From assembly GCF_026391055.1 (NCBI RefSeq), contig NZ_JAPLET010000026.1:682001-746000 (forward strand): a stretch of DNA of 64,000 bases, given 5' to 3'. Below are positions 1-64,000 of the stretch, in pieces. The stretch's first letter is position 1. Every line of letters begins with the position of its first letter. The notes beneath the pieces are model-generated. The model had not been told where the DNA came from, did not search any database, and worked only from the letters and a program-made list of their open reading frames with translations. Made by a program: the position numbers and the translations under genes. The DNA is from Spirosoma sp. GTDB lineage: Bacteria; Bacteroidota; Bacteroidia; Cytophagales; Spirosomataceae.

Positions 1-10
1 CAGCAACTCC

Positions 11-66
11 TCACTCCTCACTCCTCGCTCCTAGCATTACCTCCTCACTTCTCACTCCTAATACTA
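11..66. repeat. TCCTCACT/CTCGCTCCTA word repeat
   Basis: The sequence is made of drifting copies of words such as TCCTCACT, CTCGCTCCTA and TTCTCACTCCTA. It overlaps the 3' end of the MFS gene. The 10-mer CTCGCTCCTA (24-33) recurs at 42989-42998 in a similar pyrimidine-rich gap. The left end is cut by the window, so a reverse-complement arm cannot be assessed. Confidence 0.7.
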
Positions 67-1477
67 ATTTCCCCCTCGAGAAGGAAATGATCGCGCCCGT
101 CAACACCAGTCCGGCCATAACCAGGTAAGCGTAGTGCATCCCCAGCAGTTGAGCATCTGTGGCTTCGGGCGTTACGCCGTTCGCCAGCGCAAAGCGGTTC
201 CGGGTGCTGTACCAGACGGCAGCAGCCAGCGCAATACCTACTACAAACCCCAGGTTGCGCATAAAGGCAATCATACTGCTGGCAATGCCCCGCTGATCCA
301 GTGGAGCCGCGTTCAGCGCACTACTACTGTTTGGCGACTGAAACAGGCCGAAACCCAAACTCACCAGCGAACTCCGCCAGACGACATCTTTCCAGTCCCA
401 ACTGGTGTCCAGAAACGAAAAAGCAAAATAACCGGTGGCCGTTATCAGCAGTCCGAAGCTCGACAGCCAGCGCGTACTAACCCGGCTGGACAGATAACCG
501 CCCAGCGGAGCCACCACACTTAAGGTCAGAGGACCGGCTAGCAGCACAAGCCCAGCCTGCTCTGGATTCAATTTGAGAAGTTGCTGCAGAAAGAACGGAA
601 TCACGAACAGGTTGCCGCCAGAAGCCAGAAACCCGCAGAAAGCGGCCAAAATAGCCATGGTAAATGGCCGGATTCGGAACAAACTAAGCCGCAACATAGG
701 CTCTTTGACGCGCATCTCCCAAAAGAGGAATGAAACGAGTAAAACCGAACCAACAGAAAGTAGACCAATGACCAGTGGGTTGTCCCAGCCATAGCGAGGC
801 TCCGGCCCGAATTCAATGGCCGTTAGCAAGGTAGTTACACCAACCAGAAATAACCCCGCTCCTACCAGATCGAAACGCTGACCCGTCACTTTAGGGCTTT
901 CGGGCAAGATGGTCCAGGCTCGCCAGATGGCCAGCAAGCCAATCGGTACGTTCACGAAAAAGATACTCGACCAGCCGAATTTTCCCAGTAAAAGCCCACC
1001 AATAACGGGGCCGGCGCTGGAACCGGCCGCCACCACGGAACCCATCAATCCCATAGCCTGCCCCCGCTCTTTAGACGAGAACGCATCGCTGATAATGGCC
1101 GGGCCAATGGCATAAATCATAGCGGCACCCAGTCCCTGTACAACGCGAAATCCCACCAGCGACCACAAATTCCAGGCTAGCCCGCAAAGTAAAGACCCCA
1201 GCACAAATACAAAAAACCCAGTAATGTACATCTGTCGGCGGCCAATCCAGTCCGATAGCTTACCCATGATGAGTAAGGTGCTGGTTGTGGTAAGCAGGTA
1301 ACAAAGGACAATCCATTCGACACTATCCCCGGCGTCCAATTCCCGGCGAATGGTCGGCAGGGCGATGTTGACAATACTGCTATCGAGGGTGGACATGAAC
1401 GTGCCGAACATGACCGTCCCCAAAATGATCCATTTATTGGGCGACGACGTACTGGCCGAAATAGGTGATGCTGACAC
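11..1477 (-). CDS. MFS drug/multidrug exporter, DHA2 (EmrB/QacA) type
   Basis: The 488-residue protein is a very hydrophobic permease that should export drugs or metabolites across the inner membrane using the proton gradient. The first membrane segment carries the family-typical run around FMSTLDSSIVNIALPTI, followed by the GKLSDWIGRRQ loop between helices 2 and 3 and the AGPVIGGLL motif of helix 5; the length fits the 14-helix DHA2 group. No partner membrane-fusion gene is adjacent. The C-terminus is odd: it ends in a tandem LGxRSEE repeat encoded by the repetitive intergenic sequence at 11-66, so the tail appears to be repeat DNA read as protein. The substrate cannot be predicted. Confidence 0.9.
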   Translation of the reverse strand: MSASPISASTSSPNKWIILGTVMFGTFMSTLDSSIVNIALPTIRRELDAGDSVEWIVLCYLLTTTSTLLIMGKLSDWIGRRQMYITGFFVFVLGSLLCGLAWNLWSLVGFRVVQGLGAAMIYAIGPAIISDAFSSKERGQAMGLMGSVVAAGSSAGPVIGGLLLGKFGWSSIFFVNVPIGLLAIWRAWTILPESPKVTGQRFDLVGAGLFLVGVTTLLTAIEFGPEPRYGWDNPLVIGLLSVGSVLLVSFLFWEMRVKEPMLRLSLFRIRPFTMAILAAFCGFLASGGNLFVIPFFLQQLLKLNPEQAGLVLLAGPLTLSVVAPLGGYLSSRVSTRWLSSFGLLITATGYFAFSFLDTSWDWKDVVWRSSLVSLGFGLFQSPNSSSALNAAPLDQRGIASSMIAFMRNLGFVVGIALAAAVWYSTRNRFALANGVTPEATDAQLLGMHYAYLVMAGLVLTGAIISFSRGKLVLGVRSEEVMLGARSEE

Positions 1478-1640
1478 TGAGAAATCAGGTTAATTCTGAA
1501 ACCTAACTGGCTACATAAGCCGGTTGTTCAGCAGAGTGAAACGATACTTAGGCCAAAAATAGCCATTCGCTTATCAAATGGCTGTCGATTTATTATCTTA
1601 CTACGTTCATTCTCCAAGCTAACTCTCATTCGACAACCTG

Positions 1641-2780
1641 ATGAAAACATCTCGACGAAGTTTTTTACGAAAGACCAGCCGCAACAGCTTAGCCCTCCTC
1701 TCCACCGGCGGACTTACCGCTACATCACTTGAACAGGTATCACCATTTACCGACCAATCAGTCAAAACGGCAACCGCAATAAAACCAGATCATGTGGTTC
1801 GTTCGTTACCCGAAAATATGGTTTGGGGTTATTTCGGTGCCGATGTACCAACAGTTTATAAGGTAAAGGACGGCGATGTTGTCGAAATTCAGACCGTCAA
1901 CCCGTCGGGGGTTAGTCGGACCAATCCCGAAGAATTTTATACCAAAAATAACCTGCCCCTCGACCAGCATGCTCAGGAAGTGATTGCCATTATGAAAAAC
2001 GTAAAGCCCGAGCCATCGGGCATTCGCGGGCATATGCTGACGGGACCCGTTTACATTGACGGGGCACAACCCGGCGACACGCTCGAAATTCGTATTCTTG
2101 ATTTGACGTTTCCGGCTGGCTTTGGCGTTAACAGCGTCTGGCCGGGCGGGGGTGGCATTCCCGACGAAGTCAAAACCCGCGAAACGTTTGTGTATCGGTA
2201 TGATGCAAAGCGAAAGATGGCTACCCTTAAAGAAGGTGTCGAAATTCCATTAAAGCCGTTTATGGGAGTTATGGCCCTGTCGCCCCCGGCCGACATGGGG
2301 CGGCAGAGTTCGATTCCACCTAATTTTTTTGGTGGCAATCTGGATATTAAACACTTAACCAAAGGCACAACCTTGTTTCTGCCCGTATCCGTACCCGGAG
2401 GTTTGTTCACCACCGGCGATGGTCACGGTGCGCAGGGCAACGGCGAGGTAAGTGGTGTTGCCATCGAGACGGCCATCAACCTGACTGTCAAATTTATCGT
2501 TCACAAGGGTAAAGCATCGAAGCAGCCCCGTGCCGAAACACCCACGCACTTCATAGCAGTTGGCTTGGACAAAGACCTGAACAAAGCGATGAAAAACGCC
2601 CTCTCCGAAGCCTGTGCCTTCATTCGGGATGAGCTTGGCTTTACCTTCAATGAAGCCCTGTCCATTGCCAGCACTGCCGTCGACTTTGAAGTCAGTCAGG
2701 TGGTCGACCAGACGCTGGGCGTTCATGCCATGATTCCCAAATCCATTTTCACGAAGAAGAAATTTTCGTTCTGGGCGTAA
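1641..2780 (+). CDS. Acetamidase/formamidase family protein, exported
   Basis: The 379-residue protein matches the FmdA/AmdA family, which hydrolyses short amides such as formamide or acetamide to ammonia and the acid. Supporting stretches are the early HVVRSLPENMVWGYFG segment, the central GPVYIDGAQPGDTLEIRI segment typical of the family, and the GGNLDIKHLTKGTTLFLPV and GDGHGAQGNGEVSG segments. The N-terminus (MKTSRRSFLRKTSRNS followed by a hydrophobic stretch) is a twin-arginine signal, so the enzyme probably works in the periplasm. It stands alone, with a quasi-palindromic gap downstream. Family is well supported; the amide substrate is not known. Confidence 0.9.
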   Translation: MKTSRRSFLRKTSRNSLALLSTGGLTATSLEQVSPFTDQSVKTATAIKPDHVVRSLPENMVWGYFGADVPTVYKVKDGDVVEIQTVNPSGVSRTNPEEFYTKNNLPLDQHAQEVIAIMKNVKPEPSGIRGHMLTGPVYIDGAQPGDTLEIRILDLTFPAGFGVNSVWPGGGGIPDEVKTRETFVYRYDAKRKMATLKEGVEIPLKPFMGVMALSPPADMGRQSSIPPNFFGGNLDIKHLTKGTTLFLPVSVPGGLFTTGDGHGAQGNGEVSGVAIETAINLTVKFIVHKGKASKQPRAETPTHFIAVGLDKDLNKAMKNALSEACAFIRDELGFTFNEALSIASTAVDFEVSQVVDQTLGVHAMIPKSIFTKKKFSFWA

Positions 2781-2786
2781 GTACTA

Positions 2787-2850
2787 AGCAACGAGACAGA
2801 AACAACACAGCAATACACGGTAAAGTCTGTGTTCTTTCTGTCTCATTGTT
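2787..2850. repeat. Intergenic quasi-palindrome, GAGACAGAAA words
   Basis: The arms 2787-2810 and 2827-2850 are reverse complements at 21 of 24 positions around a 16-nt loop. The word GAGACAGAAA is central to both. No T-tract follows, so it is not a standard intrinsic terminator, although it may end transcription of the amidase gene. Confidence 0.75.
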
Positions 2851-2871
2851 CATGCGTAACAACCAGGTACG

Positions 2872-2890
2872 TATATTTGAATTCTGCAAC
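2872..2890 (+). promoter_or_regulatory. Candidate promoter/operator of the AraC gene
   Basis: TATATTTG at 2872-2879 fits the Bacteroidota -7 consensus TAnnTTTG, with TTG at 2847-2849 at a plausible -33 distance. It overlaps a 16-mer, ATTTGAATTCTGCAAC (2875-2890), that is repeated with one change at 3839-3854 ahead of the next gene. Promoter function is inferred. Confidence 0.5.
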
Positions 2891-2900
2891 CGCTCTTCGC

Positions 2901-3830
2901 ATGAACACGACCACCATCGACCAGTTTTATCAGCAGCTTATCAGTAATGCTGGCACCGACGTGCGTGAACTTCTGCCCGATGGAATCAACCGGGAGATTG
3001 GGCACTTTAATGTGTTCAGCATGGTGGAGCTGACCAAACGACTTCAGAAAAACCCAGCCATGCCCTATAACCGGAGGGCTTATTATAAGATCAGTCTGAT
3101 CAGCGGCCGGAACCGTGCCGAATACGCCGATAAGGTGATCGACATCGAAAAAAATGCCCTTCTCTTTGCCACGCCGAAAGTCCCCTACCATTATCTGCCG
3201 CAGGACGCGGACCAGACCGGGCACTTCTGCGTCTTTACCGACGAGTTTTTGATACAGAGTAAAAGTGGCGTAGTGCTCGATGATCTGCCCATTTTCAGGC
3301 CCGGTGGATACCCTGTATTTCAGCTTACCGACGAGGATGCAAACAATATAGGGTATATTTTCCGAAAGATGGAAAAGGAACTGGCATCCAATTATGCCTA
3401 TAAATATGACCTGCTGCGTAATTATGTGCTGGAGTTGATCCATTATGGGCAAAAGCTCCAGCCCGCCATGTCGCTCTATCCAACGCATACCGCTTCGGCC
3501 CGTGTTTCTTCCCTCTTTATTGAGTTGCTGGAACGGCAGTTTCCTATTGAATCGCCACAGCAAAAGCTGGGCCTGCGAACAGCCAAGGATTATGCCGACC
3601 GGCTGTCTGTCCACGTCAATCACCTCAACAAGGTACTGAAAGAAAATACCGGCAAAACCACCACCGATATCATCAGCAGCCGGATTGTTCAGGAAGCCAA
3701 GATCCTGCTGAAACAGACCGACTGGAATGTATCGGAGATTGCCTATAGCCTGGGGTTTGAAGAGGTTGCACACTTTTCGAACTTCTTCAGGAAACAAACC
3801 TCCCTGTCGCCGGTAGCCTTTCGGGCGTAA
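2901..3830 (+). CDS. AraC family transcriptional regulator
   Basis: This 309-residue protein has an N-terminal sensing region that resembles a cupin-type ligand domain and a C-terminal AraC double helix-turn-helix. The HTH is clear in the last 90 residues, with TAKDYADRLSVHVNHLNKVL for the first half and the conserved WNVSEIAYSLGFEEVAHFSNFF plus a final SPVAFR for the second. The ATG at 2901 is preferred over an upstream in-frame start at 2829, which would put 24 unconserved residues ahead of the domain and place coding sequence inside the quasi-palindrome and promoter. The next gene is an SDR whose leader shares a 16-mer with this gene's leader, which suggests the regulator controls both. 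Confidence 0.92.
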   Translation: MNTTTIDQFYQQLISNAGTDVRELLPDGINREIGHFNVFSMVELTKRLQKNPAMPYNRRAYYKISLISGRNRAEYADKVIDIEKNALLFATPKVPYHYLPQDADQTGHFCVFTDEFLIQSKSGVVLDDLPIFRPGGYPVFQLTDEDANNIGYIFRKMEKELASNYAYKYDLLRNYVLELIHYGQKLQPAMSLYPTHTASARVSSLFIELLERQFPIESPQQKLGLRTAKDYADRLSVHVNHLNKVLKENTGKTTTDIISSRIVQEAKILLKQTDWNVSEIAYSLGFEEVAHFSNFFRKQTSLSPVAFRA

Positions 3831-3838
3831 CAGGTCTG

Positions 3839-3876
3839 ATTTGAATTTTGCAACGATCGGATTGATGTTTGCAAAC
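3839..3876 (+). promoter_or_regulatory. Repeated 16-mer plus GTTTGCAAAC palindrome before the SDR
   Basis: ATTTGAATTTTGCAAC (3839-3854) matches 15 of 16 bases of the element just upstream of the AraC gene. It is followed by a perfect 10-bp palindrome GTTTGCAAAC (3867-3876). Both sit in the short gap between the regulator and the SDR and could be operator sites for the AraC protein. Confidence 0.4.
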
Positions 3877-3931
3877 AGCTCATCCCTTTCTCGCTCGACC
3901 TTTGTTCCATCAAAATGATTACAGACAACTG

Positions 3932-4702
3932 ATGGAAAACACAGCACACACAAAAATTGCCCTGGTTACCGGTGGAAGCCGGGGGCTGGGAAAAAATATG
4001 GCCCTGAGCCTGGCAACGAAAGGAATCGATGTTGTTCTCACCTACCACAGTCGGCAGGAGGAAGCACAGGCCGTAGTCGCTGAGATTGAACAGATGGGGC
4101 AAAAAGCCGCTGCCCTCCAACTGAATGCGGGCGATGTAAAAAGCTTCGACACGTTTTTCAGCCAATTGACCAGCGTACTCTCAACTACGTTTGGCACCAG
4201 CCATTTCGATTTCCTGATCAACAACGCCGGTATTGCCGGACGTACGCCCATTGCCGAAACAACGGAGGATGTTTTTGACGAACTCATGAACATTCACCTG
4301 AAAGGCGTTTTCTTCCTGACGCAGCAATCGCTGCCGTTGCTCAACGATGGGGGCCGCATCATCAACATCTCAACGGGTCTGACTCGCTTTACCACGCCCG
4401 GCACGGCTGTTTATGCGACCATGAAAGGAGGCATCGAAACGCTGACCATGTACCTGGCGAAGGAACTAGGCGGCCGGGGTATTGCCGTCAACACCGTAGC
4501 GCCGGGCGCCATCGAAACGGATTTTGGCGGAGGCACGGTTCGGGACAATCCTGGCGTAAACAAGCATATTGCTGGGGTCACCGCCCTGGGTCGCGTTGGT
4601 CTCCCCGATGATATCGGCGGTGTGGTGGCCTTTCTGTGCACCGACGAAGCCCGCTGGATAAATGCACAGCGCATTGAAGTATCGGGCGGTATGAACTTAT
4701 AA
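3932..4702 (+). CDS. Short-chain dehydrogenase/reductase (SDR)
   Basis: A classical SDR of 256 residues that reduces or oxidises an alcohol/ketone with NAD(P)H in the cytoplasm. The dinucleotide motif TGGSRGLG is near residue 12, the structural NNAG motif near residue 90, and the catalytic YxxxK (YATMK) near residue 158, preceded by a conserved Ser in the NISTG segment. The Rossmann fold is complete and ends with the usual IEVSGGMNL. The ATG at 3932 starts right before the nucleotide-binding strand; a TTG at 3869 would add 21 residues and is less likely. The gene probably forms a regulatory pair with the AraC gene upstream, a common arrangement for AraC-controlled SDRs. Substrate unknown. Confidence 0.9.
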   Translation: MENTAHTKIALVTGGSRGLGKNMALSLATKGIDVVLTYHSRQEEAQAVVAEIEQMGQKAAALQLNAGDVKSFDTFFSQLTSVLSTTFGTSHFDFLINNAGIAGRTPIAETTEDVFDELMNIHLKGVFFLTQQSLPLLNDGGRIINISTGLTRFTTPGTAVYATMKGGIETLTMYLAKELGGRGIAVNTVAPGAIETDFGGGTVRDNPGVNKHIAGVTALGRVGLPDDIGGVVAFLCTDEARWINAQRIEVSGGMNL

Positions 4703-4709
4703 GAAAACG

Positions 4710-4760
4710 GATTTGCCCCAACTCCATCTCGATAGAACAGACAAGAAGTTGGGGCAAATC
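4710..4760. terminator. Hairpin between convergent genes
   Basis: GATTTGCCCCAACT (4710-4723) and AGTTGGGGCAAATC (4747-4760) are perfect 14-bp reverse complements. The stem lies between the SDR and the convergent lipoprotein gene, so it can terminate both. The loop of 23 nt is long and the T-tract is weak. Confidence 0.65.
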
Positions 4761-4791
4761 TATAAGGCAGTCGACCGGAACAGCTCGGGAC

Positions 4792-5226
4792 CTACTTCGC
4801 TGTTACCTGCACCACGTATGTACGGACTGGCTGCCCGTTTCCGGATGCGGTCATGGGTCTGGTCGAGAACGTAACGTTGGCCGCTCCTACGGTAACACCT
4901 TTTATCTGAAAAACTGTTGGACCAGTGTTGATGTGATTGACCGTATCAACGGCGGGAGCCAGTTGCCGCCGGGAAACCTCTACCACTTCCTGATTATCGG
5001 AGGTTCCGATCAACTCCGACCCGGCCTCACCCCGGTTAGGTAGCGAAACTTCCTTGATCTCCCCCACCGACACCTTCAGTCGTTTTTTTGCACCCACATC
5101 CGACTGGCCGGAATGGCTACAGGAGAAAGCGGTAAACAGAAGAGCCAGAAGAGCTAGCTGTTTTACAGCCGTTTTGCCCTTAATTGGCCACTGAAATGGC
5201 GTCTGAGTCGTATGCGTGGTTGTCAT
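4792..5226 (-). CDS. Small predicted lipoprotein, possibly inhibitor-like
   Basis: The product is about 144 residues from the ATG at 5226 (an upstream in-frame ATG at 5244 adds six). A hydrophobic segment ending in LFTAFSC gives a lipoprotein signal with the modified Cys, so the mature protein should be anchored on the outside of a membrane. The mature part is all-beta in appearance, with KVSVGEIKEVSLP at the start, VFQIKGVTVGAANVTFSTRP in the middle and a final YVVQVTAK strand. This layout resembles chagasin-type (I42) protease inhibitors or an Ig-like module, but the NPTTGY loop of chagasin is absent. Function is therefore unassigned. It stands alone, convergent with the SDR gene. Confidence 0.6.
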   Translation of the reverse strand: MTTTHTTQTPFQWPIKGKTAVKQLALLALLFTAFSCSHSGQSDVGAKKRLKVSVGEIKEVSLPNRGEAGSELIGTSDNQEVVEVSRRQLAPAVDTVNHINTGPTVFQIKGVTVGAANVTFSTRPMTASGNGQPVRTYVVQVTAK

Positions 5227-5381
5227 AGCCACTATAACTCGCAAGCCTTACCAGCGGTTTTAAATTAAACCATATAGCAGGCACAATTTCAGTTCTTCAA
5301 TTGGTTCCAGGCAGTCATCCCGGCTATCTCAAATCATCTGCAACCAATACGACTGAATAGGCTCTTCGATTTTCACCTTTC

Positions 5382-7049
5382 TTACCTGGCTTTGCGCTGA
5401 TAAAAGACAAAGCCATTTTCCTCTCCCGTTTTCTTTACATCGGGGAGCGAGTCGAGCAGGGTTGGCTCTTCGCTGGCTTTGCGGATAAACAGCACATCTT
5501 TATCGACTCGGCCGCGCAGCAGCCACTCGTCGTTATAATAGTTTTTATTGGTAACGGGCGGTTTCTGGGTGTAAAAGTAGGGACCGTAACTATGGTAGCC
5601 GTACGTTCTCACATATACGTCCTGCCCTTTGGCCCGCTCAAAAAAGCGCATGGCTGCATCCTGCGAAATACCTTCGATCCGGCCAATAAAAAACCAAAGT
5701 GTGAGGGTGATAAAGATGGCCATTCCACCAAAGAGTGTTACGGCAGCCCGTCCGGTTTCGCGCTGGTTAAACAAGATGAATGTCAAAACCAGAATTATCA
5801 ACAGCCATATCCCCGGTAGTACCTCCCAGCCGGTCCAGTTAACGTTTGCGTTCAGGTTACCTTGTGTGAAGGCGTCCTTATCGGCATAGGATTTCACGAT
5901 ATCCATATGATGGGCCAGTATGGGAAGCCCTATAATAGCCACCACATAAATGCCGCCTATGATGATCAGGCCAGCCCGCATCCAGTTGTTAAACTGAATT
6001 TTTCGCTCTTCCAGTTGCGACAGCGTCAGGGCCGCGAAGTAAGTCAGCGGGAAGTAGCACAGCGACGAGTAATGTACAATTTTGGACTGCACAATACTGA
6101 ACAGCACCAGCACCACCCAGAACAGAATCAGCATCCATTTGCGAAATTCACGCTGGTAATTTCGTTCGATGAACAACGAGCCAAAAGCTCGAACGCCAAA
6201 TATAGAGGCCGGAAAGCAGCCAACCAGTAAGATAATGATGTGGTAGGCCGGAAAGCCTACATGACCAGCATCGGGCGTACTGAACAACCGAAAGTTATAG
6301 GCCAGGAACTTTTGCACCAGCGCCGGTCCGTGCAGGTAAATATCGAGTCCGTACCACATCAGCGACACAAACGAAGCCGCTATCGAAAACGCCACAAATT
6401 GAAGTGGTGAGATAAACCATCGAAAGCGGCTCAGCATCCAGTACACCAGCAGCACCAGGCAAACAATCAGGTAAGCAACAGGCCCTTTAGTTAGTATGCC
6501 CAGCCCCAGCACAAAGCCGCCCAGCAAAAGATAGACCCACTCCGGTTTGGGTACAGTCATGGCCCCACCCAGCCGTTCGCGCTTCCAGGAAGCAAAAATC
6601 AGGTTGACCAGCCCGACGAAGATGAACAAATTAAAAAACGGGTCGATGATGCCGGACCTGAAATATAGATGGGGCGTTACTGATCCCAGGTAAGCAAGCG
6701 CCCACAGCCAGCCGAAGCGATGACCGTGTAATTTCTGGCCAAGATTATAGAGATAAACCAGCGTGATAATCCCGCAGATAGCGTTCGGCAGCCGGGCCGC
6801 AAACTCGCCGACACCGAACAGGTTCATCATGGCCGACTGAAGCCAGAAAAACAAAGGTGGCTTTTCGTAGAACGGCTTAAAATCTATGTGAACATGCAGG
6901 TAATCGCCGAGCGCGATCATTTCGCGGGCGCATTCAGCAAAGTTTATTTCGTCCCAGTCGAATAGGCGGACGCCCCCCAGAAACGGGATAAACAGCAAGG
7001 CCCCTACAACGACCAGTACCAACGAATAAAAGAGTTTTTGATTCATCAA
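5382..7049 (-). CDS. ArnT/PMT-like GT-C glycosyltransferase, integral membrane
   Basis: The 555-residue protein has about ten or more membrane helices and a C-terminal soluble part. It fits the dolichyl-phosphate-mannose mannosyltransferase/ArnT superfamily, which moves a sugar from a polyprenyl-phosphate donor to a lipid or protein on the outer face of the inner membrane. The first periplasmic loop carries the expected acidic motif (FDWDEINFAECAREM, residues about 30-45), followed by KPFYEKPPLFFWLQS, also typical. The family is confident. Whether the acceptor is lipid A, another lipid or protein cannot be told. It is divergent from pgi across a gap that holds a quasi-palindrome. Confidence 0.85.
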   Translation of the reverse strand: MMNQKLFYSLVLVVVGALLFIPFLGGVRLFDWDEINFAECAREMIALGDYLHVHIDFKPFYEKPPLFFWLQSAMMNLFGVGEFAARLPNAICGIITLVYLYNLGQKLHGHRFGWLWALAYLGSVTPHLYFRSGIIDPFFNLFIFVGLVNLIFASWKRERLGGAMTVPKPEWVYLLLGGFVLGLGILTKGPVAYLIVCLVLLVYWMLSRFRWFISPLQFVAFSIAASFVSLMWYGLDIYLHGPALVQKFLAYNFRLFSTPDAGHVGFPAYHIIILLVGCFPASIFGVRAFGSLFIERNYQREFRKWMLILFWVVLVLFSIVQSKIVHYSSLCYFPLTYFAALTLSQLEERKIQFNNWMRAGLIIIGGIYVVAIIGLPILAHHMDIVKSYADKDAFTQGNLNANVNWTGWEVLPGIWLLIILVLTFILFNQRETGRAAVTLFGGMAIFITLTLWFFIGRIEGISQDAAMRFFERAKGQDVYVRTYGYHSYGPYFYTQKPPVTNKNYYNDEWLLRGRVDKDVLFIRKASEEPTLLDSLPDVKKTGEENGFVFYQRKAR

Positions 7050-7170
7050 GCCACGTAATAATATGCGTAAAGTAATCTTTCCCGTAGGAAAAGAAGCGTA
7101 AAAATAGAGGAAAAAAGATTGCCGGGATTGCCGATATTCGCGCCGATAAGTTAAACAGGCAACAGTAATT

Positions 7171-7326
7171 AGTTTACAGTATTCGGTTTTCGGTTTTAAG
7201 TGGACTAACTCCTGATTTTTGTCTGGTTTGCAGGTTCCTTAACCCATTGGCACGTGCGTTTGTCATGTCAATCTTTAGGCCTGCGTCCTCACCGCCCTTA
7301 GAACCGAGAACCAAAACCAGTAAACT
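7171..7326. repeat. Quasi-palindrome between divergent genes, AACCGAAAACC words
   Basis: The arm 7171-7200 (AGTTTAC, then CGGTTTT twice, then TAAG) is the reverse complement of 7297-7326 at 24 of 30 positions. The arms are 96 nt apart. The element occupies most of the gap between the divergent glycosyltransferase and pgi genes, so it cannot be a terminator for either; it must overlap the promoter or leader region of pgi. Confidence 0.7.
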
Positions 7327-7328
7327 AA

Positions 7329-9020
<1,692 letters not shown>

Positions 9021-9118
9021 GCTTAGCAACTTCCTGACACTGATTGCTATTCTGACTGAGATATTAAATTTTTTGAAAAATTGGAATAGTTCTAAACATT
9101 GTCTGATAACCGCCTGTT

Positions 9119-9151
9119 AAAGGGGTGTAATCTCGATTACGCCCTTTTTTT
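9119..9151 (+). terminator. Intrinsic terminator of pgi
   Basis: AAAGGGGTGTAAT, a 4-nt loop, then ATTACGCCC followed by seven T. One G-T pair in the stem. The position about 100 nt after the pgi stop and before the next ATG fits a rho-independent terminator. Confidence 0.85.
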
Positions 9152-9179
9152 GTCTAACTCAACGTATAAAACAAACGTC

Positions 9180-10100
9180 ATGAAACGTCAATTCTCCATT
9201 CTGGCAGTCTGCCTATGTGGTATCGGCATCGCGAATGCCCAAACTACAACCAACACGTACTCCACAACCAGTACTGCAACGAATCCAACGTACACCTCGC
9301 CGGTGACAACGGACAGCACGAATTCGATGAGCAATAGCTCAAATTCGATGAACAACAGTTCGAACTCGATGAGCAACAGCAACTCGACCACGAACAACGG
9401 CTCAATGAGCAACAGCGCTACAACGCCAAACAGCACCTATTCGACCAACAGTGCCCCTTCAACTGACGGCACTACCACAACTACGACGACTTACAGCACA
9501 ACGGATAGCCCGGATCGTGTGAAAGCAACGAAAGATTACAAAAACTTTGTTTTCGGTATTTACGCTGGTCTTAACTCAACGAAGTTAAAAGGTGAGTCGA
9601 CTGGCGGTGATATTTCGGGTCGTATCGGTTATCAGGCCGGTTTCTTTGTACGGGGTGGTGGCCGTTTATTCGGTCAGTTGGGTGCTGAGTATTTTGCGTC
9701 CAGCTCGAACTATTTCACCCGTGGTGATGGTGCAACGCCTTCGCAGATTCAGGATCAGATCAACATCCAGTACGTACAGATCCCGGTTTACATCGGTTAT
9801 AGACTGCTTGAATCGGATCGTGGTATTTCGGCAATCCGTTTGCAGGTGGGTCTTGAGTATGCCAACCGGATTAACTCAAGCAGCGGTAATTTCAACCTGA
9901 CGAACTCAGAGATCAAAAGCGGTACATTCAACGGTCTTGGCCAACTTGGCTTCGATATCGGTCCCCTGCTTATCGACCTGACCTACCACTATGGTTTGAG
10001 TGATTCGATCAAGAATCCAACGAACAACTCAACCATATCGACAGGTTTTGCTGGTTCAGCACGTCGTATCCTGAGCGCTAGCGTAGGCTTCAAGTTCTAA
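9180..10100 (+). CDS. Outer-membrane beta-barrel protein with Ser/Thr/Asn-rich linker
   Basis: The 306-residue product starts with a signal peptide (MKRQFSILAVCLCGIGIANAQ). A low-complexity linker of about 95 residues follows, almost all Ser, Thr and Asn, with repeated NSMSNSSNSM-type units. The C-terminal half is an outer-membrane beta-barrel domain of the PorT-like type, beginning near KDYKNFVFGIYAGLNSTK and ending with a terminal aromatic residue (ASVGFKF). The next gene is a clear paralogue in the barrel but not in the linker. The ATG at 9180 is chosen because it begins the signal peptide and lies after the pgi terminator. The linker may span the cell wall or be displayed; function is unknown. 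Confidence 0.8.
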   Translation: MKRQFSILAVCLCGIGIANAQTTTNTYSTTSTATNPTYTSPVTTDSTNSMSNSSNSMNNSSNSMSNSNSTTNNGSMSNSATTPNSTYSTNSAPSTDGTTTTTTTYSTTDSPDRVKATKDYKNFVFGIYAGLNSTKLKGESTGGDISGRIGYQAGFFVRGGGRLFGQLGAEYFASSSNYFTRGDGATPSQIQDQINIQYVQIPVYIGYRLLESDRGISAIRLQVGLEYANRINSSSGNFNLTNSEIKSGTFNGLGQLGFDIGPLLIDLTYHYGLSDSIKNPTNNSTISTGFAGSARRILSASVGFKF

Positions 10101-10122
10101 GCATTCCAGAGTTTGATAACGT

Positions 10123-10154
10123 AAAAGCCGCCTTCCGACGAGGGCGGCTTTTTT
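10123..10154 (+). terminator. Strong intrinsic terminator
   Basis: AAAAGCCGCC and GGGCGGCTTTT form a GC-rich stem with an 8-10 nt loop and a run of T. It lies 22 nt past the stop of the first barrel gene and separates it from its paralogue, so the two barrels are probably transcribed separately. Confidence 0.9.
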
Positions 10155-10330
10155 GTCGATCAGCGTCCGAAAACACCTCTCAATAAGTTTCTTTCGGCTT
10201 TTACAACAATCAGAAATAACGACCTGACTATCAGAAATCTAGCAAGACCAGGGCAACTAATCATCCCTCACTCTTACAAACATTACCGACGGTGGACGGT
10301 TGTATTCTTAAATACTCAACTTGATAAGTT

Positions 10331-11221
10331 ATGAAAACGTTAACGAAATCGATCCTGCTTGCGGCAGGTATGTGCAGCACCAGTCTGGTGTTTGGTCAGC
10401 AGAACTCGTACAATGACCGGTACAATCAATATGATCGGTACGACCGGCCATCTCGTCGGGATGAGCGCCGGGACGACCGCCGTCTGGATGACCGCCTGGA
10501 TGAACGGCGTGAATATAACCGGCGTGAGCAGGAAGAGCCACGATACAACAACCGTTATGAAGACCGGCGGGGTGATAGCCGGATGTATGACGAGCGCGAC
10601 TTAAGCAAAGCTTACGACGAAGGATTTGATGACGGTATGCGCAACCAGGTTGTCAGTGAGCGCCAAGAACATCGTGAGAACTACAAACACTTTACGTTTG
10701 GCGTCTATGGCGGGGCCAATTCAACCCGTTTTGAAGGAGAAACTGTAAATGGCGAAGGGTTGACGGGCCGCCTGGGATACCAGTTAGGCTTCCTTGTACG
10801 GGGCGGTGGCCGGGTTTACGGACAGGTTGGCGCGGAATATCTGGCATCCAGCTCGCAGTTTTTTAAGGCTGGTGATGGTCAGGTAACCGGTGTTAGTGAT
10901 ATTACGGGAAACATTGACCAGCGCTACCTGCACATTCCGGCTTATATCGGGGTGAAGTTGGCGCAGTCGGAACGGGGCGTGTCGGGCATTCGGCTGGCCC
11001 TTGGTGCGGAATACGCTACCCCGCTAAGTACCGATAAAAACGATTTCAATCTGGGCAATGCCGATTTCCAGGCGGCAACCATTAACGGACTGGCCAACCT
11101 TGGTTTCGACGCGGGTCCGATCATGCTCGATTTCGTTTACCACTATGGTTTTGCCGACGTGCTGACCAGCGGTAACAGCAAGCGCCGGATTCTGGGCGTG
11201 AACCTCGGGTTCAAGTTTTAA
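10331..11221 (+). CDS. Outer-membrane beta-barrel protein with Asp/Arg/Tyr-rich linker
   Basis: This 296-residue protein is a paralogue of the preceding gene: both barrels share the KDYKNFVFGIYAGLNST / ENYKHFTFGVYGGANST opening, the GRIGYQAGFFVRGGGRLFGQ / GRLGYQLGFLVRGGGRVYGQ strands and the final aromatic residue. The signal peptide (ending VFGQQ) is followed by about 95 residues dominated by Asp, Arg, Tyr, Asn and Glu, such as repeated DERRDDRRLDDRLDERR units, in place of the Ser/Thr/Asn linker of its neighbour. That region would be highly charged and disordered. The two genes have separate terminator and leader regions. Function unknown; a structural or envelope-sensing role is only a guess. 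Confidence 0.8.
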   Translation: MKTLTKSILLAAGMCSTSLVFGQQNSYNDRYNQYDRYDRPSRRDERRDDRRLDDRLDERREYNRREQEEPRYNNRYEDRRGDSRMYDERDLSKAYDEGFDDGMRNQVVSERQEHRENYKHFTFGVYGGANSTRFEGETVNGEGLTGRLGYQLGFLVRGGGRVYGQVGAEYLASSSQFFKAGDGQVTGVSDITGNIDQRYLHIPAYIGVKLAQSERGVSGIRLALGAEYATPLSTDKNDFNLGNADFQAATINGLANLGFDAGPIMLDFVYHYGFADVLTSGNSKRRILGVNLGFKF

Positions 11222-11233
11222 CTTGATAAGTCA

Positions 11234-11330
11234 GTAAGTTGCCGAGTGGTAAGTGAACAAGTAGTAAGTTTGTCAATAGATAAATTACTACCTGTTCACT
11301 TACCACTTGTTATTTGTTCACTTACCACTC
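11234..11330. repeat. Quasi-palindrome, one forward and two reverse 15-mers
   Basis: AGTGGTAAGTGAACA occurs once (11235-11249), and its exact reverse complement TGTTCACTTACCACT occurs twice (11293-11307 and 11315-11329). The inner GTAGTAAGTTT and AAATTACTAC also pair. The last copy ends 7 nt before the next start codon. Confidence 0.85.
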
Positions 11331-11336
11331 CTGTCT

Positions 11337-11903
11337 ATGAATACCCTCTTCCCCATTTTCGTTAAAGCCGAGAACCTGCATCTGCTTATTGTGGGCGGAG
11401 GATACGTTGGCCTGGAAAAACTCACGGCCCTGCTTGGCAATTCGCCCGAGGCCCGCGTTACGCTGGTAGCTCCCGAAATTCGGGAGGAGATTCGGGAAAT
11501 GGCCGCCCGGTATCCCAAACTGGAACTTGTTCAGGAGCCATATCACGATCTGTATTTATCCAACAAAGACCTCGTCATTGTCGGAACGAACGACAAAACC
11601 ATTAACCGGCAGGTGCAGGCCGATTGTAAAGTCCGCCAGATTCTGGTCAACGTCGCCGATACGCCTGACCTGTGCGACTTTTACCTGAGTTCGGTTGTCA
11701 AGAAAGGTGACTTAAAAATCGCTATTTCAACCAACGGCAAATCGCCCACCTTCGCTAAACGATTCCGGGAAGTGCTGGAAGAAATCCTGCCCGACAGTTT
11801 GCAGGAAACACTCGATAACCTGACCGCTATCCGAAATCAACTTAAAGGAGATTTCGTGCAGAAAATGGAAAAACTCAACGAAATCACGAAGGTATTGCGG
11901 TAA
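11337..11903 (+). CDS. Siroheme synthase N-terminal domain protein (precorrin-2 dehydrogenase type)
   Basis: A standalone 188-residue homologue of the CysG N-terminal domain / Met8p / SirC, which oxidises precorrin-2 to sirohydrochlorin with NAD and may also insert iron, toward siroheme. The NAD-binding motif is at the start (LLIVGGGYVGLEKL), followed by VTLVAPEIREEI, and the family-typical NVADTPDLCDFYLSSVVKKGDLKIAISTNGKSPTFAKRFRE stretch occupies the centre. The ATG at 11337 follows the last word of the repeat by 7 nt; an upstream TTG would run through the repeat. The methyltransferase half of CysG is not encoded nearby. The FMN-reductase gene follows after 6 nt, so the two form an operon. 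Confidence 0.88.
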   Translation: MNTLFPIFVKAENLHLLIVGGGYVGLEKLTALLGNSPEARVTLVAPEIREEIREMAARYPKLELVQEPYHDLYLSNKDLVIVGTNDKTINRQVQADCKVRQILVNVADTPDLCDFYLSSVVKKGDLKIAISTNGKSPTFAKRFREVLEEILPDSLQETLDNLTAIRNQLKGDFVQKMEKLNEITKVLR

Positions 11904-11909
11904 CTATAG

Positions 11910-12470
11910 ATGAAAGCGGTTATGAACTTTCTGGCAATCTCGGGCAGTCTACGCACTGGTTCAACCAATACGGCTTTGTTACGTACCATGGTTACACTAG
12001 CTCCAAAAGACGTAACCGTCACGCTATATGAGACCCTTGACGATCTCCCACACTTCAGCCCAGAACAAGACAAAGAGGCTGTTCCGGAGGCCGTTATAAA
12101 GCTTAGAGCCCTCCTCAATACGGCCGATGCGGCCATTATCTGCACGCCCGAGTACATTCATGGAATGCCCGGTGTATTGAAAAACATGCTCGACTGGATG
12201 GCCTCATCGGGTGATTTTGTACATAAACCCGTCGGCGTTATCAGCGCAGGGCCGTCGGACCTGGGTGGTTCGCGAGCCCATGCCTCACTGGCTTATACCC
12301 TCGGTATATTGATGGCCAGGCTACCCGAAAATGCATCACTCATTGTTCCCTTTATTAAGAGCAGGCTGGCTCCCAACGGAGACCTGATTGATCCACTATT
12401 GAAACAGGAATTACAGACTGTACTTACGGCGTTGGTTGAGGCTGTTGAACATAAAAATCAGACTTTATAA
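11910..12470 (+). CDS. NADPH-dependent FMN reductase family protein
   Basis: The 186-residue flavodoxin-like fold protein has the FMN phosphate-binding loop GSLRTGSTN near residue 12 and the CTPEYIHGMPGVLKNMLDWMAS stretch that is characteristic of the ChrR/ArsH/Mda66-type reductases. Such enzymes transfer electrons from NAD(P)H through FMN to flavins, quinones or metal ions. An alternative ATG four codons in gives MNFLAISGSLR. The gene follows the siroheme domain gene with almost no gap and may supply reduced flavin, but a shared pathway is inference. It is convergent with the alkyltransferase-like gene. Confidence 0.88.
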   Translation: MKAVMNFLAISGSLRTGSTNTALLRTMVTLAPKDVTVTLYETLDDLPHFSPEQDKEAVPEAVIKLRALLNTADAAIICTPEYIHGMPGVLKNMLDWMASSGDFVHKPVGVISAGPSDLGGSRAHASLAYTLGILMARLPENASLIVPFIKSRLAPNGDLIDPLLKQELQTVLTALVEAVEHKNQTL

Positions 12471-12479
12471 ATAAGCGGG

Positions 12480-12815
12480 TTATAGAGCCAGTTCCACAGC
12501 GGGGTCCCAAAGGAGCTTCTTGAAATCGACAACCCTATCATTTTCGACCTTTACACCCTCGTCTTCCAGCAATTGCTGCATGATGGTTGGCCCGCCAAAA
12601 AAGTGCTTGCCCGACAGTACGCCAATTCGGTTAACAACCCGGTGTGCCGGAACATCGGGGCGGTTGTGGCATCCATTCATAGCCCACCCTACCATACGGG
12701 CACCTGCCCGTAGACTCAGGTAATGCGCAATGGTCCCGTAGGTTGTTACGCGACCTTTCGGAATTAACCGTACTACTTCATAAACCTCCTCAAAATAATC
12801 GCGCTGTTCAGGCAT
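12480..12815 (-). CDS. Alkyltransferase-like protein (ATL), MGMT family without catalytic Cys
   Basis: The 111-residue protein is a small MGMT DNA-binding domain. It carries the helix-turn-helix region (GRVTTYGTIAHYLSLRAGARMVGWAM with the arginine-finger part) and the asparagine hinge (NGCHNRPDVPAHRVV). In true O6-alkylguanine transferases the active site reads PCHRV; here it reads PAHRV, so alkyl transfer is not possible. Proteins like this bind O6-alkylguanine, flip the base and hand the lesion to nucleotide excision repair. The length is normal for ATLs. It ends a minus-strand block and has no repair gene beside it. Confidence 0.9.
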   Translation of the reverse strand: MPEQRDYFEEVYEVVRLIPKGRVTTYGTIAHYLSLRAGARMVGWAMNGCHNRPDVPAHRVVNRIGVLSGKHFFGGPTIMQQLLEDEGVKVENDRVVDFKKLLWDPAVELAL

Positions 12816-12849
12816 AGCTAACTCATACCGTACCGAAACCTAATACCTC

Positions 12850-13437
12850 TTATTCGATACCGGGTTGATTAGTGTTCTTCTCTTCAATTGCCTTTGACAG
12901 TTGGCCATACCATTCTTCTCCATAAGCCCGGATGAGTGCTTCGCGGACAAACTTGTAAATAGGCACATTCAGTTGTTCGCCAAACCCACAGGCGGGACTA
13001 CAGATGGGCCAACGGTCGTAATTAAGCGCGTGAAATGACTCGTATTTAGTAACCCGGATGGGGTACAGATGGCAAGAAATGGGCTTTTTCCAGTCTACCT
13101 TCCCATCGTTATAGGCTTCTTCAATACCACATTTCAGTATACCCTGGCTGTTCCAGGTAGCATACACGCACTCGCGGCCTCCAACCGTGCTAGTCACGAA
13201 ACCGCCATCGTGGTCAGATTCGTAGCCACCCTTCTGCTCAATAACCCGAATACCCTCGGGCGATAAATAAGGTTTTATGTCCTCGTAAATACGGTCTAAA
13301 ATGACCGGTTCGTCACCTTCCAGGGGCGCACCCATGTCGCCTTCAACGCAGCAAGCGCCTTTGCATTTATCTAAGTTACAGACAAAGAACTTTTCGGCGA
13401 CATCGTCGCTAATGCAGGTATTGTCAATGAGTATCAT
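12850..13437 (-). CDS. DUF3109 family cysteine-rich protein
   Basis: This 195-residue cytoplasmic protein belongs to a conserved but uncharacterised Bacteroidota family. A cysteine cluster near the N-terminus (CNLDKCKGACC, residues about 19-29) is joined by further cysteines in GGRECVYATW, LKCGIEEA, ISCHLYPIRV and ICSPACGFG, which is the pattern of a metal or Fe-S binding protein of the YkgJ-like type. The family function is not known to me, so none is given. It lies 34 nt upstream of the ATL gene on the same strand and could be cotranscribed with it. Confidence 0.85.
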   Translation of the reverse strand: MILIDNTCISDDVAEKFFVCNLDKCKGACCVEGDMGAPLEGDEPVILDRIYEDIKPYLSPEGIRVIEQKGGYESDHDGGFVTSTVGGRECVYATWNSQGILKCGIEEAYNDGKVDWKKPISCHLYPIRVTKYESFHALNYDRWPICSPACGFGEQLNVPIYKFVREALIRAYGEEWYGQLSKAIEEKNTNQPGIE

Positions 13438-13487
13438 ATACGTAAAGATACAGGGTGATTGGCAAATTTTGATGATCTATCGCGGTT

Positions 13488-13528
13488 AAAACAAAAAGCT
13501 GCTCCAACCTGAAGCAGCTTTTTGTTTT
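13488..13528 (-). terminator. Intrinsic terminator after the LysM gene
   Basis: AAAACAAAAAGCTGCT and AGCAGCTTTTTGTTTT are perfect 16-nt reverse complements around a 9-nt loop, with A- and T-runs on each side so that it can work in both directions. It lies just past the LysM gene stop on the minus strand. Confidence 0.92.
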
Positions 13529-13545
13529 GAGGCAATAACGCGTTA

Positions 13546-15957
13546 TCAGGGCTTCATGATCTTGATCTTCTGCCCCACTTTTACGCCTACATCCGTTAGT
13601 TTATTCCACAATTGTAGTTGCTCAACGGTTACCCCGTAAATCTGCGAAATGCGGAACATAGTTTCTCCCTTCGCGACGGTATGGTACGTGACACCCGAGA
13701 CCGACTCAGTTGCCGACGACGATTTGTCCGTTGCCGATGGCTGCACTAACCGACCGCCGGGAGTACTTTTTAGCGCTAACTTCTGGCCAACTTCCAGTTT
13801 ATTATCTACCGTCAGGTTGTTGAGCGCAAGTAACTCATCAACCGTCAGTCCATACAGTTTCGAAATACTGTAATAGGTCTGCCCTGCTTCTACAATATGA
13901 GTACTGGCCGACCGATTTACAGACCCTGCACCTGCTGAACGTGTCGACGATGCAACCTCCTTTGGCTCAGTATCGACTTTGTCTGCTACCGTTGGGCGTG
14001 TCTCCGTTTTCGTAACAACCGGGGGTGCCGGACGAGGTGGCGCCTTCGTTGGTGATACGGCTCCAGGCACCGTCAACGAACCATCGGCCTGCTGTTCACG
14101 AGGGCCTTCGTATTTACCAGTTTCCGGACGTCCCATATCGACATCAGCCACCGGTACAGGTTTTGAACTGGGCTTGGCCGCATAGGTCTGCGTTGGCTTC
14201 GGCGTTGTTACAACAGGAGTACCGGCGGTTTTTTCCCGCTCGGGTGTGGTCGCTACTGGTATAGCCTTAGTAGGCTCCGGCCCTTCCGGCGTTCTAACAA
14301 TAACGACCCGTTGTGAGCCATCACTGTTGTCGACGCGTGCTGGTGGCGGGGTAGTAACCACAGGGCGACCGGAAGACACTGGCTGGTTAGAGCTAGTGGC
14401 TGGCTGAATAGACGGCCGTTGGGGCTCCGATTGTTGTGGAACCGCCGGTTCGGATGTGCCGTCATTTGGTGTCACTCCACCACCCACCAATTTAGGCTGG
14501 TATAATTTGCGCTCCGATGCGTTGCGGGGTACTCCGTCGCTACCCGTAACAGGCCGGGCGGCACCACCCGATGACGCTGAGGCCACATCCTGCCGTGCGG
14601 GAGGGGTTGGTGTGCGGTCATAAACGGGTGGGGTGGGCGAATTGATTATCTCGACAGGCTTATTGGCTGGTCGACGTTCACGGAGCCACATAACGCGACC
14701 TACCGCTAATTTTTGCACACGATCGAGCCGGTTATAACGCATCAGTTTTTTCAGACGAATCCCATAACGTTGGGAAATACTGCGCGTCGTTTCGTCTTCG
14801 CGAACAGTATGAAAGGGAACGAGTGCTTTTTTACGCTTTTTAGCCAGATAATATACATCGTTGGCGATAATCTGGTCCAGATCGCCCATGTCGTTATACC
14901 GCAGAAAACTCGACAGACTAATTTTAGCTTTTCGGGCAAGTGTTCCGGCATTGTCGCCAGCCTGGGCCAGGATACCCGGCAAGCCGTTTATTTCGTAGAG
15001 GATCGGATCGTTTTTGCTACTAAGGCCCGTTGTCACTCGACGTAAAACCGGAAAGCCAACATCGTTCTGAACAAATGCCGGTGTCTTTTTAGGCCCCACA
15101 GTGACAATCTTCTGGCGGATGTCATTGATCTGATCGCTGGCGACCGGTATGGCCACGACATATTCTTTGTCGGTTGGTACAGCCTCACCTAATACCCAGC
15201 GGTTGTATTTACGCAGTTCAAATTCATCGATACCTAATTCTTCGGCAATGGCCTTCATCGACTTACCCCCCCCGTTTGGGTACTCAATAAGCGCGAACCG
15301 GTTGCTGGTCTGGTGCGACCTCAACGCATTCTCAATGGCTACTTTATGGGCAAAGAAGCGCAGAATGTACCGATCAGTGCGTCCATCCAGAGCTACCTCA
15401 CGGGCGTAGGACCAGTCGGGCGGAATAAGTTTTGAAATGCCACCAGCACCCAGATAGTACGAGTACAGTGATGCCACCCAGTTGTTGAACTGGGTGTTAC
15501 TTCTTTTGAGATATTTGGCAGCACCGTGGGTAGAGCTTGTAATGCTCTTACGTTCATCTATCTCTTCATCTACCCGCATACCATTATCGATGGCTGTTTC
15601 GCGTTTAAACTGCCAGTATCCTACAGCGGTGGACGACGAAACGGCATCGGGCGTTAGTGAACTTTCCTGAACGGCAAGGTATTTAAAGTCCGTAGGAACA
15701 TCTTCGTCAATCAGAATCGACTCAATCATCGGAAAGTACAGAACCACCCGATCAAGTTTAGCGGTCCAGTATTGCTTATTGGCAAACAGAGCGTTCACAT
15801 CCTGTTGCACGATACGGCGGGCATCGGGGTCCAGGCGTACCGAAATATCGGCAAACGTCACCTGCTCCGGCACAACTGGAATCGATAAAGACTGCGCTGA
15901 TGCGATCAGACTTACCAGAGCGAAGAAAAAAGTTAAGGAAGGGGTCAGTCTATTCAT
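13546..15957 (-). CDS. Lytic transglycosylase with LysM repeats (MltD-like)
   Basis: The 803-residue exported protein should cleave peptidoglycan glycan strands. A signal peptide (MNRLTPSLTFFFALVSLIASAQS) is followed by an SLT/GH23 domain at about residues 60-210, with the catalytic Glu in VQESSLTP near residue 97 and the supporting AVGYWQFKRETA and YLGAGG motifs. LysM modules bind glycan: a weak one near residues 330-375, a clear one near 380-430 (FHTVREDETTRSISQRYGI), and two at the C-terminus (HIVEAGQTYYSISKLYGL and YHTVAKGETMFRISQIYGV). Between them lies a long Pro/Thr/Ser linker of about 230 residues. The ATG at 15957 is chosen because it opens the signal peptide; the O-methyltransferase gene ends 14 nt upstream. 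Confidence 0.93.
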   Translation of the reverse strand: MNRLTPSLTFFFALVSLIASAQSLSIPVVPEQVTFADISVRLDPDARRIVQQDVNALFANKQYWTAKLDRVVLYFPMIESILIDEDVPTDFKYLAVQESSLTPDAVSSSTAVGYWQFKRETAIDNGMRVDEEIDERKSITSSTHGAAKYLKRSNTQFNNWVASLYSYYLGAGGISKLIPPDWSYAREVALDGRTDRYILRFFAHKVAIENALRSHQTSNRFALIEYPNGGGKSMKAIAEELGIDEFELRKYNRWVLGEAVPTDKEYVVAIPVASDQINDIRQKIVTVGPKKTPAFVQNDVGFPVLRRVTTGLSSKNDPILYEINGLPGILAQAGDNAGTLARKAKISLSSFLRYNDMGDLDQIIANDVYYLAKKRKKALVPFHTVREDETTRSISQRYGIRLKKLMRYNRLDRVQKLAVGRVMWLRERRPANKPVEIINSPTPPVYDRTPTPPARQDVASASSGGAARPVTGSDGVPRNASERKLYQPKLVGGGVTPNDGTSEPAVPQQSEPQRPSIQPATSSNQPVSSGRPVVTTPPPARVDNSDGSQRVVIVRTPEGPEPTKAIPVATTPEREKTAGTPVVTTPKPTQTYAAKPSSKPVPVADVDMGRPETGKYEGPREQQADGSLTVPGAVSPTKAPPRPAPPVVTKTETRPTVADKVDTEPKEVASSTRSAGAGSVNRSASTHIVEAGQTYYSISKLYGLTVDELLALNNLTVDNKLEVGQKLALKSTPGGRLVQPSATDKSSSATESVSGVTYHTVAKGETMFRISQIYGVTVEQLQLWNKLTDVGVKVGQKIKIMKP

Positions 15958-15971
15958 TGTTATCCGTAAAA

Positions 15972-16616
15972 TCAATTTCGTTTTCTAAGCATCATAATCC
16001 CGTCTCGTACGGGTAACAGCACATTTTCCACACGCGAATCATTATGAACCTTTTCATTAAAAGCCAGCACGGCAAGCGTATCTAAATCAGATGGTTTTAC
16101 CGGCTCAACAACCTTGCCACTCCATAAAACGTTGTCGGCCAAAATAAAACCACCCGGCCGCACTTTATCAATTATTTGATCAAAATAGGTCGACAAATTA
16201 CGTTTGTCGGCATCAATGAACACCAGGTCAAACGTTTCAGTAAGGGTTGGCAGTATATCCACGGCCTTTCCGAGCCGAAAGTCAATTTTATGGCTCAGCG
16301 GTGATTGCCGCCAGTACGACCGGGCAAAATCCTCCAGTTCTTCATTCTGGTCAATCGTAATCAACTGGCCATCCTCTGCTAATCCCTCGGCCAGACAGAG
16401 GGCTGAATAGCCGGTATAGGTACCAATTTCAAGAATATGCCGAGGCCGAATCATCCACGAAATCATCGATAGAAAACGTCCCTGAATATGCCCCGACAGC
16501 ATCCGGGGGGCCATAATATGGGCACGGGTATTCCGATTGAGCCGTTGAAGCAACTCGCTTTCGGGCGAGGTATGAGCGTCGGAGTAGGTGGTTATAGCAG
16601 GTGGTAAAAAATCCAT
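15972..16616 (-). CDS. O-methyltransferase, SAM-dependent (COMT-like)
   Basis: The 214-residue enzyme fits the class I O-methyltransferase family that acts on catechol- or caffeoyl-CoA-like hydroxyls in the cytoplasm. The SAM motif is LEIGTYTGYSALCLAEGL near residue 60, followed by the acidic TIDQNEE, then FIDADKRN that provides the metal-binding Asp, and the ADNVLWSGKV segment with the second metal ligands. The ATG at 16616 gives MDFLPPAITTY, a usual start for the family; an ATG at 16628 adds four residues. The substrate is unknown. It is followed directly by the LysM gene. Confidence 0.92.
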   Translation of the reverse strand: MDFLPPAITTYSDAHTSPESELLQRLNRNTRAHIMAPRMLSGHIQGRFLSMISWMIRPRHILEIGTYTGYSALCLAEGLAEDGQLITIDQNEELEDFARSYWRQSPLSHKIDFRLGKAVDILPTLTETFDLVFIDADKRNLSTYFDQIIDKVRPGGFILADNVLWSGKVVEPVKPSDLDTLAVLAFNEKVHNDSRVENVLLPVRDGIMMLRKRN

Positions 16617-16706
16617 TCGGCAATTCACCAGTTCGCCGGAGCGATAGGTAGAGGCTGGTTTTGGTAAAAGTAATGGATAGTGGTAACAAATTTGTAACGC
16701 TTCAGG

Positions 16707-17159
16707 CTAAATCCGATTTTTTGAATCAATCAATATAGTCACGGGGCCATCGTTAAGCAGCGAGACTTTCATATCGGCTCCAAACTCTCCCGTTTGGATT
16801 GGCTTGCCTAACAAAGCTGATAATTGATCTATCATGGTTTCATATAGAGGAATGGCCACTTCGGGCCGGGCGGCTTCGATAAAGCTGGGACGATTCCCTT
16901 TTTTGGTGCTGGCATGCAGCGTAAATTGACTGATTAACAAAATATCTCCTCCTACAGCGGCCAGGTCCAGATTCATTTTTCCCTGATCGTCGCTAAATAT
17001 TCTCATACCAATAATTTTTCGACTTAACCAGTCAATATCTTCCTGACTATCAGTGTGCCCTATGCCAAGCAGTATAAGGAACCCGGTTTTTATGTGACCT
17101 TTCTCATAATTATTGATCAAAACGGAAGCCTCGGACACTCGTTGAATTACCGCAATCAT
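16707..17159 (-). CDS. dtd: D-aminoacyl-tRNA deacylase
   Basis: The 150-residue protein removes D-amino acids from mischarged tRNA. It begins MIAVIQRVSEASV, as most DTDs do, has the active-site SQFTLHA segment near residue 78, the cross-subunit GxP-type region in KKGNRPSFIEAA, and the final NDGPVTILIDS motif. The length and motifs are complete. It is the first gene of the minus-strand block; its leader is the AT-rich gap shared with the plus-strand small membrane protein gene. Confidence 0.96.
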   Translation of the reverse strand: MIAVIQRVSEASVLINNYEKGHIKTGFLILLGIGHTDSQEDIDWLSRKIIGMRIFSDDQGKMNLDLAAVGGDILLISQFTLHASTKKGNRPSFIEAARPEVAIPLYETMIDQLSALLGKPIQTGEFGADMKVSLLNDGPVTILIDSKNRI

Positions 17160-17414
17160 AAAGCTATTGGTTAATTAGCGTGGTAAAAGTACAACCAGAT
17201 TCCTCAGATGTGATTGCATTTAACCGGCGTTGGCTATAGACATATGTGCCGATTGACAGTAAACTGTATACTAGTAGACGAAATTCATGCATACATTTCT
17301 TTTATTTAAGCAAATCGCTATAGGTGGGATACATATGGCAGCGTATTTGCTCACAGAATAAAAAACTGAAAAATAATTAATCTCAATTAAACCCTTTTCC
17401 CGTATACGGGTCAT
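17160..17414. other. Divergent gap with CCCGTATACGGG palindrome
   Basis: This 255-nt AT-rich region separates dtd (minus) from the small membrane protein (plus). A perfect 12-bp palindrome CCCGTATACGGG (17399-17410) lies 4 nt before the plus-strand ATG. It could be an operator or a small hairpin at the ribosome entry site. Nothing else stands out. Confidence 0.4.
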
Positions 17415-17675
17415 ATGCAGTACTCCACGTTACTGGCAATACCCTTTTTAATTTTGGGACTTATGCGTAAGACATTACTTTTCTTGCTTATTCTCACCGG
17501 TGCATCCGGTATTCTGTTTAGTTACTTTACACTCCTGACCGACTGGGTCAATACGTATTTTATTGACATGAACAGCCACAATTACCTCAAGGCCGTTCTG
17601 GAATCGGCGGTGTTGCTCATGTATATTTATTCGGGCATTAAATTTTTCAATCGTCACGTCGGCTCAATGCGCTAA
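17415..17675 (+). CDS. Small inner-membrane protein, unrecognised
   Basis: An 86-residue protein with two to three hydrophobic segments: residues about 4-17, 18-40 (KTLLFLLILTGASGILFSYF) and 60-75 (AVLESAVLLMYIYSGIKFF). If translation starts at the internal ATG at 17463, the first segment is lost and two helices remain. I do not recognise a family. The start at 17415 is preceded by the 12-bp palindrome rather than an obvious ribosome-binding site, so the internal start is plausible. It precedes another small unknown gene by about 70 nt. Confidence 0.5.
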   Translation: MQYSTLLAIPFLILGLMRKTLLFLLILTGASGILFSYFTLLTDWVNTYFIDMNSHNYLKAVLESAVLLMYIYSGIKFFNRHVGSMR

Positions 17676-17744
17676 CGTATGGATTGTCCAATAACTTTGT
17701 TCCCCCAATTCAGTTGACAAATAAAGACGTAATTGACTCAACGT

Positions 17745-18041
17745 ATGTGGTGGAAAAAGACCAAAGTATTTAGTAAACAACGGTTGAAAGAAGCGAATCT
17801 GGATCCGGTTCCCTTTGTAAAAGAGCGGGTGCGAAGTGAATTTGCGCGAACTGTACTGGAGCCACTGCCCATTACACAAACCGATTTAGGCGACGAAGTT
17901 GAATTTAAGGCAGATGCGCTTGTGTTAAGCCTTCCACAATGGCAAACCATTAAGGCAGACCTGCTAACGCTGTCCGAAGCAGTTTCTCCCGACCAGCGCG
18001 AAACTATTGCGAACGTTATTGCAACGATAGAAGCAGAATAG
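17745..18041 (+). CDS. Small soluble protein, unrecognised
   Basis: The 98-residue protein begins MWWKKTKVFSKQRLKEANLD and is hydrophilic, with mixed charged and hydrophobic stretches and no signal peptide or membrane segment. The second half (LSLPQWQTIKADLLTLSEAVSPDQRETIANVIATIEAE) is probably helical. I see no catalytic motif. The ATG at 17745 is preferred to a TTG four codons upstream. A strong terminator follows. It may be cotranscribed with the small membrane protein gene. Confidence 0.6.
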   Translation: MWWKKTKVFSKQRLKEANLDPVPFVKERVRSEFARTVLEPLPITQTDLGDEVEFKADALVLSLPQWQTIKADLLTLSEAVSPDQRETIANVIATIEAE

Positions 18042-18068
18042 GTTCCTCGTTAAAGAGCGCTTTCAACA

Positions 18069-18110
18069 TTAAAAAGCCACACGCAGATTGTCCTGCATGT
18101 GGCTTTTTAA
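18069..18110. terminator. Intrinsic terminator between convergent genes
   Basis: TTAAAAAGCCACACGCAG pairs with CTGCATGTGGCTTTTTAA with one mismatch and a short loop. It serves the plus-strand small gene and, read the other way, the S9 peptidase gene. Confidence 0.9.
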
Positions 18111-18136
18111 TTCATAATCTGTTCCTATACGCACAA

Positions 18137-20053
18137 TTACCTTACAAGGTCCGGTCCTCGAAGGTATTTATCCAGAAACTCCCGCACCGCTTTGTACGCG
18201 GTGATCTCATTCTCTTTCTTCACAAATCCGTGCCCCTCGTCCGGAAAGGTAACGTATTCAACAGGGACACCGTTTTTCTTGACATTCGCTACAATCTCAT
18301 CCGATTCAATTTTCAGCACACGCGGGTCATTCGCTCCCTGGATAACCAGAAGCGGCTTTTTGATTCGTTGGGTATGAAACAAGGGCGATTTATTGTACAG
18401 CGCCACGGAGTCCGTTTTTGGGTGGCCAATCTCTTTAAACATGGCATCGCGTTGTGGCCCCCACCATTCGGGCATGCTGTTCAACGTTCGAAGCCAATTG
18501 GCGACCCCGAAAATATCCACGCCAACAGCAAACTCATCGGGAGTAAAGGTGAGTCCGGCCAGTGTCATGTACCCACCGTAAGAACCGCCCATGATACCGA
18601 TTCTGGCCGGGTCGACATAGCCGGTTGCGGTCAGAAACTTCTTCGACTCCACACAGTCTTTCAGGTCGGCGTCACCGTGTTTGCGATCGTCGGCCGCGTA
18701 GAACGTTTTGCCGTAGCCCGAGCTTCCCCGGTTGTTGACCGCCAGCACTACATAACCGCTGTTTACCAGATACTGCACCAGGGGCGAGTAGGTCAGGCGG
18801 GTTTGGCCGCCCGGTCCTCCGTGAATGGAGAGAATAGCGGGCAGTTTAGCCCCCGAACCGGCGTCTTTGGGCTTGTACAACAGGGCGGGTATTTCCATCC
18901 CGTCAAATGATTTATACCGAATCACCTCACCGGCCACCAGATCGCTTGGGTCGATTTCCGTATTTAAGCCACGTACCAAAGGCGTCACTTTGCCCGATTT
19001 AAAGTCGTACGAGTAAAGCGTTGCGGGCGAGTTGGAACTGTTGACATAAAACGTCATTCGCCCTTCGCTGTCGGTAATGGTCACACCGGTAATATCGCCA
19101 CCAGGTAGCGAGGGCAGCTTAACGGGTTGATTTGTGCGCGTATCAATGATTTTAAGTTCTGTACGGGCGTCGTTATTGACCGACAGAACGCGGTAACGCC
19201 CCCGATACGATAGGTAATCGCCCGAAATATCCCAGTTGGCTTTATCCATTATCGTACTTTGCCCACTAGCTAAATCGTAGGCTTTTACATAGGCGAACTC
19301 GTTGCCTTCGTCCGTACGGATGAGTAGCTTTTTGCTGTCCGGAGTAAATCCTTCCGGGCCGTTATTGACATCACCTTCGTGTTTGGTAAGCAGCCTGGTT
19401 TCTTTCGTTTTTGTATCATACAGGTACACATCGCCATCCGTTGTCGTGCTGGTTTTTGACAGCGCGATGTACCGTTTATCGGGGGATACATCACCGGGGA
19501 AGAAACCACCCGGATTTTCGAACAGGAGTTTGGGCTTCATGGTGGCGATATCCATCTCGTACACGTCGAAAGCCGCCCGGTTGCGCTGGTTCGACTGGTA
19601 GAAAAAACTTTTACGGTCGTAGCTCAGCCCGGCAAACTGAAACTTGGCTTTTTCGGCAAGAGTCAGATCGCTTACGGCACCATCTTTTTCGCGCAGGTAG
19701 ATGTGGCTCAGCTCGTTACCTCCCTGATCGCTGCTATACAAAATCCGGCCGTCGGGCAGGTAGCCAAGTACATAAATGGCGTTCGTTGTCGATTTGGTCA
19801 GTTGCTTTGGCTGGCCACTGCCATCGAAAGGGATTTCATAAAGATTAAAGACACCATCCTGATTACTACTGAACAGCACCGTCTTTTCGTCGGGTGAAAT
19901 GTCGGACCCGCCAAAACGAATGGTTTTCATGAACTGCTCGATGGTGTATTTTCGAACGGCAGCCGGCTTGGGAGCCGGACCTGCCCAGGCTGTGCCCACG
20001 GCTACTGATAGAGACAGACATAACCATATCTGTTGGCTAAATCGGTTTGGCAT
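18137..20053 (-). CDS. Prolyl oligopeptidase family (S9) peptidase, exported
   Basis: The 638-residue protein has a signal peptide (through GTAWAGP), an N-terminal beta-propeller made of TolB/DPP-like repeats (for example SPDEKTVLFSSNQDGVFNLYE, PDKRYIALSKT), and a C-terminal alpha/beta hydrolase domain. The catalytic triad is visible: Ser in GGSYGGYMT near residue 490, Asp in GANDPRV near 574 and His in EGHGF near 606. It should cut peptides in the periplasm, as a dipeptidyl or acylaminoacyl type peptidase. The ATG at 20053 is used because it opens the signal sequence; an in-frame ATG at 20146 adds 31 residues. It is a single-gene unit. Confidence 0.93.
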   Translation of the reverse strand: MPNRFSQQIWLCLSLSVAVGTAWAGPAPKPAAVRKYTIEQFMKTIRFGGSDISPDEKTVLFSSNQDGVFNLYEIPFDGSGQPKQLTKSTTNAIYVLGYLPDGRILYSSDQGGNELSHIYLREKDGAVSDLTLAEKAKFQFAGLSYDRKSFFYQSNQRNRAAFDVYEMDIATMKPKLLFENPGGFFPGDVSPDKRYIALSKTSTTTDGDVYLYDTKTKETRLLTKHEGDVNNGPEGFTPDSKKLLIRTDEGNEFAYVKAYDLASGQSTIMDKANWDISGDYLSYRGRYRVLSVNNDARTELKIIDTRTNQPVKLPSLPGGDITGVTITDSEGRMTFYVNSSNSPATLYSYDFKSGKVTPLVRGLNTEIDPSDLVAGEVIRYKSFDGMEIPALLYKPKDAGSGAKLPAILSIHGGPGGQTRLTYSPLVQYLVNSGYVVLAVNNRGSSGYGKTFYAADDRKHGDADLKDCVESKKFLTATGYVDPARIGIMGGSYGGYMTLAGLTFTPDEFAVGVDIFGVANWLRTLNSMPEWWGPQRDAMFKEIGHPKTDSVALYNKSPLFHTQRIKKPLLVIQGANDPRVLKIESDEIVANVKKNGVPVEYVTFPDEGHGFVKKENEITAYKAVREFLDKYLRGPDLVR

Positions 20054-20340
20054 GTGTTGCTTAAGGTTTGGATGAGATGAGTTTACCGGACTACTACCAG
20101 CCAGTAACCGAAGTAAATTTGAGAAACAAACCCAACACTGCTTCACTAAGAAGAAATTATTCTGTCAGGATTTGAGTAAAAGGTAACTTCTCCCGTAATG
20201 AGCCGATATAAATCAGAGTGGGGTAAGTAGGTAGCTTATACAATATTATCTGGAGCGCCAATATTACTTTATTGTTAAGATCAACTACCTTAACATCACT
20301 TGTAAATAACGTTGAGTAATTTTACTAGACGTACCATTAT
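20054..20340. other. Divergent promoter region
   Basis: The 287-nt AT-rich gap between the S9 peptidase and DUF2490 genes must hold both promoters. I see no strong repeat or palindrome in it. Confidence 0.35.
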
Positions 20341-21135
20341 TTGTCAATTGTGATTCGTCTTCGTTTTACTGTTTATTTACTCGCAGGCCTTCTTGCCCTT
20401 ACGCTTACCAGTTCCCTTGCTCAAACGTCTCTGACGCCCTCTTCGCCCTGGGGAACCTGGCTTATTGGCACCATTCAGTTGCCTACCGGCCCGAAAAAAT
20501 GGGGTGGCTTTGCCGAAGTTCAGGGCCGGGCCAACGGCGTATTTAGCCAATTTTTTTATAATGAATTGAAGGGCGGGGTAAGCTATGACCTCGACAAAAA
20601 CTTCACGCTGACTTTAGCGGGCGGGCGCTATGCTACCTATGATTACAAGGCGCTGTCCGACGGTCCGCTCAACACAGAGAAGCGGCTCTGGGAGCAGCTC
20701 ATCATTAATCAGTACCTGACCCGGCTGAAATTTGAACACCGGTACCGAGTGGAACAACGCTGGTTTACCTTTCGCGATGGAACAACCCCCTACCGAAGCC
20801 GACTTCGGTATCGACTCAACATGTTCATACCGCTAAACAACCACACCGTTAAGGAAAAAACGACCTTTCTCTCCATTTACGACGAGATTTTCCTGAACCC
20901 GATCGGGCCAACTTTTGAGCGGAATCGACTTTACGCGGGCGTTGGTTACCAGTTCGATACGCAGTGGATTCTACAACTCGGCTGGGTAAACCAAACCAAT
21001 TATAACTCGGCCACCTTCGATCAGGGTGTTTTTACGCCCTTACTGGCAACCGGAAAAAATAATATAGTGATCGGGTTGACCTACCGCATTAAACGCAGCA
21101 ATACGCCCGAACGCCTGCCAACCCAGCCGGACTAG
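20341..21135 (+). CDS. DUF2490 family outer-membrane protein
   Basis: The 264-residue protein has a signal peptide ending LAQTS and then a predicted beta-barrel of alternating strands, with the WGTWLIGTIQLPTGPKKWGGFAEVQGR opening, ELKGGVSYDLDKNFTLTLAGGRYATYD, FEHRYRVEQRW and the final NIVIGLTYRIKR strand. This fits DUF2490, a Bacteroidota barrel family of unknown role. There is no ATG at the start: translation must use TTG at 20341 or GTG at 20350. The gene stands alone, convergent with the kinase gene. Confidence 0.75.
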   Translation: MSIVIRLRFTVYLLAGLLALTLTSSLAQTSLTPSSPWGTWLIGTIQLPTGPKKWGGFAEVQGRANGVFSQFFYNELKGGVSYDLDKNFTLTLAGGRYATYDYKALSDGPLNTEKRLWEQLIINQYLTRLKFEHRYRVEQRWFTFRDGTTPYRSRLRYRLNMFIPLNNHTVKEKTTFLSIYDEIFLNPIGPTFERNRLYAGVGYQFDTQWILQLGWVNQTNYNSATFDQGVFTPLLATGKNNIVIGLTYRIKRSNTPERLPTQPD

Positions 21136-21193
21136 TTCATAGAAATGGATAACAGATCAACTTCACTATTATTTATTCATTGACAAACGACCT

Positions 21194-21231
21194 AACAACC
21201 AATAAGTTAATAATCCAATAACCAACTATCA
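21194..21231. repeat. AATAAGTTAATAATCCAATAACC words between convergent genes
   Basis: Repeated words of the form ACCAATAAGT, TAATAATCC and CAATAACC end at the kinase stop codon. They resemble the words at 31563-31631 (CCAATAAGTCAGTAACTATTAACTC). No clear reverse arm is visible here, so this is a weaker member of the class. Confidence 0.45.
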
Positions 21232-22503
21232 GCTCACCACCTTCGAGATGCGAAAGCAGTGAATGCCTGCCGTCTCCTGATAAGAGATGCTCAGGCCGTA
21301 GGTATCGCCAATTTGGCGGATTATGGAAAGTCCCAGCCCTACAGAATCCGGGCCGGGACTTTCCTTCTTAAATCGCTCAAACAGGCGTTCGGGCGAGGTT
21401 GTCAACGGTGCACCCGTGTTACTCAGACGAAGTTCTCCGGCGGTCGAAACCAACTCAATACGGCCATTTGTCTGGTTGTGCCTGATGGCATTGTTAACCA
21501 GATTCGTCACCAGACTATCTGCCAGCGAAGCAGGCAGAAGCACAGCAAAAGGCTCTTCAACCAGTACATCGACGGCCAGTTGTTTGAACGACAGCACTTC
21601 CTCCATATCAGTCAGCTTTTCAGTTAATAACGCCGATAAGTCGATTGGGAGGCTCTCGTTAAATTGCCGATTTTCGATTTTAGCCAGTAACAGTAACCCC
21701 TGATTCAAGCGCGCTATTCGGCGGGATGCCTGGTAGATCCGCTCAATCCAGCGGGTTTGCGTTTCGGTAAGTTGCTCACTCTGAATGAGTTGTTCCACTT
21801 TGGCATTGATGAGCGCCAGTGGCGTTTGCATTTCGTGGGAGGCATTTTCGGTAAACTCTTTAAGACTCCGGTAATCCTGCTGCATCTTGTCGGCCATCTT
21901 CTGCAGGACATCGTTTAGTTCCCGAAACTCGGTTATCTCGGGCTTGTCCAGTACCAGGGGTGCCCCGCTGCCCAAATCAAAGCCTTTGATGCGTGATAAG
22001 GTATCATAAAACGGATGCCAAAGCCGCCCGGAAAGCTTATTCTGGAACCAGAAAGTTCCTACTAGCAACAACCCCAGAAAGAGGAGCATCGTCACTGTAA
22101 TTACCTCAATAAGCCGGTAGGTTTGAATGAGGGATTTGCGAATCTCAACCTGATGCAATACACCCTGAATAGGCTGATAGAACGTTAGTTGGCGAAATGG
22201 CGTCAGCTCATCGTTGTACCGATTCAGGATAAGCGTATCCGTAAAAATCTCCGAGGAAACCGGATCCGCCTTGCCTGGAATAGGCGTAACATTGATTTTA
22301 TTTTCGACGAAATACGGGATGTTCGACCAGGTATTATGCGCTCGAACGTACGCTTCAAAATCCCGCCGTTCGACGCGCAGCCGATTCTCGACCTCATCGT
22401 AGATGACCAGCCGGATAATCTGGTAAAAAGTAATGGCGGTCAGCAGGTAGATGACCAGCGAAAATGCCAGATAGATTCGGTTGGTTTTGGTGAGGAGTTT
22501 CAA
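21229..22503 (-). CDS. Sensor histidine kinase
   Basis: The 424-residue membrane kinase has helix 1 at about 9-30, a periplasmic sensor of about 110 residues and helix 2 near 135-155. A HAMP-like linker and HisKA domain follow, with the phosphorylated His in NASHEMQTPLALINAK near residue 224, then the HATPase domain with the N box (LVTNLVNNAIRHN) and G box (DSVGLGLSIIRQIG). It phosphorylates the response regulator encoded just before it. Translation starts at TTG (22503) in a TTGA overlap with the regulator's TGA stop, so the two are translationally coupled. Confidence 0.94.
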   Translation of the reverse strand: MKLLTKTNRIYLAFSLVIYLLTAITFYQIIRLVIYDEVENRLRVERRDFEAYVRAHNTWSNIPYFVENKINVTPIPGKADPVSSEIFTDTLILNRYNDELTPFRQLTFYQPIQGVLHQVEIRKSLIQTYRLIEVITVTMLLFLGLLLVGTFWFQNKLSGRLWHPFYDTLSRIKGFDLGSGAPLVLDKPEITEFRELNDVLQKMADKMQQDYRSLKEFTENASHEMQTPLALINAKVEQLIQSEQLTETQTRWIERIYQASRRIARLNQGLLLLAKIENRQFNESLPIDLSALLTEKLTDMEEVLSFKQLAVDVLVEEPFAVLLPASLADSLVTNLVNNAIRHNQTNGRIELVSTAGELRLSNTGAPLTTSPERLFERFKKESPGPDSVGLGLSIIRQIGDTYGLSISYQETAGIHCFRISKVVS

Positions 22504-23177
22504 GGCTGACTGAATTTATAGCCGATACCATAAATGGATTGTACATAATCGGCAGCTCCTTTTTCCAGCAATTTGCGACGCAGGTTTTTAATATGCGAGT
22601 ATACCATATCAAACGAATCGGCCGAGTCGATGTTATCGCCCCACAGGTGTTCGGCAATGGACGCTTTGGTGAGAGCCACATCCACATTCGATAGAAAATA
22701 GAGGAGTAAATCATACTCCTTCCGCGAGAGGGTGGTAAGTTGCCCATTCACGTACACATTGCGATTATGCGGCACGACGACGATCTCACGGAAGCGGATC
22801 TCGGTATGTCCGCCAAACTGCCGCCGACGCAGCAGCGATTTCACTCTGGCGTTCAGTTCCGAGAGGTGAAAAGGTTTGGTGAGGTAATCATCCGAGCCGA
22901 TTTCCAGCCCTCTCAGCTTGTCTTCCAGGGCGTCGCGGGCGGATATGATAATTACGCCTGTAGTGGCAATCAATCGTTTGAGGGCTTCGATGATTTGAAA
23001 GCCGTTACCATCGGGCAGCGTCAGATCGACAATTACGCAGTCGTAGGTATAGAGGTGTATCTTTTCTTCTGCTTCGCGGAAAGTAGCCGCCGTTTCGCAC
23101 ACGTAGCCGTCTTTCACCATATACTCGGTGATGCTTTCGGCCAGCCCCTGTTCATCTTCTACAACCAGTACTTTCAT
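22500..23177 (-). CDS. OmpR/PhoB family response regulator
   Basis: The 225-residue regulator has a receiver domain with the phosphorylated Asp51 in VIVDLTLPDG, acidic pocket VVEDE at residues 5-9 and Lys in DYLTKPF. A winged helix-turn-helix DNA-binding domain follows (LSRKEYDLLLYFLSN through YSHIKNLRRKL and IYGIGYKF). It partners the kinase downstream, with which it shares a 4-nt overlap. The ATG at 23177 gives MKVLVVEDE, the standard start; seven more codons upstream are possible but unlikely. The signal sensed is unknown. Confidence 0.95.
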   Translation of the reverse strand: MKVLVVEDEQGLAESITEYMVKDGYVCETAATFREAEEKIHLYTYDCVIVDLTLPDGNGFQIIEALKRLIATTGVIIISARDALEDKLRGLEIGSDDYLTKPFHLSELNARVKSLLRRRQFGGHTEIRFREIVVVPHNRNVYVNGQLTTLSRKEYDLLLYFLSNVDVALTKASIAEHLWGDNIDSADSFDMVYSHIKNLRRKLLEKGAADYVQSIYGIGYKFSQP

Positions 23178-23239
23178 AGCGTTGCCAATGGTAACCAACG
23201 GCTAAAGTAAGGGGCAATTTTGGAAAGATTTGGGATTTG

Positions 23240-23304
23240 GTGGAGTGCGTGAAAGTAAGTAAAAGTGGTGGAGTAAGTTGTTCCACCACTTTCACCTACT
23301 CCAC
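23240..23304. repeat. Quasi-palindrome, GTGGAGT/GTGAAAGT words
   Basis: GTGGAGT, GTGAAAGT and GTGGTGGA on the left pair with TCCACCACTTTCACCTACTCCAC on the right. It fills the gap between the MerR gene stop and the response-regulator leader; its right end abuts the MerR stop codon. Confidence 0.75.
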
Positions 23305-24068
23305 TAAAGCCTTTCCGCAAAATACACCATGGCTTTGTTCAAAAAAGCTGCGTATTCCGGATTAGTCTGACCATTCCGGATTGTGTACCGCGGGTCATCA
23401 ATATACAGTTGCGCCAACCCTTTATAAGCGTCGGCCATGTTTCGACTCTGGCAGACCGACTCGCCCCAGAAGCTCCGAATATTGGCGTAATGCCGGGCAA
23501 TCTGCTGTTGCACAGCCTCACTGGTTGGACTCAGATGTAACATTGCCGCCAGTGCCTGAGCAATTTCCTGCTGATCGGCCTTTAGTTTGGTAAAGTCGGG
23601 GGCGCCCATTCTGCGCAGTTTTTCCTCTGACTCCTCTACAACCTGATTGCCGTATTTTTCAATGGCCTCTTTTCTATACACATCCCCTTTTGGAAAACCT
23701 TTGTATAATTCTTCGTTGGTTAACATGACTCGTTCTCCTTTTAAAGTTAAAATCGTTTTGTCAATCGTTACGAGTAGTGTTTCGAGTCGTTTCTGTCTGG
23801 ATTTTAGCGCCTGTTTATGGCTTTCCAGGGCGTTCAGTACATTGAAATCCGGCCCATCCAGCACCGCTCGAATTTCGGTCAGTGAAAAGTCCAGTTCCTT
23901 ATAAAAAAGAATCTGCTGTAGTCGGATCAACTCTTTATCGCCATACAACCGGTACCTGGCCTCGGTACGGATGGACGGCTTCAACAAGCCCAGGCGATCA
24001 TAATGGTGCAGCGTGCGCACACTGACACCGGCTAATTTCGCCAGTTTCTTTACTGAATATTCCCGCAT
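23304..24068 (-). CDS. MerR family regulator with TipAS domain
   Basis: The 254-residue protein has an N-terminal MerR winged helix (YSVKKLAKLAGVSVRTLHHYDRLGLLKPS, residues about 4-32), a dimerisation coiled coil at about 75-110, and a C-terminal TipAS domain at about 120-254, recognised by the helix-rich WGESVCQSRNMADAYKGLAQLYIDDPRYTI stretch. TipAS domains bind hydrophobic peptides or antibiotics, so this protein probably switches on genes in response to a small molecule. Its target is unknown; the two-component genes downstream are on the same strand but separated by a repeat. Confidence 0.93.
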   Translation of the reverse strand: MREYSVKKLAKLAGVSVRTLHHYDRLGLLKPSIRTEARYRLYGDKELIRLQQILFYKELDFSLTEIRAVLDGPDFNVLNALESHKQALKSRQKRLETLLVTIDKTILTLKGERVMLTNEELYKGFPKGDVYRKEAIEKYGNQVVEESEEKLRRMGAPDFTKLKADQQEIAQALAAMLHLSPTSEAVQQQIARHYANIRSFWGESVCQSRNMADAYKGLAQLYIDDPRYTIRNGQTNPEYAAFLNKAMVYFAERL

Positions 24069-24254
24069 AAATACATCGTTGCTGAGTGACGAAACAAAAG
24101 TAGGCTATGACGTAAGGGGAGAGTCAAGGAAAACTTTCAGTTTTTTCACCATTTACCTCTGGCGTCCTCGGCAGGCAGACGAAAACAAGGTAACCAGGCG
24201 TTTCAGATACAACCTAAAGACCAGATTTACAACCAAGTAAATAAAATATTCCAT

Positions 24255-25376
24255 ATGGCTTTAGGTAAACACATGATCCAGCGAAAAACTCTATATAAAA
24301 CATCAGTCTGGCTTTTCACCGTCCTTTTTTTGAGCCTGCCGGGTCATGTACAGGCGCAGTTTACAAGTAGTATCAATGGCTTCTTCTCTAAAGAATGGGA
24401 GGGTAAACAGGCGATGGTGGTTGCCAAACCCCTTCAGGGAGCACCCGTTATCGACACCACCACGATTGTGAACCGCAGCGCCATCTTTACCCTGAAACTC
24501 ACCGAACCCTGCGCGGCTTACCTTTGGATCGATGGTCTTAAAGAGGATATTCAGTTTTTTATCGACTCTCCCAAGATTTCAATTGGGGTTGAATCGGGTC
24601 TATTTGGGTCGGCCATTATTGCGGGATCGGCGAGTAGTGAACACTGGGCCGAACAGTTTACCCGTTCGAAACATGGCCGCGACCTTGACCCGGACGACCA
24701 GTTAGCTCTGCTTAATGCGTTGACTTCCGGCGATTCACTTACTGCCTTCACCCTCGAATGTAAGCTAGACTCTCTACGAACACTTGACCGGAATGCTGTG
24801 GCGAACCTGATCCTCGAACAGCCCACCCTGGCATCCAGTTGGTATCTGTTCGCGTCAAGCATGTTCTCCTACAGGCAGACGCTGGATTTATTTAATAGCC
24901 TGCCCACTTTTGCATCATACCCTTCCTACCAGCGTATTAAAGCCGAACTGACGCAAAAACAACTGGGTAAAAAAGCGGTCGATTTCAGCCTGCCTATTAC
25001 AAACGGCAAGGTAGCCCGCTTATCAGATCTGACCAGTCGGTTCGTTCTGATCGATTTCTCCATACGGCATCAGGTTAGTTGCCAGAAGCGTCATTTCGAC
25101 TTAAAGAAGCTTTATCAGAAATATCATCCGTTGGGAGTCGAAATAGTGACCGTATCAGTTGAATTTGACAGGATGTACGGTCAGGACGCCTTGGCAAAAT
25201 ACCCGCTGCCCTGGATTCAGCTACAGGATTTTATGGATACCCCCACTATTACAAAGGCTTTTTCTGTACACTATATGCCCGACAATGTGCTGCTCGACGC
25301 TACCAAAATCATGATTGGCCGGGACATGTCCGTTCAGGAACTGGATGCCATGCTGGAGCAACTGCTGAATAAGTAG
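24255..25376 (+). CDS. DUF4369/TlpA-like protein with lost CXXC
   Basis: The 373-residue exported protein has a signal peptide (about residues 7-36, ending VQAQF), an N-terminal DUF4369-like all-beta domain, and a C-terminal thioredoxin-like domain (AVDFSLPITNGKVARLSDL through VEIVTVSVEF). In active TlpA proteins the strand FVLIDFWASWC is followed by the redox pair. Here the sequence reads FVLIDFSIRHQVSCQKRH, leaving one Cys near residue 276. The usual disulfide chemistry is therefore unlikely, and binding or regulation is more probable. The fold assignment is good; the role is unknown. A second ATG at 24273 is an equal start candidate. Confidence 0.8.
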   Translation: MALGKHMIQRKTLYKTSVWLFTVLFLSLPGHVQAQFTSSINGFFSKEWEGKQAMVVAKPLQGAPVIDTTTIVNRSAIFTLKLTEPCAAYLWIDGLKEDIQFFIDSPKISIGVESGLFGSAIIAGSASSEHWAEQFTRSKHGRDLDPDDQLALLNALTSGDSLTAFTLECKLDSLRTLDRNAVANLILEQPTLASSWYLFASSMFSYRQTLDLFNSLPTFASYPSYQRIKAELTQKQLGKKAVDFSLPITNGKVARLSDLTSRFVLIDFSIRHQVSCQKRHFDLKKLYQKYHPLGVEIVTVSVEFDRMYGQDALAKYPLPWIQLQDFMDTPTITKAFSVHYMPDNVLLDATKIMIGRDMSVQELDAMLEQLLNK

Positions 25377-25417
25377 GGGTTGTTCAGTAACCGGGAGTCA
25401 GTATACTTTCCTTTCTC

Positions 25418-26530
25418 CTACTTCAATTTTTCGCGCAACCAGGCTCTTACCGGTTCATCGTATAGCTTTAAACTCGCATAAGCCAACACAATAGCGCCTG
25501 AAAAAGTGAGCACGGCATAAGGCCAGGCCTGCCATAAGGTAATGCCGCGATGATTGCTTACCCAGGCCACATAAAAATAGACCAACACATAGTGCGTCAT
25601 GTATAACGGGTAAGAAAGATCGCCCAGAAACCGACAAATCTTAGCTTCCGTCTGGCTATGCACCACACCACCGGCACCTATATAGACAATGAGTGGAAAA
25701 ACAAAGATGATGCAAAAAGCTTCGTACAGACCATTCATCCAAAGATGTTTCGCATCGCCTACTCTTGGCATCAACAGAACAGCCGCAACCAGCAGACTAC
25801 ACCATACGAAAGCATATTTGATGTAGACCGGCCGTGCTACTCGCGATAAAAGCAGACCGGCAAAAAATGGGAATAACGTACGCGTTATGCCAACGCGCAT
25901 GTGTTCGGCATTGAGTGTCCAGCCACCGGTAACGTCTCCGTTGGGGTTAGTAACAGCAAAATGCAGAAGTACGCCACCTGCCACTACAACAAAAAGAGCC
26001 AGTGTTTTATTCGATAATTTCCTCACTCCCAGCGCGTAGAGAATATTGGCGATATACTCAAAAAACAAGGACCAGCCAACACTATTGAGCGGATGCATTT
26101 CTTGCCAGCCGCGTATGTCCATCGAAAGAGGGATTGGTAGTAGCGTATAGCCAATCAGCATAACCAGGATCAGCCTCCATACAGGCACCGTATGAATAAG
26201 AGGCCATATAGTTGAATCGGTAAAATAAAAGCCTATTGCGCCGAGTGTCATACCCAATACAACGAGTGGTTGCAGCCGCACGAACCGACGCCGAAGAAAG
26301 CCGCCGATGGTTAATTTGTCCCATCGATCGTCGTAGGCATAGCCAATGACAAAACCGGACAGGAGAAAGAAAAAATCAACTGCCAAGTAACCATGATTTA
26401 CAACATTATCGAAGTGACTGCTGGCAAGCGGCTCGGCAAGGTGAAAGAATATCACGATAATAGCGGCTACCCCTCGAAGTCCATCCAGTAGTTGATAATG
26501 CGGCTTTGTACCAAGTTTGTTATTGTTCAT
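25418..26530 (-). CDS. Acyltransferase 3 family protein, integral membrane
   Basis: The 370-residue protein has about ten membrane helices and belongs to the OafA/NodX acyltransferase-3 family, which O-acetylates or otherwise acylates surface glycans or peptidoglycan. The family start motif is present, with the catalytic His region in LDGLRGVAAIIVIFFHLAEP (residues about 13-33), followed by the conserved AVDFFFLLSGFVIGYAY. The ATG at 26530 is preferred over one seven codons upstream. There is no glycan cluster beside it, so the acceptor is unknown. Confidence 0.93.
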   Translation of the reverse strand: MNNNKLGTKPHYQLLDGLRGVAAIIVIFFHLAEPLASSHFDNVVNHGYLAVDFFFLLSGFVIGYAYDDRWDKLTIGGFLRRRFVRLQPLVVLGMTLGAIGFYFTDSTIWPLIHTVPVWRLILVMLIGYTLLPIPLSMDIRGWQEMHPLNSVGWSLFFEYIANILYALGVRKLSNKTLALFVVVAGGVLLHFAVTNPNGDVTGGWTLNAEHMRVGITRTLFPFFAGLLLSRVARPVYIKYAFVWCSLLVAAVLLMPRVGDAKHLWMNGLYEAFCIIFVFPLIVYIGAGGVVHSQTEAKICRFLGDLSYPLYMTHYVLVYFYVAWVSNHRGITLWQAWPYAVLTFSGAIVLAYASLKLYDEPVRAWLREKLK

Positions 26531-26871
26531 TAAGGGCGGGGAAGTTAACAATACACGATAGCCTGGCCAGGGGATAAATTGAATGAATGTGATTTTTACT
26601 CTTCTACGCGTGGCAGTTAGTTTTCAACTATTGTGCAAGTGGCAATCATGATAAGTACTACATACATTACCCCTACTCACAAGCCCTGTCCAAGTTCCAG
26701 ACAGTTGGCACATGGATCAGCCTTTCGAATGGCGCCTTTAGGAACCCATTTCCCGAAACCCCGCTCAATCTTTCTGCCGAACGGTCTTTTTCCCAAATGT
26801 TTCCAAATTTGACTTCGTGCTTTGCACACACTTGATCGTAGGCTCGCTCTGGAACCGGTCAGGCGTTGTGC
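26531..26871. other. Gap upstream of the efflux operon
   Basis: This 341-nt region separates the acyltransferase from the efflux operon and must contain the operon promoter. I see no repeat, no terminator and no convincing gene; a 74-codon reading frame on the minus strand looks accidental. Confidence 0.4.
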
Positions 26872-28308
26872 ATGAAACACGTATCTTTTCAACTCACCCA
26901 ACAGCGGCCACCCGGTCGCTTCCCGAACCGCCCCCGAGCGCGCTGGCTCCTCATGCTGGGGGGCAGCTTGCTATCGCTCCCGTCTTGGGGTCAATCGCTG
27001 AATCTGAATCAGGTCGTCGAGCAAAGCGTTCGGCAGTATCCGTTCCTGAAAGCGAAGCAGGCCGAAGTCAGCAGTGCTCAGCGACGGGTGCAGGCCAGCC
27101 AGACGGAGCTGCTGCCCTCGCTTATTGTCCAGGACCAATACACCTATGCGACCAGCAACAGCCTGAACAATTCGTTCTTTCCGAACGAAGGCACCGCTAT
27201 TTCCACATCCGGCGGAGTTCGACCGATGGCCATTTCGAAGGCCAGCTTTGGCAGCTATACCAGCGCCACCATAGAATGGCGGGCCATTACATTCGGGCGG
27301 ATCAAAGCCAACGTTGATGTTGCCAAAGCCGACCTTCAGCGCACTGAAGTCGATTACGAGAGTGAGATTTTCCAGCATCAGGTCCGAACTATCGACGCGT
27401 ATCTGCTGCTGCTCATCAATCAGAAACTGGTTCAGATCCAGCGCAGCAATCTGGATCGGGCAGAAACGTTCAAGCGCGTGGTCGATGCGGGTGTCCGGTC
27501 GGGGATGCGGGCGGGCGTCGATAGTTCGCTGGCCACCGCCGAAGCCGTTCGGGCTCGGCTGCTTCTCCTCAGCAGCCAGCAGCAGGAACAGGTGCAGCGG
27601 CTGCGACTCTCGGAACTGGCAGGGCGGCTTCAGAACAACATGCAGGTAGATAGCATGCGTTTTTACACGTCTCTCCCCAATGGCACTTTCCTGTCCGATT
27701 CCATTTCTCCCAAAAACCCGACGTTACGGCTGTTCGAATCGCAGATCAATCTGTCGGCGGCTCGCAGCCTGGCAACGCAGCGGTCGGGAATGCCGGTTAT
27801 TTCGCTGGTTGGCGCCGGGAATGCGCGGGGTTCCGGTTTTTCCAATCAAGGGGATATTTTCCAGACCAATCAGCTTAACGGACTGGGTTATCAGGTCGGC
27901 AATTATCTGGTTGGCGTAGTTGCCCGCTGGAATCTGACCAATATACTCCGTGTTCGGCAGGACTATCGGGCCGATCTTTTTCAGGTAGAACGGTCGCGGC
28001 AATTGCTGAACACTCAGCGGCTACAGATTACCCGGCAGTATCAGGAAGCCGACACCCAATATCAGGTGGCGCTGGAACAGGCCCGGCAAGCCCCGGTTCA
28101 ACTCCGGGCCGCCCGACAGGCGTATAACCAAGCGAAATCGCGCTACGAAAGCGGCCTGACCGACTTACCCACTTTACTGCAAAGTGTGCTTACGCTCAAC
28201 CGTGCCGAAGTCGATGGCTATGTGGCTGTCAGCAACGTATGGCGGTTTTTGCTCCTGAAAGCAGCCGCCGACGGGGATTTGTCGCTGTTTATGAATCAGG
28301 TGAAATAG
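26872..28308 (+). CDS. TolC family outer-membrane efflux protein
   Basis: The 478-residue protein is the outer-membrane channel of the tripartite pump encoded with the next two genes. It has an unusually long basic N-region before the signal core (WLLMLGGSLLSLPSWGQ). The TolC pattern is visible in LNLNQVVEQSVRQYPFLKAKQAEVSSAQRRVQASQTELLPSL and in the repeated C-terminal half with VALEQARQAPVQLRAARQAYNQAKSRYESGLTDLPTLLQSVLTLNRAE. The ATG at 26872 is chosen over a TTG two codons earlier. The pump gene begins 16 nt downstream, so an operon is clear. Confidence 0.92.
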   Translation: MKHVSFQLTQQRPPGRFPNRPRARWLLMLGGSLLSLPSWGQSLNLNQVVEQSVRQYPFLKAKQAEVSSAQRRVQASQTELLPSLIVQDQYTYATSNSLNNSFFPNEGTAISTSGGVRPMAISKASFGSYTSATIEWRAITFGRIKANVDVAKADLQRTEVDYESEIFQHQVRTIDAYLLLLINQKLVQIQRSNLDRAETFKRVVDAGVRSGMRAGVDSSLATAEAVRARLLLLSSQQQEQVQRLRLSELAGRLQNNMQVDSMRFYTSLPNGTFLSDSISPKNPTLRLFESQINLSAARSLATQRSGMPVISLVGAGNARGSGFSNQGDIFQTNQLNGLGYQVGNYLVGVVARWNLTNILRVRQDYRADLFQVERSRQLLNTQRLQITRQYQEADTQYQVALEQARQAPVQLRAARQAYNQAKSRYESGLTDLPTLLQSVLTLNRAEVDGYVAVSNVWRFLLLKAAADGDLSLFMNQVK

Positions 28309-28324
28309 GGTTAACCTAACAATC

Positions 28325-31300
28325 ATGTACAATATCATTCGTTCTGCGCTTCGCAAACCCATTTCGGTGGTCGTAGCGGTTTTGGGGCTTCTATTTTTTT
28401 CGGTCATGTCGCTGTTTACCATCCCGGTCGACATTTTCCCGAACCTCGATTTGCCCACCATCTATGTGGTACAGCCCTATGGTGGTATGGCTCCCGACCA
28501 AATGGACGGTTTCATCGCCACCCGCTATCAGGATCACTTCCTGTATGTGTCCGGTATTCGTGACATTGACGTAAAAACCATTCAGGGTCTATCGCTCATT
28601 AAACTCTCCTTCTATCCGGGAACGGATATGGCTCAGGCTGCTGCCGAGGTTGCCAATAACGTATCTCGTGCAAAAGCCTACATGCCAGAGGGAACGGTAC
28701 CACCCCAGGTGGTCCGATTCGATGCCAGTTCGGTACCGGTGGGGCAGTTGGTTTTCGAAAGCCAGAGCCGTTCGCTGAACGAGATTCAGGACTATGCCTC
28801 GTCGCGGGTGCGGCCGATGTTCTCCCGTATTCCGGGCGTATCCAGCCCCCCACCCTTCGGTGGTAATCAGCGAACTGTTGTTATTAAAGTCAATCCACAA
28901 CTGGTTCGCAGCTATCAGCTCACGCCTGAAGAGGTTATCAAGTCTATCATTACCAACAACCAACCCTCCCCCGCCGGAAACATCCGTATTGGCGACAAAG
29001 CCCTGATGACGCCGGTAAACTCGCTGGTGAAACGGCCCGAAGATTTTCTGAACATCCCCATCCGGGTGGGTTCCGGGCCGACGGTGTTCGTTCGGGACAT
29101 TGCCACCGTAGAAGATGGTGCCGACGTAACGGTGAGCTATGCGCTGGTAAATGGACGCCGGGCGGTGTACATTCCGGTGGTCAAAAAATCGGATGCCTCG
29201 ACCCTCGACGTGGTCAACAACATCCGCAAAGCCTTACCGGAGCTTCGGGCAGCGGTGCCGGAAGACGTCAAGATTTCGTACGAATTCGACCAGTCCGTTT
29301 ACGTAACCAACGCCCTCAAAAGCCTCGTGACAGAGGGTATTCTAGGGGCTGTACTGACGGGCCTGATGGTGCTGCTCTTCCTCCGCGACTGGCGCAGCGT
29401 GATCATTGTGGTAGTAACCATCCCGATCTCGATTCTATCGGCGGTGATCATGCTTAACCTCTGCGGCCAGACGATCAACATTATGACGCTGTCGGGGCTG
29501 GCGCTGGCCATCGGGATTCTGGTCGATCAGGCCACTGTAACGATTGAGAATATTCACCAGCATCTGGAGACCGGAAAGCCCAAAGCGGTAGCCATCTGGG
29601 ATGCGTGTAAGGAGATCGTTTTCCCGGAATTTCTGATTCTACTGGCTATTCTGGCTGTGTTTGCCCCGGCCTTTGTTATGAGTGGCGTACCACGATCCAT
29701 GTTCCTGCCGCTGTCCTTATCGGTTGGTTTCGCCATGATCGCGTCGTTCCTGCTCTCGCAAACATTCGTGCCCGTCCTGGCCAACTGGCTGCTGAAAAGC
29801 CATCCGGCTCACGAAGCCCCCACGCTGGCCCTCGACGCACAGGAGCGGCACGCCATACTGGACGAAAGTGTACATCCGGTAGCGAATGCCAAAGGTTTTG
29901 AAAAATTCAAGCAGCGGTATTCATCCCTGCTCGAAAAAATCCTCAACCGCCGGGGGCTGGTTGTTGGCGGCTATCTGGCGGGAAGCATCGCCATTATAGT
30001 TATTTGTTTTAGCGTTATCGGCACGGATATACTCCCCCATGGCAACAGTCATCAGTTTCAGATGCGGCTGCGTATTCCGGATGGCACACGCGTTGAACGA
30101 ACGGAGATGGCTACGCTGAAAGTGCTTGACATCATCAAAGAAGCAGTGGGAAAAGACGCGGTCGAAATTTCATCAGCTTACGTTGGCACGGTTCCATCGA
30201 GTTACGGTACATCCAACATTTTCGTCTTCAACAGCGGCCCCCACGAAGCCGTATTGCAGGTGTCACTGAAAGAAGATCATCCCGTACAGATGGACGATCT
30301 GAAAGAAGACCTTCGGACCCGAATTGCGAAAGCCTTGCCAGCGGCCAACATTTCCTTTGAGCCCATTGAGCTGACCGAAAAGATCATGAGTCAGGGCGCG
30401 TCGACGCCCATTGAAGTGACAGTGGCGGCTAAGGACCTGAGTGAAGCGGGCCGTTTTGCCAATAAGATTCGGGAACGAATGACGAAAATCGACTTCCTGC
30501 GCGATGTGCAGATTGCCCAGCCGCTGGCCTACCCGATTCTTAAGGTCACGATGAACCGCGAACGGGCGGGGCAGTTGGGCGTAACATCCACGCAGGTGGC
30601 CCGGTCAATGGTAGCGGCTACATCGTCCAGCCGCTTTACGGACAAAAACCTCTGGCTCGACGAATCGAAAGGGCTGGCCTATCAGGTACAGGTGCAGATT
30701 CCGGAATACCAGATGAGCAGCGCCAGCGATATCGGTAACATCCCGCTGAAGAGTGGCGAGATGCACCCGCTGCTCTCGGATGTAGCTACGTTTTCGGAAA
30801 GTACCGCGCCGGGCGAGTACGACCGCGCCGGGCCAAACAGGCTCGTGACCATCACCGCCAATTTGCAGAAAAAAGACCTCGGCACGGCCCGCAAAGCGGT
30901 TGAACAGGCCATCAGGGAAGCAGGCGAACCACCCCGTGGTGTACTCGTTGAATTGGGTGGACAAACCAACTTGCTGACCGATACACTGAGCAGTTTACAG
31001 ACCGGTCTGCTGGTAGCCATTGTCATCATATTCCTGCTACTGGCGGCTAACTACCAATCCTTCAAGCTATCGCTGGTGATTCTGGCGGCTATTCCGGCCG
31101 TGGTCGCTGGGGCATTGCTGATGTTGCTGGCTTGCGGGGCTACGCTCAACCTACAATCGTATATGGGACTGATTATGTCTGTAGGCGTATCGGTCGCCAA
31201 TGCCATTCTGATGGTGACCAACGCCGAAAACCTGCGGTTAGAGATTGGCGATACGCGACGGGCGGTGGTGCTGGCAGCCAACAGCCGAATTCGCCCCATT

Positions 31301-31552
31301 CTGATGACCAGTATTGCGATGATTGCCGGGATGGTTCCAATGGCGTCGGGACTTGGCGAAGGGGGCGACCAGATTGCCCCGCTGGGCCAGGCCGTTATTG
31401 GCGGACTGATAGCTTCCACGTTGGCGGCTCTGCTGATTCTCCCGTGCGTATTTACCCAGTTTCAGGCCAAAGCCACCACCCAATCGGTATCTCTTGACCC
31501 AGACGATCCGGAGAGCAAATTCTACCATCGGGAGCTGAGTTCAATCGTCTAA
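28325..31552 (+). CDS. RND efflux pump, inner-membrane permease
   Basis: The 1075-residue protein has the full AcrB-like layout: 12 membrane helices, two large periplasmic porter regions (about 35-330 and 570-880) and a duplicated fold. The first porter region holds PVDIFPNLDLPTIYV and GSGPTVFVRDIATVEDG; the second half holds the QTNLLTDTLSSLQTGLLVAIVIIFLL helix. In helix 4 the proton-relay region reads IGILVDQATVTIENI: the first Asp is kept and the second Asp of AcrB is Gln, a known variation in other RND groups. The substrate is unknown; drugs or metabolites are likely. It works with the flanking channel and adaptor genes. Confidence 0.95.
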   Translation: MYNIIRSALRKPISVVVAVLGLLFFSVMSLFTIPVDIFPNLDLPTIYVVQPYGGMAPDQMDGFIATRYQDHFLYVSGIRDIDVKTIQGLSLIKLSFYPGTDMAQAAAEVANNVSRAKAYMPEGTVPPQVVRFDASSVPVGQLVFESQSRSLNEIQDYASSRVRPMFSRIPGVSSPPPFGGNQRTVVIKVNPQLVRSYQLTPEEVIKSIITNNQPSPAGNIRIGDKALMTPVNSLVKRPEDFLNIPIRVGSGPTVFVRDIATVEDGADVTVSYALVNGRRAVYIPVVKKSDASTLDVVNNIRKALPELRAAVPEDVKISYEFDQSVYVTNALKSLVTEGILGAVLTGLMVLLFLRDWRSVIIVVVTIPISILSAVIMLNLCGQTINIMTLSGLALAIGILVDQATVTIENIHQHLETGKPKAVAIWDACKEIVFPEFLILLAILAVFAPAFVMSGVPRSMFLPLSLSVGFAMIASFLLSQTFVPVLANWLLKSHPAHEAPTLALDAQERHAILDESVHPVANAKGFEKFKQRYSSLLEKILNRRGLVVGGYLAGSIAIIVICFSVIGTDILPHGNSHQFQMRLRIPDGTRVERTEMATLKVLDIIKEAVGKDAVEISSAYVGTVPSSYGTSNIFVFNSGPHEAVLQVSLKEDHPVQMDDLKEDLRTRIAKALPAANISFEPIELTEKIMSQGASTPIEVTVAAKDLSEAGRFANKIRERMTKIDFLRDVQIAQPLAYPILKVTMNRERAGQLGVTSTQVARSMVAATSSSRFTDKNLWLDESKGLAYQVQVQIPEYQMSSASDIGNIPLKSGEMHPLLSDVATFSESTAPGEYDRAGPNRLVTITANLQKKDLGTARKAVEQAIREAGEPPRGVLVELGGQTNLLTDTLSSLQTGLLVAIVIIFLLLAANYQSFKLSLVILAAIPAVVAGALLMLLACGATLNLQSYMGLIMSVGVSVANAILMVTNAENLRLEIGDTRRAVVLAANSRIRPILMTSIAMIAGMVPMASGLGEGGDQIAPLGQAVIGGLIASTLAALLILPCVFTQFQAKATTQSVSLDPDDPESKFYHRELSSIV

Positions 31553-31562
31553 CAGGAACTAT

Positions 31563-31631
31563 CTGGTTATTGAGTTACCGGGTTATTAACACCCATTAAC
31601 CCAATAAGTCAGTAACTATTAACTCAATAAC
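31563..31631. repeat. Quasi-palindrome before the adaptor gene
   Basis: GTTATTGAGTTA (31566-31577) pairs exactly with TAACTCAATAAC (31620-31631), with a second inner pair of GGGTTATT and ATTAACCC-type words. It ends 3 nt before the adaptor start codon, inside the efflux operon. Confidence 0.8.
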
Positions 31632-31634
31632 TAT

Positions 31635-32777
31635 ATGAAACTGCTAATAACGCTAATCGGAATAGCCTCTTTTGCCGTCGGCCTTACGGCCTGTTCGTCG
31701 GCCAGCAGCGATAATAAACCCGCTGAAACCAAAGAACCGGACATACAACCGGTTGAGGTAACGTCTGTACAGGCTTTACAACCCAGCAACCGCGTTACCC
31801 TGCCTGGCGAGCTGAAACCCTGGAACCGGGTAAACATGTACGCGAAAGTAAAAGGCTTTGTGCGCGATGTGACCGTAGACCGGGGTACAACTGTCCACAA
31901 AGGGCAGATACTTGCCCGACTCGACGCCCCCGAAGTTATCTCGGAACTCAGCCAGGCGCAGGCGCAGGTTCAGGCGCAGGAGGCTACCCTGGTGGAGCAG
32001 ACAACGCGGGCCCGTGCCAGTAAACTGACTTACTCTCGGCTGGTACAAACGGCGAAAATGGAAGGGGCCGTATCGGCTAACGAACTCGATCAGGCACTGG
32101 CAAGGATGCAGGCCGACAGCGCCATGGTTGCCGTGGCACGAGGAACGGTTCAGGCGGCCCGCTCAAACTATCAGGCCAAGACGGAACTTCGGCAATACCT
32201 GACCATTACGGCTCCCTTCGATGGGATGGTCATCGAGCGGAACATCAGCCCCGGTGCCCTGGTCGGTGCGGGCGACAGCGGGAAGCCGCTGTTCGTGCTG
32301 GAAGACAGCCGAACGTTACGGTTAACTGTTGCCATTCCGGAAACATTCGCCAATCAGCTTCAAAAGAAAAGCGCGGTCTCGTTCTCGGTCAACGCCATGC
32401 CCGACCGCCGGTTCAACGCGAAGCTGGCCCGCTCGGCCGAAAGTCTGGTGGAAACGAACCGGGCCATGATGGCAGAGTTTGACGTAGCTAACGCATCCCA
32501 CGAGCTTAAATCAGGCATGTACGCCGAAGTGATGATGCCGGTGGAGCGGTCGGGTAAAACGCTGTTCGTACCGACGACATCCGTCGTTAGTTCAAGCGAG
32601 AAGATGTTTGTTATTAAAGTAAACGACAACCGGGCCCAGTGGGTATCAGTTCAGAAAGGCAACGTTGTAGACAGTCTGGTGGAGGTATTCGGCGACTTAC
32701 AGGCCGGAACAGCCATCGTAAAAAAAGCGTCGGAAGAAATCCGGGACGGGCAGGCAATCAAAGCCGTGCGGAAGTAA
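31635..32777 (+). CDS. RND efflux periplasmic adaptor (membrane fusion protein)
   Basis: The 380-residue protein is the adaptor that links the pump to the TolC channel. It begins with a lipoprotein signal (LTACSS, Cys near residue 20). The two lipoyl half-motifs are present (MYAKVKGFVRDVTVDRGTTVHKGQILARLD and ITAPFDGMVIERNISPGALV), separated by a helical hairpin of about 90 residues (ELSQAQAQVQAQEATLVEQ...), then beta-barrel and membrane-proximal parts. The order channel, pump, adaptor is less common than adaptor first. A quasi-palindrome lies in its leader. The stop codon is only 2 nt from the convergent next gene's stop. Confidence 0.95.
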   Translation: MKLLITLIGIASFAVGLTACSSASSDNKPAETKEPDIQPVEVTSVQALQPSNRVTLPGELKPWNRVNMYAKVKGFVRDVTVDRGTTVHKGQILARLDAPEVISELSQAQAQVQAQEATLVEQTTRARASKLTYSRLVQTAKMEGAVSANELDQALARMQADSAMVAVARGTVQAARSNYQAKTELRQYLTITAPFDGMVIERNISPGALVGAGDSGKPLFVLEDSRTLRLTVAIPETFANQLQKKSAVSFSVNAMPDRRFNAKLARSAESLVETNRAMMAEFDVANASHELKSGMYAEVMMPVERSGKTLFVPTTSVVSSSEKMFVIKVNDNRAQWVSVQKGNVVDSLVEVFGDLQAGTAIVKKASEEIRDGQAIKAVRK

Positions 32778-32779
32778 GA

Positions 32780-33952
32780 CTAATAGAACAAATAGGGCTT
32801 CATACTATCCATCCACGCTTCGCACCTTAACAGGATGTGAAGCGTTTTTGTAAACTCCGGCAACGGCTGACAGAACAATTCTTCAGCGTTGGGAACACCC
32901 AGCAGTTTGTCCATATGGTGCCTGCCAGTCGGGTTGACATGCGTAGGGTAACAATTCCACCTGAAATGCTCAAAATGAGTATCGTATACAAGCTTAATGA
33001 ATAGCAGACCCGTCAATACTGGCCTGAAGCCCTGTTGATGCAGAACATGAAACATGAGGCCCTGGCATAGTTGCCCAGCGTATTTACTACTTTGCGGAAC
33101 AAACGTAACAGCCCTTGCTACCACCCCCGGCAAGCTTGTTTCATTAAAAATGGCGACCAGTTTACCGGCATCCAGCCAGGGAGCACCGGCAACACGGAAA
33201 GGCGTTGGCGTACCCCGTCCTTCGCTCAGGTTGGTAGCCTCCAGCAAGCCCAGCCCCGGATACAGAAGGGCTGCTTCTGCACTAATCATGGCCGGTGACG
33301 TTGGTACGAACGACGGTTGCCAGTCTGTAGCAAATTGATTTCGCTGCCATCCTTCTACCCTAACAACGGTGAGAGTCAGAGTTGGTAGTCGTTCCTGCTG
33401 CCAAAATATAGCTAACTCACCAAACGTACAGGAGTGCCGCAGCGGCATACGCCATCGCCCGATAAAAGAAGAACAGTGTGCCTCGTCCAGTAGTGGCCCT
33501 TCTGCTAAATCCAGCCGGCCGGAAAGCGGGTTAGGCCGGTCGAGCAGAATCAACGGTTTCTGATGGCTGGCACAGGCTTCCATCACCTGCGTCAGGGTCC
33601 ATAAATAAGTGTAAAAACGGCATCCCACATCGGGCAAATCCACGATGACGGTCTCGACATCGGCCAGATCGTCGGCCGTTGGCCGGAGTTTATCGCCGTA
33701 TAGACTGCTAATGGGCAAGCCCGTCAGCGGATCTATTCCGTTGCACATTGGCTTCCCATCTTCTCCGATGGTATCCAGACCATGCTCGGGCGAAAGTAGT
33801 TTCACGATTGGAAAGCCAGCCTGAAGCAATGCCTGCCGGGATGGCGTATACGTATTGGTAATAGCTGCCTGGTTGGTAACCAACGCCAGCCGCTGGTCTT
33901 GGTAAACGGCCACCTGCTTCAGAAACACGTCAACCCCTAATCGAACTGTCAT
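32780..33952 (-). CDS. DUF1343 family protein (NamZ-like)
   Basis: The 390-residue protein belongs to the DUF1343 family, in which NamZ enzymes remove terminal N-acetylmuramic acid from peptidoglycan fragments. Conserved family stretches are LSPEHGL, VDLPDVGCRFYTYLWTL, LDRPNPLSGR and TNLSEGRGTPTPFRVAGAPWL. Unlike the secreted members, no signal peptide is seen, so this copy should be cytoplasmic and could act in peptidoglycan recycling. The ATG at 33952 is preferred over a start four codons upstream. It is convergent with the efflux operon and has no cell-wall recycling gene beside it. Confidence 0.85.
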   Translation of the reverse strand: MTVRLGVDVFLKQVAVYQDQRLALVTNQAAITNTYTPSRQALLQAGFPIVKLLSPEHGLDTIGEDGKPMCNGIDPLTGLPISSLYGDKLRPTADDLADVETVIVDLPDVGCRFYTYLWTLTQVMEACASHQKPLILLDRPNPLSGRLDLAEGPLLDEAHCSSFIGRWRMPLRHSCTFGELAIFWQQERLPTLTLTVVRVEGWQRNQFATDWQPSFVPTSPAMISAEAALLYPGLGLLEATNLSEGRGTPTPFRVAGAPWLDAGKLVAIFNETSLPGVVARAVTFVPQSSKYAGQLCQGLMFHVLHQQGFRPVLTGLLFIKLVYDTHFEHFRWNCYPTHVNPTGRHHMDKLLGVPNAEELFCQPLPEFTKTLHILLRCEAWMDSMKPYLFY

Positions 33953-34098
33953 AGAATCGTACAAGTTGCTGCCGTAAGCCTTACTGCCTTTTGATGCCAG
34001 ACTTTTGGTCGGAATAAAGCGTTTTTAAAACAAACGATCCATTATAGTTTGTTTACCTATCAGTAACCCATTTCAGACATCCTCAATAAAACCCGTTT

Positions 34099-34584
34099 AT
34101 GTCTTTTTCTTCAGCCCAACCCGAAGACTTACTCATTGATGCCGCCCGTAAGGGTGATGTCGACTATATCAATCAGTTACTCGAAGCCGGGGTTAATGTC
34201 AATTATCAGAATGGCAAAGGATTCACCCCGTTGATTATAGCCGCGTACGACGGTCAGCTGGAAGCGGTAAAAGCTTTGTTAGCGGCCAACGCCGACGTCA
34301 ATATGCAGGATGCGAGCGGCAATACGGCCCTGATGGGTGTTTGTTTTAAAGGCTACCCTGAGGTTGCCAAACTCCTGATTGAACACGGGGCAGATTTGAA
34401 TATACAGAACGGCAACAACGGTACCGCCCTGATGTTCGCCACGCTGTTTGGCCGAAATCAACTGGTGAAGCTGGTTCTGGAACATGGTGCAGACACCACC
34501 ATCCGGGACTTCCGTGGATTAACAGCGCTTGACCTGGCCGTTCAGCAAGGCAACGAAGAAGCCTGGCAACTGCTTCGGGAATAG
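34099..34584 (+). CDS. Ankyrin-repeat protein
   Basis: A 161-residue soluble protein of four to five ankyrin repeats, with repeated units such as DYINQLLEAGVNVNYQNGKGFTPLIIAAYDG, AVKALLAANADVNMQDASGNTALMGVCFKG and LLIEHGADLNIQNGNNGTALMFATLFG. There is no signal peptide or catalytic domain. Ankyrin proteins bind other proteins; the partner is unknown. The gene stands alone and is followed by a convergent SDR across a large quasi-palindrome. Confidence 0.93.
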   Translation: MSFSSAQPEDLLIDAARKGDVDYINQLLEAGVNVNYQNGKGFTPLIIAAYDGQLEAVKALLAANADVNMQDASGNTALMGVCFKGYPEVAKLLIEHGADLNIQNGNNGTALMFATLFGRNQLVKLVLEHGADTTIRDFRGLTALDLAVQQGNEEAWQLLRE

Positions 34585-34586
34585 GT

Positions 34587-34724
34587 GTAGTGGGTAAAGT
34601 AAGGGGAGTAGTTGAGTAAGAGAAGTAAGGGGTAACCAATGGAGCTAGTGTTTTCAGAGACACAAACCACTTACTTCACTTACTCAACTACTTCACTATT
34701 CCACTTACTTCACTAATCACCTAC
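34587..34724. repeat. Large quasi-palindrome between convergent genes, AGTAAGT words
   Basis: GGAGTAGTTGAGTAAGAGAAGTAAG on the left pairs with CTTACTTCACTTACTCAACTACT (34670-34692) on the right, and further GTAGTGGGTAAAGTAAG-type words pair with CCACTTACTTCACTAATCACCTAC. The right part reaches the stop codon of the convergent SDR gene. A terminator role is possible here. Confidence 0.85.
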
Positions 34725-35437
34725 TTCCCTCCCGGCCTTGTGGGACGTACTTCAATTTTACTGGGGAGCGTACGGGCGGGCATATGAATCAGGTCGGATA
34801 CGATCTGACCGATATCCTCAGGCTGTATTTTCCAGGCATCCTTTTCGCTTGGCTGGTGGTCGTTGAAATAGGTGGCTACAGAGCCGGGCATAATGGTGGT
34901 CACCTTAATACCTTCGCTGCGCAGATCGAGCATGATGGCCTGCGAGAAACCCACCAAACCAAACTTGCTGGCGTTATAGGCGGCCCCTTTCTCGAAGAAA
35001 TTAGTTCCAGCCAGACTAGCAATGGAAATAAAGTATCCTTCAGTCGCTTTCAGCGCATCGAGGGTCGCCTTGGCTGTATAGAATACACCGGTTAAATTAA
35101 TGTCGATGGTTTCCTGCCACTGTTCGGGAGTTAGTTCCTGAATAGAGGCAAAATGCCCCACCCCCGCATTGGCAATCACATAATCGAGCTGACCCCACTG
35201 TTCAAGAATCGTTTCCACAGCCTTTTGCTGCGAAGCCAAATCCCGCACATCAGCGGCAATACCAAGTGCATAGCCCGGCTTGATCTCATTTAGTTTTGCC
35301 GCAGCCAATTCGGCCGCTACAGACGAGCGGCTGGTGATCGCCACCTTGATTCCTTCATTAATCAGTACTTCGGCAATACCGTAGCCGATGCCTTTTGAGC
35401 CACCCGTAATGAGGGCGGTTTTGTTGTTGTCTGCCAT
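34721..35437 (-). CDS. Short-chain dehydrogenase/reductase (SDR)
   Basis: The 238-residue classical SDR has the cofactor motif TGGSKGIG near residue 12, the ANAGVG motif near residue 88, the catalytic Ser in SIASLAG and the catalytic YNASK near residue 150. The C-terminus ends VEIRPTRPGGK, as in sepiapterin-reductase-like members. It probably reduces a ketone or acyl carbonyl with NADPH in the cytoplasm. It stands alone with an ankyrin gene convergent on one side and a divergent GH88/105 gene on the other. Substrate unknown. Confidence 0.92.
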   Translation of the reverse strand: MADNNKTALITGGSKGIGYGIAEVLINEGIKVAITSRSSVAAELAAAKLNEIKPGYALGIAADVRDLASQQKAVETILEQWGQLDYVIANAGVGHFASIQELTPEQWQETIDINLTGVFYTAKATLDALKATEGYFISIASLAGTNFFEKGAAYNASKFGLVGFSQAIMLDLRSEGIKVTTIMPGSVATYFNDHQPSEKDAWKIQPEDIGQIVSDLIHMPARTLPSKIEVRPTRPGGK

Positions 35438-35524
35438 AATTAAAACGACGATTGAATAAGTTGACGAAATACGTCGTGTTTCAAATCAACCCGGTTATCA
35501 ACATGAAAGTTTGCAGCTCCCTAA

Positions 35525-35611
35525 GGCTTATTTGGTTGATGCAGGAGTGTACGTGATAGAAACTGAGTAGAGATTTATAATATTTGGTCTCTACTTTAGT
35601 AATCATAAGCC
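35525..35611. promoter_or_regulatory. Nested inverted repeats between divergent genes
   Basis: GGCTTAT (35525-35531) pairs with ATAAGCC (35605-35611), and inside it AGTAGAGA (35566-35573) pairs with TCTCTACT (35588-35595) around an AT-rich core. The site lies between the SDR and the GH88/105 gene, where both promoters should be. It may be an operator; it is too short to suggest an invertible element. Confidence 0.4.
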
Positions 35612-35648
35612 AACCAACAGGAGACCATTCACTGAACTCCTGATTTAA

Positions 35649-37046
35649 ATGATCATCATGTCTATTTACCCACCTAAAACTGGTCTCTCAAACCGCACAC
35701 TGGGTTTGGCACTCGCCAGTCTGCTCACCGGCAGCACCCTCTATGCCCAACCTGGTGCGCCTAAAGCCAACGACTCCACCACACCCCTACATCTGCTGCA
35801 ACCCGACTACCCGGTGCCTTACGGTCAGCCTAAACCGGAGGATGTCACGAAGGTTATTAACCGAATTTATACGTATCTGGACGCCAATACGCCAACGCAG
35901 CTCATCGACAAAGAGACAAAAAAGGATATTGCTTCGAGTGGTTCCTTTAATCCTAATGCCATTTTTAAACCCGGCGATTTTCGGCTGATCAGTTACGAGT
36001 GGGGCGTTACTTATGCCGGTATGCTGCTGGCCAGTGAAGCCACCGGCGATTCCCGATATGCCGACTATACCAATAAACGACTGGAGTTCATTGCCGCGCA
36101 GGTGCCTTACTTCCGTGCTCAGGTAACCGCCGACCCTACTGCCAACACACCTATGCGCTCGGTGCTGGCTCCCCATGCCCTCGATGATGCCGGGGCCATG
36201 TGTGCTGCCATGATTAAGGCCAGTCGTACCGGGGGTGTAAAAGCCAACCTGCGGCCTATGATCGATAATTACATCAATTACATTCAGACGAAAGAATACC
36301 GTCTGGCCGATGGGACACTGGCCCGCAACCGCCCGCAACCCAACACGCTTTGGCTCGATGACCTCTTTATGAGCGTTCCGGCCCTGGCGCAAATGGGTAA
36401 ACTCACCGGCGACAAAAAGTACTTCGACGAAGCCGTAAAACAGGTCACGCAGTTCTCGAAACGGATGTTCAACCAGCAAAAAGGATTGTACATGCACGGC
36501 TGGGTTGAGGGTATGAGCGTGCATCCTGAGTTCCATTGGGCGAGGGCCAATGGCTGGGGCATACTGACCGCGGTGGAATTGCTGGACGCCCTGCCCGCCA
36601 ATCACCCCGGCCGACCGGCCATGCTGGACTTGCTGAAAGCGCATGCCAAAGGACTGGCCGCTCAACAATCGGGTTCGGGATTCTGGCACCAGCTGCTCGA
36701 CCTTCACGATTCGTATCTGGAAACATCGGCAACGGCCATTTACGTCTATGCCTTTGCTCATGCCATCAATCAGGGCTGGCTCGACCCGCTGGCGTATGCG
36801 CCCGCTACTCTACTCGGCTGGAATGCAATGTCAACAAAAGTTACGGATAAAGGTCAGGTTGAAGGGGTTTGTGTAGGTACGGGCATGGGCTTCGATCCGG
36901 CCTTTTATTACCACCGGCCCATTAACCCCTATGCGGCTCATGGCTACGGACCTGCCTTACTGGCCAGCGCCGAAGTGCTGAAGCTGCTTAAAAACAAGAC
37001 GTTTGAGATAAATGACAGTTCGTTACAGTTAACGCTGAAAAAATAG
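35649..37046 (+). CDS. Glycoside hydrolase family 88/105 protein
   Basis: The 465-residue exported protein is an unsaturated glucuronyl/rhamnogalacturonyl hydrolase candidate that frees 4,5-unsaturated uronic acids left by polysaccharide lyases. A signal peptide ends LYAQPG. The alpha6/alpha6 barrel shows the catalytic Asp segments: SYEWGVTYAGMLLASEATGD early and TLWLDDLFMSVPALAQMG near residue 235. No polysaccharide lyase is encoded in the window, so the pathway is unknown; pectin or rhamnogalacturonan oligomers are the usual substrates of the family. An ATG at 35658 is an alternative start. Confidence 0.9.
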   Translation: MIIMSIYPPKTGLSNRTLGLALASLLTGSTLYAQPGAPKANDSTTPLHLLQPDYPVPYGQPKPEDVTKVINRIYTYLDANTPTQLIDKETKKDIASSGSFNPNAIFKPGDFRLISYEWGVTYAGMLLASEATGDSRYADYTNKRLEFIAAQVPYFRAQVTADPTANTPMRSVLAPHALDDAGAMCAAMIKASRTGGVKANLRPMIDNYINYIQTKEYRLADGTLARNRPQPNTLWLDDLFMSVPALAQMGKLTGDKKYFDEAVKQVTQFSKRMFNQQKGLYMHGWVEGMSVHPEFHWARANGWGILTAVELLDALPANHPGRPAMLDLLKAHAKGLAAQQSGSGFWHQLLDLHDSYLETSATAIYVYAFAHAINQGWLDPLAYAPATLLGWNAMSTKVTDKGQVEGVCVGTGMGFDPAFYYHRPINPYAAHGYGPALLASAEVLKLLKNKTFEINDSSLQLTLKK

Positions 37047-37051
37047 CATTC

Positions 37052-37093
37052 CCTGAGCCTGGCATCGTAGTAACCAGGCAGGTGAGTTCAGGA
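37052..37093 (+). terminator. Weak hairpin after GH88/105
   Basis: CCTGAGCCTGG pairs with CCAGGC plus a GTTCAGG tail, an imperfect stem without a T-tract. It may help end the GH88/105 transcript. Confidence 0.35.
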
Positions 37094-37150
37094 GAGTTAT
37101 ACCAATAAAATTAGTTCTCTTTACTTACTAGTTATCATAGGTTTTAAATC

Positions 37151-37185
37151 AAATAAGCCCGTCAGACTTCTGACGGGCTTTATTT
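37151..37185. terminator. Intrinsic terminator between convergent genes
   Basis: AAATAAGCCCGTCAG and CTGACGGGCTTTATTT are a near-perfect stem with a 4-nt loop and A/T runs on both sides. It lies between the GH88/105 gene and the convergent NTF2-like gene. Confidence 0.92.
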
Positions 37186-37208
37186 ATGGTCGGCGATTAC
37201 TACCAACA

Positions 37209-37643
37209 TTAAATCTTAACGGCCTGACGAGCCAGCAGTTTCCAGTTTCCTTTTTGCTTAACCCACACAAGAAGCACCGATAATTTGGCCGTACCGGGCT
37301 TGCCATCATTTGCCGTTTCGGCCATTAGCTTGTGCCGAACGAAGGCGGTATTATCGACCACAGTAACCGTTTGATCGGTGAGGTCGATGGTTTTAAAGTC
37401 CGATGAGCCATTTAGCAGAGCCTCGATAAACTCTTTTTTGTCCTCCAGCTTCCCGTTCGAATGCCCGTAACTCAGCTCATCGGTGGCCAGAGCTTCCAGC
37501 TTGGCTTTATCGGGGTCAATCATGAGTGTCCGGAGCTGGCTAACAGCCTGCGTTACGGCGGCCTGGTCTTTGCTTTGTGCGTTTCCGTTCAGAGACAACA
37601 GGCTGCATACGGTAACGAGCGCAACTAGAATGGTTTTCTTCAT
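37209..37643 (-). CDS. Secreted NTF2-like (DUF4440) protein
   Basis: The 144-residue protein has a signal peptide ending NGNAQS and a single cone-shaped NTF2-like domain. The helices AAVTQAVSQLRTLMIDPDKAKLEALATDELSYGHSNG and the strand-rich end (FVRHKLMAETANDGKPGTAKLSVLLVWVKQKGNWKLLARQAVKI) match the DUF4440/SnoaL-like group. Such proteins bind small hydrophobic ligands or act as isomerases. It lies about 100 nt downstream of the GMC oxidoreductase on the same strand, so a shared transcript is possible. Confidence 0.88.
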   Translation of the reverse strand: MKKTILVALVTVCSLLSLNGNAQSKDQAAVTQAVSQLRTLMIDPDKAKLEALATDELSYGHSNGKLEDKKEFIEALLNGSSDFKTIDLTDQTVTVVDNTAFVRHKLMAETANDGKPGTAKLSVLLVWVKQKGNWKLLARQAVKI

Positions 37644-37743
37644 CGTCGGTAAGGATTACTTTAAAAACGAGTTACTTGACTTATGGCCGTCCAGGCCACA
37701 ATAGTATCAAAAGCTCAATTCCGAAATTTTTACCGTACGTCAT

Positions 37744-39459
37744 TCATTGCAGATTTCCTTTTTTTAGTTCGCTGACGGCGAAGTTCGCAGCCCGTGCAGT
37801 GAGCGCCATGAAGGTAATGGACGGATTTTGCGAACCGGTAGAGGTCATGGCCGCTCCATCGGTCACAAATACATTCTTTACACTGTGCAGCTGATTATGG
37901 GCATTAAGCATCGAGGTCTTTGGATCGCGGCCCATACGCACACCGCCCATTTCGTGAATATCGAGGCCGGGGTTGCGGTGATCGTCGTACGGGTTAATGT
38001 TCTTACAGCCCGACTTCTCCAGCATCTCGGCTCCCTGTTGCAGAAAGTCCTTCATCACCTTTACATCATTATCTGTGTAGTCGATGGCGGTTACCAGTTG
38101 CGGAATTCCCCACGGATCTTTCTGGTCGGTGCTGAGCCTCACGTGGTTTTCGTAACGCGGAACGGTTTCAGCCTGCATCATCATGAACACGTGCCAGGCA
38201 CCGGGGTCGCTCAGTTTGTCCTTGAAGTCGGCTCCAAAACCTTCCTGACCCGCTCCCCGGCTCCAGCCACCCCGGGCGGCACTAAACGCCACCATGTAGC
38301 CCCGCTGAAAATCGGTTTCCTGCTTATAAACGTTTCTAAAATTGGGCATAAACGCCGTAGTCGGGCGACGGCCGTAGTAGTAGTCATCTTCGAACCCTTC
38401 GTAATCAGCCACGATATTGCCCCGGTAATTATGAAAGGCAACGTACCGCCCTAACACCCCGCTATCATTACCCAGTCCGTTCGGGAAACGCCGGGACGTT
38501 GAGTTCAGCAAGACCAGATTCGTGTTCAGGCAGGCGGCATTGACGAAAATGATGCGGGCATAATACTCCGTCATCTGTTTGGTATGCGTATCAATTACCC
38601 GCACGCCCGTCGCCTTCTTCCTGGCCTCGTCGTAAATAATGGAATGTACGACCGAATCTGGCCGAAGGGTAAGCTTTCCCGTTTTAGCCGCCCATGGAAT
38701 GGTGGATGAGTTACTGCTGAAATAACCTCCGTATGGGCACCCCCGGTAACACAAATGCCGGGCCTGGCACTGCGCCCGTCCCTGATCGTAGTGAATTTGT
38801 TTGGGTTCTGTGAGGTGAGCGCACCGGCCAATAATCACGTGCCGGTCTTTATAGCTCTCGGCCACCCGTTTCTGGATGTGCTTCTCTACGCAGTTCAGCT
38901 CCCAGGGTTTGAGGAATTCGCCATCGGGCAGCGTTTCCAGACCGTCTTTGTTGCCACTGATGCCCACAAATTTCTCGACATGACTATACCAGGGGGCGAT
39001 ATCTTCGTAGCGAATGGGCCAGTCGACGGCGGCTCCATCGCGGGCGTTAGCTTCAAAATCGAACTTACTCCACCGCTGCGTCTGCCGCGCCCAGATCAGC
39101 GATTTTCCACCCACCTGATAGCCCCGAATCCAGTCGAACGGCTTCTCCTGCACATATGGGTGCTCGGCATCTTTAACGAAAAACTGCTGGGTGGCTTCGT
39201 CCAGGGCGTAGCACTTGGTAGCAATAGGATTTTCTTTGTCGAAGGCCTCGGGCATGCGGTTACGGTGTTTGAACTCCCAGGGGTTAAGCGTGGCTGTTGG
39301 GTAATCGACAATGTGTTTTACATCCCGTCCCCGTTCCAGTACAAGGGTTTTCAAGCCTTTCTCACAGAGTTCTTTAGCCGCCCAGCCCCCGCTGATTCCC
39401 GAGCCGATAACGATGGCGTCGTAAGTGTTTGCTTTCGTGGCGTCGCCGTTGATGTTCAT
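37744..39459 (-). CDS. GMC family FAD-dependent oxidoreductase
   Basis: The 571-residue enzyme has the FAD-binding AIVIGSGISGGWAAKEL motif near residue 14 and the second nucleotide loop LVLERGRDV. The C-terminal GMC domain shows HEMGGVRMG near residue 500 and VTDGAAMTSTGSQNPSITFMALTARAANF at the end. Such enzymes oxidise sugars or alcohols, often with a small gluconate dehydrogenase-type subunit; no such subunit gene is adjacent. No signal peptide is seen, although homologues are often exported with a partner. It is divergent from the patatin gene. The substrate is unknown. Confidence 0.92.
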   Translation of the reverse strand: MNINGDATKANTYDAIVIGSGISGGWAAKELCEKGLKTLVLERGRDVKHIVDYPTATLNPWEFKHRNRMPEAFDKENPIATKCYALDEATQQFFVKDAEHPYVQEKPFDWIRGYQVGGKSLIWARQTQRWSKFDFEANARDGAAVDWPIRYEDIAPWYSHVEKFVGISGNKDGLETLPDGEFLKPWELNCVEKHIQKRVAESYKDRHVIIGRCAHLTEPKQIHYDQGRAQCQARHLCYRGCPYGGYFSSNSSTIPWAAKTGKLTLRPDSVVHSIIYDEARKKATGVRVIDTHTKQMTEYYARIIFVNAACLNTNLVLLNSTSRRFPNGLGNDSGVLGRYVAFHNYRGNIVADYEGFEDDYYYGRRPTTAFMPNFRNVYKQETDFQRGYMVAFSAARGGWSRGAGQEGFGADFKDKLSDPGAWHVFMMMQAETVPRYENHVRLSTDQKDPWGIPQLVTAIDYTDNDVKVMKDFLQQGAEMLEKSGCKNINPYDDHRNPGLDIHEMGGVRMGRDPKTSMLNAHNQLHSVKNVFVTDGAAMTSTGSQNPSITFMALTARAANFAVSELKKGNLQ

Positions 39460-39519
39460 GATAGTGAGGGGTTTTGGAAGTGTAAAAATACAAAAGTGCC
39501 TTAGTTAACACCTATTCAT

Positions 39520-39571
39520 GTGGTCAAGTCTATTTTGATAATAAAATCATTGCCAAGATAGACTTGACCAC
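39520..39571. repeat. Inverted repeat between GMC and patatin genes
   Basis: GTGGTCAAGTCTAT (39520-39533) and ATAGACTTGACCAC (39558-39571) are perfect 14-bp arms around a 24-nt AT-rich centre, and the next four bases nearly extend them. A small ACTCAC/GTGAGT hairpin follows at 39573-39588. Because it lies between divergent genes it may be an operator or a remnant of inserted DNA rather than a terminator. Confidence 0.7.
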
Positions 39572-39690
39572 CACTCACAAGCGTGAGTCATGAAGAACTA
39601 GCTACATCTGTGGCTTTAAAGGGGAAATTTCCCATTGATTTAGATCAGGTAAGCTTACGTAATTTGATCAGAGTAAATATATAACCATCT

Positions 39691-41865
39691 ATGCAAGCTA
39701 AAGGCCCTATCTCTACAAAAAGCGCAACCGAAAGCACATATCAATACATTAATAAATGGTGGCAGTTCCTTTATCGTTTATTTAAGTACACACAAGCTAC
39801 AATCGGCGTTGTGTCCCCTGTTTTGGTTGGCTTTGTACTCATACTACTTGCGTACGCCCTAATCAGTATGGATCAATTCACTGATCTTTTTATTGCCATG
39901 ATTTATGATTGGTCCACAATGTGGCAGAGTAAAGACGAGTTGGCACTAACAAACTGGCATGGGTATTTAGAAGTATTTTTCAGGGATTTATCGTTTGTTG
40001 GCGGGCTGATTTTGTGGGCCTTTACCCTTTCATTCACGTCCCGTTGGTGTTTATTACGTGCTACCATCAGGCCCGTTCTGATACAGGAGCAATTTTCAAC
40101 TCTTAGAAAACCAATAGAACATTTTCAAGAGAAGCTACTTCGGTATCTGCCGCGTTTTATGGGCAGTTTGCCTTTTCTAATAGTTACCCTCACTTTCCTC
40201 CAGACAGGTTTAAACATAAAAGACAAACCATATGGCGCCTTCTGTTGGCCAACTGCCATAGCGTTAATAGGCTGGGCTGTTATTCAGGCGTTTAACAGTA
40301 TACATGTTACTTTAGTCAATCAGAAAGTTAAGGATGGAGCTTCTGATTACAACGAAGCTGTTACCTCAGGTACAGGTGTAAAGCCGAGTTCGTATCCTGT
40401 ATTTATCACTTGGGTACGAGTCATTACATTCATCAACGCATTTTTCATTGTACTTTTTAGTATCTCTTTCAACCTCATTGAGCCATCGCGTTGGTTTGGT
40501 TTTGGTGCTATAACCCTGAGTGCTTTCGGCAGCTACAGCTTGTTGGGTATGTGGGTTAACTTCCAGTTAAATCGCCGTTATATTTCTTTACTGGGCTTTC
40601 TGGTATGTTTTAGTATTCTGCTTTATGTTAGCGGTCTCGATGTGTTACGACGCGAAGTTCGCGTTGTTGACACTACTCCACTCAAGCGCGTTTCTGACGT
40701 AACCTATGTACACAACTGGTTATTGGATAAAGTAGCCAAAGGGGGAACTACCGACACAATTCCCGTATTTATTGTGGCTTCTGAAGGTGGCGGTAGTCGA
40801 AGTGCCTACTGGACAGCCAGTACGTTATCCTACCTTAATGATTCAATACCTGGTTTTAGCGATCACGTTTTAGCTATTTCAGGGGTTTCTGGTGGGAGTG
40901 TGGGAGCCGGTTTCTACACGGCATGGCTACATGACCATCCAGCATCCAGATCAATCCGGCCAACAATGGACAGTATAATAACCGGTGACTTTTTATCAGC
41001 GCTGACGGGTGCATTCTGTTATACCGATCCAACACTAGGAGGGCTCACTTTCTGGACAGCCAAGTTTGACCGGGCTCGCTGGCTTGAAGACAGCTTCCGG
41101 AACCGTTTCGCCCGTTTCAGTACAACAAAGCCGTTTACCCTGGATAGTGGTCTGGCTTCTTTATATAAGGATCAGATCAGGTTGCCACTACTTCTACTCA
41201 ATAGTACAATTGTTGAAACAGGTCAAAAAGCGGTTATCTCTCCTGTTTCCCTAGATACTACCAACTTTTATCATACCCGCGATGTACTTGCCGATCTGAA
41301 ACAGGACATTCCTGTTAAATCAGCAATGGCTCTTAGTGCACGATTTCCAGTTGTAACGCCAGCAGGATTAATTTGCACCAACAGCATGAGTTATCGGTTG
41401 GTTGACGGTGGCTATTATGAGAATACAGGCTTACAGACGGCCTATCAAATGGTTCAGCTGCTGAATAAGTGTTTAAAGCAAGACTCCGCTCTGCGAAAGA
41501 TAACTCGTCCTGTCAAGCCAGTAATTATTTTTATTCAGAACGGAAAAGAATCGTTAAACGCAGCCTTAAAGTATACAAAGGGATTTGCTCCGTTAACAGC
41601 ATTTTTCAATGCCTGGGGCGATAGAACACCCGCAACGGTAGGTGACTTACAGTACTTTATTGCCAGTTCAGTTCAAGCGGATGAATTCCTTCGCATTACC
41701 CTTGCCAGATCAAACGAAGAAGTAATACCACTGGGCTGGTACTTGTCTAAGACAGCAAGTAAAATAATGTTTGCTCAAACTGATAAGATGAGCAAACAAT
41801 CTAACACCAAACCTTTAGATGAGAACGTAAAAAGCTTTGCCAGAATAAAACGCCTGGTACAATGA
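39691..41865 (+). CDS. Membrane-anchored patatin-like phospholipase
   Basis: The 724-residue protein has an N-terminal membrane region with six or more helices over about residues 30-320 and a C-terminal patatin hydrolase domain. The active site is visible: the oxyanion-hole SEGGGSRSA near residue 365, the nucleophile Ser in AISGVSGGSVG near 405, and the catalytic Asp in VDGGYYENTG near 570. It should cleave membrane lipids or other acyl esters at a membrane face. The base composition is more AT-rich than the neighbours and both sides carry inverted-repeat DNA, which suggests acquired DNA. No cyclase or other defense partner is adjacent, so a defense role is not shown. Confidence 0.85.
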   Translation: MQAKGPISTKSATESTYQYINKWWQFLYRLFKYTQATIGVVSPVLVGFVLILLAYALISMDQFTDLFIAMIYDWSTMWQSKDELALTNWHGYLEVFFRDLSFVGGLILWAFTLSFTSRWCLLRATIRPVLIQEQFSTLRKPIEHFQEKLLRYLPRFMGSLPFLIVTLTFLQTGLNIKDKPYGAFCWPTAIALIGWAVIQAFNSIHVTLVNQKVKDGASDYNEAVTSGTGVKPSSYPVFITWVRVITFINAFFIVLFSISFNLIEPSRWFGFGAITLSAFGSYSLLGMWVNFQLNRRYISLLGFLVCFSILLYVSGLDVLRREVRVVDTTPLKRVSDVTYVHNWLLDKVAKGGTTDTIPVFIVASEGGGSRSAYWTASTLSYLNDSIPGFSDHVLAISGVSGGSVGAGFYTAWLHDHPASRSIRPTMDSIITGDFLSALTGAFCYTDPTLGGLTFWTAKFDRARWLEDSFRNRFARFSTTKPFTLDSGLASLYKDQIRLPLLLLNSTIVETGQKAVISPVSLDTTNFYHTRDVLADLKQDIPVKSAMALSARFPVVTPAGLICTNSMSYRLVDGGYYENTGLQTAYQMVQLLNKCLKQDSALRKITRPVKPVIIFIQNGKESLNAALKYTKGFAPLTAFFNAWGDRTPATVGDLQYFIASSVQADEFLRITLARSNEEVIPLGWYLSKTASKIMFAQTDKMSKQSNTKPLDENVKSFARIKRLVQ

Positions 41866-42076
41866 GTACACATCTGGTAATTTCTTGTTGCTAATGTTGA
41901 CCCGTGTCGACTGTAGAAACTTGAAGAAACTGTCGACCAGGTACTCACTGAAGTGGCCCAGATAACTATTGACCATGTCTAAACGCACCCACAAAAATCT
42001 ACTATTTCAATAGATTTATCAAAACAACCACCGTTGCTTTGGACTTATTTACGTAAGTACAACCAACAGCAACGTT
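41866..42076. other. AT-rich gap with compound inverted repeat
   Basis: TGAGTAC near the patatin stop pairs with GTACTCA near 41942, and two GTCGAC sites lie between. The structure may be the patatin terminator or a degenerate insertion remnant. The rest of the gap shows no gene. Confidence 0.35.
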
Positions 42077-42931
42077 ATGAACATAGATATTCCCCCACAG
42101 CATCAGGACCTCCAGCCGGGCATTGAAGCCGAACTGACCCCACAACCGGAGTTCATTCGGGAATCGTACAAGGGAGCAAACAAATTAAAAGGAAAAGTAG
42201 CGCTCATTACCGGTGGCGACTCCGGCATCGGGCGGGCAGTGGCCGTTCATTTTGCCCGCGAAGGCGCCGATGTAGCCATTTCGTACACCAACCGCGAAGA
42301 ACAGGACGCCCAAAAGACCAAATCGCTCGTGGAAGCCGAAGGCCGGAAGTGCCTGCTGCTTCCCGGCGATATCCGGCAGGAAGCCCAATGCCACCAACTG
42401 GTGAGCGACACCATTAGTGAGTTCGGGAGGCTGAATATTCTGGTTAACAATGCAGCCTTGCAGTTGCAGCACAAAGAACTGGAAGACATTCGCGACGAAG
42501 ACCTACTGGCAACCTACGAAACCAACATTTACTCGTTTTTCCGGATCACGAAAGCCGCCGAACCCCATCTGCAAAAAGGCGACTGTGTGATTAACACCAC
42601 ATCCGTCACCGCCTATCAGGGTCGGGCCGATCTGCTCGAATACTCGTCGACAAAAGGCGCTATTATGACCTTTACCCGCGCTTTGTCGAGCAATCTCATT
42701 CAAAAAGGTATTCGGGTAAATGCTGTTGCCCCAGGTCCTATCTGGACACCGCTCAACCCGGCCTCGGTGAGTGCCGAAGAAGTGGCAGAATTTGGGAAAG
42801 ATGTGCCCATGAAACGGCCCGGTCAACCCAGCGAAGTGGCCCCGGCTTACGTCTTTCTGGCCTCGGAAGATGCTTCTTACATCACCGGACAGGTATTGCA
42901 CCCCAATGGCGGCACCATCGTCAATGCATAA
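42077..42931 (+). CDS. Stress-type SDR (general stress protein 39/YghA-like), copy 1
   Basis: The 284-residue enzyme is an SDR with the long N-terminal extension typical of the YghA/YdaD group (QHQDLQPGIEAELTPQPEFIRESYKGANKLKGK). The cofactor motif is TGGDSGIGRA near residue 46, the NNAA motif near 125 and the catalytic YSSTK near 192. The C-terminus (SYITGQVLHPNGG) is normal. It is one of two tandem copies; the second follows after a 94-nt repeat-bearing gap. Members of this group are often induced by general stress and reduce aldehydes or ketones; the substrate here is unknown. Confidence 0.93.
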   Translation: MNIDIPPQHQDLQPGIEAELTPQPEFIRESYKGANKLKGKVALITGGDSGIGRAVAVHFAREGADVAISYTNREEQDAQKTKSLVEAEGRKCLLLPGDIRQEAQCHQLVSDTISEFGRLNILVNNAALQLQHKELEDIRDEDLLATYETNIYSFFRITKAAEPHLQKGDCVINTTSVTAYQGRADLLEYSSTKGAIMTFTRALSSNLIQKGIRVNAVAPGPIWTPLNPASVSAEEVAEFGKDVPMKRPGQPSEVAPAYVFLASEDASYITGQVLHPNGGTIVNA

Positions 42932-42954
42932 CCAATGCGCAGGCAGGAATTGAG

Positions 42955-43020
42955 AACAGACACTCATGAGGACTAGTGCCCTCGTCTTCTCGCTCCTAAG
43001 TCCTCGCTTCTAACTCCTTC
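42955..43020. repeat. CTCGCTCCTA word repeat between SDR copies
   Basis: The words CTCGTCTTCT, CTCGCTCCTA, GTCCTCGCTTCTAACTCC recur with drift, and GAGGACTAG (42968-42976) is nearly the reverse complement of CTAAGTCCTC. CTCGCTCCTA is shared with 24-33 of the window. It ends 5 nt before the second SDR start. Confidence 0.75.
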
Positions 43021-43025
43021 AAAAA

Positions 43026-43889
43026 ATGACACAAATGGAAGTTGAAACCAAGGCCCAGCATCAGGATGAACAGCCGGGCCTGGAATACAAAATGGACCCC
43101 CAACCGATTTACATTCGGGACAATTATCAGGGGGCCGATAAATTAAACGGCAAAGTCGCCGTCATCACCGGTGGCGACTCGGGTATTGGCCGGGCGGTGG
43201 CCATTCACTTTGCCCGAGAAGGGGCAGATCTGGCCCTGTTTTACCACCCGCGCGAAGAACAGGATGCGCAGAAGACAAAATCGCTCGTGGAAGCCGAAGG
43301 GAAGCAATGCCTGCTGATTCCGGGCGATTTAAAAGATGTTTCCTTTATTCAGAGCGCCGTCGATACAATTATTGACAGCTACGGCCGGGTGAACATTCTG
43401 GTCAATAATGCAGCCAATCATGTCGAGCAAAAAGAGTTTACCGGCATTTCGGACCAGCAAATGCGCGAAACCTTCGAGCTGAATATTCTGGCTATGTTCC
43501 GGCTCACGAAGGCACTGCTGCCGCACATGACCGCTCAGGACTGCATTATCAATACGACTTCGGTTGTCTCCTATCGCGGGAGTCAGGCACTGATTGATTA
43601 CGCATCGACCAAAGGAGCCGTAACGGCCTTTACACGTTCGTTGTCGCAGAATCTGGTCGAGAAGAATATCCGAGTCAATGCCGTAGCTCCGGGTCCGATC
43701 TGGACACCGCTGATCGTTGCCACTAAAACACTGGAAGAAGTTGAAAACTTTGGCAAAGAGGTGCCCATGGAGCGGCCGGGACAACCCGCAGAACTGGCAC
43801 CGGCCTACGTGTTTCTGGCGTCGGAAGATGCTTCCTATTTCACGGGCCAGGTCATCCACGTCAACGGTGGCGAGGTGGTGAACTCGTAG
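43026..43889 (+). CDS. Stress-type SDR, copy 2
   Basis: The 287-residue protein is a close paralogue of the preceding gene, with the same extension (QHQDEQPGLEYKMDPQPIYIRDNYQGADKLNGK), the same TGGDSGIGRAVAIHFAREGAD motif, NNAAN and the catalytic YASTK. The two copies share most of the EEQDAQKTKSLVEAEG segment and differ mainly in the middle, which suggests a duplication with later specialisation. An ATG three codons in (43035) is possible. A terminator-like hairpin follows, directly before the P450 gene. Confidence 0.93.
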   Translation: MTQMEVETKAQHQDEQPGLEYKMDPQPIYIRDNYQGADKLNGKVAVITGGDSGIGRAVAIHFAREGADLALFYHPREEQDAQKTKSLVEAEGKQCLLIPGDLKDVSFIQSAVDTIIDSYGRVNILVNNAANHVEQKEFTGISDQQMRETFELNILAMFRLTKALLPHMTAQDCIINTTSVVSYRGSQALIDYASTKGAVTAFTRSLSQNLVEKNIRVNAVAPGPIWTPLIVATKTLEEVENFGKEVPMERPGQPAELAPAYVFLASEDASYFTGQVIHVNGGEVVNS

Positions 43890-43918
43890 CAATTTTTAGC
43901 ACTCAGCCGTATCTTTAT

Positions 43919-43953
43919 AGCCGTTCCGAACATAAGTTCGGAACGGCTTTTTT
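43919..43953 (+). terminator. Intrinsic terminator abutting the P450 start
   Basis: AGCCGTTCCGAAC, a 4-nt loop and GTTCGGAACGGCT followed by six T. The T-tract ends one base before the P450 ATG. A TATCTTTA sequence at 43909-43916 resembles a TAnnTTTG promoter, so the hairpin could end the SDR transcript and sit at the 5' end of the P450 transcript. Confidence 0.88.
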
Positions 43954-43954
43954 A

Positions 43955-45319
43955 ATGGAAACAACTGCCGCCCCTACCCGTCCGGTCCCGCTGCACCCCG
44001 GCTTGCCATTTCTGGGTAATACCCTTGCCTTCGTTCGCGACCCATTGAGCATTCTGCATGCGCTGCAACGGAAACAGGAACGTATCGTCCACCTGCGCAT
44101 TGGCGGTCGAAACCAGTATCTGGTGTTTCAACCCGAAGACAGCAAGCATATTTTACAGGAGAACAACCGCAATTATGGCCGTTCGCCTGCCTTCGAGGTG
44201 CTCAAAATTTTCCTGGGAAACGGTCTGCTGACCAGCGATGGTGATTTCTGGCGTCGGCAACGGCGCCTGGCCCAACCGGCGTTTCATCGGCAAAAGCTGG
44301 CGGCACTGGCCGACACAATGGTGGCCGAAACCGTAGACTGGCTCGACACACTAAACCCATCCGACACCCGGCAGCCGGTCAACGTATCGCAGTCCTTTAT
44401 GGATGTAACCATGCGAATTGTTTGCAAGACCCTGTTCGGTTCAGATACCAACGGCAAACTCGATGGGCTTTCCCACGCGCTGGACTCGCTCAATTACCTG
44501 GCCAACAGCCGGATGTTATCGCCCATCCGCTTTCCGATGAGCTGGCCCACGCCCCATAACCAACGATCCAAACGCGCCCAGCGGCAGGTAGATACGTTTA
44601 TTTTTGACCTGATCGACCAGCGTCGGCAACAGCACGAAGACAAAGACGATCTGCTGGGTATGCTGCTGAGTGCCGAAGATGAAGAAACGGGCGAGCGTAT
44701 GTCGGACCAGCAACTGCGCGATGAATGCGTGACGATATTCTCGGCAGGCCACGAGACAACGGCGGTGTCGATGGCCTGGACGATTTACCTGCTCACACAA
44801 CACCCCGACATTCTGGCGCGGCTTCAGGAAGAAAGTGAAGCTGTTCTGGGCGATGCCCGGATACCATCAGCCGAGGCTTTCCGCCGGTTAACTTATACCA
44901 TGCAGGTTGTTCAGGAATCGCTGCGCCTGTACCCACCCGCCTGGATCATGAGCCGCCGGGCTCGCGAGGACGACCACATCGGCCCTTACACAATACCGGC
45001 TAGCGACACCGCGCTGGTATGTCCGTATCTGCTCCACCGCGACCCTGTCAACTGGCCCGATCCCGAACGTTTCGACCCGAACAGGTTTGCACCGGGCGGC
45101 CCTAAAGACCAACTGCATTCCTATGCGTATCTGCCTTTTGGCGGTGGTCCCCGTTTGTGTATCGGCAATCAGTTTGCACTCATGGAAATGCAGATCCTCC
45201 TAGCCCTGTTTGTGCGAAAATTTAGCGTGAGTGGTCTACCCAATCAGCGCATTGTTCCTAAACCGCTCATCACGCTACGTCCCAATCAACCAATACAGGT
45301 AATTTTGTCGAAGCCATAA
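43955..45319 (+). CDS. Cytochrome P450
   Basis: The 454-residue enzyme inserts oxygen into an organic substrate using heme. The oxygen-binding I-helix motif is AGHETT near residue 267, the K-helix EXXR is ESLR near residue 325, and the heme-Cys loop is FGGGPRLCIG near residue 397. Length and motifs match soluble bacterial CYP102-like or CYP4-like P450s without an attached reductase. No ferredoxin gene is adjacent, so the electron donor is elsewhere. The start is fixed by the family N-terminus (PVPLHPGLPFLGN); it lies directly behind a terminator hairpin. Confidence 0.95.
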   Translation: METTAAPTRPVPLHPGLPFLGNTLAFVRDPLSILHALQRKQERIVHLRIGGRNQYLVFQPEDSKHILQENNRNYGRSPAFEVLKIFLGNGLLTSDGDFWRRQRRLAQPAFHRQKLAALADTMVAETVDWLDTLNPSDTRQPVNVSQSFMDVTMRIVCKTLFGSDTNGKLDGLSHALDSLNYLANSRMLSPIRFPMSWPTPHNQRSKRAQRQVDTFIFDLIDQRRQQHEDKDDLLGMLLSAEDEETGERMSDQQLRDECVTIFSAGHETTAVSMAWTIYLLTQHPDILARLQEESEAVLGDARIPSAEAFRRLTYTMQVVQESLRLYPPAWIMSRRAREDDHIGPYTIPASDTALVCPYLLHRDPVNWPDPERFDPNRFAPGGPKDQLHSYAYLPFGGGPRLCIGNQFALMEMQILLALFVRKFSVSGLPNQRIVPKPLITLRPNQPIQVILSKP

Positions 45320-45523
45320 ATTAGACTTTTTCAAGAAGTTTTGCATTCGATCGTTCCACGCCTGTATACAAACATGGCCTGTTACAGAGTATTAACTTTC
45401 AGTAACATAAATACCCGTGAAACAGGGTTGCATCTTTCATAGGCCCTATTGACTTTGTGGTTGCTATACCCAAACTTAGATAGTCCATTGATGTTCTGAT
45501 CAATTCACCTTAAAAGCGACACA

Positions 45524-45901
45524 ATGAGACTACAAATGCATGCCGTTAAGTTCACGGCCGACCAAAGCCTGTTAGATTTTATCCAGGCGAAACTCGACAA
45601 ATTAGACACGTTCCATGACCGTATTATCAGCGGAGAAGTATTTCTTCGGTTAGAGGGTGCGGACTCCAACAAAGTCAAAGAGAAGATAGTCGAAGTGAGG
45701 CTACTGCTTCCAGGCAAAGAGCTCTTCGTCAAAGAACACGATAAGAGCTTCGAAAGCGCAACCGACCGCGTGATGGACGTTCTTAAAGATAAACTTGTCC
45801 GGTTTAAACAAAAACGAAATGATATTTCCAGCCCGGCCATTGCAGAAGCGAAAACACGGGTAGATGCAGAAGACGAGGTCTACGAGGCCGATGAGTTATA
45901 A
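45524..45901 (+). CDS. hpf: Ribosome hibernation-promoting factor, short form
   Basis: The 125-residue protein matches the HPF/YfiA family, which binds the 30S subunit in the decoding region and inactivates ribosomes in stationary phase. The conserved fold is visible in HAVKFTADQSLLDFIQAKLDKLDTF, then FLRLEGADSN...EVRLLLPGKELFVKEHDKSFESATDRVMDVLKDKLVRFKQKR. It lacks the C-terminal dimerisation domain of long HPF. An alternative start is MHAVKF five codons in. It ends next to a 26-bp palindrome that separates it from convergent metK. Confidence 0.92.
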   Translation: MRLQMHAVKFTADQSLLDFIQAKLDKLDTFHDRIISGEVFLRLEGADSNKVKEKIVEVRLLLPGKELFVKEHDKSFESATDRVMDVLKDKLVRFKQKRNDISSPAIAEAKTRVDAEDEVYEADEL

Positions 45902-45913
45902 ACTAAGATAATA

Positions 45914-45970
45914 CCTCATGACAAGCAGAACGCCACTCCGGACTGGAGTGGCGTTCTGCTTGTCATGAGG
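45914..45970. terminator. Perfect 26-bp palindrome between hpf and metK
   Basis: The 26-nt arm 45914-45939 (CCTCATGACAAGC...) and arm 45945-45970 are perfect reverse complements around a 5-nt loop. There is no T-tract on either side. The position between convergent genes suggests a two-way terminator, but the length and perfection are unusual for a terminator. Confidence 0.85.
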
Positions 45971-45985
45971 CTGGTCTGTGTTATG

Positions 45986-47263
45986 CTATAAACCGAACGC
46001 TTGTTTAATCTGATCGACAAAATCAAGTTTTTCCCAGGTAAACAGCTCTACTTCAACCTCTTTCGTCTGCCCGTTTGAACCAAACGTTTTCTTTACGATC
46101 TCGTTTTTGCGGCCCATATGACCGTATGCGGCTGTTTCAGAATAAATTGGATTACGGAGCTTCAGCCGTTGTTCGATTGCATAGGGGCGCATATCGAAAA
46201 TCTGACCAACTTTCTCAGCAATGACTCCATCATGCATATCCACTTTTGCAGTGCCGTAGGTGTTCACGTACAAACCGCATGGTTTGGCAACGCCAATGGC
46301 ATAAGACACTTGCACCAGCACCTGATCGCAAAGACCGGCGGCTACCAGATTTTTAGCAATGTGCCGGGTAGCATACGCTGCAGACCGGTCTACTTTAGAG
46401 GGATCTTTACCCGAGAAAGCTCCACCGCCGTGAGCACCTTTACCACCATATGTATCCACAATGATTTTCCGGCCCGTCAGACCCGTATCGCCGTGTGGCC
46501 CCCCAATGACAAACTTGCCGGTTGGGTTAATGTAATACGTGATATTGTCGGTGAACAACCCGTGCAGTTCAGCCTTCTGGGCCGCCTTCACGCGGGGAAT
46601 CACAATAGTGATAATATCTTCCTTGATTTTGGCCAGCATCGTATCGTCGTCAGCAAAATCGTCGTGTTGCGTTGATACCACGATGGTATCAATCCGAATA
46701 GGCTGGTGATCGTCAGAGTACTCAATCGTTACCTGCGATTTGGCATCGGGCCGCAGGTACGGCATCAGTTCCAGTTCGTTATTGCGGATTTGTGACATCT
46801 CCCGCAGAATGGCATGAGCCAGATCGAGCGGCAGGGGCATGAAGTTATCCGTTTCGTTCGTGGCGTATCCAAACATCATACCCTGATCGCCAGCACCCTG
46901 AGCGTTGGCCAGCGTTTCGAAATCAGCATTCTCCACCTTCCGATCAACGCCCTGATTGATATCAGCCGACTGGTCATGCAGCGCCGAAAAAATACCGCAG
47001 GAGTTAGCCTCGAACATGTACTCGCTTTTGGTATAGCCAATTTTACGAATTACATCGCGGGTAATTTTCTGTACGTCCAGGTAAGTGTCCGTCTTGATTT
47101 CACCAGCCAGTACAACCTGACCTGTTGTCACGAGCGTTTCACAGGCGACCTTACTGGCCGGGTCAAATGCCAGGAAATTATCAATCAATGCATCGGAGAT
47201 TTGGTCGGCTACTTTATCGGGGTGGCCCTCAGAAACAGATTCAGACGTGAAGAGATAAGGCAT
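45986..47263 (-). CDS. metK: S-adenosylmethionine synthetase
   Basis: The 425-residue enzyme makes SAM from methionine and ATP (EC 2.5.1.6). Family marks are the start [24 protein letters not shown], the ATP-site [12 protein letters not shown] near residue 120, and the phosphate-loop [16 protein letters not shown] near residue 280. The length is normal. It supplies the methyl donor for the O-methyltransferase and for lipA chemistry in the same cell, although the genes are not in one operon. Confidence 0.97.
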
Positions 47264-47463
47264 TTCTCTATTTTATGACTTGGTTAGAAACTACAAAGCT
47301 ACAAGTTTCTGATCAGGGGGCAAGCAAAGGCTACGTTATGGACGAACACTTCATCGAAACTAGACTCAAATGCTTTCTTTTAGCCGCTGTATCGACAAAA
47401 TCTACAAACTTTATATCTTACTACCCGTTTCCTGATATTGGCTTCAGACGGCTCCAACCTTTT

Positions 47464-50400
47464 ATGAACACACATAGGACACATTTCGACCACTGGTTTG
47501 AATCGGTTTGTGCACGTTGGTTTGGGTGGTACACCGTCATGTTTATACTGTCTGTTTCGTTTTCCCGCACAAGCGCCCAGCCAGCAGCAGACAAGTTTGA
47601 CCATTTATCAACGAAAAATGGCCTTTCCAATAACTCAGTCAACTGTATCCTTCAGGATCGGGAAGGGTTTATGTGGTTCGGTACGAACGATGGGCTCAAC
47701 AAGTATGATGGCTATTCGTTTCAGGTTTTTCAGACCGACCCCGCCCGTCCTGCGCACAGTTTAACTGACAACCGTATTATGGGCCTTTGCGAAGACCCGA
47801 AAAACCGACTATGGGTGGTTACGGAAGGGGCTGGTTTGCATGAAGTCAATAAACAAACGGGTGATGTAACTCACCATCCCATTCATGCTAACCATGAGAA
47901 CTGGTGGAACAATCAGGTATCTGTATATGCAGATCGGCAGGGGGTTTTGTGGCTCTGCTCTTACGGCGGACTTATTCGGTATGAACCGGAAAGCCATCAT
48001 TTCACGCTGTACCCATCGCCCAAACGAGAAGTTCCGGTAAAAAGCGTTTTCGAAGATCGGCAAAACCGATTTTGGGTAGCTACCTCGCAGGGGCTGTATT
48101 TATTTGATCGGCAAACCGGCCACTTTGCGCTGTTGCCCATTCAAAAAGCTATGGACCCACAACCCTGGTTCGGCCCCATGTATCTGGACAGCAACGATGT
48201 TCTTTGGCTTGGTGCCGTTGGGAAAGGCCTTTTTCAGCTTGACCTCCGCCATCCACCCCTCCAGATCGTGCCTTATGCCGCGAAAGGTACAATCAATAAA
48301 TATATGTATCTGAGCGCACTCCACCGCGACCAGCAGGGGTTTATGTGGATGGGTACAACCGATGGGTTACAACGCATAGACACTAAAACGGCACAGGTGT
48401 TCACCTACCTTCCCGATCCGGATGCACTCCATAATTTAGGGAGTATAAATGTGCAGGCTGTTTTTCATGACCGGGCCGGCACGCTCTGGGCAGGTACTGA
48501 TAACGGTATCGACAAACAGGCACTCAATACTAAACCGTTTACGACTTATCAGATAAGACGCAGCATAGGAATTGTTAATCTACCTGAAAATAAAGTCGCT
48601 ACGCTGGCAATAGATAGCCGCAACCGAGTCTGGTTCAGTAATCAGGAAAAACTGTATCGATTGAATTTACGGACAAATCAGATTACCGAAATTCCGGCAA
48701 GCCTGTTTGGCAACGCGTCACAACATAAAAATAACCTACATGCCCTGCTGCCCGATGGTCCCGACGGAATATGGATTGGAACATGGAATGGCCTCTATCG
48801 GCTCAATCAGACGACCAATCACTCAGTTAAGTTTCCAACTGAGATTGCCGCCCAGTTTGTAAGCCGGGACGCTCACGGCCTGCTATGGCTGAGCGGTGAA
48901 GGAGGTGTTGCTTCGTTCAATCCCGTTACGCATCAGTTCCATTATTATAAATATGACCCGTCGGACACAAGCGGCTTACCTGAAAAGTACATTTATGGTA
49001 TGCTGGTCAGCCAGACGGGCGATATCTGGTTAACCCTTCGGGGAAAAGGGCTGAGTCGGCTAAATCCACAATCGGGTCGATTCACCCACTACACGGCCGG
49101 TCTGAAACCGGGACAGTTGAACAGCAACGAGATCGGAACCATTTATGAGGACAGATCAGGCACCATCTGGCTGGGTAGTACCCGGGGCGGCCTAAACTGG
49201 TTTGACCCGAAAACCGGCAAATTTTCACACCTTACTACTAAAGACGGCCTACCCAGCGACTGGATTATTGGTATAACGGAAGACAACCGTGGCTACTTGT
49301 GGCTAAGCACGAATAAGGGACTCTGCCGGTTTGATCCGCGAACCAAATCGTTTCGTCCCTACGACAACAACGACGGGTTACCAAACAACGATTTTCGGGT
49401 AAATACCGTGTCGCGGTCCGGGAACTCCCTTTTCTTCGGTACCCTCAACGGACTGGTTCGGTTTAATCCCGATAGTATTCAAACCGACAGGCAACCCTTT
49501 CCGGTTTACGTTACTACATTTAAAGTAGGCGATAGCCTCCTGCCGGTAACTCGTAAACAGTATACGCTGGCCCATCATGAAAACTATCTGTCGTTTGAGT
49601 TCGTAGCCCTGACGTACGGCCTGCCGGAGCGAAATCAATACGCCTACAAGCTAAGCGGTATTGATAATGACTGGGTGAAAAACGGGAGCCGTCGGTTTGC
49701 CAGCTACACGAACTTACCGCCCGGCAAGTATACCTTTCAGGTCAAAGCAGCCAATAGCGATGGCGTCTGGCGCCAGCTCGAAAGCCCACTTACCATCCAG
49801 ATTCTTACCCCCTGGTGGCAAACCTGGCCTGCTTATGTGCTGTATGCGTTAATTGGACTGGGGATTATGTGGGCATTGGCAACGTATCGATCCCGAAAGC
49901 TACTCTTGGCCAATCGGCGGCTGGAAGATATTATAGCCAATCGAACCAACGAGATTCGGCGGCAGAGCGATCAACTGGCCTTGCAGCGCGACAGTCTGGA
50001 AAAAACCCTGACCGAGCTGACCTCTACCCAACGGCAATTGATTCATCGGGAAAAAATGGCTTCGCTGGGTGAATTGACGGCGGGTATTGCACATGAAATT
50101 CAAAACCCACTTAACTTCGTCAACAATTTTTCGGAAGTAAGTGCTGAACTGGCCGGAGAGCTTCTCGATCTATTGGCAAATGGCCAGCAGGCAAATGCCG
50201 CCACCTTGGCCAGCTACATACAGACCAACCTCCAAAAAATTACTCATCATGGCAAACGTGCCGACTCCATTGTAAAAAACATGCTGCAGCACACCCGTTT
50301 CAGCAACGGGAAAAAGTTTCCGACCAACCTGAACAAACTGATTGACGAGCACCTGCGTTTGGCCTATCAGGGAGTCCGCGTAAACGATAAATCACTTACG

Positions 50401-50808
50401 GTTCACCTGGTCACAGACTTCGACTCTACGCTTAGCGTCCTGGACGTAGTGCCTCAGGACATTGGCCGGGTACTTCTGAATCTGTTTAACAATGCGTTTT
50501 ATTCAATAGCCGCGAAGCAGAAAGGTGGGGCTGTGGACTATGAGCCTGAAATAAGGGTTAGTACACGCCGGCATCCAACTTTCGTTGAGCTACGAATACG
50601 CGATAACGGACTCGGCATTCCACAGACAGTTCTCGAAAAGATCTACCAGCCTTTTTTTACAACCAAACCCAGCGGTCAGGGCACTGGGCTGGGATTATCA
50701 CTCAGCTATGACATTATTACGAAAGGCCATGAAGGCGAATTGAGTGTCGATACCAGCGAAGGGCAGTTTGCCGAGTTTATAATCAAACTTCCTTTACCTC
50801 CTGCCTAA
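47464..50808 (+). CDS. Reg_prop two-component sensor histidine kinase
   Basis: The 1114-residue membrane sensor has a signal peptide, about twelve or more Reg_prop propeller repeats in the periplasm (repeating units such as DREGFMWFGTNDGLNKYDG, DRSGTIWLGSTRGGLNWFDPKTGKF, NRGYLWLSTNKGLCRFDP), a Y_Y_Y domain near residues 690-770, one membrane helix (WPAYVLYALIGLGIMWALATY), a coiled coil, and a cytoplasmic HisKA/HATPase with the His in IAHEIQNPL and G box GQGTGLGLSLSYDI. It lacks the receiver and AraC domains of hybrid kinases. The ATG at 47464 opens the signal peptide; an ATG at 47275 would add 63 unsupported residues. No receiver gene is adjacent. Confidence 0.93.
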   Translation: MNTHRTHFDHWFESVCARWFGWYTVMFILSVSFSRTSAQPAADKFDHLSTKNGLSNNSVNCILQDREGFMWFGTNDGLNKYDGYSFQVFQTDPARPAHSLTDNRIMGLCEDPKNRLWVVTEGAGLHEVNKQTGDVTHHPIHANHENWWNNQVSVYADRQGVLWLCSYGGLIRYEPESHHFTLYPSPKREVPVKSVFEDRQNRFWVATSQGLYLFDRQTGHFALLPIQKAMDPQPWFGPMYLDSNDVLWLGAVGKGLFQLDLRHPPLQIVPYAAKGTINKYMYLSALHRDQQGFMWMGTTDGLQRIDTKTAQVFTYLPDPDALHNLGSINVQAVFHDRAGTLWAGTDNGIDKQALNTKPFTTYQIRRSIGIVNLPENKVATLAIDSRNRVWFSNQEKLYRLNLRTNQITEIPASLFGNASQHKNNLHALLPDGPDGIWIGTWNGLYRLNQTTNHSVKFPTEIAAQFVSRDAHGLLWLSGEGGVASFNPVTHQFHYYKYDPSDTSGLPEKYIYGMLVSQTGDIWLTLRGKGLSRLNPQSGRFTHYTAGLKPGQLNSNEIGTIYEDRSGTIWLGSTRGGLNWFDPKTGKFSHLTTKDGLPSDWIIGITEDNRGYLWLSTNKGLCRFDPRTKSFRPYDNNDGLPNNDFRVNTVSRSGNSLFFGTLNGLVRFNPDSIQTDRQPFPVYVTTFKVGDSLLPVTRKQYTLAHHENYLSFEFVALTYGLPERNQYAYKLSGIDNDWVKNGSRRFASYTNLPPGKYTFQVKAANSDGVWRQLESPLTIQILTPWWQTWPAYVLYALIGLGIMWALATYRSRKLLLANRRLEDIIANRTNEIRRQSDQLALQRDSLEKTLTELTSTQRQLIHREKMASLGELTAGIAHEIQNPLNFVNNFSEVSAELAGELLDLLANGQQANAATLASYIQTNLQKITHHGKRADSIVKNMLQHTRFSNGKKFPTNLNKLIDEHLRLAYQGVRVNDKSLTVHLVTDFDSTLSVLDVVPQDIGRVLLNLFNNAFYSIAAKQKGGAVDYEPEIRVSTRRHPTFVELRIRDNGLGIPQTVLEKIYQPFFTTKPSGQGTGLGLSLSYDIITKGHEGELSVDTSEGQFAEFIIKLPLPPA

Positions 50809-50851
50809 TTGTCTGCCAGCACCCAGGAATTTACGGTACACATTCAGCCAG

Positions 50852-52033
50852 TTAACCGAACAGCCTCCGACGTATCACGTCAAACAAAGCCTTTAGAAAT
50901 GGCATGAACGGCATTGTAGCAAACAACCTCAGTTCGTCGATAAAGCGTGTTTCTTCGTCAAGAAACGTAAAAACGCGTCCGGGGTTGCCAGCATAGACCC
51001 TCGTAAAGATATCATCGGCCGGATGGCGATGCTTTTCGAGTACGTTCAGGAAGATGCTGTCGTAGAGTTTAAACCGCTTCTTCAACCAGCTTACAGGCCG
51101 TTGGGGTTTGCCGGTTTGTGCCAGATTATCGACAATGCTCTGCAGGTAGCGCTGGGTTCGCTGAAAGGTATACCCGGTCGAGGGTTTTGTGTATCCGCCG
51201 GATGTACCAATCCGAATAATATGTTCTGACGGATTCTCGTGCGTTGCTTCGTCCGACATGGGAATAACGCCATACTCCGTTTCACTTATTTCATAAGCTC
51301 CGGTATTCAGAAATTGGGCGATGTAATTACGGATTTCAAGATCGTATTCTGGTTCGGATAATAGTTTATCATTAAAAAGAGTAAACTCAACCAGTGCCGA
51401 TTTCTCCGTGAAAGGCAGTACATACACGAACCGGCAATCGCCATGCTGATGGATTCGAAAGTCCATTATCTCGGGCTCATGCGGATTAAAACACGGCTTC
51501 TCCGTTGTGATGACCCATCCCTTGAAATGCTGAAGCAGGTTATGGTTTTCGGATTGATCCAGTCTGAGGGAAAAGGTGCTGTCAAAAACGTAGTCGGCAA
51601 TGTACGGTTCATCATCAGCAATAACGAATCCCCCCTGCGGGGTATCTTTGATACGGTTGATGGTTGCCTGCCTGCGTTCAATTGTCGGATGATTGGCCAG
51701 TTCGCGCTGAACAAATTCATAGAAGTCTATGCCGCGCAGCATCTTGTAGTCGTACGGCCCCATATCCAGTAGCCCGGCATAGGTTGTTCCATGAAAGCTA
51801 ACTTTGCTCCAGGTACGAAAAAGAATTGACTCAAAGGCGTTCATGCGCGCCGGTTCCCGGCCCGAAGTGCCCTTTTTTCGGTCCCAGAAACACCAGGTCC
51901 GGTCATTGCTGTTTTTAATTTCCCGGTCAAGAATCAAAATGCTATGATTCCGCAGCGGTGACTGGCTAAGATAATAAGCAAGGCTTAACCCAGCCATGCC
52001 TCCTCCGGCAATGATGAAGTCGTATTTTTTCAT
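50852..52033 (-). CDS. crtY: Lycopene cyclase (CrtY family)
   Basis: The 393-residue enzyme cyclises the ends of lycopene to beta-carotene type rings. It has the FAD motif DFIIAGGGMAGLSLAYYL at the N-terminus, the second family segment NDRTWCFWD near residue 44 and the cyclase-typical GGYTKPSTGYTFQRTQRY near residue 270. The start is fixed by the FAD motif. No crtB, crtI or crtZ gene is nearby, so the rest of the pigment path is elsewhere. The gene stands alone in a minus-strand run with lipA. Confidence 0.93.
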   Translation of the reverse strand: MKKYDFIIAGGGMAGLSLAYYLSQSPLRNHSILILDREIKNSNDRTWCFWDRKKGTSGREPARMNAFESILFRTWSKVSFHGTTYAGLLDMGPYDYKMLRGIDFYEFVQRELANHPTIERRQATINRIKDTPQGGFVIADDEPYIADYVFDSTFSLRLDQSENHNLLQHFKGWVITTEKPCFNPHEPEIMDFRIHQHGDCRFVYVLPFTEKSALVEFTLFNDKLLSEPEYDLEIRNYIAQFLNTGAYEISETEYGVIPMSDEATHENPSEHIIRIGTSGGYTKPSTGYTFQRTQRYLQSIVDNLAQTGKPQRPVSWLKKRFKLYDSIFLNVLEKHRHPADDIFTRVYAGNPGRVFTFLDEETRFIDELRLFATMPFMPFLKALFDVIRRRLFG

Positions 52034-52110
52034 GCAGTAAAGAAAAAGTCCGCACCCTAGGCCCGGACTCTCTTCTTTAAATAACGAATAAAGGGAATTG
52101 TTTGTAAAAT

Positions 52111-52150
52111 AGTCGGTAAGTCTTTTTAGTCAGTAAGTTGGTAAGCGGCT
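52111..52150. repeat. AGTCAGTAAGTTGGTAAGCGGCT element
   Basis: The 33-nt part 52118-52150 matches 54092-54124 at 29 of 33 positions. It precedes the lipA stop on the plus strand orientation and does not show a reverse arm here. The shared sequence marks it as a member of the same dispersed element. Confidence 0.75.
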
Positions 52151-52165
52151 GCACCTAAAAAAACC

Positions 52166-53074
52166 TTACACATTCACATGCTTTTCTGCGTGGTAACTCG
52201 ACCGAACCAGTGGACCGGACTCGACGTATTTCAGTCCACGCCGGAGCCCTTCTTCACGATACATGGCAAATGTATCTGGATGAATCCACTCGATTACTTC
52301 GTGGTGCATTTTAGTAGGCTGGAGGTATTGCCCCAGCGTTAGAATATCCAGCCCATTGGCAGCAAGATCATCCATAGCTTTGACCACTTCATCCTTTGTT
52401 TCACCCAGACCCAGCATAATACCTGATTTAGTGCGCTGGCCATAGTCTTTCGTACGCCGGATCTGTTCAAGGCTACGCTCGTAGCGAGCCTGCGGCCGAA
52501 CGCGTCGATAGAGCCGCTCCACGGTTTCCATGTTATGCGAAACGACTTCCTGCCCGGCCGAAATCATCCGTTCAAGCGCTCCCCAATTGCCTTTGGTATC
52601 CGGAATCAGGGTTTCGATGGTTGTTGAGGGCGATGCTTCTTTGATAAGTCGAACGGTTTGGTACCATATCTCAGCGCCCCGATCTTTTAGTTCATCCCGA
52701 TTCACCGACGTAAGCACCGCGTGTTTAACCTTCATGAGCACGATCGCTTCGGCCACACGTCGGGGTTCATCGGTGTCATATTCGTTGGGCCTGCCAGTGG
52801 CGACAGCACAAAATGTACAGCTTCGGGTACACACATTCCCCAGAATCATAAACGTAGCAGTGCCCGCTCCCCAGCATTCACCCATGTTTGGGCAATTTCC
52901 ACTTTCGCAAATTGTGTGGAGTTTATGTTCGTCCACCAACTTACGGACTTTAGCATATTCGGGGCCAATGGGCAACTTAACGCGCAGCCAGTCCGGACGT
53001 TTGGGTCGGGGTGCCGCATCAGCGCCCGCCCGATTACGTTGTTGTTCGGAGGGTATTACAGGTAGTTCAATCAT
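52166..53074 (-). CDS. lipA: Lipoyl synthase
   Basis: The 302-residue radical-SAM enzyme inserts sulfur into octanoyl chains to make lipoate. Both clusters are complete: auxiliary Cys56, Cys61 and Cys67 ([13 protein letters not shown]) and radical-SAM Cys82, Cys86 and Cys89 ([10 protein letters not shown]). The family tail ends [14 protein letters not shown]. The length is normal. No lipB is adjacent. The enzyme acts in the cytoplasm on lipoate-dependent dehydrogenases. Confidence 0.97.
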
Positions 53075-53205
53075 GTCTCCTCAATCCTTTCCAGCAAAAT
53101 TCGTTTTTTGGATGTAAAGTTCATAACGATACCAAAGGGCCAGGAGCACTGGTGTAAATCCGGCTTATTTTTGCCTTACCCAATGCCCCTCGCCCTTTGA
53201 AAATT

Positions 53206-53991
53206 TTATTTCTTACTTCCGAAAAACAGGGTAATATAGCCCGTTGTGAAGAAACTCCTGTTTCCGTCCTCACGGCTACCATTGGGACTTGAGTTGGGAA
53301 TGATAATGATTCTGTTCGGGAAAGCCTCGGCCAAAAAGCCGATTTCTACCCCCGTCGTGTTATTTCTGAAGGCGCTGAGTTCAAAGCTAAGCGCTGCTTT
53401 TACGTTGAGACCAACGGTTAACTTCGACTCGCCAATACCCTGAAAAAAGCCACCGGCACCAGTAACGGTCTCCCCTGCCGAGGTGGCGAAGCCATTTACC
53501 TGAGAAGCGGGCACCGATCGGGTCTGATTGCCATACGAAACTTCCAGATAATAAGGTTTAATAATACCCACAGACGGTCCTGCTGCCAGAATGCCACTGA
53601 TAGCGATGCCTTCGTCAGAACTGCGCTGAAACAGCTTCACCTCACGGCCGTATTGGGGTCGCAATACAAAAAGATAATTTTCTTTCCCATCCAGATAGCC
53701 CGAACCAACGTTATTGATAGACGAGCGAAGTTCTTTAGGGTGCTTTACGTTAACCAGTTCAACGCTCAGATAGCGGTATTGGGGTAGGCCAAACAGGGAC
53801 GATGACAGTAATTTAGATTGCCGGAACGCAAACCCGCCAACAATGCCGGAATTTGTATTGGTTGTGATGCCAAACGTTGTAATGGTCGAGTAGGAATCAT
53901 CTTCGCTGTCAACCCGTTGGGCCAGCATGGTCTGACTTGGCAGAAGCCATATGCCCACCATAAGTCCCAGTATTCCGTATATAGTTTTCAT
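53206..53991 (-). CDS. Outer-membrane beta-barrel protein, unrecognised
   Basis: The 261-residue protein has a signal peptide ending TMLAQR and a region of alternating strands that fits an outer-membrane barrel: ITTFGITTNTNSGIVGGFAFRQS, YRYLSVELVNVKHPKEL, ENYLFVLRPQYGREVKLF, GISGILAAGPSVGIIKPYYLEV, VGLNVKAALSFELSAF and a final TGYITLFFGSKK. I do not recognise a named family. It lies about 130 nt upstream of lipA, on the same strand, but a shared function is not indicated. Confidence 0.7.
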   Translation of the reverse strand: MKTIYGILGLMVGIWLLPSQTMLAQRVDSEDDSYSTITTFGITTNTNSGIVGGFAFRQSKLLSSSLFGLPQYRYLSVELVNVKHPKELRSSINNVGSGYLDGKENYLFVLRPQYGREVKLFQRSSDEGIAISGILAAGPSVGIIKPYYLEVSYGNQTRSVPASQVNGFATSAGETVTGAGGFFQGIGESKLTVGLNVKAALSFELSAFRNNTTGVEIGFLAEAFPNRIIIIPNSSPNGSREDGNRSFFTTGYITLFFGSKK

Positions 53992-54091
53992 TGTCGTAAT
54001 ATGCTGAAATAAAAATACACTTTTTTGCGGTTCCTCACAAAAAAGGGTCTAACTATTAGCGTAACCAGATGATTATTTATATGTTTCGCAA

Positions 54092-54185
54092 AAGTCTTTT
54101 TAGTCGGTAAGTCAATAAGCGGCTTACTGACTTATTAACTTAGGCGAAGCCGCTTACTGACTTATTGACTAACTAACTGACTAAA
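54092..54185. repeat. AAGCGGCTTACTGACTTATT quasi-palindrome before OsmC
   Basis: AAGTCAATAAGCGGCTT (54109-54125) and AAGCCGCTTACTGACTT (54147-54163) are reverse complements at 16 of 17. CTTACTGACTTATT occurs twice (54123-54136, 54153-54166). The first 33 nt match 52118-52150. It lies between divergent genes and ends 5 nt before the OsmC start. Confidence 0.85.
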
Positions 54186-54190
54186 TCTCA

Positions 54191-54625
54191 ATGCCAACAA
54201 TTCACATTGATTATCTGGGCGGCCTACGCACCGATTGCATCCACATACAATCCGGTACCCACATCAATACCGATGCACCCACCGATAACCAGGGCCTTGG
54301 TGAGGCCTTTTCGCCAACCGACCTGGTGGCCAATGCGTTAGGCACCTGTATTATAACAACCATGGCCATCTTCGCCCGGCGGGATGGAATTGAGCTGACG
54401 GGCAGTACGCTGGAGGTAACAAAGATCATGACATCTCAACCGCCCCGGCGAATCGCTCGTATCGAGGTCGAACTGGTTCTGCATACGGATGCTATGCCGG
54501 ATAGCGAAACCCGCACGCGGCTCGAAAAAATTGCGCATACCTGTCCAGTGGCCATCAGCCTGCACCCCGATATTGAGCAAGCGGTGCGTATTCAGTGGGC
54601 GGAACGTGCTGTCACCACCGAGTAA
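54191..54625 (+). CDS. OsmC family peroxiredoxin-like protein
   Basis: The 144-residue protein matches the OsmC/Ohr superfamily, in which two cysteines reduce organic peroxides. The first Cys is in LGTCIITTMAIFARRDGI near residue 56 and the second in HTCPVAISLHPDIE near residue 118. The family-typical start PTIHIDYLGGLRTDC is complete. It should protect against organic peroxide in the cytoplasm. It stands alone with a dispersed repeat in its leader. Confidence 0.9.
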   Translation: MPTIHIDYLGGLRTDCIHIQSGTHINTDAPTDNQGLGEAFSPTDLVANALGTCIITTMAIFARRDGIELTGSTLEVTKIMTSQPPRRIARIEVELVLHTDAMPDSETRTRLEKIAHTCPVAISLHPDIEQAVRIQWAERAVTTE

Positions 54626-54646
54626 TTGGCTTCACCAACAGCGGCC

Positions 54647-55459
54647 TCATCGCTTGTTTTTCCTCTTTTGTCGCCACCGCTTGATGTCAGCGGTGAGATT
54701 TTCGAGAAAGAAAGAAGGGCCCACCGAAAAGTATAAGCCTGTATAATTTATTTGACTTTCGGGAACATCACGCTTCAGGATGAATCGGTAGCCTGTCAGA
54801 AAATTCAGACCAAACCAATGTAATGGTCTTAGCCACCGTACGGTCGGAAACTGATAAGCTGCCGATACGCCTACGCCTAAAGGCAGAAACACACCACGGG
54901 CCACTTCATATTTTTCGGCCTGTTCATCGTTGATTTCGTACCGGGAATGCCCATAGCCAAGTTCAATTGGCATACTAACTTCAAACGAGTGCCGACGCAA
55001 CAGATACCGCTCGTAGTAAACGGTTGCAATTCGCAAATGACGGGTAACGGACTCCGATGTATTTGGGAGCAACCCAGGACGATCGAGCCGTTGGTTCACA
55101 AAATAGAACCCGGCTCCGGCCTTGAAACTGGCTGACCGACCAGACCTGAGCGCATCCCGATGTTGGCTGGGAGGAAATAAGAACCCTGCCCTTATCCCAT
55201 ATACGCTTACTGGTACACGGCGGTTGTCTTCGGTGCGCGTATCATTGAAGAAAAAAAAACGCTGGTCAGTAGACGCAGTAAATGTCAATGACTTGGGCTT
55301 TGCCTCTCTGGGGCCAGTGGTATCGGCCATCATTAATCCGGTTTCAAATTTGGGCATAGCAAAGCCGGAGAAGGCCAATAGAGTAAACAGGAAAAGTATA
55401 TATATACTGCGGAACGAGTAATGCCCAGACGTCCGCTGCCGTCGAATTGTGTTTTTCAT
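54647..55459 (-). CDS. Outer-membrane barrel protein, unrecognised
   Basis: The 270-residue protein has a signal peptide (IYILFLFTLLAFSGFA) and a C-terminal barrel with strands such as VSVYGIRAGFLFPP, AGAGFYFVNQRL, RIATVYYERYLLRRHSFEVSMPIELGYGHSRYEI, VGVSAAYQFP, WFGLNFLTGYRFIL and GLYFSVGPSFFLENLTADIKRWRQKRKNKR. I do not recognise a family. It is convergent with OsmC and starts into the long AT-rich gap that leads to the FecR gene. Confidence 0.65.
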   Translation of the reverse strand: MKNTIRRQRTSGHYSFRSIYILFLFTLLAFSGFAMPKFETGLMMADTTGPREAKPKSLTFTASTDQRFFFFNDTRTEDNRRVPVSVYGIRAGFLFPPSQHRDALRSGRSASFKAGAGFYFVNQRLDRPGLLPNTSESVTRHLRIATVYYERYLLRRHSFEVSMPIELGYGHSRYEINDEQAEKYEVARGVFLPLGVGVSAAYQFPTVRWLRPLHWFGLNFLTGYRFILKRDVPESQINYTGLYFSVGPSFFLENLTADIKRWRQKRKNKR

Positions 55460-56021
55460 CGCGTTGATGATAACATAACGGCTTTAAAGGATAATAGTTA
55501 AAAAGTAAGCTTTTTACAAGTAAAATTTCGAGCAATAGCCTGATTATGTATCTTAATTTGTTCTCATAAGGCACCTTCAAATATACTTATAGAGAGTCGA
55601 TGTACTATTAGAATAGCAGGAAACATAGTATACATTCCATTCCTAGAGGTGCCTCATCCCTAAAAAATACAATTCCCTTGATTTGCATTATCCTATATTT
55701 TATCTGCTGTAACACACTTAAAATATATTTCCCAACTCATTTTTTTACAACTATATCTTCGTGTTTTCCTTTTTGGCAACGTTCCCGGTAACGCTTGCAT
55801 AAAAAAAGTGTGGATTTTTCTTTGTTATATCTAATATAATTAAGAAGCTTACATATAGATTTTAACGTAAACAGGCTAAATATATCGATAGAGATTCATC
55901 AAATTATCCACAATTCACCTGAGTGAGTCAACGGGAGTTTGGTAATGATCTACTTCTTTTGTCGAGGTAAGTAGAAACCCTTATTCCAAACGCTTTTGTT
56001 TACACGAAACAGTTATACACC
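55460..56021. other. Long AT-rich leader upstream of fecR
   Basis: This 562-nt gap is the most AT-rich long intergenic stretch in the window. It must hold promoters for the barrel gene (minus) and the FecR-SusCD unit (plus). It contains a LacI-type quasi-palindrome at 55776-55798 and one perfect DnaA-box sequence TTATCCACA at 55904-55912. No gene of convincing length is seen in it. Confidence 0.45.
55776..55798. promoter_or_regulatory. Candidate LacI-type operator
   Basis: GCAACGTTCCCGGTAACGCTTGC centres on CCGG, and seven of the first nine positions outward on each side match by symmetry. This AACGTTcCCGGtAACG layout is like operators of LacI family regulators, and lies upstream of the FecR-SusCD unit. 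Function is inferred. Confidence 0.5.
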
Positions 56022-56810
56022 GTGTCACAAAAGTCATATTCTGCTTATAGCGCTGAGGAATTCGTCCTTGATGACTTATTCGTACGATGGGTTAAACACC
56101 CGAACGACGAAGAGGTCGCGTCCTATTGGCAGATATGGTTGTCAAACCATCCTCACCAGGAAGAAACAGTAGAGACAGCACGGTACCTCATACAAACGGC
56201 CCGGCATTCTGATCTACCGGCTCTGTCGTCCGACGAGATTTCAACAGTGTGGGGACGTATACGCGAGTCGCTTCAGACTATGGAAGACGTCAGGCCACTT
56301 CAGTCCGATGTTCGGGCAATGGTTGGGTGGTGGTACTTTATGCGAACTGTTCTGGCTGCGTTTGGTGTGGTAGCTCTTATTGGCTGGGCGCTCTGGATGC
56401 AGTATGGACCCGAGCAATCAGTATGGAGCGTCAGTACCCACGCCTACCAAACTCGTCAGATTCGCTTACCGGACAATTCAACCATGACGTTGTATCCGAA
56501 CAGCACCGCCCGCTACGCACGGCGTTGGTCTGACGAGACACCGAGAGCGGTGTGGTTAAAGGGGGAAGCTGATTTTTCCATCATTCACCGAAACGACACC
56601 TCATCGGCCCGCTTGTTCAGAGTACATACTGCTGGCCTGACCATCGAAGCTGTAGGAACTATCTTTCGGGTGAGACAACGGCCAACAGGAACATCGGTAG
56701 CGCTTACTTCGGGGCAGGTAAGCTTACTCGTAAAATCGAAGGAACCAATACGGCTTAAACCGGGCGAATCCATTGAGATTGCCTCAGGTACATCCAAGAC
56801 ATTACCCTAG
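56022..56810 (+). CDS. FecR family anti-sigma factor, short and without sigma partner
   Basis: The 262-residue protein has a cytoplasmic N-terminal region of about 100 residues, one membrane helix (about 103-127, TVLAAFGVVALIGWALWM), and a periplasmic FecR domain (about 135-235, with RQIRLPDNSTMTLYPNSTARYARRW, VWLKGEADFSII and VRQRPTGTSVALTSGQVSLLV). It stops soon after, so the DUF4974 domain common in Bacteroidota FecR proteins is missing. Translation begins at GTG. Such proteins normally hold back an ECF sigma factor until a SusC-type receptor signals, yet no sigma gene precedes it. It is 31 nt upstream of susC. Confidence 0.88.
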   Translation: MSQKSYSAYSAEEFVLDDLFVRWVKHPNDEEVASYWQIWLSNHPHQEETVETARYLIQTARHSDLPALSSDEISTVWGRIRESLQTMEDVRPLQSDVRAMVGWWYFMRTVLAAFGVVALIGWALWMQYGPEQSVWSVSTHAYQTRQIRLPDNSTMTLYPNSTARYARRWSDETPRAVWLKGEADFSIIHRNDTSSARLFRVHTAGLTIEAVGTIFRVRQRPTGTSVALTSGQVSLLVKSKEPIRLKPGESIEIASGTSKTLP

Positions 56811-56841
56811 TTTGTTAACTTTTACGCCAATCTAATCTAAC

Positions 56842-59800
56842 ATGCATTTAACAATTACCCAACCACCACGCCTGGCGTGGCTTCCTCTGCTTGGCCTGGC
56901 GGCACTTACGCTGGTAAGCCAGCCGGCGTTTAGTGCGCCACCCACTAATCATCCGCTTACAGACAACCCAACTCAGGAGCTAACCGTTAGCGGTAAAGTA
57001 CTTTCCGGAGATGATAACACCGGGTTACCAGGCGTAAGTGTAGCCGTAAAAGGCACAACCCGCGGTACTTCCACCGACGCAAACGGAGAGTACCGTATCA
57101 GCGTGCCAAACAACCGGGCGGTACTGGTTTTCTCAGCTGTCGGTTTTGTTAGCCAGGAAGTTACTGTAGGCAACAAATCAACTGTCAACCTCACCCTGAG
57201 TACGGATACCCGTGCCCTGAACGAAGTTGTCGTTATTGGTTATGGTTCTCAGAAAAAGAGCCAGACCACTGGAGCGATCTCGTCGGTTACGCCAAAACAA
57301 ATCACCGAACAGCCCATTACCAACATTGGCCAAGCCATGCAGGGCCGGGTAGCCGGTGTCGATGTGGCGCAGTCGGGTAGCCGACCAGGGTCTGTACCAA
57401 CCATTCGGGTTCGGGGACGTCGTTCGTTCAACGCCGGTAACGATCCACTTTACGTAGTTGATGGTATTCCTCTATCAGAAGGTTATGAAGACATTAACCC
57501 GAACGATGTAGGCTCGATGGAAATCCTGAAAGATGCTACCGCAACGGCCATTTATGGAGCCAGAGGTGCTAACGGCGTTATCCTGGTTACAACCAAACGG
57601 GGCAACCCGGTTGGTAAAACAACCATCAGCTACGATAACTACGTTGGTTTTACCGATCCGCTTGACAAAGTAAAGCTGTTCAGTGGGTCTGAATTTGCCG
57701 AATTTGTTCGGGAAGCTTACCGGACTACGGGTAACTACAAAGACGCCAATGGCAATCCCGTTCCTACGGGTGTAGCTGATGCCTATGCTGACTCCAAGGT
57801 GGCCGTTCTGGGCGGTGACCCAAACGTTGCAGCTGGTCTGGCTGCCAACCGGAATACCGACTGGCAATCGTTAATCCTAAAGCAGGGAATTCAGCAAAAC
57901 CACTCGCTGGGTATTCAGGGTGGCAATGAAAAAACGCAGTTTTATATTTCGGCTGGTTTTTTCCAGGATAAAGGGATTATGCCTGGTCTGGATTTTACCC
58001 GTTACTCGCTGCGTGCCAATATCGACCACCAGATCAATAAGGCTCTTAAAGTGGGTATTGCCTCGTATATGATGTATAGTTTACGGAATGGCGAGAACCT
58101 CAACCCGTATAACTTTACGCTTCAGCAAAATCCGCTTGGTCGCCCGTACGATGATAACGGCAACCTGATCTTCTTTCCTACGAATGATGCGTTGCTCACC
58201 AATCCGCTCGCGGAGGTTGTACCGGGTGCACAGATAGAAGAACGAAAGAAATACCGCATTTTCAACAGTATATACGCGGAAGTGAATATACTCGATGGAT
58301 TGAAATACCGGGTTAATTTCGGCCCTGACTTTACCATTAACCGGTATGGCCGCTTTATCGGTGCGCAAACCAACGCCCGGAAAGGTGGTGACGCACAAGC
58401 ACAAACTGCCAGTGCCTTTAACTTCAACTATACGCTGGAGAACGTTGTAACATATAACAAAAAAGTAGGCGATCACAACTTCGGTTTTACCGCCCTGCAA
58501 TCCATTCAGCGTAATAATGGTGAACTGAATAACATCTCTGTTCAGGGTGTGCCAGCCGAATCGCAGCAGTTTTATAATGTAGGCAACGCCAGTGCTGTAT
58601 TAGGGGTAGGTAGTGGATTGAGTCAGTGGACTATCAACTCATACATGGGTCGTATCAACTACGATTACAAAGACAAATACCTGGTAACCGCTACGTTGCG
58701 CCGGGATGGATCGAGCCGATTCGGGGTAAATACTAAATATGGTAACTTTCCCGGTATAGCGTTAGGCTGGAATGTCAGCAACGAAGACTTTATGAAAGGG
58801 TCTAGCTGGGTCGACCTGCTGAAAATCCGGGCCAGCCGTGGTTCGGTAGGTAACCAGGGGGTAGCCCCTTATCAGACGCAGGGTTTGCTGGACCGCACGG
58901 TGTACGCCTTTGGTAATACGCCTGCTTATGGCTATCGCCCTAATACGATTGGTAACCCCGACTTGCGTTGGGAGACTTCAACCAGTACAAACATTGGTAT
59001 TGATTTCAGCTTATGGCGGGGCCGGGTAGCAGGTGCGATCGAATTGTATAATACCCGCACCACCGACCTGCTGCTATCTGACCTTCTGCCTACTTCAATC
59101 GGTTTCAACTCGGTAACCCGGAACATTGGCGAAACTCAGAATAAAGGGATCGAAGTGAGTGTATCGACCGTGAACGTGAATTCAAAAAGCGGGTTCAAAT
59201 GGACATCCGACATTGTGTTTTCTAAGAACTCGGAAGCCATTATCTCATTGTTCAACGGACCTATTGATGACGTGGGAAACAAACGCTTCATTGGTAAGCC
59301 TTTGACGGCCATGTACGATTACAAGAAAGCAGGTATCTGGCAAACCAGCGAAGCTGATGCCGCTAAATCCTACCAGAGTGCAGTTGGTCAGATTAAGGTA
59401 CAGGACACGAATAACGACGGCAAAATTACGGCTGATGACCGCGTGTACTTAGGCTCCGATATTCCTACCTGGAGTGGTGGTATCACGAACCGGTTCAGCT
59501 ACAAAGGATTTGACCTGAACTTCTTTATCTACGCCCGCATTGGTCAAACCATCCTGAGTGGTTTCCACCGCGACAACAACCAGTTGGCTGGTCGTTATGA
59601 GCAGATCAAAGTGGATTACTGGACACCCAACAACCCAACGAATGAGTTCCCACGGCCTAACTCAAGTCAGGAATTCCCCGTCTATAACTCGGCCATTATC
59701 TATTTCGACGGTTCGTTCGTGAAAGTTCGTAACATCAACTTCGGTTACACGTTCCCGTCGAGCATCACCTCAAAACTACGCATGCAGTCGCTACGCCTGT

Positions 59801-59946
59801 TCAGCAGCATTCAGCAGCCGTTCATCTTCTCGTCCTACCGGTCGAAGTACAACGGTGTCGATCCTGAAACGAGTGATGGAACAGTGAGTAATGGTGTTAC
59901 ACCCGCTACCCGTGTAGTGACCTTTGGTTTGAACGTTAAATTCTAA
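56842..59946 (+). CDS. SusC/RagA family TonB-linked outer-membrane transporter
   Basis: The 1034-residue receptor imports oligosaccharides or other nutrients across the outer membrane with energy from TonB. After the signal peptide comes a carboxypeptidase-like regulatory domain (GKVLSGDDNTGLPGVSVAVKGTTRGTSTDANGEYRISVPN, residues about 51-110), the TonB box region (LNEVVVIGYGSQKKSQTTGAIS), the plug (IRVRGRRSFNAGNDPLYVVDGIP) and a 22-strand barrel ending in VTFGLNVKF. It has no STN signalling domain. It pairs with the SusD gene 50 nt downstream. The substrate is unknown, although the downstream enzymes point to a glycoside. Confidence 0.96.
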   Translation: MHLTITQPPRLAWLPLLGLAALTLVSQPAFSAPPTNHPLTDNPTQELTVSGKVLSGDDNTGLPGVSVAVKGTTRGTSTDANGEYRISVPNNRAVLVFSAVGFVSQEVTVGNKSTVNLTLSTDTRALNEVVVIGYGSQKKSQTTGAISSVTPKQITEQPITNIGQAMQGRVAGVDVAQSGSRPGSVPTIRVRGRRSFNAGNDPLYVVDGIPLSEGYEDINPNDVGSMEILKDATATAIYGARGANGVILVTTKRGNPVGKTTISYDNYVGFTDPLDKVKLFSGSEFAEFVREAYRTTGNYKDANGNPVPTGVADAYADSKVAVLGGDPNVAAGLAANRNTDWQSLILKQGIQQNHSLGIQGGNEKTQFYISAGFFQDKGIMPGLDFTRYSLRANIDHQINKALKVGIASYMMYSLRNGENLNPYNFTLQQNPLGRPYDDNGNLIFFPTNDALLTNPLAEVVPGAQIEERKKYRIFNSIYAEVNILDGLKYRVNFGPDFTINRYGRFIGAQTNARKGGDAQAQTASAFNFNYTLENVVTYNKKVGDHNFGFTALQSIQRNNGELNNISVQGVPAESQQFYNVGNASAVLGVGSGLSQWTINSYMGRINYDYKDKYLVTATLRRDGSSRFGVNTKYGNFPGIALGWNVSNEDFMKGSSWVDLLKIRASRGSVGNQGVAPYQTQGLLDRTVYAFGNTPAYGYRPNTIGNPDLRWETSTSTNIGIDFSLWRGRVAGAIELYNTRTTDLLLSDLLPTSIGFNSVTRNIGETQNKGIEVSVSTVNVNSKSGFKWTSDIVFSKNSEAIISLFNGPIDDVGNKRFIGKPLTAMYDYKKAGIWQTSEADAAKSYQSAVGQIKVQDTNNDGKITADDRVYLGSDIPTWSGGITNRFSYKGFDLNFFIYARIGQTILSGFHRDNNQLAGRYEQIKVDYWTPNNPTNEFPRPNSSQEFPVYNSAIIYFDGSFVKVRNINFGYTFPSSITSKLRMQSLRLFSSIQQPFIFSSYRSKYNGVDPETSDGTVSNGVTPATRVVTFGLNVKF

Positions 59947-59996
59947 GCACATAGCCAGTAAGCCTTGTGTTTATAAATACCTCAAGATTAAAAAAC

Positions 59997-61682
59997 ATGA
60001 AATCAAATTTCACACATAAATCATTCCGCATCCTGGCTCTTGCTGCTCTGCTGGTTAGCGGGCAGGCCTGTAAGGATGTGCTGAAGGAAACAGTAATCTC
60101 GGCAATTCCGAACGATTACATCAATACCCCAAAAGGCTTCGAAGATGCCAGCAAAGCGGCTTATTCTTCCCTGCGCAATTTCTACGCATCGGAGCGCGGC
60201 CTGACCATGACCGAGTATGGCACTGATATTTACCAGGCTGGTGCGGATGGGAGCTACAAAGGGTTTCACTTCTACGATACCCAGATGAATAGCTTCGTCG
60301 ATATCATCCAGCAAGTTTGGGAAGAGTTATATAGGGGCATAAACACCTGCAACGCCGTTATTGAACGGGCACCGGCAGCTACGGTTTCTGATGCCGTGAA
60401 AAAACTGCGCGTAGCCGAGATGAAGTTTTTACGTGCCCATTATTACTTTATTCTGGTGCAGCAGTTTGGCGGTGTCGATCTAAGACTCAAAGAAACTCTA
60501 GGGCCTACGAAAGTAACCAGCCGGGCAACTGAAGCTGACGTATACAAACAGATAACAGCCGATCTTGAAGCCGCCATCCCTGACCTGGACCCAAAGATGC
60601 GGTCAGCTGATTATGGCCGGGCTACCAAAGCCGCTGCCGAACATCTGCTGGCACGCGTATATTTGACTAAAGCAACCTCATCGGCTAAAGCGTCTGACGA
60701 TTATGCGAAAGCCGCTACTCTGGCACAGAGTGTCATTGCTAACTACGGCTTTAAGCTCCTGCCTGATTTTGCGAGTGTATTTGCCCAGGGAAGTGGCGAA
60801 ATCAACGATGAAGTTATCTTCTCGGTTCAGTACACATCGGACCCGCTGACCAACATGAACACGGCCAACACCAACAATGGTGACGGTAACAAGCTGCACT
60901 TATACTTCGGGATGCAGTACGACGTGCAACCGGGTATGAAACGGGATATTGCCAACGACCGTCCATTTAAACGGCTTCGCCCAACAACCTACCTGCTTGA
61001 AACCGTTTTCAAAGATCGGATCAATGATTCCCGCTACAAGAAAACATTCAAGGATACCTGGCTGAGCAACAACCCCGGCACAAACCTGAATACATCCTTC
61101 GATAACAGCAAAGCCAAAATGACGTTGAAAGCGGGCGATACGGCTATCTACATACCGGGTGTTGAATGGACGATGGCCCAGCGGGCAGCCAAGCCTTATC
61201 AGGTTTTGGTCCCCAGCGCCTACACAGCAGCACTATTTCCAACGCTGCAAAAATTCCTCGATCCGCTCCGTCCTGATCTGACGTATGAGCAAGGTAGCCG
61301 CGATTATCTGGCGTTCCGTCTGGCAGAGACGTATTTGATCCTAGCCGAAGCTCAGTTAAAACAGGGTAAAACGACAGAGGCTGCTGCGGCTATTAATGCC
61401 GTTCGTCGCCGGGCCGCTTATCCGGGTAAAGAGTCAGCTATGGAGCTCCAAGCCGGTGACCTGACGATGGAGACGATCTATGAAGAGCGTGCCCGCGAAA
61501 TGGCTGGTGAGCAAACCCGTTGGATGGATCTGAAGCGTTGGGGTATTCTGGTAGAGCGCGTAAAGAAATACAATCCAGACGGAGCTGTTAACGTAAAAGA
61601 AACGCACAACCTGCGTCCAATTCCGCAAACGCAGATTGACCGGACAGAGAACGCAGGATTTGCCCAGAATCCAGGATTCTAA
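59997..61682 (+). CDS. SusD/RagB family nutrient-binding lipoprotein
   Basis: The 561-residue protein is the surface lid of the SusC transporter. The lipoprotein signal ends LLVSGQAC, with Cys near residue 24. TPR-type helices and the family-typical C-terminus are visible (YLAFRLAETYLILAEAQLKQGKTTEAAAAINAVRRRAAYPG, and YEERAREMAGEQTRWMDLKRWGILVERVKKYNP). The ATG at 59997 is used because it opens the signal; an upstream start at 59967 adds ten residues. It captures the substrate and loads it into SusC. Confidence 0.96.
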   Translation: MKSNFTHKSFRILALAALLVSGQACKDVLKETVISAIPNDYINTPKGFEDASKAAYSSLRNFYASERGLTMTEYGTDIYQAGADGSYKGFHFYDTQMNSFVDIIQQVWEELYRGINTCNAVIERAPAATVSDAVKKLRVAEMKFLRAHYYFILVQQFGGVDLRLKETLGPTKVTSRATEADVYKQITADLEAAIPDLDPKMRSADYGRATKAAAEHLLARVYLTKATSSAKASDDYAKAATLAQSVIANYGFKLLPDFASVFAQGSGEINDEVIFSVQYTSDPLTNMNTANTNNGDGNKLHLYFGMQYDVQPGMKRDIANDRPFKRLRPTTYLLETVFKDRINDSRYKKTFKDTWLSNNPGTNLNTSFDNSKAKMTLKAGDTAIYIPGVEWTMAQRAAKPYQVLVPSAYTAALFPTLQKFLDPLRPDLTYEQGSRDYLAFRLAETYLILAEAQLKQGKTTEAAAAINAVRRRAAYPGKESAMELQAGDLTMETIYEERAREMAGEQTRWMDLKRWGILVERVKKYNPDGAVNVKETHNLRPIPQTQIDRTENAGFAQNPGF

Positions 61683-61695
61683 CGACTAATTGGGT

Positions 61696-61768
61696 GAAAG
61701 ACTGAAAGAGCGAAAGAGCGGAAAACTGGCACAAGCAATTTTCGCTCCTTCGCTCTTTCAGTCTTTTC
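61696..61768. repeat. Quasi-palindrome, GAAAGACTGAAAGAGCGAA words
   Basis: AAAGACTGAAAGAGCGAA (within 61696-61714) is the perfect 18-nt reverse complement of TTCGCTCTTTCAGTCTTT (61749-61766), with extra AGAGCG and CGCTCC words inside. It lies after SusD and before the TIM-barrel gene. Confidence 0.85.
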
Positions 61769-61883
61769 TATCAGTAGAAGTAGGGCTATACAAGCTTATT
61801 TTATCACTTCTTTATATCAAAAACTTTCATTCACAATCAGTTTATAGGCCATCGGCTACCACTGATTATTGACCCTTACGATT

Positions 61884-62810
61884 ATGCTGGAGACGGTAAA
61901 CCGACGGCAGTTTCTTACCACGGCCGGCGTGTCGGCCCTAACTTTACTGGTTGGTGCAAATCGATTATCTGCCGGTATAGCCAAACCCTCCGGCCTAAAA
62001 ATCGCCTACTCGGCTATCACCTGGGGAGGTAACGATGCCCAGGCTATTGCCGACCTATCGGCAATGGGCTACCGGGGCATTCAATTGCGGGCCAATGCCT
62101 TTGGGCCTTACAAAGCCAAACCCTCGGAATTAAAAGCCCTGCTCGACCAGCACCACCTCGCGCTGGCCATGTTTTCGAGTGGGAACGTCGAGATTGACCC
62201 GGCCAAAGAACAGAGCACCATCGACATGCACGTGGCTCATGCCAGTTTTGTAAAAGCACTGGGAGGCTCGGCTATTCAATTGACCAACTCTGCCCGCCCC
62301 AAAGATCGACTGCCAACGACCGAAGAGTTGAAAAGACTCGCTGCCGTCATGAACGAAATCGGTAAACAAACCGCCGACCTGGGCGTGCAGGCCACCTATC
62401 ACAACCACATGCACCAACTGGGCGAAACACCCGAAGAAGTAGATGTGATCATTCAGGCGATGAACCCTAAGTTCGTAAAGCTGGAACTCGACATTGCTCA
62501 TTACAAGCAAGGCGGTGGCGAGCCCGAGAAAGCCGTGAAGCAATATAAAGACATTATCTATGCACTTCACCTGAAAGACACCATGTCGCCCCTGCCCGAT
62601 AAACCGGATAACCCTAAGGCATACAAGTTTGTCGAACTGGGACGGGGTAACGTAAACGTCCCGGCTGTATTTAAAGCGCTGGAGGAAATCAAGTTCAAAG
62701 GATGGGGCATTATTGAATTGGACGGCGTACCCGAAAAAGACAAGACAGCTGCGCAGTGTGCTCAGATCAATAAAGATTACATTACAAAAACGTTAAACTT
62801 CCCGCTTTGA
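61884..62810 (+). CDS. Sugar isomerase/epimerase-like TIM barrel, TAT-exported
   Basis: The 308-residue protein starts MLETVNRRQFLTTAGVSALTL, a twin-arginine signal, so it is folded before export to the periplasm. The rest is a TIM barrel of the xylose-isomerase/AP-endonuclease 2 group, with metal ligands suggested by ATYHNHMHQLGE near residue 173, KLELDIAHYKQGG near 203, ALHLKDT near 232 and WGIIELDGVPE near 278. Some relatives act as hydratases or epimerases on 3-keto sugars, which fits the DUF1080 gene just downstream. The exact reaction is not known. Confidence 0.88.
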   Translation: MLETVNRRQFLTTAGVSALTLLVGANRLSAGIAKPSGLKIAYSAITWGGNDAQAIADLSAMGYRGIQLRANAFGPYKAKPSELKALLDQHHLALAMFSSGNVEIDPAKEQSTIDMHVAHASFVKALGGSAIQLTNSARPKDRLPTTEELKRLAAVMNEIGKQTADLGVQATYHNHMHQLGETPEEVDVIIQAMNPKFVKLELDIAHYKQGGGEPEKAVKQYKDIIYALHLKDTMSPLPDKPDNPKAYKFVELGRGNVNVPAVFKALEEIKFKGWGIIELDGVPEKDKTAAQCAQINKDYITKTLNFPL

Positions 62811-62819
62811 GTCTCTAGG

Positions 62820-62892
62820 TTCACTCCGTGTATCTCTGTGCCATATTTTTGTTTCACAGAGATGCACGGAGATAGCACAGAGGTTCATGGAG
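62820..62892. repeat. CACAGAGATGCACGGAG repeat before DUF1080
   Basis: CTCCGTGTATCTCTGTG (62824-62840) is the reverse complement of CACAGAGATGCACGGAG (62855-62871) at 16 of 17. A direct copy CACAGAGGTTCATGGAG (62876-62892) follows at 14 of 17. The last copy ends 8 nt before the DUF1080 start codon, so the hairpin lies in the leader. Confidence 0.85.
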
Positions 62893-62900
62893 AAAACATT

Positions 62901-63644
62901 ATGAAAAAAACATTCATTTTGGGCCTTTTAGCCCTTAGTTTAATTGCCGCCGAAAAACCGCAGGCCCCGAACACGCTGACAGCCCAGGAGAAAAAAGATG
63001 GCTGGAAACTGCTTTTTGATGGTAAAACAACGAATGGCTGGCGGGGAGCTTACAAAGACAAGTTTCCGGAAAAAGGATGGAGCGTTACGGATGGCCTCTT
63101 AACGATTCAACAATCGGATGGCTCTGAATCGCAAAGTTTTGGCGACATCGTTACCGATGGTGAGTACAGCGACTTCGATCTGATGTTCGATTTCAAACTA
63201 ACCGAAGGGGCTAACAGTGGCGTTAAATATTATGTAGTCGAGGAATCGCCCAAGCCAAAAGGTTCGGCCTTTGGTCTGGAATTTCAGGTGCTGGATGACG
63301 ACAAACACCCCGACGCCAAAATGGGCCGCAATGGTAACCGCACAGTGGGTTCACTTTATGATTTGATTCCGGCCAGTGGCAAGAAAGCGAACCCCATTGG
63401 CGAATGGAATACCGGCCGCGTTGTTTCGAAAGGCAAACATGTAGAACACTGGCTGAACGGTAAAAAAGTTGTTGAGTACGAACGAGGCAGTGAACAGTTC
63501 AGAGAACTGGTTGCCATGAGCAAATACAAAGCGCCAGAATATAATGCTCATGGCCGCTTTGGTGAAGCCGCAAAAGGCCACATCCTACTTCAGGATCATG
63601 GCAATCGGGTGTTCTACCGAAATATGAAAATTAAAGCACTCTAA
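62901..63644 (+). CDS. DUF1080 protein (3-keto-disaccharide hydrolase/lyase type)
   Basis: The 247-residue protein has a signal peptide (MKKTFILGLLALSLIAAEKP) and one DUF1080 beta-sandwich. It opens with the family GWKLLFDGKTTNGWRGAYKDKFPEKGW stretch, followed by DFDLMFDFKLTEGANSGVKYYV, and ends with GHILLQDHGNRVFYRNMKIKAL. The family cleaves glycosidic bonds of 3-keto sugars, after a dehydrogenase has oxidised C3. The Gfo/Idh gene just downstream is the natural dehydrogenase candidate and the TIM barrel upstream a later step. The sugar is unknown. Confidence 0.92.
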   Translation: MKKTFILGLLALSLIAAEKPQAPNTLTAQEKKDGWKLLFDGKTTNGWRGAYKDKFPEKGWSVTDGLLTIQQSDGSESQSFGDIVTDGEYSDFDLMFDFKLTEGANSGVKYYVVEESPKPKGSAFGLEFQVLDDDKHPDAKMGRNGNRTVGSLYDLIPASGKKANPIGEWNTGRVVSKGKHVEHWLNGKKVVEYERGSEQFRELVAMSKYKAPEYNAHGRFGEAAKGHILLQDHGNRVFYRNMKIKAL

Positions 63645-63708
63645 TCTGACTATGGGCCAATACCCTTAGATCAATTCATGTCATTTCTATTTTAATCAAC
63701 TTGATCCT

Positions 63709-64000
63709 ATGGAAAATCGTCGTGATTTTATAAAAAAATCGGCTTTGGCTGGTCTCGGCATGAGCTTCTCGGCCGGCAGTTATGCCCGCATTCTTGGCTC
63801 GAACGACCGCGTTCGGGTAGGCATCATTGGCTTCTCCGATCGTTTTCGGGCGTCATTGGCTCCCGCCTTTATGGAACATGCCAAAGCGCAGAATTTTGCC
63901 TTCGTAGGCGTGTCGGACATCTGGAGCCGCCGTCGCGAAGAAGCGGAGCAGTTTTTAAAGGGCAAAGGCTGGAACGACAGTTCGTTCTTTAAAGCCCGAA
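63709..64000 (+). CDS. Gfo/Idh/MocA family oxidoreductase, cut by the window end
   Basis: The 97 visible codons start with MENRRDFIKKSALAGLGMSF, a twin-arginine signal, and then begin the NAD(P)-binding domain (RVRVGIIGFSDRFRASLAPAFMEHAKAQNFAFVGVSDIWSRR). Full-length members are around 400 residues. They oxidise or reduce sugars, and exported members near DUF1080 genes often oxidise C3 of a glycoside. It is the third enzyme of the sugar unit after SusCD. The catalytic Lys region is beyond the window. Confidence 0.9.
   Translation, partial: MENRRDFIKKSALAGLGMSFSAGSYARILGSNDRVRVGIIGFSDRFRASLAPAFMEHAKAQNFAFVGVSDIWSRRREEAEQFLKGKGWNDSSFFKAR

What the first reader, a model, noticed from the sequence alone, without database searches (positions are those of the whole stretch)
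1..62892. A class of intergenic 'word' quasi-palindromes, different words at each locus
At about a dozen gaps (11-66, 2787-2850, 7171-7326, 11234-11330, 21194-21231, 23240-23304, 31563-31631, 34587-34724, 42955-43020, 52111-52150, 54092-54185, 61696-61768, 62820-62892) the sequence is built from 8-17 nt words repeated with drift, most with reverse-complement copies. The grammar is constant but the words change: GAAAGACTG here, AGTAAGT there, CACAGAG elsewhere. They appear in every gene orientation, so terminator function does not explain all of them. They could be the product of template switching during replication, a self-templating repeat, a family of small mobile or recombinogenic elements, or RNA structures. 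I know of no named family with these features.
Basis: partly seen in the sequence, partly recalled or inferred. Interest (0 to 1): 0.8.

Follow-up and report, generated by a model that had tools for sequence, protein, structure and literature searches.

The report
Gene-end hairpins that rewrite themselves
In Spirosoma bacteria many gaps between genes hold long mirror-image (hairpin) sequences, some built from short repeated words; related species often keep a hairpin in the same gap but with different letters, a pattern best explained by DNA copying that folds back on itself.

Summary
Ten of 13 listed loci hold an inverted repeat beyond all 200 shuffles (nine inside the window; for 1-66 the other arm lies to its left). 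One has direct repeats only; two are not above chance. The words are one end of a wider class: 103 of 444 gaps in 864 kb of this Spirosoma genome score >=14 (none expected); E. coli 1 of 41. Non-word hairpins avoid divergent gaps (1/82); word hairpins do not (4/82).

Relatives at 93, 86 and 79% DNA identity show that the hairpin slot persists while its sequence turns over: where neither arm is found in the closest relative, another hairpin is there in 15 of 19 slots (3 expected). A few spacers are inverted between species (2811-2826 in the window), one slot has a mirrored 14-nt indel, and one stem was lengthened from about 15 to 35 bp by mirroring a flank. This fits fold-back template switching plus word slippage, with selection for hairpins at gene ends. 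Against it: long-spacer inversions are few (2 of 53), a polarised cluster test was inconclusive, whole gaps turn over, and the shared word dictionary is unexplained.

The parts
1..18 (.). Right arm (CAGCAACTCCTCACTCCT) of a convergent-gap word hairpin whose left arm lies just left of the window; heptamer word array continues to about base 66
   Evidence: IR score 19 over 19 nt with arms at about -40..-22 and 0..18, shuffle maximum 10 of 200; DR period 7, score 18
2789..2848 (.). Quasi-palindrome, arms 2789-2810 / 2827-2848 (91% complementary), spacer 2811-2826, tandem gap. The spacer is inverted in the closest relative G048
   Evidence: spacer CAATACACGGTAAAGT versus GCTTTACCGTGTATTG in G048; inverted similarity 0.88, forward 0.10, null 99.9% 0.47
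7169..7328 (.). Divergent-gap word hairpin (GGTTTTCGGTTTT words), arms 7169-7200 / 7297-7328, 96-nt spacer
   Evidence: IR 17, shuffle maximum 12.5; the same gap in G048 scores 9.5 at 95% identity
11245..11330 (.). GTAAGT-word hairpin, arms 11245-11270 / 11282-11307 plus a further copy of the right arm at 11305-11330, tandem gap
   Evidence: IR 21, RNA fold -40.4 kcal/mol, z -9.0; alignable in G048 and S. fluviale
23233..23311 (.). GTAAGT/GTGGAG-word hairpin, overlapping pairings 23233-23256 / 23288-23311 and 23254-23272 / 23282-23300, tandem gap
   Evidence: G048 has a longer hairpin of the same words, S. fluviale an unrelated non-word palindrome
31566..31631 (.). GTTATTGAGTTA-word hairpin with alternative pairings, tandem gap after an AcrB-like gene
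   Evidence: the S. fluviale gap is 28 letters (stop codon included) without it; several other species have pyrimidine-rich word arrays at this place
34602..34697 (.). GTAAGT-word hairpin in a convergent gap, arms 34602-34633 / 34666-34697
   Evidence: S. fluviale has TTAATGG words, some other species unrelated palindromes
42989..43016 (+). Single-arm heptamer word array (CTCGCTCCTAAGTC) shortly before a start codon
   Evidence: DR 11, none of 200 shuffles; G048 has both arms of a score-19.5 hairpin
45914..45970 (.). Non-word palindrome in a convergent gap, 26-nt perfect arms, 5-nt loop; 12 bp longer than in G048, whose right flank resembles the extra part; loop inverted relative to G048. S. 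fluviale has 21-nt arms, so the direction of the length change is not settled
   Evidence: loop GGACT versus AGTCC; fold -50.9 kcal/mol
54100..54172 (.). Divergent-gap word hairpin (GTCGGTAAGTCAATAAG), arms 54100-54125 / 54147-54172; further word copies to 54185
   Evidence: IR 18.5, DR 19; G048 has a hairpin of related, rearranged words, S. fluviale related words with IR 11.5
61697..61766 (.). GAAAGAG-word hairpin after a SusD-like gene, arms 61697-61724 / 61739-61766
   Evidence: IR 23; G048, S. fluviale and G024 each have their own GAAAGAG hairpin; spacer inverted between this genome and G024 (0.71 versus 0.09)
62808..62887 (.). CACAGAG-word hairpin, arms 62808-62840 / 62855-62887, tandem gap; here the 5' arm is the pyrimidine-rich one
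   Evidence: fold -44.4 kcal/mol, z -8.2

Best explanation
These are gene-boundary palindromes that are remade by fold-back template switching during DNA replication. A polymerase that meets an inverted repeat lets the new strand fold back and copies the opposite arm (or the opposite strand), then returns. One such event can correct one arm to match the other, lengthen the stem by mirroring a flank, copy an insertion or deletion from one arm into the other, or flip the spacer. Slippage between similar 7-10 nt words adds and removes words, and template switching mirrors the result, which gives repeated words in both arms. In tandem and convergent gaps selection for a hairpin at the gene's 3' end (termination or 3'-end protection) keeps the slot filled while its letters turn over. 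Shown: excess of IRs, persistence of slots with unrelated hairpins, mirrored changes rich in transversions, inverted spacers in a few slots, one mirrored indel, one stem extension polarised by two relatives. Inferred: template switching as the cause, slippage as the source of words, termination or 3'-end protection as the selected function.
For: IR >=14 in 103 of 444 gaps, 0 expected from 8 shuffles per gap. Slot persistence with replacement: hairpins of this genome with neither arm found in the partner have another hairpin there in 15 of 19 (G048, 3.0 expected) and 13 of 22 (S. fluviale, 4.4 expected); G048 hairpins against S. fluviale 13 of 18 (2.8 expected). At slot 65035 (just right of the window) this genome, S. 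fluviale and G024 hold three different words, all hairpins. Spacer inversion: 2781 (16 nt) and 65035 (13 nt) against G048, 61683 (14 nt) against G024, at similarity 0.62-0.88 with a null 99.9% of 0.47; exact inverted short loops in 5 of 97 slots with a similar core, two of them 4-5 nt (CTCA/TGAG; GGACT/AGTCC at 45902). In those 97 slots 248 pairs changed on both sides and stayed paired, 96 changed on one side; 147 of the 248 are transversions and runs reach 20 pairs, whereas G-U intermediates give transitions only. Mirrored 14-nt indel at C22:271675. Stem extension: -33800, arms of 16 nt in G048 and 15 nt in S. fluviale, 35 nt here by mirroring the left flank. Compatible but not polarised: 45902 (14 nt in G048, 26 here, but 21 in S. 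fluviale) and -42580 (12 nt in S. fluviale, 28 here, another hairpin in G048). In divergent gaps, where no terminator is needed, hairpin presence is still shared with G048 (3 both, 2 here only, 0 there only, 56 neither, p=0.0003).
Against: Long-spacer inversions are few: of 53 comparisons with G048 in two blocks (spacers 6-60 nt), 29 same orientation, 2 inverted, 22 not alignable, and the second block added none; against S. fluviale 0 of 21, G048 against S. fluviale 0 of 22. Three of the five exact inverted short loops are only 3 nt, 73 of the 97 loops differ otherwise, and the similar-core criterion is loose. A polarised test with geometry from the outgroup (35 slots) gave no special excess of pairing gains in multi-nucleotide clusters (11 gain, 16 loss) over single changes (32 gain, 51 loss); total gains 43 of 83 changes at unpaired sites, about 28 expected by my arithmetic, which compensatory selection also explains. 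Choosing slots with a hairpin in both species forces mirrored changes, so the 248:96 ratio alone is biased. Single-arm survivals are few (0 of 48 hairpins of this genome in G048, 4 of 60 the other way, 2 of 48 in S. fluviale); most turnover removes both arms. Sequence outside the arms in hairpin gaps is lost more often than the arms (17 of 42 segments versus 20 of 94 arms against G048; non-hairpin gaps 36 of 212), so turnover is not peculiar to the arms. Words shared between unlinked gaps need a further source. In divergent gaps sharing with S. fluviale is not significant (p=0.086).
Confidence: 0.54

Rival explanations
1. Ordinary intrinsic terminators evolving by point mutation and compensatory substitution under selection for RNA pairing.
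For: Non-word hairpins: 39/83 convergent, 50/285 tandem, 1/82 divergent; each of 12 folded strands is more stable than all 200 shuffles; pairing gains exceed chance.
Against: 147 of 248 mirrored changes are transversions and runs reach 20 pairs at about 92-93% genomic identity; some spacers inverted; word hairpins not depleted in divergent gaps (4/82) and only 7 of 21 carry A4 or T4 at a stem end (32 of 90 for the others).
Confidence: 0.18
2. Small mobile palindromic elements (REP-, MITE- or STRR-like families) inserting and being lost.
For: Presence/absence at 31553 (present here and in G048, 28-letter gap without it in S. fluviale); dispersed words; shared core AAACGNCATATC in 6 of 450 gaps, all with hairpins.
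Against: For ten window elements the longest other match in 864 kb is 31 nt at 94%; best other whole-genome hit to the GAAAGAG element 79% over about 70 nt; only 3 Y1-transposase loci; in five of the six core gaps the core is shared but the outer arms are locus-specific and mirrored. Target-site duplications were not tested.
Confidence: 0.12
3. Short-tract recombination between species swaps ready-made gap alleles.
For: Slot 84419: this genome and G024 share one hairpin type, G048 and S. fluviale another (gap window identity G048-S. fluviale 0.96, this genome-G048 0.64); slot -20514: this genome and S. fluviale alike (0.90), G048 different (0.54); 5 of 56 slots incongruent.
Against: The break is confined to about 100 bp with neighbouring windows at 0.89-0.96; it does not make inverted spacers or species-specific palindromes.
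Confidence: 0.1
4. Invertons: a site-specific recombinase flips the spacers as a phase switch.
For: A few spacers are found in both orientations between species; invertons are recalled, from no call, as common in Bacteroidota.
Against: The arms share no common site, the inverted spacers are 3-16 nt, and arms are remodelled too.
Confidence: 0.04

Closest known systems
Quasipalindrome-associated template-switch mutation in E. coli (abstract and passages of PMC7202029)
   Same: Imperfect inverted repeats become more perfect by copying from the nascent strand.
   Different: There a reporter hotspot in the laboratory; here inferred by comparing dozens of gaps of one genus, with slot persistence and word arrays.
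Template switching between inverted-repeat arms with spacer inversion in yeast (abstract and passages of PMC8604942)
   Same: Arm homogenisation and spacer inversion as the two outcomes.
   Different: Reported there in protein-coding genes with short spacers (passages seen); here intergenic, with inverted spacers of 3-16 nt and arms from 14 to over 40 nt.
Template switching creating and maintaining RNA hairpins (abstract and passages of PMC8794818)
   Same: Reverse-complement copies create stems and fix their pairing; the authors name loop inversion with an arm change as the strongest possible support.
   Different: In their rRNA data such cases were extremely rare; here slots 2781 and 65035 combine an inverted spacer with mirrored arm changes, though not necessarily from one event.
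Small inversions of plastid stem-loops (passages of PMC6824564)
   Same: Loop flips in stem-loops mostly downstream of genes, six of eleven where two genes meet tail to tail.
   Different: There the stem region is recognised as the same and the loop flips; here the stem sequence is often replaced as well.
TAACTGA heptamer direct repeats of Beggiatoaceae, Cyanobacteria and Bacteroidetes (abstract, two sections and passages of PMC4679880)
   Same: Intergenic 7-mer arrays near start codons, one set in reverse orientation after a stop codon.
   Different: One fixed word, nearly all direct repeats; here many words, in mirrored arms.

Membership tests
Template-switch (quasipalindrome) mutation products | Inverted-repeat arms more alike than chance | tested here: met
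Template-switch (quasipalindrome) mutation products | Spacer inversion between relatives | tested here: met
   Three slots at inverted similarity 0.62-0.88 (null 99.9% 0.47), but 2 of 53 in the wider G048 comparison; 5 of 97 exact short loops
Template-switch (quasipalindrome) mutation products | Polarised multi-nucleotide changes that raise pairing | tested here: inconclusive
   One clear case, -33800; cluster gains 11 to losses 16
Template-switch (quasipalindrome) mutation products | Events observed in a clonal lineage | not testable with these tools
   No reads held
Intrinsic terminators | Non-word hairpins at 3' ends, depleted in divergent gaps | tested here: met
   1/82 versus 89/368, p=6e-8
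Intrinsic terminators | The same for word hairpins | tested here: not met
   4/82 versus 17/368, p=1; only 21 hairpins
Intrinsic terminators | U-tract at the stem end of word hairpins | tested here: not met
   A4 or T4 at a stem end in 7 of 21 word hairpins (32 of 90 others)
REP / MITE mobile palindromes | Many near-identical dispersed copies | tested here: not met
   Ten window elements against 864 kb, one against the whole genome
REP / MITE mobile palindromes | Target-site duplication at filled versus empty sites | not tested
   No systematic test run
Described RNA families (Rfam 15) | Match at gathering score | tested here: not met
   0 matches in the window

The most novel reading that the evidence does not exclude
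In this bacterial lineage structure is inherited without sequence: a gap keeps being a palindrome over species divergence because replication itself re-mirrors whatever letters are there, so that hairpins arise, grow, flip and change words faster than the genes beside them diverge, and selection at gene ends merely chooses which slots keep one.
Probability: 0.25. Interest if true: 0.85.

Novelty: new variant of a known kind. Interest (0 to 1): 0.6.

Why it matters
It would make the question of how hairpins and terminators arise and stay paired directly testable in a free-living bacterium with many natural sites. It warns that paired changes at such sites can come from a mutation process and not only from RNA selection. 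It also suggests one cause for the elevated spacer variation in terminator inverted repeats reported across bacteria (abstract and passages of PMC13155455): some spacers flip rather than drift.

Tried and rejected
Known RNA family: none at gathering scores. REP/IS200 mobilisation: three Y1-transposase loci, no near-identical copies of the elements tested. Loss of the SbcCD hairpin nuclease as the reason palindromes persist: rejected, SbcD is present, ExoVII large subunit too; E. coli-type ExoI was not found, but it is also missing from 13 of the 14 control genomes, so it says little. Compensatory evolution through G-U pairs alone: rejected as the full account because transversions prevail. Autocorrelation as the definition of a word hairpin: kept but imperfect; 18 of 111 hairpins have p<0.05 in both arms and 28 in either, against 8 of 111 shuffled single arms, and clear word hairpins such as -23136 fail it. 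Polarised cluster test: inconclusive. Four-species pattern counts: few slots, because G024 shares little synteny (51 gaps with all of this genome, S. fluviale and G024). Slot 34585 across the genus: 30 loci; the automatic choice of reading frame failed or was wrong in 14, including this genome's own; of the 16 with a plausible frame (690 nt or more) 8 have an IR of 15 or more after the stop and 8 have none above 11.5, so the slot is not filled in every species. Loci of the second genus search were used only to place G048. The promoter/terminator scan covered 1-20000 only and is not used. Dropped before counts: gaps outside 25 or 30 to 500 bp, partner gaps over 700-800 bp, gene pairs not adjacent or not co-oriented in both species, and 21 of 118 G048 slots without a similar core. 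Gene calls come from my own codon model, which leaves out some genes, for example the patatin-like ORF at 39691.

Papers: in the listings (8, 20, 3, 20, 13, 18, 20, 20 and 20 titles shown, several capped) and (no paper), I saw no report of these hairpins in Spirosoma or its relatives; the library holds open-licence papers only, so this is weak evidence of absence.
Full report
WHAT WAS GIVEN. The window is part of a Spirosoma-like genome (G000:C11:682001-746000, 7.98 Mb); the nearest named relative by its AcrB-like protein is Spirosoma fluviale, 98% amino-acid identity. Genes were called with a codon model trained on 864 kb of the same genome. Slots outside the window are named by their distance from its first base.

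IS IT THERE. Gap by gap against 200 dinucleotide shuffles, 9 of the 13 listed loci have an inverted repeat with arms of 12 nt or more that no shuffle reaches. Locus 1-66 is a tenth: its partner arm lies just left of the window. 42955-43020 has only direct repeats here. 21194-21231 and 52111-52150 are not above chance by either score. Direct repeats alone beat all shuffles in 6 of 13.

HOW WIDE. In 444 gaps of 30-500 bp, 103 have an IR score of 14 or more where 8 shuffles per gap gave none; convergent 44/82, tandem 54/280, divergent 5/82. The same measure gives E. coli K-12 1 of 41 gaps, other Spirosoma 23 of 71, Larkinella 21 of 67, Dyadobacter 61 of 215, the Chitinophaga group 13 of 49, Fibrella/Fibrisoma 3 of 18, Runella/Siphonobacter 5 of 33, Chryseolinea 3 of 30, Mucilaginibacter 5 of 30 (small samples, around one gene for all but E. 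coli; one shuffle per gap gave 0 throughout). So the word palindromes are part of a large class of long gene-boundary hairpins, strong in several genera of this part of the Bacteroidota. Of 111 hairpins (score 12 or more, arms 14 nt or more) in 450 gaps, 21 were classed as word hairpins by autocorrelation of the arms. They are AT-richer (GC 0.37 versus 0.49), with longer loops (median 17 versus 7), and are as common in divergent gaps as elsewhere (4/82 versus 17/368, p=1), whereas non-word hairpins are nearly absent from divergent gaps (1/82 versus 89/368, p=6e-8). The 5' arm is the purine-rich one in 19 of 21 word hairpins and in 42 of 58 non-word hairpins without A4/T4 at a stem end (14 the other way, 2 even).

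WHAT RELATIVES SHOW. Orthologous gaps were compared with G048 (93% and 92% median gene identity in two blocks), S. fluviale (86%) and G024 (79%). Hairpin presence is shared with G048 beyond chance within each orientation (tandem p=6e-16, convergent p=3e-8, divergent p=3e-4), and with S. fluviale in tandem (2e-5) and convergent gaps (0.002) but not significantly in divergent ones (0.086). Yet the letters often are not shared. Against G048 (first block) 23 of 48 hairpins have both arms recognisable, 14 are intermediate and 11 have neither; against S. fluviale 13, 11 and 22 of 48, plus 2 single-arm cases. Where neither arm is found, another hairpin occupies the slot in 15 of 19 (G048, both blocks) and 13 of 22 (S. 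fluviale) cases, against 3.0 and 4.4 expected from gaps of the same orientation. Slot 65035, just right of the window, has GGAGTGAGTGAAGTG words here, GATGTATGATGTATG in S. fluviale and AATGACTAATGGATAATG-type words in G024, always as a hairpin. Slot 34585 has GTAAGT words here and in G048 and TTAATGG words in S. fluviale; across the genus 8 of 16 readable loci have a long hairpin there and 8 do not.

FOOTPRINTS OF FOLD-BACK COPYING. (a) Spacer inversion. At 2781 the 16-nt spacer CAATACACGGTAAAGT reads GCTTTACCGTGTATTG in G048, its reverse complement but for one letter; similar inversions occur at 65035 (G048) and 61683 (G024). Two weaker candidates (0.31-0.32) passed only the 99% null. In the wider G048 comparison 2 of 53 spacers are inverted, 29 are in the same orientation and 22 cannot be aligned. 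Exact reverse-complement loops of 3-5 nt occur in 5 of 97 slots with a similar core, two of them 4 nt or longer; 19 loops are identical and 73 differ otherwise. Two further slots, 101972 and -54189, look inverted by eye. (b) Mirrored change. In those 97 slots 248 pairs changed on both sides and are paired in both species, 96 changed on one side, 17 changed on both without staying paired in both; 147 of the 248 are transversions. Because slots were chosen for having a hairpin in both species the first ratio is biased; the transversions and the runs (up to 20 pairs) are not explained by G-U intermediates. (c) Mirrored indel. At C22:271675 a 14-nt stretch is present in both arms in G048 and absent from both here. 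(d) Stem extension. At -33800 G048 and S. fluviale have arms of 16 and 15 nt; here the left flank is mirrored on the right to give 35 nt. At 45902, in the window, the arms are 26 nt here, 14 in G048 and 21 in S. fluviale, so the direction is open; at -42580 they are 28 nt here, 12 in S. fluviale, and G048 has another hairpin.

RESULTS THAT DO NOT FIT EASILY. A polarised test with geometry from S. fluviale (35 slots) found pairing gains in 43 of 83 changes at unpaired sites, more than the third expected, but no special excess in multi-nucleotide clusters (11 gains, 16 losses; singles 32 and 51). Non-arm sequence in hairpin gaps is lost more often than the arms (17 of 42 versus 20 of 94 against G048; 25 of 43 versus 47 of 94 against S. 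fluviale), and non-hairpin gaps less (36 of 212; 61 of 162), so whole hairpin gaps turn over. In 5 of 56 slots the hairpin type is shared against the species order; at 84419 and -20514 the break is confined to about 100 bp. Words form a dictionary shared by unlinked gaps, although the elements themselves have no near-identical copies. None of these is explained by template switching alone.

READING. The most economical account is replication template switching acting on inverted repeats, with slippage among words, plus selection for hairpins at 3' ends. The literature gives each ingredient: correction of quasipalindromes in E. coli (PMC7202029), arm homogenisation and spacer inversion in yeast genes (PMC8604942), creation and repair of RNA stems (PMC8794818), and plastid loop flips at tail-to-tail gene ends (PMC6824564); heptamer word arrays near start codons are known from Beggiatoaceae, Cyanobacteria and a few Bacteroidetes (PMC4679880). 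Of each I saw the abstract or outline and passages, not the whole text. What seems new is the combination and its scale in one bacterial genus: slots that stay hairpins while stem, words and sometimes the spacer's direction change. Function remains inferred; the word hairpins in divergent gaps argue that termination is not the whole story.

Noticed in passing
G000 C22 and C11 blocks, six gaps: A core AAACGNC(A/G)TATC recurs in 6 of 450 gaps, each with a hairpin; in five the core lies in the best-scoring stem and the outer arms are locus-specific but mirrored.
   Followed up: partly
L067, L068, L069, L072, L092, L101, start of the gene after the AcrB-like gene: In these species pyrimidine-rich word arrays (CGCTCTTTCACTCTTTC, TCATTCAGTCATTC and the like) lie around the start of the next gene, in some apparently inside its N-terminal coding sequence.
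   Followed up: no
slots 84419 and -20514 relative to the window: Hairpin types are shared between species against the overall relatedness, with the change confined to about 100 bp.
   Followed up: partly
G048 gaps orthologous to -152026, 191274 and C22:154377: A longer palindromic element with CTGGCGCGGG...CGCGCCAG-like ends occurs in several gaps of the closest relative and not in the same gaps here.
   Followed up: no
word and non-word hairpins, 864 kb: The 5' arm is purine-rich in most hairpins, a handedness without a tested cause.
   Followed up: partly
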